In this document: piece after piece, positions 1 through 64,000 of the stretch
Layout of the letters: each line of letters opens with the position of its first letter
Position numbering within the stretch: the stretch's first letter is position 1
DNA from: Tetrahymena thermophila SB210
Taxonomy: Eukaryota; Ciliophora; Oligohymenophorea; Hymenostomatida; Tetrahymenidae
NCBI RefSeq assembly: GCF_000189635.1
Contig: NW_002476570.1
Location: 496,001-560,000 of the forward strand
Reading direction: 5' to 3'
DNA length: 64,000 nt
Notes under the pieces: model-generated
The model's input: the letters and a program-made list of their open reading frames with translations, nothing else
Databases searched by the model: none
What the model was told of the DNA's origin: nothing
Made by a program: the position numbers and the translations under genes

Positions 1-578
1 GAAGCAAAGCACATTACTGAAATGAGTATGACATAAACTAATACAGGAGTTTTCAACTTTTCAGGAAATCCTGTTTATGAAGTCAAAAAAATAAACATGT
101 AGTATCCATAGCCAAAAAGCAAAACAGCAATTGGAACTGAAAAGTTTACAAATTAGTTTGTGTCAAAAGAAGAGTTTTCCAAAAAGCCTACCAAAAAAGC
201 AATATGAGCAGTAGCAAAACTTCCTAAACCATAAAAGAAAAATTATTATCCATCAAACATAAGGAAAATATCACCAAGAGCAGAGAAAATGAATCCTATA
301 GCCATGAATTACTTAAATGCTTTTGCGCCGTAGTGTGGCTAGAACAGAGTATAAATAAACATAATCAATACAACAGAAGGTTTTGTAATATAGTTATATT
401 CTTTTGGTAAGTGTAGTAATATTCCTGCCCATTGAAGCAGCATAAAAATAATAATTAAGCTATGGGCAAATACTTTCGCAGTGCTACCCCTATTGCTAGT
501 GCTTTATTTATTTTAAATTGATGGTGCAGGGTTTTGATTTTTTTTTATTAAGCTTTCTTTAACTTATCCTTTTGACAT
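1..578 (-). CDS. TMEM86/YhhN-family membrane protein (lysoplasmalogenase-like), 3' end cut by window
   Basis: Reading the minus strand from the ATG at 578-576 with TAA/TAG as Gln gives 192 uninterrupted codons that run off the left edge. A polar, Gln/Ser/Asn-rich N-terminus of about 40 residues is followed by several hydrophobic helices. The segment SALGDIFLMF, then GLGSFATAHIAFLVGF, matches the core of the YhhN/TMEM86 family (small polar residues and Asp/His inside membrane helices). Known members of the family hydrolyse the vinyl-ether bond of lysoplasmalogens in internal membranes. Usual family length is about 210-240 residues, so only the last helices are missing. It is the only gene on the minus strand and is divergent from the neighbouring PAS gene across 1.6 kb. 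Family assignment is from recognised motif spacing; enzyme activity is inference. Confidence 0.8.
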
Positions 579-2178
579 TTTATAAATAAATATCTTTTTT
601 CTGTGTAACTTTACAATTATTTATTATTGAAGAAAAATAATTAATTATAAGTGTCAAAAAAATTGAATATTATAAAAAGAAAATAATATTTATATAAATA
701 ATAAATAATTTTTTTATTTAAATATCAACAATTATCTTGAAATATGGTTGATTTTTAAAATGGTTATTAATAAATTTGATCATGCCTTTTTGTATCTAAG
801 CATTTGCTAAACTTACTAATTATAAAGGTATTAATCAAATTCACCATCAAAGAATAATTTAATTCTTGCTTATATATTTAATTAAAATATCACCACATAT
901 CCAAAGAAAGCCAATGAATTTTAAATTAAGATAAATTACTTTTTTATTCTTTGGACACTTTTGTTTCTTTTCTTAAGCAGATTAATTAAATGGAAATAAA
1001 ATATTTGAATCATTTATTAAGTTAAGCATTAATTATAAATAGCAAAAAGATTTTGTAAGATTAAAAATATCAAATTTTTTTTTTGATTGTAAGCACTTCA
1101 TGTACAATCTAAAAATCCTGTAACAAGAATAAGGTTTTTTATTATTTTCAATAGGGCTATTATAATACTGTAAATAATATACTGAAATTAGTCTTTGAAG
1201 TCAGAAATTAGTTAAATATTAAAATTCCTAAGTTTTTCATTAGTAGTACTTTAAAATTTTTAAATCACTTTACTAGTAGAGTAATATGTAAAGAAGCAAG
1301 AGTACATTCTCAATTAAAAATTAACTATTATATTAATGATTGATTTTAAGGTGGTTTAGAAAAATATAAACCAGCACTTATAAAAAAACTTAATTTTTTA
1401 ATCATCAAAAATCAGATTTTAATTAACTTTTGAAAATTTCTGGTGCTAATAAAACAAATTACTTTTATCCATATTACCAATTGAATTTCATATGAATTTT
1501 TCTCAAACAAATTTAAGTAAGTATTTAGAATTTATTTATGAGAAAGTTAAAACTTTTTAATAAATGATAAATAAATATTTATTTTTTCATAATTTATTTG
1601 GTTATATGGATGGATATATGTTTCGATTAGATCAAATAATGTAAAATATTCAAATTGTTATTATTTTGTATTTTTATTAATTAAGTAAAAATTTAGCTTT
1701 TAGATATCCATCCACTATTTATAATTTCAATCAGAAATTTAGATGCTCACTCAATACTTCTTTATTTTTTCTTTTTCTTCTTTAGCCTACACATATTGTA
1801 ATTCTTTAACTTTATAATTAATTTATAGTCTTAATTAATGCTGAGTAATATAAATTATCTTTCCTAACTATGATAAATGATGAATGTAAACTATACTAAT
1901 TCCACTATTGGACATAAAGAAAGAATAGAAAATATGTATTTTAAGTGATTGTATTACAAATTTAAGGATTTTTAAATGAATTTAGAAGTAAGGTGTTAAA
2001 ATGATTAAATAAATCTAAAAATAAAATATTGACCAACAATATATATCACACTCGAATAGTAAATGCTTCTAATTTATTTATTTTGTATTTTATATATCAT
2101 TTTAAAGATTATTTTTCTTATAATTAATAATTTTTCATTTTTAAAAAAATTAATTAGGAAATAAAAAGACAAATAAAT
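579..2178. other. Divergent intergenic region, no gene seen
   Basis: About 1.6 kb of very AT-rich DNA between the start codons of two divergent genes (minus-strand TMEM86-like gene and plus-strand PAS gene A). It must hold both promoters and 5' leaders. I found no convincing open frame, RNA gene or repeat in it; homopolymer A and T runs are frequent, as in all spacers of this window. Confidence 0.6.
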
Positions 2179-5100
2179 ATGCTAAAAAATATATTTAGCT
2201 GTTAAAACTTGAAATAATTTTATATAGAAAACTCTTATTGCCTTTTTAAGGGTTACAAGCAGAGATTATTGCCATCAGTTTTAAGCCTACTATTCTATCA
2301 TTTCAACTTATTTCTTGTCGTAATTGATGATGAATCTTTAGAAAAATTTGAAACCTCTGATTCTAATGTAGCTATTCTAAAATACATAAATCTTTATAGA
2401 AATACCTATGCAAATCATCTCTATACCTCAATAATATGTATCTCTTTAAACGCTTTAGTTATTATATTAGCTATTATTTATTACCTGAAGTATTCTTTTA
2501 CTCAATTTAGAAATAAGAATTCCATTTTTCTTAGTGCCGTTTTATAAAATTTCAAGACTACTTTCTTTATTCCTCTCTGCTTTTACTCTATCTAAGGCTA
2601 GATAACAATCATTGGGTATATAAGCTCTATCATGACCTTAATAATATGTAAATTTGTTTTTCAATTTTAGATTCATTGGGATGGATATAAGGCTATATAG
2701 ATTTGATAATCTATTTACTCAATAACATAATTCTACATCCTATTTTAATTAAATAGATAGATATTTTATTTGAGTATGGATTTTAATATAAATTTATATT
2801 GTATTTACTGATTGCAAATTATAATTATCAAAAATCCAAAATCAGATGAGTAAATATGTGTAAATTTAATAGCTAACATAAAGATTTTTAAAGATTAAAT
2901 TTCTAATTAATTTTATTTTTCAAATAAGAAAGCAAATTTTTATCGAGGAATTTTATTTTTTATCAACTTACTTATTTTTTCAAGCATTTTCCAAAATTTA
3001 TCCTGAAATTATTTGCATAAAAAAAAAGGTTTGTTTTCTATAAAAAATGGAAGTAAATATCATTTTAAAGTAGGAGATCATCTTGCAAGAAAAAACTCTA
3101 TTTTTTAATTATTGGTTGCTGCGTTGATTTATATTTCTATTATCTTAAGAAGCAATCAATACAACTCAGTGTCTATAATTTTCATAATTATTGCTATTCT
3201 TCTTAATTTATTTGAAGATATATAGTTTCTTCCATATTTAGACAATAAAATATAATAATTATCTATACAACTTAATTTGATAAATTTGCTATGGCTTTCG
3301 GTTTTATTAATGGCTAACAGTATTAACTGGAGAGGTTTTACTATAATAACAATAATTGTTACAATACCAATTTATTAGTTAGGAAAAAATTTATATAAAT
3401 ATAGAATAGACTCTATAAATTAGATATTTATAGGAAACTCAATATATGATAAAGCATTCTACTAAAATTTAAAACCTCATATCATTGATATTCACATCAG
3501 AAGTGTTTCTTACTAGAATTTGCTGTTTTCATAACCAGATTATCTTAAAGGTTACTAACAGTAATTCTTAGAAGATTTAGCCATAAAGCATATTTAAAAC
3601 TGCTTTAAACGTCCTTACTGTTTCTGTTAGAAAATTTTTGAGGTATTTATTCTTTATTAATTTTTAACCAGTATATTTCAATCATAATATTTTCTTTAAT
3701 TCTTTTACTAAAATTTCATTTAAGAACGTTAATAATAAATAATTTATTTAATGTAACATAATATTTTTTATTTTATTTAAAAAAATTTTTAAAAATATTC
3801 TGATTTATTTATTAATTTATTTATAAAATCTAGCTTAACTAAAGTAATTTATTTCACGAATATTTTGTGGGAAATGCTTTACGATTACAATTTCAGCATA
3901 GCTATGTCTTAAATTTGTATGAGAGCTATTTTTAATTGAGTAAGAGTTTTATTGAGGATCTAAATGCTTCTTATCTTTATTACTTAGATGAATGTATGCA
4001 TAATAAATTAATTACCTTCAGAAAAATTATAGAGTTAAAGAATACGCGAAATAAAAATTTATCATTTATTTCGAATAGCATTCTTTGTAATATGCAGTTC
4101 TGTATTTTGAAAAATGATAATCAAAATACTATAAATTAGGTTATTAAATTTGAGGAGCAAATATAAATCACATACTACAAAATGATATAGATATTGTAAA
4201 AAAAGAATGAACTTGTAAGAGTTTTATCTGCAGATTTTATTGATTTAATTACTCTAGAAAAATATGGAAATTAGCTTACACTTGAAAGAGAAGAACTACT
4301 TAATGACTTTGAAAAATTATATTTCCAAAATAAATCTAATTACCTTTTACAGCTTCTCATATAAACATATTTGGCAGCTCTAAGTTTTAGCGGATCAAAG
4401 TAAAATTTACTCAATTATTTTTAATTAATTATATTTTTAATTTTGTCTTAGGTTACACTTCTAAAAAAGAATTTCTCATCAAAACTACCCTGAAACACTT
4501 TCTTTTCAATAAAGTTCTTTGAAGGATTATTTATTTTCAAAAAAATCTGTAGCTATTTTTGTCTCAATCAAAAAGGAATAACTTGGCCTGATTAAAAAGA
4601 TTTCAAGTAACATAGAATAAGTATTTGGCTATACAAAAGAAGAAGTCTAAAATTAAAATTGTAAAGTGCTGATGACATCTAACTTAGGAAAATTTCATGA
4701 TAATCTAATCTAAAATATGATAAACAGAGGTTCTATTTTAAAAAATCTTAATGATAAATTAAATCCTCTTTTAGCAAAAACAAAATCAAGTAATATTTTT
4801 TCTTTACTAAAATTAGATTATTTATTGTATTTTTTTTTCTTATTTTTAAATTTATAAATTATATTTTATTATTAGAATTACTTATACCCATATCATTGAA
4901 GCTTTAAATATCTCACATTGGAGTAGAAGATATAGGAGTTAGTGGTTTGATAACTTTAAATAAAGACTATAATTAAAACTATATAGTCTTAGATTTATAA
5001 AGTAAAGGATTCAGTTTAAGGATAGATGGGTTTACTTAAAGCGTTTTCTAATAGCTGTTTTAAACAATATTTTATTTTGAAAATTAAGAAGACTATTTCA

Positions 5101-8100
5101 AAATTTAAGCATCAAAAATATTTCCTTTACTTCCTTTTTTTATAAAAAACTTAAATATCCATGATTTAAAACAAGAAAATTAGCAGCCATAATATGTTCA
5201 AATGATGGGTTTTTTTCCATTTAACTCTTAAAAATTACTGATCAAAAAAAATTAAAATGCTGATTTATTTAGCTAAAATCAGGAGAGTATTTATGATTAT
5301 AAAAGTGAATTAGTTAGTAACATAAAAAAATTAGAATTTAGTACTTATAGCAACACATTATTTTAATGCCAACTTTCAATTTAATTTTTATCTGAAGAAT
5401 CACATTAATATTGCTAAATTAGTATAGATTCATTTTATGAATTAACTTTGTAAGAGTTTTAAAAGAGTTAAATAAAGCTAGATATTAAAAAGTAATTTTA
5501 AGAATTTGGCGATATAAGCTTTTCTTTAGAAGAGATAGATGAATATTTTGGTATCCAAAACATTTCTTTAAACAAACTTTTTTCTCATAATCAATCTTTG
5601 AAAAGAATATAATCTGCTAGGAAAGTAGCAGTTTAAAAAGTAAATTTTGATTAAGAATTATTAAATTAAAATGATTAAATGTAAGAATCTTTTTCAACTT
5701 TTCGAGCTTTAGAATCTGAAAAAAGATTTATTTCAATAGGAGATCAAATAAATTTGAATTCCTTTTCTAAATAAACCTCAAGATAAATTAAAAATTAATA
5801 CTTGCCATAAAAACTCAAAAATAATAATTAAATTAATAAGTTAAACTTAAATACTGGCGAACAATATCCTGAGAAAATACTTTTAAAAAATAACGAAGAA
5901 AGTTAAGAAGTTTGCTTAAATTCAAACAGGGTAGAGTAAAATTTTGAAATTAATTCAGGGTTATCCTTAGATTATGAATTAAGCTAATAAAAAAGTAGAT
6001 AATACAATCCAGAAAGTAATAGAGAAATCTCTCTTAAAAATTTAGAAGGTTCGTTTAAAATTATTAAAAAAATATCGAGTGAAAGCTAGTCTTAAATAAA
6101 TTCTTAATTAATCCACTTAATGAATTTCAGTGTCAACAAAAAAAACCCAATATCACCTACTTCAAGTGATTTAAATCTCTTAAAAAGCGTTGAAACAAAC
6201 TTAATCAGTTAAGCTTCTTTGCACAATAATGGAGATTAATTTCAAGATTTATAATTTGCTAAAAAATAGAAGTCTAAATAGTTATTTTTAAATGGAAAAG
6301 AAGCTAAAGATGATGAATATTATGTAAATAACAAAATACTGAGTAAATACTATGAGTCTAAGTTATCTGTAAAAGAATCAGCTGGTTCTGATTAAGATGA
6401 AATTGATCTTTCAAGAGAAATAAAAAGTATTCAAAACATGTCAATTTCTACAACTTCAAAATTATCAACAGAGAAATCTAAAAAAAAAATAATTATACAC
6501 TCTATTTCCAAAAAAAAGACAGCACCTCTTTACATCTTGATCAAAATTTTCACAGTTATTTCTATCAGTAAAAATATTAAATATAAAACTCTTAATTTTT
6601 AAATAAATAAAATAATTAATTAATTAATAATATTCTCCTTCCTTTAAAAATAGTTTCAATCTTTTCAGTTATGATAGCTGAGTATCTTGTCTTGAGTGAT
6701 TAGTTTGACAAATAAATAAGAAGCTTTTCCTATATATCTTGGGCTATGGATGCAAGAGTCACACTTACTCGCACATTTACAAACGAACAATTTAAGATCT
6801 TGGTCAATCATCCTATTTTTACTAACTAGGTTTAGGATAAATAACAAAAAGTGTCTGAGTATAATAATTATATTTCAAAATTAGCTTATTTTTACAAAAC
6901 AAAAGTGGATTCAATTTACCTTGAGAAGAGAAACGATTTAGTTCTAATCTAATATATGGTTAATTAAGATGTGGCAATCAAATACTTTTTAAGTGCTAAA
7001 GACTCAACAACTTTATAAGTAAAGCTATTGTATGATATGCTTTTTCATTATTAGTCAATTTAATAATATACTTAAAACGTTCCTAGCTCTGCATTAGCTG
7101 AGGCTTTTCTTTTCTAGAATTTTTAGAATCAAACTACTACTCTTGCTTTGATGTAAAATATTCAGTAATAATCTGTTACTGATAGCTTTAGTACAATTTT
7201 AGCTGTAGTTTAATAATTGTTAATAATTATCTCTATCATTAGTGGAGTTTTATTAATTCTCTCTTACAATTCATATATTTATAGCTAAATAAAGAAAACT
7301 TAAATTTTAAAACTTTTTTCAACTCTTGACCCATAAAAACTTCACGAAATGAACAATATACTGATTTAATCAAGCCAAATTCTCCTTTCAGAGAATAGTT
7401 AAGCTTTCCTTTTGTAAGGTTTTCGTGTAAAAAAAACTAAAGCTTAAAAAGATATTTAGATTACACCCATACCTAAGAAAAAAAAACTCACCTCCCAAAC
7501 AAATAAGTTGCCTTTGTTTAACTTTAAAGTATATTTCTTAAGCTTTGGAATATTTATTTTGATTTTGATTTATCCTATAACAAACTTGATAATTACTTTG
7601 GATCTTATAAACTAGTCTAACAATAACTAAAATTTATTAGGTAAAATATAATTAATTATTTATCAAAAAATATTGCTAAATGAATGTTTTTATTTTTTAG
7701 TTGAGCTATGAAAGCTTAAAATTTTATTTTTAACAAATTTCATTTAAAATATTTTTTGATAAAAAGAAATTTTCAAAGAATATAACAAAATAATTTTTAA
7801 CCCACCTTTAAATTATTTAATTAATTAAATAGAGATATTAAGTCAATAAATTAGGCAATATTTTACATTTAATTTATATTTTGTTGATAGTAATAATATT
7901 TAAATTATAAAAAAGCAACTATTTAGAATATGAAGGCTTAATCTGCCAGCAATATGGGTGCATATTCATTATATTTTGTCTCATAGTTATATCCTTCTCT
8001 TAAAATAACTCCAATAGATAGTTATAGGACTAGATTTTATAAAGTGATTACTTAAAATGCTGCTGTAGTTTCTGGATTTCATTAAAATATCACATAATAA

Positions 8101-8676
8101 TAGTCTTATTCTAGGTATAAATAAAATATCTTTGATAAATTCTTATTTTAATCGATTGAGAAAGATAGCTGTTCAATATTTAACAATTATTATTAAACTT
8201 ATTAAGTTTAGAATTATACCTTTGACAATAATAAGTGTTAATAGCTTTTAAAAGGTGTATTTTAAAGTGGATTGATGAATACTATACATTCTTTTATAGA
8301 ACCATACAATCAAATATATTAATTAGAATCAATTCATGATAATAATTAATGGTATAAACAAATAAATTACTTTTTCAACCACGAATATAACTTTTTTGAT
8401 ATCAAAGAGACATTTGAAATGATGGTTTTAATGTTTGATAGCTTGTCATAATTTATTAATAAAACAAATAATGATTTTTTCTCTTCAATGTAAAATATTT
8501 AAACTTGGCTTATGATTTATTAAATAATAATACTAACAATCACCTTTTATTACTTATTCTTTTTCTACTTCAACTCTTTACAAGAGAGTATATAATAGAC
8601 TAAAAAAGTACTCAGTCTAATTGAGGCTAAGCATTTATAAGAAAACCACTATATCTTAAATTACTTTAAACAATGA
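2179..8676 (+). CDS. Multi-pass membrane PAS-domain protein, array member A (1,808 aa)
   Basis: Seven exons: 2179-2647, 3029-3642, 3834-4399, 4452-4789, 4876-6567, 6654-7640, 7916-8676; all junctions keep frame and the gene ends at TGA. In order: about seven or eight hydrophobic helices (residues 20-300); a His/Cys motif HIQNCFKRPYCFC (H344, C348, C354, C356); a helical, TPR-like or coiled region (360-550); a PAS domain (about 583-650, with NQNCKVLM and FHDNLI); a long Gln/Ser-rich linker; a membrane helix; an outside domain opening with FSYISWAMDARV; two more membrane helices around FSTLDPQKLHEMN; a last outside domain with a Cys pair; a final helix and the C-terminal tail ENHYILNYFKQ. It resembles the large ciliate family annotated as PAS S-box or TmcB/TmcC-like membrane proteins. 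Ligand and signal output are unknown. The PAS motif has LMT where most paralogs have LMP. Confidence 0.92.
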
Positions 8677-9624
8677 TAGAAAAGCCATATTATATTTACT
8701 TTAATCTAGTAATTTTGTTTCTATTAAAACTATATTAATTTTGTTTATTATTTGTATATAATATTCTGTAAATGAATATATAATTTTTGAAAATAATAAT
8801 TATTTGAAAATGTACTTTATTTTTTCAATATTTGATTATAAAATTCAAATTAAGATTAAAAAATTTTTTTCAGATTATATTTGGTACAGTTGTAGAAAAA
8901 AAAATATCAATGTAGCTATTTGAAATAGAAAAAGAATGATATATTTAAATCTATAATTATATCTAAAAATCTTTATTTTGATAAATATTATCAAGTATCC
9001 CAATATTAAAACGAAATCTAATTTAGGGATTAATAGTTTATTTAAAGCAACTTGCAAAATTAAATTTTTAATAAATTATTGTATTATTTAGTAAGTAAAG
9101 AACTAAATAAATATACATAGAAATTGTAATTTCTTTTATATTTAACGAAATAGGATTAGCCACTAAAATTAATTTTAATACAATATACAAAAATACAAAT
9201 TTATAACATATTATGTTCATCATGAATACTAACAAAATATTTACGCCATTACTGATACTAAATTATATTATTATTAAGTGTAGTAAATAATCAAAATTTT
9301 TCTTTACTTGATTTATAAAATTATGTAAAATGTATAAAAATATTAATTCAGCATAAAATGATTTTGGAAAAGCTTATGAATTGGAAAATATTTAAATTAA
9401 AGTAATCTTTTAGAATAAAAAAATGATAATAACTTAAAGAATAATCAATTACTTATTTCATAAGAATCAAGTTATTTGTTCCTGCGTTAGTGTAAATTTT
9501 TAATTAAAATTATTTAGAAAGTCGAATTTAATAATCACAAATATGAGCTGATGATGTGTCAAAATTTATTGTAATATTAATTTATTTAAAAAATAAAAAT
9601 TAAAAAAAAAAAACAGTGAATACA
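8677..9624. other. Spacer between PAS genes A and B, no gene seen
   Basis: About 0.95 kb of AT-rich DNA between the TGA of gene A and the ATG of gene B, same orientation. It must carry the 3' end of A and the promoter of B. No supportable ORF, RNA or repeat. Confidence 0.6.
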
Positions 9625-12600
9625 ATGATCAATAAAATATTTAGGAAAAATGTTTATAAATAATTTTATATAGAAAATTCTCAAAGACTTCTAAAGAGCT
9701 ATGACTAAGGAATTTTTTTATCTGTCCTAAGTCTTTTATTCTATTACGTTTGTTAGCTATTTCTGTTAATTGATGAGGATATTCTTAATTTGTTAAGTGG
9801 CTCAGATAATAATTTGAATATATTTAATCATGTTTTGATCTTTAGGAAAGCACTTGAAAAAAATCTTTTGATATGTTTAATCTGTTTTTCTATTAATTTA
9901 TTGATCATTTTACTACTTATAATATATTTTATAGTCTATTGCTATTCTCCTTTTAAAAGCAGAAAATCACTTATATTAAGTATCTTATTTTAGAATTACA
10001 AATATATCCTATTTATGCCAATATCCTTCTATTCTATATTCAGCTAATCGATTATTGGATATCTTAATTCTGTAATTTCTTTGCTATTATGTAAGAATTA
10101 ATTCATTTAGTTATTCCTTTATTTTAATAAATTTAGTTACTTTCTTAAAACTAACAATTTATTTTTATCAATGCTGCAATTTTTTAATTTAAATTAATCT
10201 GAAAGAAACAAATTTATAAGATATGAATACTATTTCGTTAATAATTTTTTTAGGTATTATGCAAGTTACATTCAAATTTTATTTTTTATATTAAAAAAAA
10301 ATCAATTTATTTGACTTGAGGATGCTTAAATTTATTTTATTATTAGGTTTAATATCAAATAAGATAGGAAGTAAGTTTGACTTAGTAGTTTAAGATCATT
10401 TATCTAGGAAGAACGGCATTTTATAGACAGTGCAGATTTTGTTAGTTTATTTTTCTATTATTCTGAAATACAATGGATTCTAGAGTGTGTCTTTATTTTT
10501 TATGTTTTTTTGTGCTGTTATTAATGGAGTAGAAGAATATCTTTTCCTTCCCTTTTTAGACAGAACTGTGAATAAGTTGTCACTGTAGTTAAACAGCGTA
10601 GTGTGTTTAGGATAGCTAATAATTTGTTTGGCAATCAATGTAAATGGAAAAAGAACTTTTTTTGTTTTAATTACACTATTTGTATTAGCAATTAAACTGG
10701 CTTCAAATTTGCAAATTTAAAGGGAGAATAATATAAATTCAATATTTTTTTTGAAATCCGCAAATTAATCTAATTTTTTCTCCTCATTAAAGCCTTATGA
10801 AATAGATATTCATATCAGATTTTTAATCAGTAAATAACTAAAGCCACCACTTTCTGATAATAGCAAAATCATACTCGAAAGTGTTATTTTTGAGCACTAC
10901 TAATCTTGCTTAAGGAGACCTTATTGTTTTTGCGAGTAAATAACTAATGTAAAATTTTGATTCTTTTATTTGAATAATCAATTTTTTTTGAGATAAAATA
11001 ATTTTTTCTACTCAGAATATTTTTTGGTTGTTTATTTTAATTTTTTTATTGTATAAAATATTAGGTAGATGATGCAAAATTGTATCATGAGTATTATATA
11101 GGTGTGGATTTAATGTTATAATTTATGCAGAGCTATATATTAAATATTTATGAGAGCTACATTTAACAACATAAATAAACTTTTCATGAGGTTCATATTT
11201 CATATCTAAATTTTGTTGATCAGGTTATGCAAAATAAAATGTTAACTTTTAGAAAAGTTGTGGAGTTTATGAATAATAAGGAATATTATATCAGTTTAGA
11301 CTACAAAGGTTTGATTACAGATCTTTAATACAGAAACATTAGAAAACAAAGACTAAATAGCATAAATCAAGTTATCCTTTACGATGAAAAATTATTTGAA
11401 GTATATAAAAATTTGATTAAATTGTTACACCTAAAAAATGAGTTTCTATCAATAATTTCAAATGAGTCAATAGATATCTAGATTTTGGAAAAAGAAGGAG
11501 CTAATTTTCTAATTAAAAGAAATTAATTTTTTTAAGAAATCGGGTCTCTGTATTAATAAAACAAAGAAAGTCAATTTCTTTAGTACTTAGTGTAAGAGTA
11601 CCTAATTAATTTGAGCTTTAGTGATTCCAAGTAAAAATTATTCATACAGCTTTATAATTAGTTAGTTAATTAGTTTCTAATTTTTTAATAGGAAATGGTT
11701 TGAAAAAGATATTGCAGAGAAATGCGAAAGAAAAGCAGATTTTTTTGTTGATAAACAAATGCAAGAGCTTCTGTATTCTAAGTAATCTACAGCTGTGTTT
11801 GTTTCAGTTTAAAAAAATAAATTTGGAAATATTCAAAAAGTTTCAAAAAATATTGAAAATATATTTGGCTACACAATTTAAGAATGTTAAAATAAAAATT
11901 GTAGAATGTTAATGTCAAATAATTTAGGAGACTCTCATGATAACCTAATTTATAGGTTTCTAAATAGAGGATCTGTGAAAGAAAATTTTGTCTATCGTAT
12001 TAGTCCACTTTTGGCGAGAACTAAGTAAAGTAAATAAATACATCATTTAGTTTAATTTTATGTAAGTTTTAATCCAATAAAATTTACAGTATTAAATTTT
12101 TAAGCTTACACTATTTTTAAAAGCAAAAGAAAAAGCGTATTAAATAATTCAAGAAAATAAATTATTTTTTTACATTACATCATTTATTTTAAAGGAGTTT
12201 TGATTCCTATAACAATGAAGCTTTAAGTAGGATATGTAGGGACAGAAGATATTGGTATTAGTAGCTTGATTACTTTAAGTAATAATTTAAATGAAAATTA
12301 TTTAATACTTGACATGAAAAGTAAAAGAAATAGCTTGAGGATAGATAGTTACTCATAATGTGCTTTGAAAAATCTTTTTAAAGTATTATTACCTCTTAAA
12401 GATGATGAAGATTACTTCTAAATATAAGCTTCGAAAATTTTCCCTCTTTTACCTTTCTTTATTAAACATTTAGATATATCAGATAATAAGGCTGCAATTT
12501 ATAAAACATAAATTGTTGATATGATTGGATTTTTCCCTTCAAACCCAAATTAATGTTTGATAAAGGATAAATAGAGTGAAGAAAAAGAAGGTCAATTTAA

Positions 12601-15600
12601 TGAAAAATTGAGCGAATACAAGGCTAAGTTAATTCAGAAAATTAAAAATCTTGACTTTAGCTCTAATAAAAACTATTTATTTTAATGCCAATTAATTGTT
12701 TCTTTTCTGAGAGAAGAATAGTTAGAGTACTGTTAAATTTGTATTCATTCTTGCACTGAATTAAATTTAGCTGATTTCAAAAGAAATCAAATAAAAATGG
12801 ATTTAAAAGAGTAGTTTTTAAATTATGGAGCAATTAATTTATCGATAGAAGAATTAGATTAATATTTTAATATTAACAATCTTAACTCTCATAGGTAGTT
12901 TTTTTAAATAAACTCTTAATAATCCTAGAGATAATTAAATTTTGATATGTCTTTCAAGCCTTCTCAGAATTTAGTCCTCTAATAGGAAGAGAAATATAAC
13001 AAAATAGAGCTTTTAAATTAAAATTCAGATTCAGTAGAAACAAAGAAAAGTTTCAATGAAATTTTAAAGTCTTCAAATGAGAATAATGAATAAGCTTAAA
13101 AATTCATAAAAGATTCAGAAATGAAATCAGTTAATATTAAACTTAAAGGTATCTTAAGTAATCATAATAAAATTAAAGAAAGTGGAATAACAAAAATCGT
13201 TGACAATTTACAATAAAAAATAAATGAAAAAATTTAAGAATAAAATGAAATTTTTTGCTAAAGTAGGAGCAAAATAATAGATTTTAGCACAATCAATACT
13301 CCTAAATTAAAATAAATTGAAGATCAATAATAAAATGGAAATAAAGAAATTTCTTAAGATTATCATAATGGCTTAAATTAAATAATTCAAAAGTCTAACA
13401 GCAATTCAAAAATTTTATCATAAAGCAATGTTAAATTTAATTAATCATAATAGCGTGTTTAAGCATCTACTGCGAATGATACAATCTTTTTAAAAAGTAC
13501 AGAAGCTATAATTTAAAGTTCAAGCTCTTTTATTTCACCAAGAAGTTTGTATAATGAATAAGTGCAGCTTCTGAATAACCAAAGCACAGAAAGATAAAAA
13601 GTTGTTAATTGTATTTTAAAAAAGTCTTGTGAAATAGTGAGTGAGAGCTAATATTAAAAATTTAATTGTAAGGAAAGTGATTAGCCAAGTTATCAGATCC
13701 AATTCCAGAACACTCATGATAGTTCAAATTTTAATAAATAAAAAAATCTTTAAGAAAAAAGTATTAAAAAGGCATTTATAAAATAAATTTAAAGTAAGAA
13801 ATAATCTAAAACTTTCATGATAATGAAAATATTCTCAATTTTATCTTTAAGTAAGCAACTTAAATTATAAAAAATTAATTAAAGATTTTATTTAATTTAA
13901 ATTAAAAGTTGGAATAGCTTCGATAATTCTTCAAAAGTATTTTGAACTTTCAGACAAATTTGATAAATAAATTAAGAGTTTTGAGTACATACCGTGGCCT
14001 ATTCAAATGAGAGTCCTAATTAGTAGAATTAACAAAGATGGATAATTGAATTTTTTATTGAATAATCCTATTTTTTATAATAGCACAGATAACAAATCAT
14101 ATTAATCTTCAATATTCAAATAAAGAATGTATAATTTTAGTTAAGTATATAAAAAAAATTTAGAAAATATCATTGAAGAAAAGAGAGAAGATTTAGTTTT
14201 AAACTAATATATGATATAGCAATACACAAATCTTAAATTTTATTATAATGAAACCTACTACGTTTATATAGATGTTCCTATTATTTACGGTATGCTCATG
14301 CATAGTTAAGCTATGTTTTATTACCAGCTCTAAAATGGAGCCTTTGATATGGCAGAGAATTTTCTTTTTGAAAACTTTTAAAACTAAACTGTGACATTAA
14401 ACATATTGTAAAATATATAAGAATAATCTGTAAGTGAATCATTCGATGATATTTTAGAATCAGTTAAGTAACTTTTAATCATAAGCTCAGTAGTGAGTGG
14501 ATTGTTTCTGATTTGCTCTTATTTTGCCTTTTATTAAAATTAAAAATCTAAAGCAAAAGCTTTAAATCTTATTTCTACAATAGATCCAATAAAAATTTTG
14601 CAAATGAACAATTCTCTATTTAAATCAAGTTAAATTCTTTTATCAGATAAAATAAAATCTACATTTTTAAAAGGATATGGTGATAATTCCAATTAAATTA
14701 AATAGTTTTAAGTAAAAATTTTAGAAAAAAAGAAGAAGTTAATATCAAATACTAATAATTTAAAATTATACGACATAAAAGTGTATTCAATAATCATGGC
14801 AGTTTTCATACTCATAATGATTTATCCTATCACTAATTTAATCATAACAGTTAATCTAATTAACTAGTCTAATTCTAATTAAGAACTACAAGGTAAAAAA
14901 AATTAAATTAATAAAATTTTTAATTTAGATTTTTTAATATTAAAAATTTTTTTTTTAAATAAATTCACAATAGCGACTTTACAAAAGATAAAAGCATAAT
15001 TTTCAAGTAATATAGGCTCTTTTAGCGTTTATCTCGTTGCATAGCTGTATCCAAACCTAAAAACAACAAGTGTATCTAGCTTTAAAGCTAGGTATTATAC
15101 AGTTTTATCTCAAAATTCCTAAATTCTTTCTAGTTTTTAACAAAATATTACAAGTTAGAGTTATATTTCAAGATATAATTAGGATTTGTATTAAAATTAT
15201 TTATTTAAATCTTTTGAGTAAAATAGCTGTGATATTTTTAATAAATATTATTCGCTTTATCAAGTAAGTGATTATGCATTTGACTATGTAAAATGCAATA
15301 AATTACTCAATGGTGTATTTTAAAGTGGTTTATTAACAACTATTTAGCAATTTATTGAGCCTTTTTAATTCGCACAAAGTTTTGATAGTATAAAAAATAA
15401 GTAATAATGGCTAGATACTGTTTCAAAATATTTTAACCAATAAGTAAATCTCTATGAACTAAGTGATACCTTTGAGATGATTATCTTAATGTTTGATTCC
15501 TTTTCTTAGTTTATATTAGATTGCAATTAACAATTTTTTTCAAATATGATACAAATTTAAACAATTTTAATGATATATTAATTCATAATTCTGCTCATAA

Positions 15601-15734
15601 CTTACTACTTCTTATTATTCAGGTACTTTGATAAACTATAATAAGATTTAGACTAGTCTAAAAATATACTAACAATTTTTGAATCTCAATACCTGTATGA
15701 AAACAATTACATACGTAATTATTTTAAACAGTGA
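9625..15734 (+). CDS. Multi-pass membrane PAS-domain protein, array member B (1,790 aa)
   Basis: Seven exons: 9625-10090, 10347-10948, 11065-11630, 12195-13850 preceded by 11692-12029, then 13909-14892 and 14974-15734. Exons 3, 4 and 7 have exactly the lengths of gene A (566, 338, 761 nt) and all phases agree, so A and B are close paralogs. Start choice is supported by a shared KQFYIENS block 12 codons after the ATG in both. The protein has N-terminal membrane helices, the motif HYQSCLRRPYCFC (H339, C343, C349, C351), a helical region, a PAS domain with CRMLMSNNLGDSHDNLI (LMS instead of LMP), a Ser/Gln/Asn-rich linker of some 450 residues, an outside domain starting FEYIPWPIQMRV, membrane helices around ISTIDPIKILQMN, a last outside domain with paired Cys, and the tail ENNYIRNYFKQ. 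Role inferred as a membrane sensor; no ligand is identifiable. Confidence 0.92.
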
Positions 15735-18500
15735 TAATATTTGTACATATAAATTTATTTATTTTATATGAAATACTAAAAAATTATCTTTTTACTAAAT
15801 ATTATATGATTAACAAAGTTATATTTAAATAGAAATAATAATTATTAATTTAAAAGTATTATAGGAAAATTATAATTTATAAATTAATTATTTATAAAAG
15901 GATATAAATCAATAAAATATTTTTATTCGCTTGATTATTTGAATAAAAAATTAAAAAAATAATGTTTATTTTATTTTAATATTTATTTATTTGATTGTAC
16001 AAAAATCACTATTTGAATAAATTAAAATGATTTGAATGAAAATAACATTAATATTTGTTTTCAAATAAATTTATAAAATATAAATCATAATTTCGTTCGT
16101 TATCAAATATATTTTTTGCATTTAAAATTTAGCATATAAGAGTTAAATACCTTATTAATTTTGGATTTGCAATACTAATCAATATTTTATTAAAAGAAAT
16201 TTAGACAAATGAACAGCTTAAAAATAAAGTTAGATTAAATTTTGAAAATCTTATTAATAAAGATTATTAAAAATAAATAATTCATATAATCAAACATCAA
16301 AATAAAATGAAAAACACTAGTTTTTTAAACTAAATCAAATTAGTTAATGAGCTATTTTAAGTACTACAATTATCTCATAACTTATGAATATAAGATTAAT
16401 AATTCTAAAAATAATTATTTGATTAAAGGAAAGAGTTATTTATTAATGTTTTATAGTTTAAAATAAATTAAAACATCTAGTCTTAATTTAGGGAATTGAC
16501 ATCATTTTTGAGGTAAAGTTTATAACAACTAATGAAGATTATAAAAACAAAAGAACTTTAGCTTTATCTGTAAATCAAAATAGTCTTGAGTAGAAATTTT
16601 ATGATAAAATATGCTCTTAATTATAAAATCATAATGTCTAAAGAACTTACAAAAGAAAAAATTGTTCAATATGCATAAGAATTTTATGAAATGGATAAAA
16701 TTCTTTAAAATTTTAATGTTTGCCACAAAAAACATTTTCCATTAAATTAATATTTTAAATATGGAATAAAGGAAAATTTAAATTATTATGAAATAGTTAG
16801 TAAATATAACCTTTTAATTAGCTAAGATACTTTGCTGTAGATTACCTCTCTGGCTTATACTTTTATTAAAATATTTATATGCTTTTCTAATCTATGTTGA
16901 TAGGTAAACTAAATTTTATCGATGATTTATTCATTCCAATTTATTTCTTTGAAATAGCATTGTTATGAAAAGAATCATCTTTTCCTTCAGAAGTTGTATA
17001 GGCAAGCAACTTCTCTTGAATTAATTAACTAAAAATAAATTTAACATTAATTATATTTTCCTTTATTTATGAATAATAATTATTTTAGTATTGTTAATGA
17101 AACATTATACAAAATTAGTTTTTCAATATAAAAAAACAAAAGAAAGCAAATAAAAAAGAGGAACATTAAAATTATAATAAGAAAGTACTATTCAAAACAG
17201 AATTAGATAATATATGTAAAATTTATTTAATAAGTAAATTTTTTTAAAGCATATTATTTACATAATTTATAAATACAATAAGTTAATTATGTAAAGTGTA
17301 AATATGGCTCTCTTTTAAAAACTTAAAGCAAGATTGAAAAAAGGTTTTAAAATAATTATTTCCACCATTCAATCCAAAATTAAAAATTGGAAAACTAGTA
17401 GATTTCGGTTTATATCAATTAAATACTTTTTATTTTTCTATAAGTCAAAATTGCTAAAAATAATAACTAACGCACAAGAATAGAGAAAATTGTGTGGAGT
17501 GAATTTATTTATGCCGTAAATAAAAAACCAATTTAACTATTTTATTTTCAATATAAACATTTTTATTTAGATGTAAATTCAATCTTTTAAATTATTATTC
17601 AATTACCTAAAAATATTTAAGTTAAAGTAATAAATCACATTTGATCTTGTTACATATTTAAAAAAAATTTTATGATTACAAAAATTTAATTAAAAATTTT
17701 TTGTTATTATTTTTACGAATTGTTTGGTAAAGGATAAATAATTTAATACTGAATGTTTTTTCTAGTTAGCAAAATGCAAATGAGCTTAAATTGGTAAAGA
17801 GACATTAAAATATGAATTTAAATTAATATTTTTTAATAAAATAATTTGATGTTAAACAAAAATTAATTGTTTAATGCTTTATTAAGTTGATTCTATCTAT
17901 TTTTTGATATGTATATTTCAATAATTTAAATGTTACAGTCTTTAAATTTTTGATACAAGCTCGAACAAGTAATATTTAATTAAATTAGGTAAAATGTTAG
18001 AAGAACATATAGAATACAAAAAATTTAGCACAATAATAAAAAAAAGAAAGGTCACAAATAATTATTTTTATAAAATGAATTATATCATAAAAAAAATAAA
18101 ATTTAATTTAAAAAAACATTTTTAAACAATAATATAAGGAGTAAGTAAGTATGAATAATTATAATTACTTAAAGAATATTGTTGATTGATAATATAGATT
18201 ATTTTATAAATTCTTTTTGAGTAATGCCAAAATGAATGATTTGTTTTTTTTTATATAACTCTATATTAGCTTTAAATATATAAAAAACAAAATGGTTGAA
18301 CAAGATGTTTATTTATAAAAAACTTATTATTTTTAAAGAAGTATAAATAAATATATTGTTACAAAAGTTAACAAAATTTAGCGAAACTAAAAAATTCTTA
18401 CTTATTTAATACATTATAAATCTGAGCAAAATATTTATTATTAATTTTTTAGCTAATAATTTGTAAGTGAAAGTAATATTTTTATTACAAAAGGCAATCA
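15735..18500. other. Longest spacer in the PAS array (2.8 kb), no firm gene
   Basis: Very AT-rich DNA between PAS genes B and C. Two modest open frames exist (within about 16384-16900 and at 17304-17675), but neither resembles a known family, and frames of this length are expected by chance when TGA is the only stop. I found no remnant of the PAS gene family, repeat or RNA gene here. Confidence 0.5.
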
Positions 18501-21500
18501 ATGATAATATAAAAATATTTTAAAAACAGCTACCTAAAAGACTTTTATATATAAAATGGCCCTTCAATAATTTATGATTACAGAAGACCGCTCTCACTAG
18601 CTTTTATATGGATAATTATTGAATACTTAGAGTGCTTAATCATTATGTTAGATTCTGAATTAGTTAATGAGTTGTAAAAAAAAGATTCGCAGCTAAACTG
18701 GCTTAAAACATTAAATTTTATGTCAAAAAACTCTTAGCACTCCTTAACATTAACTTATGTTTTTTTAGGATTTAATTCATGTATACTTTTATATTTAATT
18801 GGTCTCTTTATTTCCTACTGCTTAAGATAATTCTAGTTTTATAAGTCTGTTTTTTTTAGCGCAGTGATACAATTGTATACTTCCCCAATAGTTATACCTT
18901 CATTAGCTGTATCTATTTCCTCATAATCTCCTATTGGATTAGTAAATATCTTCATGACTATTTTGTTAAGTAACCATTTTAATTTATGAATTATATAAAA
19001 ATTTTAGTTTCATGTTTGCTAAAAGCAAGCAAATAAATATCCATAAAAATCAATTAATATTTGGGATTACATTACAAATCTATTATTCAAATTTTATTTA
19101 ATTAATTTTGTAATTACAGATTAAAATATCTAGAAAATTTAATTATAAAATAGGCTTAATAAGTTGTTTCCACCACCAGAAACACAGTTTCAATAAATTA
19201 GATCACTTATCAGACAGAATTTCTAATTTAGCTTCCGTTTCCAAAAATTTTTTGATACTATTTTGTCTCATTCTTATTAATTAAATTTAGTCTAAATACA
19301 TATTTATAATATTTCCATTTCTGCTTTCTGTGACTGAAATAGTTAAGTTTTGGATTTCTTTCTCTTATATTGATTAGCTCATCAATAGATTATTTCTATT
19401 CCTTAACTTTTTTAATCTGCTTACTAGCATTCTAATATTAGTATTCCTTAAAACAAATATCTCAGTTTCAATTTTTTAATAAATTCTAATAGTTGCAGTG
19501 TTAGCTTATAAAATATCTGAGATATGCTATGACTATAAAGTTGAGAAAATAAAAAATTTCTTTTAAAGCTAAAATAAAACTAAATAAATCCCCTCATACG
19601 CTTTAGATTTTTTAATTAGAGATCTTGCATAGAAGTAAAAATCTAGCTAGCTAAGCTCTTTTTAGATTCATGATCATAAAAATGAAATTATAGAAAACGA
19701 AATTATTGCAAGTCACATAAAGAATTGCACTAAATCGCCTTATTGTCATTGTGATAAAATGAAGATGGTAATATAAATTGCAACTAATTTTTAATAATAA
19801 ATTTTGATATAATTTTAATTTATAGGAAATGCAAAATAACTAAAAAAGAACAAATTGTGATTTTTAAATTGAAAGAAAAAAAGTTCTTGATTCTGAAATA
19901 TAGCAAATGTTTGATAAATACCTTAGATAAAAGAATAATTTAACATACGTTCATTTTAGCTATTTATATTTTTTGTAAGATAAAATCTAAAATGATCTAC
20001 TACTAAATACATAAATATATGAACTAATTTACAAAAATAAAAAAAATCTTAATACTTATGACATTGCTCATTTAAAATACATTTTGTATTAAAATAACAT
20101 CATTTAGTAGTAAAATAATCATTTGAAATTAGATGTTGTGTTTAAGCATGAGGAAAAAATAAATAGTATTAAATTTTAATTGGCTGATTGCATCATTTAA
20201 AAAATAGAATTTCTTAGATTAATTACTGAAGATGTAATTGATCTGCATCAAATATAAATTATATTTTCTAAATTTTTAGTGCTTCGTAAAAAATTAGAAC
20301 AATCTTTCAGATAGCTAATTGAATTAAATAGCTTTTGTTAAGAGCTTTCAAATCTACTTTTAATTTTTGAATAAAATATCAGCTTTTTTCCAAATAAGTA
20401 AAATTTATATTAAGTTTTTCAAGTAAAATAAATTAATTTTTATAAAAAAGGGATATTTTCGAGTTAAACTTTAAAACCTCAAAAAGTAAAGTAAAGTTGT
20501 ACCAATAATTATTTAAAAAAAGATCAGCTGCTATCTTTATATCTTTACTGAGTCACTCATTTGGAGAAATCAATCAAGTGTCTAAAAATTTTGAAAGAAT
20601 TTTTGGATTAAATAGTAAAGGTGTTATAGGGTAGAATTGTAGTGTTTTAATGCCTCCAAGTCTTGCAAAACAGCATAATAATATCTTAAAAAAATATTTA
20701 ACTAATGGGAGCAATTTATAATCAAATTCAGATCAATAGCCATTATTAGCCATGAATAAATAAGGTAATTCTTTAAATTGTTCATAAATTTAATATTGAT
20801 TGATTATTTTCATAAGTAAATTAATAATAATTTTGTTTTAAAAGTAATTTTATTAAATTATTATAAAAACAAAAAGGATTTCTCTTCTAAATAAGAAAGT
20901 AATATCAAGTCTTTATTTCTTAAAAAAATGAGATAGGGTTGATTGGGTTGATTTCTTGCTAAGAATCTTACAAAAAAACAGACTTTCTAATCATTAACTA
21001 AAAATAATTTCCTTTAAGGATAGAGGCATGCTCATAAAATATATACGAGAAATTATTTTAAAAGTATTTAGGGTAAAATAAAGAATATCAAAATATATAT
21101 CTGAATAGATTATTTCCAATATTACCATAGATTCTCTAAAAAAATCATCATAAAAATACTAAAAATATTATTTTGTAAAATTATGTTAATCAAATTGAAG
21201 AAGATAAGCATAAGGTAATGTTAACCTTTGGATTCTTACCTTAAAGTTAAATAAAATTATAACCAACAGATTTAGTAAAATAAGTCTAGCTCATAAAATA
21301 AGATAATATATAAAATTTATTTGAGCAAGGTTTATTGAGTTTAAACAATAACAAACTAATTTTAATTAAATTTAAGATGTGGCAATAAAACGATGAACTT
21401 TTAGATTTATGCACGATTTAAATCTAATCAATAAAGATTTTAACTAATGATATATTTTTGAATTCTCACTATGAGACTTTAATGTTGGATTAACTTAAAG

Positions 21501-24249
21501 ACTATTGCTCTTTGACTTATTCAAATAGCAAGCTAAGAAAATATTTATAAATCAAGTAAAGCTAAGAAAATCCTAGTGTTGAATTTTAATAGAGTCTAAG
21601 CCAAATAGTACTTGAATAACCTTCTATTGATTAGTTAAAATAAATAAAATTCAAAGAAATTGCTACTCTTAATGAAATTAATTTATCTAAAACACAAAGG
21701 TAACAAAATATACTTTTTCATCTAGTTTTTTATAAATTTATTTGATAATATATATATTTATTAATGAATAGATTTTATTTTTACTTAGGAAACACACTTA
21801 GAATAAATTATTATTTTTGACTTTATTTTAACTTTTTTTGAATATTTTGCTTAAAAATTAATTTAATTTTTATAGGGCCAGAATTAAAACTTTGTCTTTT
21901 CAAACAACTTAAAATGAAATTTTACAAAACAATGAGCCGGAATGCTTATAAATAGAAAACACTGCTAACAATATATTTAGTATGTCTACATTTTACTCCC
22001 CAAGACACAATACTTTGGGAGAGTAATAGTTTATTTTACAAAGTACTGCTAGAACTTCAGAAAAAGAAATAGCTTACTAAATTAATAGTAAAAATAATTT
22101 GTTAAGTATGTAAAATATGTAAAAGCATAATGTTGTAAGAGAGAAATAAAATTCAATTGAAGATACTGACTCAGAAAATGAACAGAGCTAAAGTTTGAAG
22201 GAAGAAAAATAAAATAAATCATCAGTACTAGAAACGCTTAACCAAATTTCATCGTAATAAAAATCTTTACCTTAGAATTTGCAATCAGTATCAACATCTA
22301 TAAATTCATCTTACAAAGTAGAAAAATTGCAGATTTATAATACTTTCAAATCAATTAATAAGCCTTTGTTATTCTTAGTAATAAGAAATATTTCAATAAT
22401 TTGTCTCGGTAAATTTTGAACTTTAATTTAAATCAAAATTAATTATTTTTAATATAATATTTTTATAGTTACTCTTCTCATATTTATTTTGGTTGTTTTT
22501 ATCAATTTAAGAACATCTTTTTAGCTCAACACTAAAAATTTTTATTATATTTCATGGGGAAATAATTTAAGAGCTGAGAGAAGTAAATGCTTAAAAAGCA
22601 TTTTTGTGTAAATGATATTAAGTAATCCTCTTTATGGTTATTCAAGCGATCCTAATTTAAATTTATACTAGAGTTAAATACTTTCAAATGCTGCATAGTC
22701 TTATAATTAATATTAGTAATTTATTACTCAACTAACTCATGAAAAAATGGAAGAACTTAATTTCATGCAAATCCTTTTTGAGTAGTACTCAACGGTATTC
22801 TACTACAGCCTTCAAAAATAAGCAAACATAACGTCTTCAGGAATATATACTTTGTTAATGGATTTTTAATCTGTTTTTTAGCTTTTAATAATGTAGCAGT
22901 ATAACCCTTTAACTGAATACAGTGTCTACAGCCGTTTCTCTAGTATTGCAAGCCTATTGGCTCTTATTTAATAGTCTTAGCAGCAATCTGTTTTAGATAC
23001 CTTTAATCAAATATATTTTATTCTGGTTATTCTTTTGATAGTGATGGTAATAATATGCACTTTATTTGTGATTGTAGTATTCCCTGCATATGCTTTTTGT
23101 TAGAACTACAAGTAATAAATTTATACCCTTTTTTCTGCTATAGATATAACCTAAATCAGAGAAATTCATAAAAATCTTAATTAGAGCCTTTTAATAATTT
23201 GCGATAAAAATACCACACTGTAGTAATCCTATAGAAAGTATTAAAATAGCGGAATTTTAAACAAAAAAAAATCAATTTCTTCAACAACAAAATTAAAGAA
23301 ATTTTCAATTAAAATTTTTATTTGTACAACAATTTTTTATATAATTTTAATGATTTACCCTGTGATAAATTTAATAATAACCAACAACTTAATTAATCAG
23401 TAAAACAGCAACTAAGATCTATAAGGTAAGTTTTAACTTTATTTAAAATAAATCCTTATTTTTTGGTTAAAATATTTAATAGGAGCTATATTGACCACAA
23501 AAGCTGCATTTGTTAGTATTATCACAACATATTCTTTATATGCAAACTCTGCTCTTAATCCAAATAAAAATAACTTTTAAGCTTAATATTCATAAAAATA
23601 TAAATAGTTAGCACAGTTAGCTCAGTAATCTTATCAAAATCTAACTTAGATAGTGTAAAAATAAGATTTAATATAAAGATATGATTAGGATAATTACAAT
23701 AAATTTGTATTTTAAATTCTTGAAAAAGATGCTTGTAATCCAATATTCAATAATCCTTAGCTTGTTTATAAAAATTTAACTAATTTTAATGAGATAACTT
23801 GCAAATAACTGATTGACGGTTAGCTAAGCAACGGACTTTTAAATTCATTATCATATTTTCTCAATATTATGAACAATATATTTATCCTTCACCTTGATAA
23901 AGAATCAATTAGTAAATAATAAGAATTGTCTAATTATTTATAAAAGTATAGACTTTTAGATTTAAATATGGCTTCAGAATATCTATAAACAGTTTAAGAT
24001 ATCCTAAATAATTTTATTTATAGTAATATTTCTGATTTTTTTAGTTACATGAATAACATACAGATTGCTCTTTTAATTTATTAGTTTATAGTGCTCATAA
24101 TAGCAAATTACTTGGCATTTTTTGTCTTCTTTAAATCTATTTCTAGATCAATGAATTAAGCTAAAAATTCGCTTACAATAATTTAAATGAAATATATAAT
24201 AGAAAGTCCTTATATTATGAGTTTTGTAAAAAAGTAATAATAAATTTGA
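18501..24249 (+). CDS. Multi-pass membrane PAS-domain protein, array member C, second subtype (1,682 aa)
   Basis: Eight exons: 18501-18969, 19154-19767, 19826-20397, 20451-20764, 20877-21699, 21876-22408, 22469-23425, 23483-24249. Frame is kept throughout and the gene ends at TGA. Exons 1 and 2 (469, 614 nt) equal those of gene A, but the region after the PAS domain is split by an intron (21700-21875) absent from A, B and D. Order of parts: N-terminal helices; SHIKNCTKSPYCHC (H344, C348, C354, C356); helical region; PAS domain with FERIFGL, IGQNCSVLMPPSL and QHNNILKKYL; linker with phosphorylation-type Ser/Pro sites such as STFYSPR; membrane helix; outside domain opening FYYISWGNNLRA; two membrane helices around FSAIDITQIREIHK; last outside domain; tail ESPYIMSFVKK followed by a few extra residues. 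Closest relative in the window is gene E. Function as a sensor is inferred from the PAS domain. Confidence 0.92.
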
Positions 24250-25191
24250 ATGTAACTTAAATCGTCTTTATACTTATATTTATCTATAGAATATTTATAT
24301 TCCTGTAAATGTTAAAAATTATTAAATTATCCACCATAATTTTTAAAATATTTTAATGAGTTTATTTTTAAATTTATACTTTTTGTATGAAATCCCAGTT
24401 GTGTATAATATAGATGATACAAAAGTTTTTTAGAACAAAATATATAAATTAAGCTAAAGGGCATGTAGATAGATGTAAGGGGTTCAGCTCAATTTTAACT
24501 AATTTTAGCTTTTTGAAAAATAAGATATTTTTATTGTTTTTAATTAATTAATATTAAAACGTTCTTTTTAATTATTTATTTATGGTTAAGATTTATTTAA
24601 TAAATAGAAAATATAACTCAACAAAAATATAGGGTTTTTTAATTTATATAACCTATTTTGCAAATGATTATATAATTTATTGAATAAATTTTTCTATTTT
24701 ACTTTTTTTTTAACTTACTCAAAATTTCTTCCTTGTTAGATATTTTTGATTTTTAATTTCAAAGATAAAATAAAAAAAAATAAAAAATTATTTTAATAAT
24801 TATGGCTGATCATAATGTTAAACAAATTAAATTTTTATTATATTCATTAGAATAATTATTTATTGAAATAATATAAATTTTAAGTAAAATTAATACCTAT
24901 TTAGCAATAAGATGAATTTAATTAACAAAAGAAACTTCTAAAAAGGCCAATTTGATGAAACAAAAACATTGAATTAGAAATAAAAATATTTAAAAAACAA
25001 AATAATATGCTTGCTAGTTTATTAAATTACATAATTTACCTTGCATAAAAAACAATACACTTATTAATATTTGTAATAATCGCTTTAATTATTGGTTGAT
25101 ATTAACAAATTAAATTATATTATTAAAAAAAGCAAAAAGATTAAATAAACAAGTTAAAAACCATAAAAGAAACAAATCAATACATTTTGCT
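24250..25191. other. Spacer between PAS genes C and D, no gene seen
   Basis: About 0.94 kb of AT-rich DNA in the same-direction array. No supportable ORF, RNA gene or repeat; expected to contain the 3' end of C and the promoter of D. Confidence 0.6.
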
Positions 25192-28100
25192 ATGCTTAAG
25201 TAGATTCTCTGGCTTCAAAAGCTTAAATAATTTTATGTAAAGAATCAATAGACTTTACTGAAGGTATGGGACAGACCTCTTTGGGTTGGTTATGCAGGAA
25301 TTTTACTAAACTATTGTTTTTTCTTTTTAATAATGATGAATGAGAATACCCTTAAAGATTTGGAGTTAAAAGACTATACTATGTAGAATTTTCGATATAT
25401 CTCAATATATAGTGAGCATATAATATCTCATAAAACAATATTTTTTATATTTTTTGGTTTTAATATTGTTATAGTATCTTATTTAATTACTCTTTTAGTA
25501 AAATTTCTAATAAAACCATACGAGAACTTAAAATAGCCTATACTTAGTGTAATTATTCAAGGCTATAATTTGTTTATAGTAATACCTTCAATGTTCTACT
25601 CACTAGTTGCTTTGGACGCTTTTAGTTATATAAATATATCTTTAACTATATTATTAGGTAATGTTTATTTATCATGATTCATTTTCAATAAATCTACTTT
25701 TTAATTCATTTTAAAAATACCTATCATTACACATTAAAAATATGAAAACAAATTAGATAGATAGATCCCCTATTTTGTTTAAATATTGCATGAATACATC
25801 AAATATAATAAAAATAATAAACCTTAAGTTTGAATTTCATAATAAGAGCACAAATCATTTAAAAATTAAAAATTAAAAAATGTAACACAATGGTAAATGT
25901 AGAGGAATTTAGCTTAAAACTAAGAATATGAATTCTATTTCATGAAATAACTTTAATTACTATGGTATGTATTAAATACTCTAAAATTTTTAGAAAAAAA
26001 GAAATTCCACTATTTTTACAACTAGCTAGAACAATTAATTTTTACTTATAATTTTTTTACTTGAAAATAAATTTTGAGTGTAAATTAAAAAATATAAAAA
26101 ACTTAGCGCTTATTCATTCAATTAAGACCAGTACTTAAATTAAAATGTATTTTTTACTACTGTTAATTAATTTCCCTATTAATTCAATTAAAATAAGAGT
26201 TATTTTACAAAAAATTTATTTATTAATCTTAATTATTTATTTTTATAAGGTTTCTTTAGTTCTAAACATCAATCAAAATACTCATTTGAAGTAAAAGATC
26301 ATTTATCAATATAAAATTCCTATCAAGAAGTGATTTAATATGTGATTAATTTAATTTACTTGACAGCTGGCGCTTTGTTAAATAAGAGTTTCATTTCTAT
26401 TTTTTATTTAATCGTACTTTCAATAAAACTAACTCGATTAATTCTGATGAACAATTATTACTCATAGATGATATAAATATTTGAAACTTAAATTGTATTA
26501 TCCAATTTTATTTGGTGCATTATGATCATGATAGCACAATATAATAAAAATATTGATTTTTTATTGTTTTTGATTCTGGTATCAACTCCTTTGTCCTTCA
26601 AAGCAATAGCTAAAATTATGTAATTTAAAATTAAAAGAGAACAGTCTTTTTTTCTCCAGCATTCTACAGATATTAATTGGAAAATTGAAGTAAATGCTTC
26701 TCAGTTTGATTTTTATATTAGACGAATTTGGTAAGACTTTAATGCTTAATCTAGAAAGTCAATGCTTGAAGATGATAGCGCTATTCATACAGAGTTAATT
26801 ATTTTTTGGCATATCTAGTCATGTACCAAAAGACCATTCTGCTATTGCTAAAATATTAGTGAGGTAACTTAAAAAAATACTTTTAAAATTATCAAAAAAA
26901 TGAAAATAATATTTTTAAATTTATTTATGTTTAAAATGAAAAATTTAAATAAATAAATTTTGAGTAACCTTTTAAAAAATTAAAAACTTTGTATTTTATA
27001 AAACACAATAATTAGATCGGCCAAACTAATATGATCAAAGAATATTTGCTTGAAAGCAGCTTCAGAAGAATCTTTCTAATTGACTATATTAATGAATTAT
27101 TTCATAAATTTCTTAATCACTAAAAAAATTTTAATTCAACTCATTTAAGCCATTTATACTTCTTAAAGCAATGCTCTAAAAATGCAGCTCTTCTTAACAT
27201 AAAACTATTAGAATACTATAAAAATTATAATAAGAGCATGTCAATGTAGAATCTTTCTACTTTAGAATATTTGATTTCGAATCAAGGTAAAAATACTTCA
27301 GAACTAAATATATATAATGTAATACAGTTTGATGAAAGTATTTCCAGTGTAGCTGAATAAGAATTAAATTTAATGGATTAAAAAACAGAGTTCTTAAAAT
27401 GCATTTCTTAAGATTTTATTGAACTACAAAATCTAGAAAAGACAGGTGTAAAACTATGCAGTGAACGAGATGAACTAGAAAAAAAGCTTAAGTAATTATA
27501 TAAAGTGAACCCAAATAATGAATATCTCAATTTTTTAATTTCTAATTATTTATGCTGCTTGAGCTTTGATGACTCTAGGTAAATTTTAACTTATTTATAT
27601 ATATACTTTTTAATTTAATGATTATCTAACAAAAATAACCACACATTTTTAATTAATTTTTCTATTTTATTTTTTAATAGGGAACAATTTTTGCAAAATC
27701 TTAAATACTAGAAAAAGCCAAATCAGAAGATATTCTAAGCTGCCTTTTCCAAAAACTCAGCCGTTGTTTTTATATCACTACTTAAAGATGAGTTTGCACA
27801 TATAAAAAACGTCTCTAATAGTTTCTTATTAAATTTTTAGTACGAGAAAAGAAATATACTTGATAAAAATGTTGCAATCTTAATGCCGAAAAGCATTGGT
27901 ATGTAGCATGATAAAATAATTTCTAGATATGTAGAAAGAGGTTTTTTTGAAGAGTAAAAAATTAAAGATATATAACCATTGTATGCTATCAATTCTAAAG
28001 GTATTTATTTATTCCAAAATAATTAAATTTAATATTAACTTTTCCTTTCAAAAATAAAAAAATCAAAAGGTTTTTTAATTGAAATCTAACTAAATCTTCA

Positions 28101-31100
28101 AATTAGTTTAATGGGTCTTAATTAAATTGGAGTAAGCGGTTTGATATAAGTTAATAAATCGTTAAATGAGTATGTTGTGATTACAGATGTAATCAATAAT
28201 AATCTTGTGTAAGCTGCCTCTACTTAAATCTATATTGATTTATTCCATCCATATATCGAAAAGCAAGAAGAATACAAAAAAATATTCATGCCTTAATGCA
28301 TTCCTCTTCTACCACATGTAATTAAAGCAACTATGTTAGAATTTAATTAAAGATTAGGCGATAAATAAGATAATAATAATTCTATTTAAGGGATAGCAAA
28401 AAAAGCTTAAATCATTAAGTCAAAAAAAATAGAAACAATTGCATTTCTTCCTAAATTTAGAAAAAATGGAATTTCAAGATTGTTTTTGAAACCCTACGAT
28501 TTAGAATAAATGATTAGAAATGGGCTGTTTACATTAAATCTGAATGACATTTATATAGTTTAATTCAAAGTTCAAGTTACTATAGATGAATTTTTGAATG
28601 TAGGATAACTTGTCTTTAAAACTATTAAAAAAATTGAAATTTAAGAGTAATAAATTTAAAGTATTAACTTGCTATTTTTGGAATAATTGAAGTAGTATTG
28701 TCCAAATTGCAATTTTTCTTAAGAAGAAATTTAATCTCTTTTCTTTATGAATGACTGGCAGACCTAATTATTTAGCAAAATAAATTAGGTTGTTGATAAG
28801 TATTCTCATCATCATTAAAGCTTAACAAATTTAAACACAATTAAAAAGTAATATGAAAACTAAATAGAAGAAATTTCAGAAGAAAAAGAAGAGGTTTTGA
28901 ATTAAACAGACAGAGATACTTAATTTATATCTCAAAGAAACTATCTGAATCACTTTGATGCTGATATTTAAAAGGAGGATAACATATTATCTGTATAAAG
29001 AGATATAGGAAGTATAGATAATCTTATGACTCCCAAAGAGAAGCATAATAAGCCACTGTTTTCACATAAGCAAATTCAAATTGTTGCTTAAGAAAGTTGG
29101 ATTAAGAATTTTGAACATTAGTAAATAAGTAGTCAATAACATGGATCTAAAGATCTACGATCTAACGAAACTACCAACATATTAAGCTAAACTTCTTTGT
29201 AATCTCCTAAATATAAAGAGAGTTAAAAGTTAATAATTCACTCTTCTCGAGGATCAAAAAATTTTGATTTATTACCATTAAGTATGAAGTAGATAACACC
29301 AAATTATACTTAAAGCTAATCACTAAAAAAAATGAACTCTAAACAACTCTCAGACATCAACGAAAAGCTTGAAGCATAAAACGAATAAAAAAATTTGTCT
29401 GACGAAGTTTAAGCTGTGCACTAACAGTCTGTTTCATCATCCAGAAACAATCAATTCACCTCAATAAAAAAGATTATAAAAAATTCTTTTGAAAAACCAA
29501 GTAGAAGTAGAGTTTTCAACTAGATTTTGATACTAGCAGTTATTTCACTAAGTAAATTTTTTATCTTTTCAAAAAAATTTTATTAGATAAACTAATATGC
29601 AAAAATTCTAAAATAATTTCAAGCAAAATTAAAATTTTTTCATTAAAATAATTAAAAAAATACTTTTAAAAGATCCATATATTTATTAAAAATTAAGAAA
29701 GAATTAAGAGCAAATTTAATATTAAAGATGATAAATAACTGACCTATATTTATATATAAAAGAAAATTTCATTTTTAATTAAATAAAAATGATTTTTGGA
29801 AATTAAAAAATCTAAAAAAATATTTTATACGGCAATAGCAATAATTTAATTAGCTTGATTTTGAATTAAAATTGAATATATTTATGTAAATTTTATATTA
29901 ATTTTTTTTACTTTTAGTAATCGTAGGGATAATTATTATTGTCTTCTTTTTCAACCTTGAGCATAAGTTTGATTTATAAACTAAAGATTTCTACTATATT
30001 CCATGGGGCATGAATATCAGAATTTCAATAAGTAGAATTTTCAAAAACCATATTTTTGAAAAATTTACAAATATTCCAGATTTTGGAATGTATAATAATA
30101 GAAATATTTTATCTCCAATTTTTAACTAGAATAAATATGATTAAAATACTTATTTTAAAGATCAAATACTTGAGATAGTATAAGAACCGATGATTGATTT
30201 GTTTTTATTGCAATATATCACTGAAAAAAACTTACCAGTAAGCTTTTATAACAATAACACAGATTTTACTACTTTAGAAACGAGAGTGTAACCTGCTTTA
30301 AACTTTTATGGCATATATATGTTTTAATTTGCAAATTATAATATGAATGATCCCAACAAAAGTGATAAGCTTATCATGATTAACCTTTTTAATAATTTTT
30401 TAGTTTTAGTTAAGAACTTTGCAAACATTTAGTCTCTTTAAGAGTAAAACATTTAAACAAATAATAATTAAATTTAGAGTATAGTCTTAACACTGCTTTG
30501 CTTAATTTGTGTTATCTCTTTAGCATTTGTACTAACAATTATTCCTACTTTTGCTTATTCTCAGCTTAAAAAGTAGCGAATATTTTTTTTATTTTCTACG
30601 ATTGATCCATAAAGAATTAAGGAAATGCATAAAGTAATTCTAATTGCAAGTCAATAAATAATCTAGTATAAAACCAAGTCTCACCAAAAAAATCTATCTC
30701 ATTTTGGAACAAGTTAATATTTAAAAAATCATTAGTTAAAAGAAAGCGAATTAATTAACAAAAAGAAAAAAATTTCATCTTCTTCTTAATATCCCAAATA
30801 TAGTTTTAGTTTAATTCTAAAATGTTTAATTGTCTACATCATACTTATAGTCTATCCTGTTGTTAACTATATTATTACTAATACTCTAACTTCTCAATCA
30901 GGCGAAAACCAAACACTACAAGGTAAATAAAATATTTTATAGAAATTTTAAATTTATTATCTAAAAACATTATTTATTTAAGTAAATATTATTCTAAATT
31001 TTTATCAAAATAAAGAATTAAATTCTATTTTTGATTATGATTAAAATATTTCAAAATTAATACTTATATTATTATGATAATTATTTAATAAAATGAATTA

Positions 31101-31858
31101 TTATAGGATTAATTCAAACTGCGAAGGCTTAAATTTCAAGCAACATTGCAACTTTTGGATTATGTGCTCATTCAGATCTAAATCTTAGCAATGATTATGA
31201 CCTTTTTCCTAAGTATCAGTAGAGATTTTTAAGTGTTTTATAGTAAGGCCCAACAACACTGTCTCAATTTTAAACAAGTATTTAATAATAACAATAAAAA
31301 GGTAGGTTTAACCAATAATTATATACTGATTTCTTTTTCAATATCATAACAAGCGATGCTTGTGCAGTTTTAAAAAATTATCCATAATACTTTAATAAAA
31401 CTATATTAAATTACTAAAGTTGCACATCTACTTACAATTCGGTTCTGCAAAGTGGGCTACTTAATGCTATAAATATTTTTTCTGACTTCTTTGTTAATGC
31501 TTATGAAATTTATCAAATAAATGATAAATAAAAGAGATATAGTGCTCTTGTATAACTTATATAAAAAAACGACTTATTTCAAGTTAATAATCTCTATGAA
31601 ATGATTATAGAATTTATGACAGGGTTAACTAAATTTATAGTAGAGACAAATGATTAATTTTTTTCTCAGATGAATTTGGTTTAAAAAATTTTGATGGTCT
31701 ATCAATTTATTGTTTTAGCGATTGTCTACCAATTTGGGCTAGTAAAATATTTTAAGGATATTACATTTTAGCTAAAAAGAGCAAAGCATGTTCTAACAAT
31801 TTTCGAAATAACCTATCTTGTTGAAAATTCTTATATATTAAACTATTTATCAAAATGA
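25192..31858 (+). CDS. Multi-pass membrane PAS-domain protein, array member D (1,733 aa)
   Basis: Seven exons: 25192-25657, 26250-26863, 27016-27578, 27681-28000, 28070-29551, 29918-30922, 31107-31858; all phases match genes A and B, and the first intron (592 nt) is the longest in the array. Parts in order: about seven or eight membrane helices; WHIQSCTKRPFCYC (H343, C347, C353, C355); helical region; PAS domain with AILMPKSIGMQHDKII; long Ser/Gln/Lys-rich linker (about residues 820-1140); membrane helix with IIVGIIIIVFFF; outside domain opening FYYIPWGMNIRI; membrane helices around FSTIDPQRIKEMHK; last outside domain with paired Cys; tail ENSYILNYLSK. The linker contains CPNCNF, an extra CxxC not seen in A. 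It is of the A/B type by intron plan although it lies between the two members of the other type. Function inferred only from domains. Confidence 0.92.
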
Positions 31859-32912
31859 AAATTTATTAATTTTTATCAAAAATGCAAATTCTGATAAATT
31901 TTATATAAAATTACATTAAATTCATTTCACAATCACAATTTCAATTTCATAAATTATTTCTAATTAAGATATTTTTTTTGAATATTTTCTAGATAACTTA
32001 ATTTCTTTTTGATTTATATTAAAATATAATTTTAGGCTTATTTTTTATTTATTTATTATCAAATAAATTAATAAAAGTATAAAGCTTATCATATGTTAAT
32101 AATTGCAAAATTTATAAAATCAAAATTCAACTAAAAATGATTAAATGATAATAAATTTATAAATTTTTTTGAGATAAAATGAAAAACAAACAAAGATCTA
32201 TCAAATAAATATATAATTTGTTATTAAATATATTGAGCAAATTTTATTATTGAATTATAATTCAAGAACTGATTTTAACATAAAATCTTACAATTTTTTG
32301 AACATGAAGTTTAATTGATAATTTTTATTTTTCTATTACTAACTGTTTATATTAATATTACATTTGTTACTTGTAACATTATTTTTTTGATGCCTTCCAG
32401 AACGAAAAAGAAATTTAATATGATCTATTTTAAAGTGGGATTTTTAAAAAAAAGTGGATTTTTTTGCAATTTTTATAAAATTTCTTAGAACTAAGATTAT
32501 GATTTCGCTTTTTTTAAAATAATATTATTGAGCTTTGAGAATATATGAAAATATTTATCTATGTATTACACTTTTGTAGAGATAATATTCAAAAGAAAAT
32601 AGAATAGTACGAATTTTATAATCTTCAATAATAAAATAGAAAGGAATTTATTTAATTCTTGAAAATTTTTGTTTGTTATTTAATTTTATCACTTAACAAT
32701 GAAGAATATCTATCTGGTTTATGCTTATTCATTTTTGTTTATTAGAATGAATTAAGAAAATAGTAAGTTAACTAATATATCTACAGAAAAATAAATTATT
32801 ATTAAAACCAAATAAGCATCAATTATTTTTTTGTATTTAATTTATTATCAAATAATAAATAGTATAATTTGAATTCATAATTTAAAATATCAGACAACAA
32901 ACCAAAAGTAGA
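31859..32912. other. Spacer between PAS genes D and E, no gene seen
   Basis: About 1.05 kb of AT-rich DNA. Nothing beyond homopolymer runs and chance short frames was found; presumed 3' end of D and promoter of E. Confidence 0.6.
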
Positions 32913-35900
32913 ATGATAATAGGAAAGTTTCTACAAAGCAAAAAGCTTTAGAATTTTTACATTTATAATTTTCCTAGTTTAATTTATGAATATAACAGAC
33001 CATTTTTATTATCTCTACTATGGATGACCTTAGAATATATTGAATATTTAATGATTATGTTTGACTAAGATTTAGTTAATACTATTTCGAAAAAGGATCC
33101 ATAATTTGAATGGATTAAAAGTACAACAATTATGTCGAGAAATTCATCTTATGCTTTGATAATTACATATATTTTCCTAGCCTTTAATTCATTGATCTTG
33201 CTCTATCTACTTATTCTATATGCAATTTACTGCAGAAAAGAATTTAAATTTTATAAGTCTACATTGTTTAGTATAATCATTCAACTATATACGGCTGTTT
33301 TAGTAGTTCCTTCTTTCGCCTTTTCTGCAGCTAGCAAATCTCCAGTAGGAGTAGTAAATATCATTCTTACTTTCATAATAAGTAAAGATTTATTATTTTT
33401 TCTATTATTTAGTTTAATATTTATAATGTTCTTTACAAATACACTATGTTTTTTGTATCCAAGTATATGTATATATAAATATTAAATTTTCAAAATATTT
33501 TTGAATACAAAATAATATCTATTTATATGAATTAATAGGTTTTATAAATTGTTTGCATCATCAAAAATTGAGTTTCACTAATGTTGATTCGTTGTCTCAA
33601 AGAGCTTCTAGTTTAGTAGGGATGTTTAAAATATTTCTAATTTTTATAGGAATTATAATGAGAAACTTTATACAGAGTAACAATATATTTCCTGTATTTC
33701 CTTTGATCTTATCGATTTTTGGCTTAGTTAAATTCTGGTGGTCTTTTCCCTACATAGATTAAAGGATAAATAGAATATTTTTATACTTGAATATATTCAA
33801 TTTCCTTACTAGCATAATAATTATTATTTATATTAATACTAGCGTCATAGTTTCTATTTTCTTTCAAATTTTTATAATTCCAATACTCGCTTTTAAGCTC
33901 TCTCAAAGGTACTATAACTATAAGGTTGAATTTATTAAAAATTTGTTCTACTTAGTACCATTGACTCTTAATTACGAAACAGATGTACCTTAGTATGCAA
34001 TAGATTTTTTAATTAGGGATTTAGCTAATAAATCAAGATTTAGTGAGCTGACTACAAGTTAGATTCATGATCATAAAAATGAGTTAATTTAAGACGAATT
34101 ATTAACAAGACATATGAAAAATTGTGTTAAAACTCCTTACTGTCAATGCGAAGGGATAAGAAGCGTAAAATATATTTAAATATTAAACAAACACATATTT
34201 AAATTATACAATTGTAATTTAGGGAATAGATAATGATTTAAAAATAGCGATATCTGAAATATTCGAAAAGAGAAGGGAAGTAATTGATTAGGAAATATTA
34301 TAAATATTTGAAAATTATTTAAAAACAAGAAAAAATTTAAGCTATGTGCATATAAGCTATTTGTATTTTTTACACGATAGAGTTAAAAATTATTTGCTGA
34401 TAAACACTTAAATTTATGAAATGATCAATCAGAAAAAATAGAATTTGCTTTCGTATGACATAGCTCATTTGAAGTATCTCCTTTACAAAAATATTAGTGC
34501 TCAAGAGCTAAATAGCAATCTATAAATAGACAAAGTATTCAAATATGAAGAAAAAATAAAAATTTGCTAGTATGAGCTTACTGAGTGTATCTTGCAAAAG
34601 CTAGATATCTTAAAATACATAACAGAAGATTTAATAGATATTTAAGCGTTAGAGAAAAAGGTTACCAAATTCCTCAAAGGCAGAAAATTGGTGGAGCAAT
34701 CATTAATAGAGGTGTTAGAAGCAAACTAATTTTGCTCTATTCTTCAAAACATGATTACCATATTTTAACTTAATATCAGCTTTTATGAAAGCAAGTAAAT
34801 AAATAAATAAATTAAGTAATTAGTTAATTCTTTTCTATTTTTGAAAAAAAAGGGAAATATTTTAGAAAAAATAAAAATAGTTCAAGAGCATGAAAAAATT
34901 AAATGAATCGCTTTTCAAAAAGAATGCAGCTGTTATATTTGTTTCTCTTTTGAACTCTTCCTTTGGGTTAATAAATCAAGTTTCTAAAAATTTTGAGCAC
35001 ATTTTTGAAATAACCCCTAAAAATATTATTGGGTATAATTGTAATTTATTAATGCCCTCTGGAGTCTCTTTACAGCATAATAATATACTTAAAAGGTATA
35101 TTTCAAAAGGTACTAATTAATCGTTTAGCTCATTTGATCAATAACCTATTTTGGCTTAAAATAAATCAGGTAATTAAAAAATACAATTTATCAATTAATT
35201 AAAAGAATAAAACCATAGATAGATAATACTGACAATTATTTTTTATAATTTTAAATAGGATTTATTTTTTAAATATCTAAGTAATATTAAATTTATACTT
35301 CATTAAAGAATGAGCTTGGGCTAATTGGATTAATAACAATGATAGACAATTACAAAAAACAGGATTTTTTAATTATAAATTTGAAATAACTTCCATTAAA
35401 AATAGAAGCCTGCTCTTAAAATATACACCAAAGGATATTTCAAAAATATATTGGACCTAATAAAGAATATTAAAATATATTGTTAAGCAGAATATTTCCA
35501 ACTCTACCATATATTGTTTAAAATAGCTCAAATAAAAAGAAAAATTAGAAGCCTATAAAACTATTATTAGAGAACGAAACAGATGAGCCTAAAATATTAG
35601 AAACTTTTGGATTTTTTCCTGATAGAGAATAACAAGAATCTCTTTCTAATTTTGCAAAAAAATAACAATTCTCAAATGGAGGCAATCTTCATACATTAAT
35701 GGAATAAGGAGAATTTAGCTTCAGTAAAAATAAAATTTTTTTAATTCGATTCAAACTTTGGTACATCAATGATGAATTTTTAGACTAATGCACAATTTAA
35801 ATTGAAATGATCAAGCATTTGATTCCTGAAACGATTATCAATAGCTATCATGAATAACTTTTGATAGAATAGCTTAAAAAATATTGCTCTCTTTCATACT

Positions 35901-38800
35901 CTATTAATTAACTCAGACAATATTTATAAGGTGATCAATTCTAGTCAAGTTAGAAAATTGATTTCGTTAATCAACAATAAAGTTACCCACATCTAAGCCT
36001 TGAATAAACTACTTTTGATATATTTAGATAATCTAAGAATAAAGAATTAGTCATTTTTAATGAATTAAATCAATCAGAAGGAAAAAAGTATGTTTTTTTA
36101 TTATTTTTATAGATCACTTAGTTTTATTGTTTGAAATGATTAAAAAAATAATTAATAACTTTATTTTATTATTGTAGGAGCTAATCGAGAAATTCTAAAC
36201 TCTTGAAAATATAAAATGAGCTTTTACATAATAACGATTCAGAAAATGTAGAAAATAGCGCAAACCATGTGTTTAGTTTATCTACATTTCATTCTCCGAG
36301 ATTCATTAAAAATGGAGATTAGAATGGAAATTTACTTGTTTAGAATACGCCAAGAACAACCGATAGAGAATTTTTGCTATCAAACAATGGCAAAAATAAT
36401 CACGTAGATATGCCAGAATTATAGATGTAACTGCAACCTTACGCTAAACAAAGTTTAATGCAAGATGTAGAATCTGAACATGATAAAGATTAGAATTAAA
36501 AAGATTAGTATTAATCATCTGACATGTAGACTATGAATTAATACTCCACTCAAAGAAAGACAATTATGAATAATAACATTTAATCTGTTTCGACATCAAT
36601 AAATTCATAGTTTAAAGGATAAAAATTGTAAATTTACAATACATTTAAATCAATAAAACAACCATTCTTTTTTTTGATGGTAAAGTATCTCTCAATGATT
36701 TGTCTTGGTAAATAAATATTTTTTTAATATCGAAATAAAATTTTAATTAATTTCAATTTCTATAAAAAGCCACTTTATTAATATTAATTTTGGTAGTGTT
36801 TGTTGATCTTAAAAAATAGTTTGATCTTAACACAAAAAATTTCTATTACATATCATGGGGAAATAACCTGAGAGTGCAAACAAGCAAAATTTTTAAGAGT
36901 TATTTAACAGCAAGACTACTTGATAATGACATATATGGTTATACTAATGATCCTAATAAGTAATTATACTAACATGAATAACTTACGAATGGAACGTAGG
37001 CATTCAAATCTCTTTAATCATATCTCTCTGAAATTATAAATGAAAAAACCATAAACTTAAGTTTTATGGATATCATAACTGAACATAAAACAAATATTTT
37101 ATTTTCTTACTCAACTACGAAATCAGTTAATATTACAGCTTACGGAATATATATCCTCTATATAAATTCTCAATACTTATATCAATATGGAAGTATGAAA
37201 TAATATTCTCCTCTAATCGAATATAATGCTTATAGCAACTTTTTAAATATAGCTAATTTGCTCTCTGTTATTTAAAATTCTTAACAATAATCAGTCACAG
37301 ATACTTTTAATCAGATAAAACTTGAAATTTTGCTTATGTTGATATGTATAGTATCGATTTGTGCAGTTTTTGTGCTATTTGTATTTCCTGCTTATACTTT
37401 TAGCCAAAGTTACAAATAAAAAATTTACAGTCTTTTTTCAACAATTGATATCATATGGATAAGAGAAATGCATAGAAATTTATTATTTTGCCTTTCAAAT
37501 ATATCTGATAAAAATTCAGTGTAAATTTAAACTATCAGAAGGTATTAAAGCAGCGAGCTTTTGAATAAAAAAAAGTCGATTTCTTCAACTACTACGTTAA
37601 GCAAATTTTCTATTAAAATTGTTTTTTTCTCATTAATATTATATGTCATTTTGATCATTTACCCTATTGTTAATCTGATTATTACAAATAATTTAATCGA
37701 TCAGTAAAATAATAATCAAAATCTTCAAGGTAAATTATTTTAATTATAATTTATTTGTTAATTTATTCATTTATTATAAATCTTCATTAATTTTGGCAAA
37801 AAATTTTTCTTTAAAAATCAAAATTAATCAAATAAAAAAATTTTAAGCATTACAAATTTCAAAATAAATAAAAAAAATCTTTGATGATTGATTTATGATA
37901 AATATTTTTTTGTAATTTAAAAAGGGTTCTTCAAATGTTTTAAATTAATTATTTTAGGATTTGATTAAAGATTAAAATTAATTTAGTTAATAATATAAAG
38001 CAATTATATAATTATATATTTATTATTAAATATATTTAGGGGCTATTCAAAATACAAAAGCAGCTTTCATGAGTACCTTGTCTATTTATGAACTTTATGC
38101 TAATTCATTGTTAAATCCAGGTGAAGAAAATTTATAAAAGTCTTATTAAGAAAGATATACCATAATTCTGAAATAAGCTATGTAAGCTTTTGATGGATTA
38201 TTGCAGGTAGTACAAAAGCAGGTATCTTAAAATAGATACCAATAAAATGAATATGACTAATTTTTATTTCCTATTTTGAAATCAAATGCATGTGATCCAA
38301 TATCTAACTATCCTTAATATGTTATTAGTGGTTAAACTAATTTTGATTAGCATATTTGCAATACGCTAATTGATGGGTAGTTATCCAAAGGTTTAACAAC
38401 TGCTTTGCTTTATTATTATAATATCTTAAACAATATTTTTCTTCTTCATCAAATCTAAGATCCTGTATCAAGAAACTAATAAATAAAATAATATTTATAA
38501 AAATATAGACTACTAGAGTTGAATACTTCTATTGACTATATTGAAAATATTTTAAATATAATCAATGATTTTGTGTATACCAATAGTAAAGACTTCTTTA
38601 ATTATATGACTGACATACAAACAATTCTACTGTTGTATTAATTTGGAGTTCTAATCACTGTCAATTAACTTGCCCTAATTTTATTTTTTAACTCAATACA
38701 AAATACTATGAATGATTCTAAAAACGCACTTACTATATTAGAAATTAGATACATAATAGAAAGCCCTTATATTATGAGTTTCATAAACTAGAAGTAATGA
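32913..38800 (+). CDS. Multi-pass membrane PAS-domain protein, array member E, second subtype (1,687 aa)
   Basis: Eight exons: 32913-33381, 33539-34164, 34223-34794, 34853-35169, 35259-36087, 36178-36707, 36770-37729, 38040-38800; frame holds to the TGA. Exon 3 (572 nt) equals that of gene C and the extra intron (36088-36177) lies where C has one. Parts: N-terminal membrane helices; RHMKNCVKTPYCQC (H348, C352, C358, C360); a helical region with regular heptad-like Leu spacing; PAS domain with VSKNFEHIFEI, IGYNCNLLMPSGVSLQHNN and LKRYISKG, the clearest of the five; a linker rich in Gln/Asp/Ser; membrane helix; outside domain opening FYYISWGNNLRV; membrane helices around FSTIDIIWIREMHR; last outside domain with paired Cys; tail ESPYIMSFINQKQ. 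Best read as a duplicate of C. Role as a membrane sensor is inference. Confidence 0.93.
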
Positions 38801-39093
38801 ACAAAATTTGAACTGCTAAAAAAATTTAAAATATAAAGTTTAAATTTAAATATTATTCTTGTAAATACATATAAACATAATTAATGCTAAATTATTATTA
38901 ATTAATAATTTTGACAAGCCTAGATATTTATTTATTTATTTAATTTATCTGCTTTAATTTTTTTATGTCTTTCGATCACATTATTTATTTTTTATTTTAG
39001 AAAACAAACTTATTAAAATATTTTTAATTCTTTTTAAAATTAATATCATATCTATAAAATATGAGCAAAAAACTTTTTAAAATTAACAGATCC
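38801..39093. other. Short spacer between PAS gene E and the tRNA cluster
   Basis: About 290 bases of AT-rich DNA with no visible gene. It separates the end of the PAS array from the first tRNA. Confidence 0.5.
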
Positions 39094-39165
39094 GGTTCCA
39101 TAGTATAGTGGTTAGTACTGGGGACTTTAAATCCCTTGACCTGGGTTCGAATCCCAGTGGGACCT
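39094..39165 (+). tRNA. tRNA-Gln, anticodon UUA (copy 1 of 4)
   Basis: The 72-nt sequence folds as a full cloverleaf: acceptor GGTTCCA/TGGGACC, anticodon stem GGGGA/TCCCT, T stem CTGGG/CCCAG with loop TTCGAAT, discriminator T. The anticodon loop is CTTTAAA, so the anticodon is TTA, reading TAA (and TAG by wobble). The body resembles normal eukaryotic tRNA-Gln, as known for the Tetrahymena glutamine tRNAs that read reassigned stops. Internal A box TAGTATAGTGG and B box GGTTCGAATCC are present; a T run follows within ten bases as RNA polymerase III terminator. No intron. Confidence 0.97.
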
Positions 39166-39375
39166 TGCTTTTTTATTTTTATAAAATGTTTGGTATGGCT
39201 AGTAAAATCATTATTTTTATATAATTATTAAAAAAATGCAATAAATCAATGATTATTTCTATAAAATAAATTTGATTCAATTTTTATTTAATTTGATTTA
39301 AGGGTTTGTTTTAGAATTATTTGTAATTTTAAAATATTATATATATTAATTGTTTGTTTTGATAATTTCAGGTTC

Positions 39376-39447
39376 GGTTCCATAGTATAGTGGTTAGTAC
39401 TGGGGACTTTAAATCCCTTGACCTGGGTTCGAATCCCAGTGGGACCT
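39376..39447 (+). tRNA. tRNA-Gln, anticodon UUA (copy 2 of 4)
   Basis: Identical over all 72 nt to copy 1, including both internal promoter boxes and the anticodon loop. A run of eight T follows two bases downstream. The five bases before it, GGTTC, repeat the start of the tRNA, a feature shared with copy 3 only; flanks are otherwise unrelated to copy 1. Confidence 0.97.
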
Positions 39448-39603
39448 ATTTTTTTTGCTTATTAAATTAATGTTTTCATCATGAAGAATTTTAATACTTG
39501 CATATTTATGTTAATAAAAATATTTTTTTAATAGTTATTTTCTGTTCAAATAAATCTGTTTTTTAACTATATTAAAGTATCATTAATAAAAACTCGTAGG
39601 TTC

Positions 39604-39675
39604 GGTTCCATAGTATAGTGGTTAGTACTGGGGACTTTAAATCCCTTGACCTGGGTTCGAATCCCAGTGGGACCT
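39604..39675 (+). tRNA. tRNA-Gln, anticodon UUA (copy 3 of 4)
   Basis: Identical 72-nt gene. A run of six T follows two bases after the discriminator. The GGTTC immediately upstream is shared with copy 2, suggesting these two copies arose from each other. Confidence 0.97.
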
Positions 39676-39867
39676 ATTTTTTATGTTTCATTTTAATTTT
39701 TTTATTGAAAGCTGTAATATTAAGATAAATATATTCTGCGCTTTTGAGCGTATTTATAATATTAAATTATATTAAATTTAATAACAATTTTTATTAAAGA
39801 AAAACTTAAGTATGAGATATATACAAAGATATACAGCAACTCAAAAATTATCAAAAACAATATGATC

Positions 39868-39939
39868 GGTTCCATAGTATAGTGGTTAGTACTGGGGACT
39901 TTAAATCCCTTGACCTGGGTTCGAATCCCAGTGGGACCT
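39868..39939 (+). tRNA. tRNA-Gln, anticodon UUA (copy 4 of 4)
   Basis: Identical 72-nt gene. The T-run terminator begins four bases downstream. The upstream bases TGATC resemble the ATCC before copy 1 more than the GGTTC before copies 2 and 3. Confidence 0.97.
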
Positions 39940-40691
39940 ATATTTTTTAAATAATCTTATTTAGATTCTAAATAAATATAAATTTGAATAAACTTATGAA
40001 ATTATTTCAAACTTCTTTTAATAGAGACATTTTAAAAATTTAAATTATAAATTTTTATACTGCTTTGAAAGTAAAATAAATAATTCTATTACTTAATAAT
40101 TCACAGGGTAACAAAAGAATTTCTAAAATTATTGAAAAAAATTAAAGAATATTGCACTTATTACAAAGAATTTTGACTAATATTATTAGTCATTGATGTA
40201 ATTTTAGTTTTTTTTGACCTATAAATTTACCTACTTTAAATAAATTATTATTATTATTATTATTATTAATTTAGGGCAAAAGAATTAATTATAATATATG
40301 CTCATAAAATTTGATAATTTGTTTAGGCTTACATTAATTACAAATTAAAAAATATAAATACTGATTTCTTGAAAGTTCTAATTAGAAAGTGACTCAATAG
40401 CCCTTAAAAATCTTGGGTTACATTAATTTACAATACGAGGATAAACTCAATATTTTTATGGTATAAATTAATATTTAAATATAAATTAAATCCTAGGACA
40501 CCTAAAATAGAAAAAAAAGGTTTAAAAATAATTAAACTAATCGAAATAGTGAGCATATAATATAAATATCTAATTTAATTTACAGCTGTACAAATCTAAT
40601 TTATATTATATTAAATACTGATAAGCAATTTTTATAAATATTATTTAGTAAGATTTAATAATTATTGTTGATTAATTAATTAATAGTTTAA
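39940..40691. other. Intergenic region with a TTA microsatellite
   Basis: About 0.75 kb between the last tRNA and the ABC transporter start. Apart from the TTA repeat listed separately I see no gene; it should hold the transporter promoter. Confidence 0.6.
40244..40270. repeat. TTA trinucleotide microsatellite
   Basis: Eight to nine uninterrupted TTA units in noncoding DNA upstream of the ABC transporter. Likely length-variable between strains. Confidence 0.8.
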
Positions 40692-43600
40692 ATGAAACAA
40701 GTTTAACAATATATAAAAGATATTTTATTTTCCAATTTATCATCTCTAATCAAAAGAATCAAGTATTCTAAAGAACCAATCACAAATGAAGAAGTGAGAT
40801 AATATGTTAGATCTTAGGTTAGCTCAGAAGAGATAGTGAAGCAGATAGATCATATAAAATAGGACTTCTATAATACTAAAAGTAAAGCGAAGTCTATAAA
40901 TTTATTTTCTGTTACTCGTAAGATAACAGGTAGAAGCATGCTAATTGGTTTTTTAATGTATCTTGGCAAGAATCTTGCAGCAACTTTTAGTATATTTCTT
41001 ATGGATTAGATTACAGATTTGATTAAAGTTGAAGGAGATCTCAGCACTAGCAACAAAATTAGTATATGCTTTTTATTGTGCTCACTGTTACTTTTGTTTC
41101 TTCTTAAGAGTGCCTTTTTTTCCTAATATGAATGGTATCAATGCATTTGGAAAGCTTAAAGCTAAACTCTCTTTTAATATCTTATTTATGAGAAATCTTT
41201 AAGAATTCACTTGAGTTACAGCAGCTCAATAAATTCGTAAATAGAACTATAACCTCAAAATAATAATGAAGGAAATGAGAATAATACTAATAATAATGAA
41301 GATGAATAGAGTAATCCTGATGTTAACAATTTAATTACAGTAGATTGTTAAGAGTTAGAATAAAGTTATTGGGGTATGATAGAGTTAGGTTGTGGTGTCA
41401 TAACAATAGGTTTAGTCCTCTCTTTAATTTATTACAGGATTGGAGATGCAATGCTTTATGGCATGTATATTCTGTTTGTAGCTGTTTTTCTGAATGCTAT
41501 TACTGCATATTTCTTATAAGTAATTAATTTTTGAATGAAATTTCTACTTAAGCTCTCTAATGAGCAAACTAATTGAAAATACATGAAAAAAAAATAAAAT
41601 TTTATACCAAATTATATTTCTTATTCCAAAATACTACTAAATTAATATAAAAATAAATATGATTTTTATTAAAAACTATGATTTTAAATATTTTTTTCAT
41701 AATAGAAGTAGTATGAGAAACTGTATAGTTGGATGGATAAAAGAGTGGCATTAAGTCAAGATGTCATAGAGGGAATCAAAAGTATTAAATTTTTAGGATG
41801 GGAAAAAATATTTGAAAATAAAATTTTAGATTTCAGAAGTAAAGAATATAAACACATCATTATGACAAAATCATTAGACTGTATTAACACTATATTTTGG
41901 AATTGTGTTAGTTATTTTATGCTTTACTCCTTCTTAACAAATTTTATTTCTGAAGAAGAAGGGAAAAGCCTTAAAGACTCAAATGTCTTTACATTGATAG
42001 CCTTGTTTGGATTCCTTTAATACCCTTTGCTAAATCTACCTTGGTGCTTCAGTTTATTGGCAAGATAAAATACTTCTTTCAAAAGAATTCAGTCTTTTTT
42101 AAATGAGACAGAGATAGATGAAAAAAAATGTACAACTTATTTTAACATATAAATAATTCTTTTAAAATGAAAATAATATTTATACATAGATTAGAGAATA
42201 GAAGACCAAAATTTTACTAATAAATATATGTTAGTTGATGAAAAAGACGGATACAGCTAAAAGAGAGAATTTAATAATTAGATAGCAGTATAGATTTATC
42301 CTTTGAGTTTTACTTATGGTTGTAACAATGATGAAAGAGAATAAACAAATAAGAATGATTTAAACTAAAACGTTTTAGAGATGTAACTGATTAAAAACGA
42401 AAAAACAAATTCAAACGATAGTGGGTTATTTGTTTTAAATGTTCCTTTGATTACAATTAACAAAGGTACACTTAACTTTGTAGTTGGTGAAATAGGTAAG
42501 TTTGCTTTGAAAATTCTGCTTTAATTTTAAATTATTGTTCAATTTATAAAGGATCTGGAAAATCTGCATTTCTTTAAAGTATTCTGAATGAAATGAATAT
42601 CTTAGATAGAATAAACAATAAAGATGGAAAAGTAACTATTTGTGGTTAAATTGCATATGTTTCACAAAATCACTGGCTATAAAATAAAAGCATTCGTGAA
42701 AATATTTTATTTGGCAATAAGCTAGATGAGAAATGGTATAATACTTGTATAGAAGCATGTGAATTAAAGAATGATCTAAACAATCATCCTAATGGTGACA
42801 ATAAAATAGTTGGACCTGGAGGAAGCAATTTAAGCGGTGGATAAAGATAGAGGATATGTTTATGCAGAGCAATTTATTAAAATGCTGATATTTATTTGTT
42901 TGATGATATATTTAGCAGCCTCGATACTCATGTTGCTGAAAATATTTACTAAAACGCAATTATTTAGCTTTTATTAAAAGAAAGAAATAAAACTATGATT
43001 TTTGTGACCAGTCACTACAAATATTTACAAGATAGAAAATATATATCTTAAATACTTTATTTAAATAATGGAAATATAATTACAGACTAAAGTTAAGTTG
43101 ATAAGTATCTTGATCAGCTTATTTATAAGTCTTCTAAGCGTTGCTCAGAAATAAATTCCTATTTAGATTAGTAGGATGAAATATTAGAAGACTAGGACTC
43201 AAATTTTATTTAATATAACAAAAAGAAATCTCATCAAAGTAATAAACACTCATTTCACACTTCAAAATCTCCAAAGGTAATATCATATCTTTTAAATTTC
43301 ATAATTCAACCAAACCAAAAATAATTATTTAACAATAAATACAGAATGAGCATGCTGATATTATGAAGCTAAATGACTACGATGTAGATATAAATGAAGA
43401 AAAATTAGAATTGGGTGAAATTTCAAATAAAACTATTTAGCAGTACATATATGATATGAAACTTTCACTGTTTATCTTATTTGTAGGAATGCATCTACTC
43501 TTGAAAGCAATTTAAATTCTAATAGATTTTTGGCTTGGTGATTAAACTACCGATGAAAAGCAAAACTTCCCTTTCATCAATAGTCTTTTTAACTCGTTTT

Positions 43601-45498
43601 ATGAGACTTTATAAGCATTGATTCTATTCTTCCTATTAGTTGCTACTTTAAAAGGAGTTTTATTTGTATTATGTTCTTTAAACAGTTGTCAAGCAACCTT
43701 TATGAGATTGAATACTTGTTTAATGTATAGCCACATGAAATTCTTTGATCAAAATCCTGTTGGTAGAATTATATCTAGAATTTCAAAAGACATAAATTTA
43801 ATTGACGATTACCTTACTTGGAGTGTAAATGAATTAGTAGATTAGCTTGCATATTCTCTAAGGTATTCATTTTTAAATTGCAATATTAAAATTTTAAATA
43901 ATTGAATATAAATAAATAGTTATCCTATCGGTATTATGATATAATTTCCTTGGATGTCATTATTTATAGTATTTTCTATTGGGATAGGTTACTTAATATC
44001 TAACCTATTTAGAGAAGCTAATAGAGTTATAAAGAGATTGAATGCCTTGAATTTAGCTAAAGTATTGACGAATATTAGTGAGACAAAGGATGGTCTTTCA
44101 ATAATAAGATCATTTAAGAAACAGTCTTATATGGTTGAGTAGTTTTTGAAGAATCTATCAAACAGTATGAATAGTTTTGTTGTAGCTTCATCCATTTAAA
44201 TTTGGATGATTATTAGATTGCTCATGATCAGCAATATGCTCTTTTTCTTTATTGCTTTGACGATACTTATAATATTTGTTTTTGATATTGATTTTAATAG
44301 GAACTTGATTGCCTTATCTCTAACATATTCTATTCTACTTTGTGAAGTTTTTGGAAATTTAATATATTATTTCTGTCATACAGAAGAAAGCATGATAAGT
44401 GTTGAAAGAGTCAGATAATACTATTCTAATGAACAAGAAAATTTGAAAATTCCAATCATGAAATTAGAAAAAATCAAAAATCTTCCAATTAATTTTAATG
44501 ATCCTTAATCTGAATAGTTTTCTATTGTTTTCGAAAATGTTTTTATGGCTTATGGTGAAACACCACAAACAAATACAAATGAATAAACTTAAAATTCTAT
44601 AAAAAATGTGAACGCTTAGCAAAATAATCAAGATTAAGAAATGTATAAAATTAATAATAATATTTAAGAAACTAACATATAAAATCAAATGTTAAATGAT
44701 TTTAAAAATGTAAAGAAATAATAACCTCATTATGCTCTTAATAATATCAATTTGAAGATAAGAAAAGGTGAAAAAATAGCCTTTTGTGGAAGAACAGGAT
44801 CAGGAAAAACATCAATTTTAAATGCTTTATTTTATCTGTATAAAGTTTAGAGTGGAAACATATTTATCAATAATAAGAATATAAAGTCTTTATCTTTAAC
44901 AGAACTAAGAAATCAGCTATCAATTATACCACAGTTTGGTTTCTTATATAAATCATCTCTTTAAGGTAATTTAGTTCCTGACAACAAAATATCCTCCCTT
45001 GAAATACAAAATAAATTATGCAAAATTAACTTAAGCATAAAAAGAGATAATACATATCAACCTCCAAATGAGTTAAATTAAGGATAATAAAGCAATTTAA
45101 CTGAAACAATAAAGCTCAAGTAAGCGGAAAACTCATATGAAAAAGACTTGGATTTCTAAATTGATGATGGAGGTAGTAATCTATCGAATGGTTAAAAATA
45201 AATTATTAATTTCTTTAGAATAGTTCTATAAGATACTGATATAGTTTGTCTTGACGAAGCAACGTCAAATATGGATCCAAAAAGTGACTAGGAACTTCAT
45301 AAAGCTTTATTTTCTTTTTGCTAAAATAAAACATTGCTAGTAATTACACACAGATTAGAAAATATTCACGAATTCGATAGAGTTGTAGTTATGGAAAAAG
45401 GTTCTATAATCGAATGCGGCCATGTATCTGAGCTTAAATCTAATCCTAACAGCTTTTTTAATTTCTTACTTGCAAATGAACAAAAAGCCTACAAATGA
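40692..45498 (+). CDS. ABC transporter, ABCC/MRP-type full transporter (1,459 aa)
   Basis: Six exons: 40692-41519, 41706-42129, 42190-42495, 42552-43276, 43345-43862, 43920-45498; phases agree and it ends at TGA. Layout is membrane domain, nucleotide-binding domain (NBD), membrane domain, NBD, with no extra N-terminal membrane domain. NBD1: Walker A GEIGSGKS (517-524), Q-loop YVSQNHW, signature LSGGQ (613-617), Walker B IYLFDD (D637, D638 where a catalytic Glu is usual), H-loop FVTSHY. NBD2: Walker A GRTGSGKT (1224-1231), signature LSNGQ (1355-1359), Walker B IVCLDEATS (E1380), H-loop VITHRLE. A degenerate first site is typical of ABCC proteins, which export conjugated or anionic compounds across plasma or vacuolar membranes. 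An Asn/Gln-rich insertion precedes NBD2, and another acidic Asn-rich one lies in membrane domain 1. The substrate cannot be told from sequence. Confidence 0.95.
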
Positions 45499-47277
45499 TT
45501 AATTAATTTACTTTCAATCTTTTTTATTTGTTTGCAATTTGTATTCTTATTTTCTTTTTGACAAATAATTTGTTTGTTTATGTAATTATCTTCGAAGTAA
45601 TTAAATATTCTCAGTAAGTGTTATTTTTTCACACATTTTAATAAAGTAATGTTTAAAAATATCAATTTTTTAATTATTTTCAAATTATTTCTTCAATTTA
45701 CAGGATTTTATATGCACATTTAGGCAATATTAAACATTAAAATTTTTTTCTACTTATTAATAACTTTTACATATCAAATATATCCCTTAATTTTATTTTT
45801 ATATTTTTCTTACATATAAATGCTTGAAAAAATTTACATTCTTAACTAAAATTCTAAATTTGTATAGAAAGAAAGAAAACCAAAATTATATTTGTACAAT
45901 TTTTGAATGAAATTATCTATAAATGATTTAGGTTTTTTTACTTCATTTAATTTTATTATTATTTTACCTAATAAATATTATTTTATACGAAATTCACAAT
46001 TAAAATAATTTAATATTAAAATTTTTTTTTAAGATAGGAAAATAAATTTTATTCTTATTTTTTTTGTTTCTAAAAAAATATATATAAATGTAGTAAGCTA
46101 GATATTTACCTACAAATATCTTATATGAATAATAAATTATATAGTTCATATAAAATAGAAGCTATAAATGAATAAGCTAATATCAATTAAGTGAATATTA
46201 TTTAAAACTTCAGTAAACAAAATAAATTTTGTCTATATATTTGAGTTATATTAATAAAAAATTGAAAGATTAAAACTTATAGATTTTATCTTCAAAAATT
46301 AATAAACAAAAGATAACTAAAAATATTTTTGATTGTAAGCAAAGAGGATATAACAATTCCGCTTAGTAATTGACTGAAATAAAGCACAAAGACTGAAGCA
46401 TATACAGATATAACAATTTTAAAATTAGTAAATTATAGTTATTGCATTCAGTAACCTATCTATACTCATAAATGAACTCTGTATCTTATAATATCTAGAT
46501 ATAAAAAAGATGAATCATTATTAGATTAAAGCGCTTGATTTGTCTAATTTAGCTAAAAATAAAGAAGGAAGCTAAAATGTAATTCTAATATTTGCATATA
46601 ATATAGATTAATATTAAATTTTTAATTAGTAAATTGATACAAGTACAGTAGACTCCGATGGATACAGAGAAATAAAAATACATAATAATAACAAGATTGA
46701 TTACACTGATATTAACAGCTAATAATCTATGTAAATTTATATAGCTTTACTCTACTTTTATTCATGTTACTCTTCACTTAATTATTAACAGATTTTTGAA
46801 TATTTTCTTAAAATCATATAAATAATATTAATTATTATTATTTAAAGAATTTTAGAGAGCCAAGGTAAATCTGGTTTACTTTAATCAAGTAATCATTGAT
46901 CTATTTAGAATATTTATATGAGAAATATTTCACTGGATTGTTTAGTTAAAGAAAGAAAATATTGATATCAATCAAACTCATCATACAAATATAATTCTCA
47001 AAATTCATATATTTTCTTAATTAATTTGTCATAAAAAACTATCAATATTGACTATATTTAAGAAATCTTAAATTTATTAAAAATATTTTTTTAAAAAAAT
47101 AAGATTTTTAGCTTTCATCATAAAAAATGTAAAATAATAATAAATAATAAGATTAGTAGAAATTTATTATTAATGTTTATGAAGACTCATAAATTAATTA
47201 ATATGCTTAAGATAAAGTAAGCTATTTTTTAAAATGAAATTTTATCTCAATTAATATATTTAATAAATACTTAGTCA
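45499..47277. other. Intergenic region, one weak open frame
   Basis: About 1.8 kb between the ABC transporter and the TTLL gene. It is AT-rich with long T and A runs. The only part with a coding-like look is the 129-codon frame listed at 46510-46899. Otherwise it should contain the transporter 3' end and the TTLL promoter. Confidence 0.5.
46510..46899 (+). CDS. Possible small hypothetical protein (129 codons), weak
   Basis: An ATG-to-TGA frame in ciliate code. The middle part (for example VDSDGYREIKIHNNN) is richer in G/C and in mixed polar residues than surrounding spacer DNA. The last third is low-complexity Ile/Leu/Phe and may be noncoding; a potential donor, AAGGTAAATC, sits near the end. 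I recognise no family. It may be a short gene, an exon of an unresolved gene, or chance, since frames of this size are common when only TGA stops. Confidence 0.25.
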
Positions 47278-50200
47278 ATGTTAGCTGATCCAAAAGCAGG
47301 GCAATCAACAAATAAGGCTATGTAATTTAAACTTACATATTTAATATATTAAATATATTTTTTAATTCTAGAATCGAAAATAAATAAAATGAAGAAGCAG
47401 ATGAAAATTAATTTTTTAATATAAATGAATTTATGAAAGAATGCTAAGGAAGTGATAATTAATAGAGAGTGCTTTTTAAAGGCTCCACTAAATAACTCTT
47501 AAATAAAATTGAAACCTATTAAAATTTACAACTATTCTTAAATGATATTAATGATCCATATGAAAATGAGTAAGCAAGATAAAGGATTTTTAATATAATA
47601 TTAAGAGAATTGATAAATCTTTTATATGTCATACTTTAAAGCAATGTCAATCCATATCCATATTTACTTGATTGTTAGCAGGTATTTAATTTATCATACA
47701 AATATTTAAAAACTAATAAAAGTTCTTACTTAATTAATTAAATAGGACTTCGAAAAAAATGTATTAATTCTATTGGGTAATATTGACTTTCTGAAAAGAG
47801 CAAAAACAGCTGATGGATTTAAAAAAAGTGCTTTGTTTGAATTTCTTTTGACATAATATAAATTGATTAAAAACTTGTAAGTGTAAACATATAATGAGAG
47901 ATAAAAAGCGAAATAATTATCCTCACAAAACTTTTAGAATAAACAAGAAATTTAATTAAAATCTGATTGTCTATACAAAATTCAAGAAAACCAAGAATTT
48001 TAGGAAAGTTAATTAAGTAATAAAATTCTATTAGAATCTCCAAAAAGTCCAAAAAGTCCGATTAGGAAGATTAGCTACGAAGTATCTAATTCGCCTAAGT
48101 TAAGATCAATTTAATCAGGTAGTAAAAGTCCTTAATCAAAACAAAACATGTAACTTATAACAGATTCTCCAAATAATGGAAAATTTGTAAGATAATAATC
48201 ATTTTCTCCTAAAACTAAATCAGCAAAAGGATCTCCTGTAAAAACGAATCAAGCAAATTCAAAATGTTTGATGATGTAAAGTCAATAGCTTCCATCAAAA
48301 AGCACTCTGAAATATAATAACTATAAGGTTGATAAAATACTTCGTATATGTGTTTAAGAAGATGATAATTTAGTAGCTAGAAATAATAGAGACTTTTATA
48401 ATGTTTTGAATTATTCTAATGCTATTTCAGTACATGATTTGGACAAAAAATTTTTTAATAAGAATCGCTTCCACTTTGCTGTAGTAGATGATGGCTCTGA
48501 TCTTGGTGAATTTATTAAAGACTCACTTGATAGAAGTAAGAGATTTTTTAATTTTATAAAATATAAATTAACCTTAATTAATTATTGATATATAGGACCG
48601 TGGTGGAATACTCAGCATTATAATCAAAAATATTTAGAAAGTGCCAATTTTGTGTGGACTTAGTTTAAAAGTTAGAACTATTGTTAAAAATTACTAACAA
48701 AATAAGTGATTTAGAATTAATATTACATTAAAAATAATTTCTCCTTAAATAAGTAAGGTGAAGCTTCAAATACATAGACTCCTAGATAAATTTAATTTGC
48801 AGTAGATGCAAAGCAAGAAACAACATATTAAACAGGCTTGAAGCTATTAGTAAACTAAGTAGATTACCAATATATTACATCTTTCACACCTAACAAAAAA
48901 GTAAGTTTGCTTCTTTCAAAAAGAAAAAAATTCACAACATTTTAATTTAGGACTAAATTATTCCTCCTTTTATTACTGTTTCTGCCTATATGGAAGAAGT
49001 AAATAATAAAAGCTAGCAATTCTTATCTAATAAGTATTTATGGGAAATCAATAACCTCAAAGAAATTAAAATTCATAATCATTTCTAATATGGATATTAT
49101 CTGAATATGAACCAAGTAATATTAATAAAATCATTTTGAATTATATATCAAAATAAATATAATTCATATTAATTTCCTGTAAAAAAGGGTCTTTATTTTT
49201 AGCTTAGCTCATACTATGAATACCTTAATATTGATAAAAATAATATTCTGATTCCAGAAACCTTTTTAATTGAAAGCAAATATGATTCTGAAAGTATTAG
49301 ACTGAATAAATATATCTCTAATATATAAAAAGAAATAGAAGCTTTTGAGAAACTTAGCTTTGATCAGTAGCAATTGTAAAAAATTAAACAAAGAGATCAG
49401 AATTTTATCTAAATAGATTTGAATTCATTGTTTATTGTTAAAACTATTGACACTTATTAGTAGACATAGATTAGCAAATGTATTTTATTTTACTTAAAAA
49501 GTTTATTTGATAAATAATTTCTTAAAAATTCATATTAGCTTTACTGAAACTTTCATAAGTTGAAGAAATGATATCAAAATAACTTCAATTATAACCAAAT
49601 GGAATAACATATATAGTCCAAAAATATATAAATAACCCTCTATTACTTTAAGATAAAAAATTTAGAATTAAATACTAATTATTGTTAACTAATTATAATG
49701 GTATTTTGAAAGGTATAATTATTATTTTCTTTTAACTTAAATTAATTAATGTTAATTATATTTAAATAAATAGTTTATTTTTATAATGCTGGATATGGAT
49801 AAGTAGCCAGGAAACCTTATAAAGGATTCAATGACATGGAAGCTCATTTTGTTGGATATAAATAGTAATAATTCAATTAGGATAGAAATTCAATTTTAGA
49901 AACTTTTTATGAAGAAAACTAAATAATTAATATTGAAGATTTAGAAAAATTAATAAATAAATGGGCTAAGAAAATTAATCCATACTATTCGTTTTAAGAC
50001 TAAGCCATTCCTCAAATAAAGGTTTTTTTATTTGGTATTAACAACATGCACTATATAATTTTTATAGTAAATCTTAATAGATGTAGTGAAGAGTACTTAC
50101 CAGTCAATTAATCCTACAAATAAATAATTTAGATTTTAAGTAAATTAAGATATCTTACCAACTAATAAAGTATTTATATTTGTTATTTTTTAAAAAGATA

Positions 50201-50641
50201 ATTGAATTAGATCTTCTTTTAGATGAAAATTTTAAAATATGGCTGATAGATTCAACTAATGATATAAAAGTGACTGATAATTCTTAGAGATCATACTATA
50301 GTTAGCTTATAGAAAATGTATTCTAGATAACGATTGACCCAATATTTTAGCCTTTAGAAAATGTTAAAGTTGATTAGTCAAGAAGATATTACAAAGAAGA
50401 TTATTTTCTTACAAATCAATTTAAATTAATATTTGATTCTCAAATAGATTCATTCAAATTTTAACATAAAGGTAATTAATTAATAATTTTACTACTACCT
50501 TTTAATAATACTAATTTTTATATAAATATAGAGCAATCTTCAATTTTAAAAAAACTGCAATCAGCTTTTTAAGAAAATATTCAAGCAAACAAATAATCGC
50601 CTCTTAAAAAATAATATTAAAATATAATAAAATAGATTTGA
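47278..50641 (+). CDS. Tubulin tyrosine ligase-like (TTLL) protein with eroded catalytic motifs (927 aa)
   Basis: Eleven exons: 47278-47321, 47372-47681, 47746-48535, 48596-48900, 48951-49115, 49188-49479, 49539-49712, 49774-50021, 50068-50139, 50198-50471, 50532-50641. Introns are 46-72 nt and all phases agree. The N-terminal 380 residues are acidic, Gln- and Ser/Pro-rich (SPKSPKSP near 205). The TTL fold begins near RPWWNTQ (382) and shows NHF (526-528), ILIPETFLIES, LFIVKT (619-624), YIVQKYINNPLLL (660-672) with KFRIK, and LLLDENFKIWLIDST (806-820). In active TTLLs the equivalents are KP..RG.GI, RKFD, HLTN and LLEVN. Here the glycine-rich ATP loop, the Asp of KFD, the LTN motif and the final Glu/Asn are changed. 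TTLLs add Glu, Gly or Tyr to tubulin tails; this one may bind tubulin without catalysis. The first, 44-nt exon is the least certain. Confidence 0.85.
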
Positions 50642-51680
50642 ACATAATTAAATAAAACAACAAAATCTCTATTTAAATTATAATAAATAGTTTTAATTAA
50701 ACTTATTATTTTTTTCCTTTATTATCCTAATTTTATTTTGTAATTTAGATATTGTAGTGTGTTTATTATTTATTTATAAAATTTAAAAGTTTACCATTAT
50801 ATTTTAATGATAAATATTTACCAATTCATATAAAATACACATTTCAATATAAATTAACAGTCTCTCTTAATCTTTAAAACTATTAAATAATATTTTCATA
50901 ACATTAACTTGGATTAATTATTTAAAATACTCAAATTTTTTACCACTTTTTAAAACATATTTAATCTTTAACATCAATTTCTAAATATTTATTTTTTATA
51001 ACTGATAATTCTTTAATTATAGTTAAATGTTCAACATTAAAATGAGATTGCTATTATCCTTAAAAAATACCTTATAAGAACAGTAATTTATTAATTACTG
51101 AAACTCTGTTTGATATTTTTTAGCTAACTTTTTAAGTGTAAGAGCTTATGTTTATATTATTTTTAATTATCAGATCATCTTATCTAAGTAGTTTTTGTTT
51201 CTTATGTTTAAATTATTATACAAATACTATAATTATTTTTATTTTAATAGTGAAAAAATAAATAAATTATATTGAAAAAAAAAGAATTTTGAAATTTGGT
51301 GGTAATAAAAATATTAGATACAATTATTAATCTGAAAAAAGAAATCACAATACATATTTAATTATAAATCAATTATCTATCTCCCTATAACATGTATAAA
51401 ATTACAGCAAAACTTTATATACTTAAATTTTTATTAAATATCATCAATTTTATTTATAATATTTGAATCTTTATAAATATTTTAACATTTATTTATTTCC
51501 AACATATTTTAATTAATAAGATAAAATAATAAGCGTTAATAGTTTGTAAAATTAAATATAGTTTTACTGAATATATTTATTAATTAATTATTATATTTTT
51601 ATAGTTAATAAAGTACCAAATTTTTCTTTGTAAAAATAATTAGCTTTTTTTAGTTAACCAAACAATCATATAAAAGAAAA
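50642..51680. other. Spacer upstream of the giant surface-protein gene, no gene seen
   Basis: About 1.04 kb of AT-rich DNA between same-direction genes, without a supportable frame, RNA or repeat. It presumably carries the TTLL 3' end and the next promoter. Confidence 0.6.
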
Positions 51681-54600
51681 ATGTTTTTTTTGTTAATTTT
51701 AGTTTTAAATTTAATATACTTTGCAAAAGGAGATGCATTTGACTCAAAAATTTACTGTAAAATAGATGAGTATTAAATAAGTTTCAAAGAATGTAGAAAA
51801 TGTGATTTCTAATGTTTATCTTGTATTGGACCAACTGCTAAAGATTGCTTAAAGTGCAGATTTAACAGATACAAAAATGAATGTCTTGATAAATGTCCTT
51901 AAAATTACTTTAGCTAGAATGGATAATGCAAAACATGTAGCATCCTTTACTGCTAATAATGCTTTGATGTGGATTAGTGCTAAACTTGTGTAAAAGGATT
52001 TAAACTTTCTGATAATCGAAAATAATGTATATATTAGTCCCAAAACTCATTTGCATACAGAGATGAAAATAAGGGAGATATTATTAATGATACAATTGTT
52101 TGCTAGGATTAATATGCAACAAATTATAGTGGTAAATATTGCTAAGCTATTCCATTTTGTTTGAAAGAAAATTTCATTAATTAATTGAAAGAAACATGCT
52201 TTAATATTCTTAATAGTAAATTTAATATTTCTACTTATTTTTAAATTATATTAACTTAATTAAAGATGGTCACTAAAATTATTCACTTTATTAAATTCAG
52301 ATAATTTAGAAATTAATTTCAAAAATTATTATTTTTTTTAGGCAAATAAATTTAAATAAAATTTAAAATGTATTTAGAAAATAGCAATGGTATAAAGATG
52401 GCTACGATGAAGGAAAGTGTTGTTTACTATAATGAAAAATAAGCTAATATTTATAGAATTAAAGATTACTAATATGAAGACTCTCTATAAATTAATGATA
52501 AACTTGTTAAAATTGTTTACTTTAAATAGTAACTCTTTATATTATACACAACCTTTACAGAAATTTATGAGGGCAAGCCTCTATCTTTAAAGTCTAAGAT
52601 TTAATAGCCTAAGGATATTTTAAATGTAAAAAAATCTTACATCTTTTCTTTAGAGTCTTTTTAAACTGTTTTATTGACAATAACAGCCCAAAATGATGAA
52701 TGTAAATAATTAATTTTGAGAGAATTTTTATTAATTCACATTATTTTTAAAAAAAGATATAATACAGGATCTCCAAAGTTCTAATATTCTTGCTAAAAGC
52801 TATGTTGGTCAGTTAATTTTAGACATTAAAGTAGAATAAACACAGAATGTATTGGTATTAGCGACACTTTAAACAGTACAATTTTTCTAATTAAAGGTAA
52901 ATGATGAATTATCTACCATAGATTTAGTCTATAAAGCGTCGTTTCCTACAAATAGAAATAGCAGTTATATAATTTAGAATGTCTATACTTAATTTTATTA
53001 TTCGTAATCCTAATCTCTTTTTGCTCTGCTTTTTGATGAATAAAGATACTCAATTTATAATATTAAAGAATTCAAGATTGTTTATTAATTAAATTTGGAT
53101 TCTTATAATCAAGCTATTGTGATATAAGAATTAGGATAAGTATCATTTCATTATGAAAACCTTATTGTACTGCATGATTTAGATTTGATCATTTACAAAA
53201 AATAAATAAAGTTACATGAAATAGTTATAACAGGAAATAACTTTTTAATTGTTTACTTGAATCCTTATGTATATATTGCTTCAAAAGATTTTACTCAGAG
53301 TTATGTTAGTGTATATGACAATAATTTCATATTTGTAAAAAATATTGCTTTAAAATAAGGTAAAGTGACTTCAATGCATATACGATAACCAACAAATGAT
53401 GAAGATAAAGAGACTGTAGTTGTAGGCTAAGAAGATAACATAGCTGAAATATAAGGGCTATAAGTGAAGAGATATCTAGTTGAAAATTGCTTTAACTCTC
53501 CTGTAAAGTTTTTTGGTTAAACTACTACTCTAATCAGTGGTTATGTAGTTGACTAAATAAGAAGAATTCATTTTTATGTTTCAATAAATATTTATGGAAA
53601 TCTTGTATTTATCTTAATAAAAGACAATAAGGTTATCAAATACGTAGAAATATTCCATCCTGAATTGATGAATTTAGAGTTATATTAGAAGCTTAAGCTT
53701 TACATTAATTAAGTTGATAGGGAAATCAAAGTATTTGGTTTAAGAGTTAAAGACATGAAGTATGTCATTATGTTTTCATACTTTCAGTTTAATGTTTTAT
53801 TCATAGAATAATACTTAGATATTTTATTTTTAAGCTCAAGTCTAATCATAGTATAGAATTTAAACAACTATAATTAAGTCATTTACAAAAGAAATGATTT
53901 CTAATAAAATTCTTAAGTAATCCTATCTAATACTAATTCTATTGGTAATTGCCTTTAAAATAATAATTATTTTGTTATTGAAAATTTTTGGATTAATAAC
54001 TAAAATTAATAAGAGAATACTTTTATTGCAATAGAAAAATAAGCTTTTACTTTCTGCTATGGTATGAAAATTCCATAAGAATATCTATCTATTAATTTTA
54101 TTTCTGATGATGAGATTCTCTGTATTACAAATACTCACTTTTTAACATATAATTTGAGTGATTGTTAACAAATCAATTCTACTGAGCATCTTATTTAAAG
54201 TAAGATAAGGGATGTTTAGGTTAAAGTTGATTATAATTTATTAATCTTAGATGAGTATATTGAGATTTATTCGGAAAACGAACATACTAAATACAATCAT
54301 ACTTACTATTTCTTTAATTTAAAAACATTTTAAATTATAAATTAATTTAAACCCTTGAAAAGCGTAAATTAACAACTAGAAGATTTCAATTAATTGAATA
54401 CATATATCTTCTTTGTAGATGGCACTCATAAATTTGCAGATTCAAACATTCTCATAGTTATGGCTTCTTACAGTAAGTTTATTATTCATTTTTTTTAATT
54501 TTAATTAATATTGACTTGAAAAAATAAAAATTTTTCAATTTTTGGATAGAATTTCACAAATATACAATATACTTAATTTTTTTTTTTTAAATATTTTAAA

Positions 54601-57600
54601 AATTGATTTAAATTATTAAAAGATGAAGATTAAAAATATGATATGAGTAACGACGATATGTCTACTGGTTTATGTGAGATGTATATTTCTGAATTTATAA
54701 TAAATGGCTTAAAAATTGAGTAAAGTAAGATTTATACAACAATTTAAGAATGTAAATCAATGAGTAGATGGGGAGAGCAACACTTTGGTTTGTATAGGAG
54801 TGTATAGCTATTCTAATAAAAAATATTTGGATAAATTTAGGAATAGTTCTCAATAGGCTGCTCTTTTAATTGTATGGAATTATAGGAAGTGCTCATTTAT
54901 AAAAATTTAGTTGTTTATTAAGAAAAAATTCTTCCTAATTTTGCTCGAATATTATCTGGTGACACTCTATTTTATTCAAAATAAAAAATAATTAAAAGGT
55001 ATAACATATATCCAAAATTCAATATCATAATGATTGAATACTCTACATAACTAGACTAAGCTGATGGCTATCTAATAAACATATAACTTATTAAGTATCC
55101 TTAAAATGAAGAGTTATTCAATTATTAAATAAATCAAGTTTGCAAATACTTTGTAGCTAATATAATCGAAATATATAATACTTTAATTATATGTGATTAA
55201 AATATTCTAAGTGTTTATGATGTAAATAACATTAGCTCAAAAATCTAAGTTTTTAATGATTTCAATCTTGCATAAATATGTAAATTTGATTACTAATTTA
55301 TAAATGTAGGATCTATAAAAGGTGATTTTCTTGCATAGTGTAAATTAGCTTTTTCAGAATACAGTCCGATAATATATATTAACGGATAAGGTATCTATAA
55401 TTATTAAAACAATTCTTTCACTGCATACCCATAGCTAATATTTGATATATTTAAGGTTGAAAGATCAGTAAATAATTTTTTTGGAAGTTTAGAATAGAAA
55501 CAGCTATTCATTGAGTAAGAAAACTAGATAATAGTTATTTTATACCAAACTATATTTTTTTATAATAAATCAAACAACTATACCTAATATCAAACCACAC
55601 TTAAACTAAACAGTTAGAACTACTTTTTTGAATAAAATTACTTTATAACATTAAATGAGCATTAAAATTATGAAATACTCTAAATATACAACTATCTATT
55701 TGAATCAATCATATCATTTTAAGAAGCTGAAAATATTGAATTTAGCAGTCAGTATTATATAGACTGTACTGGATTTAATAAAATGCTAATAACTTATACA
55801 ATGAAGATTGTTGGATTCAATCAACCCTTCTCCCAGTCAAACGATCCCTTTTTCACTTATAATGTATAAAGTTAATATAAAAACTTTAACGTTTAGTTAT
55901 GTACTGATGAGCATTTAATATTGTTGGTTAATCTGACTTCAACCAATATGCCAAGATATGAAATATAGGTCATATCATATTATACTTAAAGTTTGATTAA
56001 AACATATTCAATTAGACCTGATCAACTAATTTTTAACAATTAATCTAAGTCAGTTACCTAATAAAATTGGTATTAGAAATCAAAAGGAATAGCTTTAATT
56101 TAGAATATAATCATTTCTTTAATTGAAGATGGCTCTGATCTTCTGTATGTCTTACCAACTTTAGATTTTGTTTATGATGATGTTAATGATTATGGAATAA
56201 TAATTGATAATAAAAATAATAATTATATATAAGTAATAGACTTTTCATTAATTTTTCCTTTTAATTTAAATAGCTATTCTTTTGCTAATGACATAATGAT
56301 AGGACCTTATTTATATGGCTATACTAATAAAACAACTAACTAATATTAGAATAAATGGATTATATTTTATAATTCATACTATAATTCTATTTTCTTTTAT
56401 GATTTTGATGATGAGACAGAGACAAAGCTTTAATTAGATGATGGAATTATTTAGAATAACCACCAAATTTTGTATAATATTGAATTAAGAACATAGTCAG
56501 AAGATGTAGACCCTGAAAAAAACCCTGACTTTCCAACTGAGAGCTTAATAAAAAAACTCAATTTTGCTTGTTTATTTAATAATTATGCTGTCATTTTCAG
56601 CAAAGAAAAAATTATTTAATATTTGCCAATAACTAATTATGATAAAAATATACCTGAAGGGAGTTTGAAATTTAATGATATTAGTAAAAGTGCAACATTT
56701 GCTAGAATTTAAATGAACAATATCACACACTTATATGAAGTTGTGTATAAACACGTAAATCTTCCCACAAATATAGATTTAGGAAAAATTTTGCACACAG
56801 TTTTTTATTCACAGGATCTCTTGTTATATTTGGCTTTCATAGACTCTAATGGTTATTTTGTAGTTGATGAGAATGTCTTCATTAAACTTCCTGAAGATTA
56901 CTCAGTGGATAAAATAAATTTATTTGATATCATAGTGAATGATAAAACTGCCTAATCAATCTTTATTTTGGGAACATCACAGAAAATTAGTATATACAAT
57001 GAATCTTTAGATAAATTGCTAGAAATGGATACTTTATCTGGTAGTATTTAAGATGCAATTTTAGAAGAAAAATTTTAATATTTGCTATTAATAACAAGCA
57101 ATACACTTATGGTATATAGATACACGTTAAATGAAGAAAAATCCAATATTAACTAAATCGAACCTCTAAATAAATTTAATCTTCAATCAAGAAATTAAAA
57201 TAAACTTTCCAAAATTAATAATGATCACATTGCAGTAATATCTAAATCATAGCTTTCAATGTTCCTATTAACCTCTGATTCAGTTTAATACATTTACTCT
57301 ATTCAGAATTAAAATTTTAATATTATTTAAAATTCACTACTTTTTGATGATTCGAAATTTCTGATAATATGGGATGTTCATAGAGTTTATCTTTATGATG
57401 TTAGACCAGATAACGGTGAGATTGTTTAAATTTTTTATAGAGAGTATACTCATATTAAAATTCTTTATACTGGCTACTATTGGGACAATAATAGGTCATT
57501 TATTCGATTGATTGGAGTCACTGCAACTAATGTATTTGATATTAGAAAGGAAGTAAAAAATTTAGACAAGAATGCAGAATAATAAATTCAATATCAAAAA

Positions 57601-60600
57601 CTTTTGAATAGTGACTCATCTCTAAAAAGCCTATCTTCTTAATGCATATAAGTCGATAATCTATATTCAAATATATTAGAATAATCTCAATAGATAGATT
57701 ATCTTGTTTAAAAATCTCATTCAAAAATTTACAGCATAATTTTTAATGTCTAATATGACAACTAAATTATTTAAATACCTGAAAAAAGTTATTTAGAAAA
57801 CCTGATTGATGGATTGAAATTAATTTACAATCTTAACAACAAAAATATAAAAATATTCTAGAATAATAAAGTAAATTTATAGAATCCTTAGTTGTTTTAA
57901 TATCTGACTTTCAAAAATGGGACAGTAGACTTATATGTAGACTAAGATTCACATTAAAGCAACTAAACTGCTATTTATAATTAAATTATTTTTAATAATT
58001 TTAATACTATAAATTTGCTAAACATTTTAATAAAGAGATCAACATTTATCATTATGTGTAAGAATATTTACATAAATAAGGTTACTATAGATGAAAAAGC
58101 TGATAAATTTGTAATTATTGGTGAAGAAAATACTTAAAATTATTTATACATCCAAAATTTTGTAATATTTGTTTAAGAAATGAATAAGAATTTTCTTTAA
58201 ATAGAAAAATACTTTTAGGCAAACATGAGCAATATTTTTATTTAAAGTTCAAGTAATTAAAGAAATGATACTTATTAAAATGATGGACTTATAAATATAA
58301 TTGATTCAAAAATCAGATCATTCACAGGGTTTGTAAACTTTGAAAAAGTAGGATCTTTAAATTTAACTGGCTTGAAAGTGTCTGATCTTGCATCTGACAT
58401 TACCTTATTATCTATAATTGAAATAGAAAATGTGACAATTTCTGATGTTACAGCAACCAACTTGAATTGGTTAACTACGATTCCCCTTGAAAAATCTGCT
58501 GATCGTAGAATTTCAATTTTTGATATTTTCTTAGCCTTAAATTTTGTAAACATATCAAGGGTCTAAATTAAAAATTGTATGTATGACAGGGTTATTAAAA
58601 TAAATAGCACAATTTTTGAAACATATGATTATATTCAACAAGTGCAATTTTCAAAAAATTTAACTGTTAATATAGAAGATGTAACAATCAGAAATATAAA
58701 ACCAAAAGGAACTGCTAAAGCTATTGTAGCCTATTATAATTTGTTTCAACTACAAGTAAGTCACGCTTTTCTATCAAATTTTGTTGCTAAAAATGTATCA
58801 GGATTTACTTCATGTTATTATCTATAAAAAATGTAATAAGCTTTTGTTAAAAATTTCAACATTAGCTTGATTTAAAATGCTCAAAACATAATTAGCTTTA
58901 GTTAAATAGAAGAATTAAATTTTTATAATATATAAGTTATTAATTTTACAAACATAGTAAATTGCTTTTACTTATAAGATTCATAAATATAGCTTAGTAA
59001 AATAAAAATAATAAACCCTATAATTAGTAATTACTATGTTTTTGATTCTGCAATAAAAATTTCTTTTTACTATACAAGTAGTTCTATTCTAATTCAAGAT
59101 ACAATAGTATAAAATATTTAAAACTAAAGAGGAAATGGAACAGCAATTAATATCATAAATGCTAATTAAGTAAAGCTATAAAATGTTAAATTAAATTAAA
59201 ATTTTTGTATTTTAAATGGTGGAGCTATATATGCTATCAATTCAAATATATTAATTTATTAATTAGAAGTAACTGATAATAAAGCCGTCCTTTCTGGAGG
59301 AGGTATATATCTGCTTATGAGTTAAATTGAGTTAGATAAAAATTTTAAAGATCATGATATTAAGAAATCAGTCATTAAAAACAACTTTGCTTAAGTTGGG
59401 GGAGGAATCCGTTACATATCCAACTTTATACCAAATTTAATTTTGGAAAACGAGAGCATTATTTCAGACAATAGTGTTAGGTTTTATGGAAGTGATTATA
59501 CAATGTATCCAAAAAAAATATAGATCATCAAAGATTAGAATTATTAGCTGCTTTCATCAAGTTTGTTGTCAATTAAACAAAAGGTATGAACAAATATTTT
59601 AAAATGTTAAATAAATTTCATCTTCAAGTTTTTTTTCAATAGATTTTAACTTTCAATTTTCATTTTTTCTGACTAAATTTTTTATTAATCAAAATTAATT
59701 TTATTTTCACAAAATAGGTCAAATTTATATGGGTTGATGAGCAAGGAAATAATTTAAAATATTACGACGAAAACGATACTGTTATGCAATTATTTAATCT
59801 AAAAGTAATTGATGAACAGTTTACTGATTTGATTTAGGAACTCAAATAATATAAAATAATAAATATATACTCTGATGATATAATTTTTGATTCTATTTCT
59901 AACTAAATAGAATTAAATGGAGCAATAAAAAAAAATGAGGATGAAGGTTATCAATACATAGAAGTTGAATCTTCATTTTTGCTTTCTCCTAAATAAAAGT
60001 CTTCATTTTATATTTATGCACCATTGAAATACATACCTATGAGCTTAAAAGCTGATATCACTAATTTGTCATTACCTGTTGATGTGGAATTCAGAGAGTG
60101 CATAGAAGGTGAAATCATAGAAGAATACTAAAATTCATTAAAAAAAAAATATTTTTCATGCAATCTTTGCTCAAATAACACTTATTCTTTATAGAAGCCT
60201 ATTAGTAAAGATTAAAAATGTTAGATATGTCCTGATTACTCATTGTCATGTGAAGGAAATTAAATAATAGCTATGTAAGGATTTTGGAATGAGCCTGGAA
60301 CAGACATAATTGAGGAGTGCTTTAATTAACCACTTAAATGCACAAGAGATGATCCAAAGTAAACAATTTTATATATAAAAAATAATAATTCAATATTTGA
60401 TTTCTAATAGTTTATATTAGTGCAGCGAAGGAGGTTTTGGGCCTAGGTGCGAAAGTTGTGACTACTCAAATTTTATATTCTAAGACTATTACTATGGTAA
60501 GAGTGGTAGATATAATTGTAGTAAATTTGAGAAAAGAGATGGATTTGCAAAAGAAATTGTTATTACTGTTTTTTTAGTATTAATATTTAGTGTGTACCAA

Positions 60601-62464
60601 GGATTTTCTGTGATAAAAATTAATAAATAAATGTCTAACTAACTAAGGATGTATTACTTGAAAAAAGCAGGTATAATTAATTTTTAAGTAACTCTCAGCA
60701 AAAGTGGGTTTAGTTCTCTAGTTAAATTCTTTGTAGGTTATTTTTAAATGTTATAAGTCTTACTTTAATTTAGATTTAAAATACCTGACGGATTTATAAG
60801 TACAATCACATTTATAGGAAATCCTCTAGAAACTTGCATTTACTCCCTTGATTTTGCATTCATAAAATTAGGACTACACAAAAGCATAGAGATAGTTTAT
60901 TTAAGGTTGATATGGCTTTACATTAATAGTTTTGCTTATTTTATATTAGCCGTTATCCTCTCATCAATTTACATCTGCATCAAGAAGAGGAAGTATAAAA
61001 CCTAAAAAATTCTAAAAATAATATTCTTGTAAATTATTATTTTAAAATTAAAAAAATATTTTCACAAATTTAAAGTGAAAAAAAATTACACATAATCTAT
61101 TCAATTTTAAAATGAAAATCACTAAATTTTTTATTCTAATTTATTGAATAAAAGATAAATATAATAAATTTTAAAAATAGGATGATTTATACAGCTGGAA
61201 TGTACGTGTATTACTCAGTTTACTTAAATTTAGTTGAGATCATAGTTAATATAATATCTTGTCAGTCAATTGGTACTAAATATTATATTTTAGCTGACAG
61301 CTAATTTGAATGTCAAACACCTTATCATATTTTATATGCATATAAAATATCTTTACCAGTATTAGTCATCATTACAATTGTTTTTCCTTCATTCATTTTT
61401 TACAAGTTATATAAGCAAAGATTAAACTTATATAAAGTTTCATTTTATCTCAAATTTGGCTTTTTCTTTTAGGAATATCAACCCAAGAAATATTATTGGG
61501 AAATAATTAGAATGTCATATCGTACACTAATCTATGTGGCATCTACTTACTTTTCATAATAGTAGCTCTTTAGATCAGTTATTCTTAGCTTGCTTTCACT
61601 TCTTTATCTTGTCTTAACGAATACAAATTAACCTTACAGGACAAAAATCCAAAACAAGTTAGACTTTATGGTAGCATTCATTATGATAATTTGCTATTAG
61701 CTAGGAGTCATTAATAACTACACACATGATTAAAAACTGTAAGTGGTTTCAGTAATATTAGTCGCCATTTTGAATATAGGAATTATTCTTTTCTTTTTGC
61801 ACTCAATTCTTCGAGAAAAAATCCTTTTTAACCAAAAGCAGTTTTTTTATCCAGCCATTTAATTTTTAATTAAATGGACTCCTAAATTTTTTGGCAGAAT
61901 ATTTAGAGAACAAAAAAGCTGCATTATTTTCCATAAAGGATGGAAGAAGGTTTAGCACATAGTTTTTGAAAATAAGCTACCACTTCTTAGATTAAAACTT
62001 AATCTACAATCTCTTCCTACTCATAAGATGGAATTTTCTCCAAGCTACTCATAAGCTCAAATTAATAGTAATCTTTTTGCAAAACAAAATAATATTTATT
62101 TTTCAATTATTTTAAATTATTAAAAGATTAACTTGTAGGTCAATATACAACAAAAAATTAATTGCCCACATAATTAGAATTATTGAAAATTAATAGCAAC
62201 TTTTCAAATCATGATGCTATTGTAATAAATACCCTGAATAGTAAACCGAATATAAACACCCCTCAAAAAAAATCAGCAACAAAAAAATAATTTAACTTTT
62301 TTTCAGACTCTTTTGAAGCAAATAAAAAAATAATCTCTCCAACTGAAAGACCAAATATAAATTTCTCCTCAGATATTAATTTGATATTTTCTTCAAGATA
62401 AAATATGAATTAAATAAACTAACCATCAGAAAAAGTACTAAAATTCAATGAAAAAAATAAGTGA
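51681..62464 (+). CDS. Giant Cys-rich / beta-helix membrane protein (3,335 aa)
   Basis: Eight exons: 51681-52215, 52342-52701, 52757-54472, 54623-59583, 59718-60358, 60411-60992, 61181-62067, 62139-62464; phases agree through to the TGA. A hydrophobic signal peptide (1-18) precedes furin-like Cys repeats (about 28-175: CRKCDFQCLSC, CLKCRF, CKTCSILYC). Residues 180-2000 are beta-rich with no domain I can name. Around 2050-2520 come repeats of right-handed beta-helix type, clearest at NGGAIYA (near 2404), SGGGIYL and QVGGGIRY, like Chlamydia Pmp or pectin-lyase folds. Then follow a Cys-rich EGF-like part (CSEGGFGPRCESC near 2740) and several membrane helices with KKYYWEIIRMSYRTL, ending in a Ser/Asn-rich cytosolic tail. 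This order matches a family of big ciliate membrane proteins of unknown role. It probably sits at the surface or in a secretory compartment. Exon 4 alone is 4,961 nt. Confidence 0.9.
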
Positions 62465-62749
62465 AAATATGAAATGTAATTTCATACTTGTTAGATTCTG
62501 TTTAAGATTTATATGTTTTAAAATAGCAAAAAAATTATATTGAATTTATATAGTCAAATCAGTAAGTAGAATTTATGTTTATATTTTAATTTACATTTTA
62601 AAGTAAACAGACATTTATTTATTTAGAATAAATTTTTAAAAAGCCAGTTTTTAATAATTATTGAATATTTTTTGACTTTACTAAATTTTTTACTTTGCAA
62701 TTTTTATAATTAAATTTTTATTAATTAAAATAAATAAAAATAAACTTGA
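62465..62749. other. Short spacer before the LRR gene
   Basis: About 285 bases of AT-rich DNA with no gene; it must contain the promoter of the next gene. Confidence 0.5.
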
Positions 62750-64000
62750 ATGGGAATAAGTTGCTCTAAAGAAAAACAAAATTCTAAAATAATTTAAAGC
62801 TTATATTCAAAGATTTATAAAAAGCAAGATAAAACAGACTTGATTCTATATCTTAAGTATATTAAATAAAAAAATAAATAGATATAAAACATTTATTATA
62901 TTCTTATATTGCTATAAAGAGCCTTTATAAATGATGAATAATCAAATGCTTTCAAAACTCAAATTAAAAATTTCCAAAACACTGAATTTTTAGATTTGGG
63001 AGTGGAGTAAATAAATATTTCTTTATTTTTGGTTGTAAGTCTGTATTTATTTTTAAATAAGATCTTTTTTAAAAAAAGAACAAGACACATTAGCTTCAAA
63101 AGCTTATAAGTTATAGCAGAATCTTTTCTTCACTTACAGTTTTTAAGAATTGTTAAACTTCACGTTTTGTATCAAAAATTACAACGAAATATATAAATTT
63201 ATATTTTTTTGGAATAATTTAAATAAGGCTGGAATAATTTACTTCTACTGAAAGCGTTCATGTCGCTAGCATATTAGAGAATACTAATTTGAAAAAAATA
63301 GTTATCACTACATAGTAAATCTTCAAATTTAAGATTGTTATTACATTTTATTTTATTTTTGCTAGGGGAAATGTTGATAATGAAAACAACTAGATTAAAA
63401 AGTTTTTTGGTAACATTAGTGGGTTCTAGTGCCTTTTCGCAAGGATTTAGTAATAAACTTGATTAAATATATCCCAAACTGAAAATTAATATTAAAATAG
63501 ATGTGATTCTTTCGATAATTACTCGATTGAACTCTTGTTTGATCCCTTTATCAAGCTGACTGAGCAATAATTGCATTTATAAGTCTTTCATTTAAATTTT
63601 ATAAGTAATTAAATTAGCGATGGTGGTGCTATCTAAATATCTAAAGCTTTAAAAATATAATAATTCTTATAAGATATTACAGTTGATCTATCGTAAATAT
63701 ATAGTTTAACATCCAAAGCTATTAAAAATTATTAAAAAATAACAGGAAAAATTAAATTGATACACTAGGTGCTATTAGTCTCATTTCTTGTGTTAAAGAA
63801 TTAAAATTTTTAAAATTATATGGCTTAGGATTAGAGTAAGTAAACTCTTTTGTAAAAATATTTGTTGATAAAAATTAAAAATAATTTTAGAAAAAACAAA
63901 TTAAAATCTCTCATTGAGCTTAATGAAGATGATGAAAATGATAAAATTCCTACTTAACTCAATAAATTAGAGGTTTTTTCATTAAATTTAAGGTAATTAA
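62750..64000 (+). CDS. Leucine-rich-repeat protein with MGISCS N-terminus, 3' part outside window
   Basis: The ATG at 62750 opens MGISCSKEKQ, fitting N-myristoylation at Gly2 and palmitoylation at Cys5, hence membrane attachment. The next 80 residues (LYLKYIKQKN, YYILILLQRAF, FKTQIKNF) resemble the N-terminus of a Tetrahymena LRR family, some members of which are named kinase-like. Ribonuclease-inhibitor-type repeats follow: near 63607 NQISDGGAIQISKAL, then VDLS spliced to KNQIDTLGAISL and GLGLE spliced to KNKLKSL. Introns 63693-63745 and 63836-63890 are well supported, and another starts at 63993. Between about 63050 and 63530 LRR-like pieces (FKSLQVIAESFLHLQFLRI; SVHVASILENTNLKKIVI) lie in different frames. 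I did not resolve those introns, so exon borders there are open. It could also be a decaying family member, but the clean splice sites downstream argue against that. Confidence 0.65.

Follow-up and report, generated by a model that had tools for sequence, protein, structure and literature searches.

In FixL, a histidine of the PAS domain is reported as the proximal heme ligand (PMC10765370), and in Tetrahymena, arrays of LRR genes are described as products of tandem expansion under purifying selection (PMC6564038). The array described here resembles the LRR arrays in its tandem expansion in a ciliate and in its apparent purifying selection, and differs in encoding another protein family; the word PAS does not occur in the main text of that report. 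A literature search found no paper on the present PAS receptor family, none with 'Tiny macrocysts', and none joining 'Tetrahymena' with 'PAS domain S-box'. Little is known about the receptors with which free-living ciliates sense chemicals and oxygen, and a family of such size, with a sharp and testable cofactor prediction, is a starting point for ciliate sensing.

The window analysed is a stretch of 64,000 nucleotides of Tetrahymena thermophila SB210 (contig NW_002476570.1, positions 496,001 to 560,000). We propose that it carries an old cluster within a large family of multi-pass, tandem-PAS membrane sensors that may hold a cofactor, perhaps heme, in the first PAS domain (PAS1), a reading to which we assign a probability of about one half. 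New here are a FixL-like PAS1 with a kept histidine, a conserved His-Cys3 motif and a second PAS fold predicted by modelling.

Five tandem paralogs and their relatives

Self-comparison of the open reading frames of the window, together with splice models, identified five tandem paralogs (g1 to g5) at 2179-38800, all on the + strand and encoding proteins of 1,680-1,808 aa. All five models are open in code 6 without an internal stop, end in TGA and contain exclusively GT-AG introns. An earlier note on this DNA had proposed five large same-strand genes, open in the ciliate code, with a common exon plan; the genes were confirmed, with identical first and last bases, and the exon plan was borne out in all five predicted models. 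Six introns agree in alignment column and phase across all five genes and a seventh is common to g3 and g5, in models that were hand-corrected with the paralogs in view and are therefore biased toward common intron positions. A first automatic run, made without paralog comparison, already placed 24 of the 32 final introns base-exactly (6/6 in g1, 3/6 in g2, 6/7 in g3, 4/6 in g4 and 5/7 in g5). When the run was repeated after training on the final models, g1 and g2 came out identical to those models, and the differences were a 6-base shift in g3, retention of a 69-base intron in g4 and a different 5' end in g5.

Table 1 Positions of the array genes and of their parts within the window
Feature	Position	Strand	Remark
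g1	2179-8676	+	7 exons, 1,808 aa
g1 exons	2179-2647, 3029-3642, 3834-4399, 4452-4789, 4876-6567, 6654-7640, 7916-8676	+	
g2	9625-15734	+	7 exons, 1,790 aa; closest to g1 (42%)
g3	18501-24249	+	8 exons, 1,680 aa; closest to g5 (51%)
g4	25192-31858	+	7 exons, 1,733 aa; 28% to each other array gene
g5	32913-38800	+	8 exons, 1,687 aa
g1 N-terminal membrane region	2179-3474	+	hydropathy; about 8 hydrophobic segments, count uncertain
g1 motif H-x3-C-x5-C-x-C	3589-3627	+	
Same motif, other genes	g2 10895-10933, g3 19714-19752, g4 26810-26848, g5 34111-34149	+	
g1 PAS1	4528-4958	+	intron-split; family PAS1 profiles
g1 PAS1 His632 codon	4696-4698	+	aligned to FixL heme-ligand His
Counterpart His codons	g2 11936-11938, g3 20674-20676, g4 27907-27909, g5 35076-35078	+	
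g1 second PAS-like domain (PAS2)	4959-5573	+	predicted from fold model of g4 region
g1 linker	5574-6524	+	most divergent of longer parts
g1 outside domain 1	6695-7186	+	between hydrophobic segments 6525-6694 and 7187-7267; no conserved Cys
g1 outside domain 2	7610-8499	+	conserved Cys pair at 8170-8172, 8236-8238

Apart from the two closest pairs, g1/g2 and g3/g5, the remaining eight pairs share 25-28% identity. A single exon query found 122 places in the genome, and a rough merge of family matches gave about 149 loci, 107 of them in 26 arrays. The local duplicate cluster of the earlier note thus consists of real tandem paralogs and was understated, with over a hundred relatives in many arrays; the array in the window is one sample of a large family expansion. 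The five genes are ancient duplicates and form one old cluster within a much larger ciliate family. They grouped together in trees with support of 76/41 and 56/83, and in a third tree the group also included L051, a locus from another contig, so that a shared local origin is probable but not certain.

By profile comparison, the five array proteins are also distantly related, over their length, to a PAS protein of the TmcB type from this genome. One such protein, cut from a fused automatic model (locus L052), matched an eight-sequence family profile at E 1e-25, compared with E 42 for its reversed copy; its best-domain score was 65, and 20 block-shuffled and 20 residue-shuffled controls peaked at 18.4 and -2.1. 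An array-only profile gave 19.5, against 9.2 and 0.3, respectively. Collinearity of this protein with the array proteins covers its N-terminal half and its last loop, these two stretches being significant and the part between them not, and it shares the His-Cys3 motif, the location of the PAS domain and the C-terminal loops between membrane segments. TmcB-type proteins differ in that their PAS domains group apart in trees and in having their own Pfam domain, TPR_TmcB (PF25474), which matched none of the five array proteins at E 1 and, when the genome was searched, nothing within the window. We take the name of this domain to come from the Dictyostelium tiny-macrocysts proteins.

PAS domains, the conserved histidine and the membrane region

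In Pfam searches at E 1, three of the five array proteins matched PF00989 (best 9.6e-5) and two matched PF13426 (best 9.5e-5). Full-length g1 had no Pfam match at E 1, and its PAS region alone gave E.045 with PF13426, which falls short of the cut-off of that model. When PAS1 profiles were compared with PDB sequences, FixL was the top match in two runs (9.6e-8 and 3.6e-8) and remained so when the conserved histidine was masked (8.5e-7); DosP followed FixL in the 3.6e-8 run, and in the masked run YtvA, a LOV protein, stood between the two. Judged by profile matches and modelled fold, PAS1 is a member of the PAS domain superfamily.

Confidence in the fold models is modest (mean pLDDT 61.7 and 60.7); the first value is that of the g4 PAS1-PAS2 region, for which the model shows a second PAS fold. 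The best 50 of 937 PDB matches of this model (E 10) are all PAS proteins, with 47 matches at E 0.001; TM-scores were.11-.36, and a 23-aa unspliced insert in PAS1 is modelled at low confidence. PAS2 is visible in the fold model only and showed no sequence link to the PAS1 profile.

All five array genes carry His at the FixL heme-ligand position on helix F, as do 73 of 81 family PAS1 sequences, a set that was collected by similarity to family PAS queries and may favour this residue; six of the eight sequences that lack it fall in one clade. Array proteins differ from FixL, a bacterial oxygen sensor, in having no Pfam kinase domain and far more membrane segments. They also lack a kept Arg200, a residue close to the heme propionate in FixL: Arg occupies that position in only 5/81 PAS1, and within the array in g2, g4 and g5, with Lys in g3 and Asn in g1. 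At the distal Leu230 position, hydrophobic in FixL-type sensors and compared here by eye, g1 and g4 have Leu, g2 has Met, and g3 and g5 have Lys, which argues against a distal pocket of the FixL type in g3 and g5. That Arg200 and, in g3 and g5, Leu230 are not kept is consistent with another possible, less probable reading, in which the two outside domains would be the sole source of the signal, with PAS1 and PAS2 as cofactor-free dimerisation or relay modules and the histidine as a structural residue. PAS1 is, however, among the best-conserved parts of the array proteins, and this histidine and one Pro are the most conserved residues among its well-covered columns (73/81), which speaks against this reading.

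The matches to LOV proteins bear on a further alternative, in which PAS1 would sense light or redox state through a flavin or in a LOV-like manner. Asn-Cys occurs in g1, g2, g3, g5 and L051 (5/81 PAS1) at the column that we take to be the LOV cysteine position, and YtvA, VVD and phototropins are among the further, weaker PAS1 profile matches. Such a sensor is nevertheless improbable: the Cys is missing from 76/81 PAS1, including g4, FixL is far ahead of YtvA (3.6e-8 vs 0.0023), and the RFLQ motif was not seen in PAS1 on comparison by eye. A LOV photoreceptor was rejected on the presence of the Cys in only 5/81 PAS1.

Upstream of PAS1, the motif H-x3-C-x(4-7)-C-x-C is present in all five array genes, against an expected 0.25 matches for the whole scan of 354,831 aa. 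The N-terminal region, with about eight hydrophobic segments within about 300 aa, might itself be the functional core, acting as a channel or transporter under the control of the PAS and outside domains, and Pfam at E 1 showed no output domain, enzymatic or other, in the five array proteins. This is unlikely, as searches of Pfam and of PDB sequences at E 1 matched neither channels nor transporters, and this part diverges about as much as the rest.

Outside domains and proposed signalling

The predicted topology would place the PAS parts inside and two C-terminal loops outside. Paired cysteines, which the earlier note had assigned to both outside domains, are found in domain 2, where C1641 and C1663 are present in 5/5 array genes and in 11/11 when six further genes are added; in domain 1, no alignment column has Cys in at least three of the five rows. 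A PDB sequence search at E 10 gave zero matches for domain 1, and for domain 2 three, all weak (E.075 and worse). Neither domain had a credible Pfam match, the best values being.0065, in one of eight members, and.13.

The ligand domains of the bacterial four-helix chemoreceptors Tar and Tsr are among the fold matches of the C-terminal model (TMt.35-.59, all at E above 1), including Tar 4z9h (probability.75, TMt.54) and Tsr 2d4u (probability.54, TMt.59). The likeness lies in a modelled helical loop between two membrane helices, with a weak structural fit, and is in keeping with signalling through the outside domains alone.

In the sensor reading that we prefer, the helical outside domains would feel a ligand or the membrane, and PAS1 would hold a cofactor, most likely heme on the conserved histidine, with which it would read redox state or the gases O2 or NO/CO. 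This state may then pass through PAS2 and the helical part to partners or to the membrane region at the N terminus. More speculatively, and rather doubtfully, this ciliate may have more than 100 multi-pass receptors, most of them with a His-Cys3 metal site and a FixL-like heme-PAS domain for gas or redox sensing on the inner side, paired with two divergent helical ligand domains on the outer side. If true, this would be a eukaryotic receptor class reading an outer cue and the inner oxygen or redox state in a single protein.

Sequence change by protein part

Between g1 and g2, dN was.48 in the outside domains vs.38 in PAS1 and PAS2 (Fisher p.010), and between g3 and g5 it was.41 vs.33 (p.032). 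This large divergence (dN.41-.48) would suit outside domains that signal alone. Measured against the N-terminal half, however, the outside domains do not change faster: the odds ratio was.83 (p.046) for g1/g2, meaning rather less amino-acid change outside, and 1.13 (p.22) for g3/g5. The linker is the most divergent among parts of more than 50 codons, and PAS1 is among the most conserved. The outside face that varies, as suggested earlier, was thus not borne out.

Synonymous differences in the array lie at the randomised expectation (.69 and.72 vs.714) and are saturated, so that dN/dS there cannot show positive selection. Two less diverged pairs from elsewhere in the genome, L053/L055 (C157) and L057/L058 (C174), gave odds ratios of 1.13 (p.25) and 1.00 (p 1) for the outside domains against the N-terminal half; their outside-domain dN/dS was higher (.15-.24 vs.10-.14), which follows from a lower dS, itself close to saturation. 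The domain-wise dN/dS check that had been suggested is therefore saturated in the array, and in the two pairs it gave no support for positive selection on the outside face. Constraint on the array genes looks purifying from these comparisons, and large intact tandem paralogs with a PAS domain and two loops between hydrophobic segments, under constraint, fit the sensor family that had been envisaged. The pairs L053/L056 and L055/L056 were left out, the L056 model being fused to its neighbour with a wrong last exon and L055 having a spurious start. In these pairs, PAS1 was again the lowest, or almost the lowest, of the long parts.

A tandem array of five large paralogs

Self-comparison of the open reading frames in the window recovered five tandem paralogs, g1 to g5, which encode large predicted membrane proteins with PAS domains. 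This confirmed the tandem array of large paralogs described in the earlier note. Six introns coincide in alignment column and phase across all five genes, and a seventh is common to g3 and g5. The paralogs were consulted when the splice models were corrected by hand, but the first automatic run had already placed 24 of the 32 introns to the exact base. A retrained gene-prediction run was identical to the final models for g1 and g2 and differed at one place each in g3, g4 and g5, where the paralog-consistent version was retained. Four tandem tRNA genes directly follow the array (39094-39939), and their anticodon would decode UAA as glutamine.

Features of the window and of the array proteins
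Feature	Position or extent	Strand	Details
Array proteins g1 to g5	2179-38800		1,808, 1,790, 1,680, 1,733 and 1,687 aa (splice models)
N-terminal membrane region	about 300 aa		roughly eight hydrophobic segments, count uncertain
tRNA gene	39094-39165	+	anticodon TTA
tRNA gene	39376-39447	+	anticodon TTA
tRNA gene	39604-39675	+	anticodon TTA
tRNA gene	39868-39939	+	anticodon TTA
ABC transporter domains, two adjacent ORFs	42593-45495	+	PF00005, E 1.3e-11 and 1.8e-22
Single open frame	54643-59589	+	1,648 aa in code 6; no Pfam match at E 0.01
TRP channel model, weak match	61182-62186	+	PF06011, E 1.8e-4, under model cut-off

Membership of a genome-wide family

The genome search covered 101 Mb in 445 contigs, window included, and its counts are minimum figures. 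With the last exon of a member on contig C157 as query, at least 122 genomic places matched at E 0.001 or better, of which five lie in the array. Merging these by distance with two further places, 69 of 78 PAS places and 6 of 120 places from another search gave about 149 loci on 48 contigs, a rough figure that draws on only part of the latter two sets. Arrays of two or more, 26 in number, hold 107 of these loci; the largest has 17 (C13), and four in the merged list have five genes, that of the window among them. Near-identical match scores at corresponding places of contigs C254, C383 and C400 perhaps reflect redundant assembly contigs or very young copies.

A last-exon tree (17 rows, support 76/41) and a tree of the first PAS-like domain, PAS1 (23 rows, 56/83), each placed the five array genes in one group; in a PAS1 tree of 79 rows they grouped with L051, a homologous locus elsewhere in the genome (92/74). 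Within the array, g1/g2 and g3/g5 are firm pairs. A local origin of the five genes is likely, if not firmly shown.

Genome-wide, the Pfam model TPR_TmcB gave 21 matches, none of them inside the window. A protein cut from L052 (C276), a locus holding one such match, was compared with a family profile of the five array genes and loci L051, L053 and L054, and matched at E 1e-25 with a best-domain score of 65, against maxima of 18.4 for block shuffles and -2.1 for residue shuffles (n=20 each). The reversed sequence reached only E 42. The match is collinear in two stretches, the N-terminal half and the last loop, with no significant match to the profile between them. When the profile was restricted to the five array genes, the protein scored 19.5, compared with a maximum of 9.2 for block shuffles.

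Divergence across the protein

Synonymous differences reach a proportion of.69 in g1/g2 and.72 in g3/g5, equal to the level of randomised codons (.714), so dS in these pairs means just "large". Identity in g1/g2 and g3/g5, respectively, is 42% and 51% for the whole protein, 55% and 61% for PAS1, 41% and 49% for outside domain 1, 50% and 49% for outside domain 2 (the two loops near the C terminus), and 30% and 43% for the linker.

In two less diverged pairs, L053/L055 (C157) and L057/L058 (C174), dN/dS was.05 and.04 for PAS1 and.20 and.19 for the linker. Outside domains gave.15-.24 versus.10-.14 for the N-terminal half, a higher ratio caused by lower dS: nonsynonymous counts in outside domains and N-terminal half gave odds ratios of 1.13 (p.25) and 1.00 (p 1), and in g1/g2 the outside domains were slightly slower (.83, p.046). 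This comparison lends no support to the varying outside face proposed in the earlier note. In the two less diverged pairs, outside domains did exceed PAS1 and the second PAS-like domain, PAS2, combined (odds ratios 1.9 and 2.3). The uniform neutral divergence that would have refuted the note's proposal was not observed, divergence being neither uniform nor neutral.

Protein anatomy and the PAS1 domain

From the N terminus the parts are the membrane region, a His-Cys3 motif, a helical stretch, PAS1, PAS2, a linker and two loops, each flanked by two hydrophobic segments. The motif, H-x3-C-x(4-7)-C-x-C, is a putative metal site. It is present in all five array genes, in 9/9 loci outside the window retrieved by an N-half query, in 8/8 ten-kb loci and in 5/10 short loci (L001-L010), the other five of which may not span it; ten loci of the C-terminal half and 60 short PAS stretches, where none is expected, lack it. 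Five loci duplicate the same genes, leaving 22 distinct motif-bearing genes, against 0.25 matches expected by shuffling across all sequence scanned. Pfam at E 1 matched PAS in three of the five array proteins and showed no enzymatic output domain in any; the sole non-PAS match was KNTase_C in one protein (E.015).

A fold model of g4 PAS1-PAS2 (mean pLDDT 61.7, poor at 87-161) contains two domains of PAS-like topology. All 50 of its listed fold matches are PAS chains, among them DosP, ARNT, PER, CLOCK, HIF and LOV-PAS; they align over 315-413 columns, and their overall TM-scores are low. The g2 C-terminal model (mean pLDDT 60.7) is almost wholly helical, the exception being a small pair of strands in outside domain 1; it had no significant fold match at E 0.001, the highest probabilities among the listed matches, none significant, being for the Tar and Tsr ligand domains.

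The array proteins are most likely membrane sensors with an inner, cofactor-bearing PAS1, a reading in which we infer cofactor, ligand, topology and output. PAS1, on the inner side, would carry the cofactor and pass on its state, by way of PAS2 and the helical part, either to partners or to the N-terminal membrane part.

A candidate for that cofactor is heme. In profile searches of the PDB, a nine-row PAS1+PAS2 profile listed 16 sequences at E 1, headed by seven FixL sequences (9.6e-8 to 5.6e-5); behind these came DosP/YddU heme-PAS, a single LOV protein, one Mur ligase and one histidine kinase at.05 or worse. A fifteen-row PAS1 profile placed FixL first (3.6e-8), DosP next (2.7e-4) and LOV proteins after. 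With the conserved His masked, FixL was still first (8.5e-7), followed by YtvA (6.4e-4) and DosP; the match therefore does not hinge on this residue and is in part common to flavin PAS domains. PMC10765370 gives FixL His194 as the proximal heme ligand and names an arginine Arg200; in the nine-row alignment the conserved His of PAS1 is aligned with the FixL residue six places before this Arg200. Two features count against heme: PAS1 does not keep Arg200, and the FixL Leu230 position is occupied by Lys in g3 and g5.

PAS1 was scanned in the five window proteins and in 97 further loci that lie outside the window genes; 60 of these loci are short PAS stretches chosen from the sets of 78 and 120 places mentioned above. 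At i-E.01 with the needed columns spanned, 86 matches qualified, 81 of them distinct; 16 loci had no qualifying match, ten being loci of the C-terminal half. The His is present in 73/81, the top share among well-covered columns, tied with one Pro. Six of the eight His-less domains form one clade (L091, L095, L097, L102, L108 and L115, on C14, C22 and C67), which offers a natural control for the heme hypothesis.
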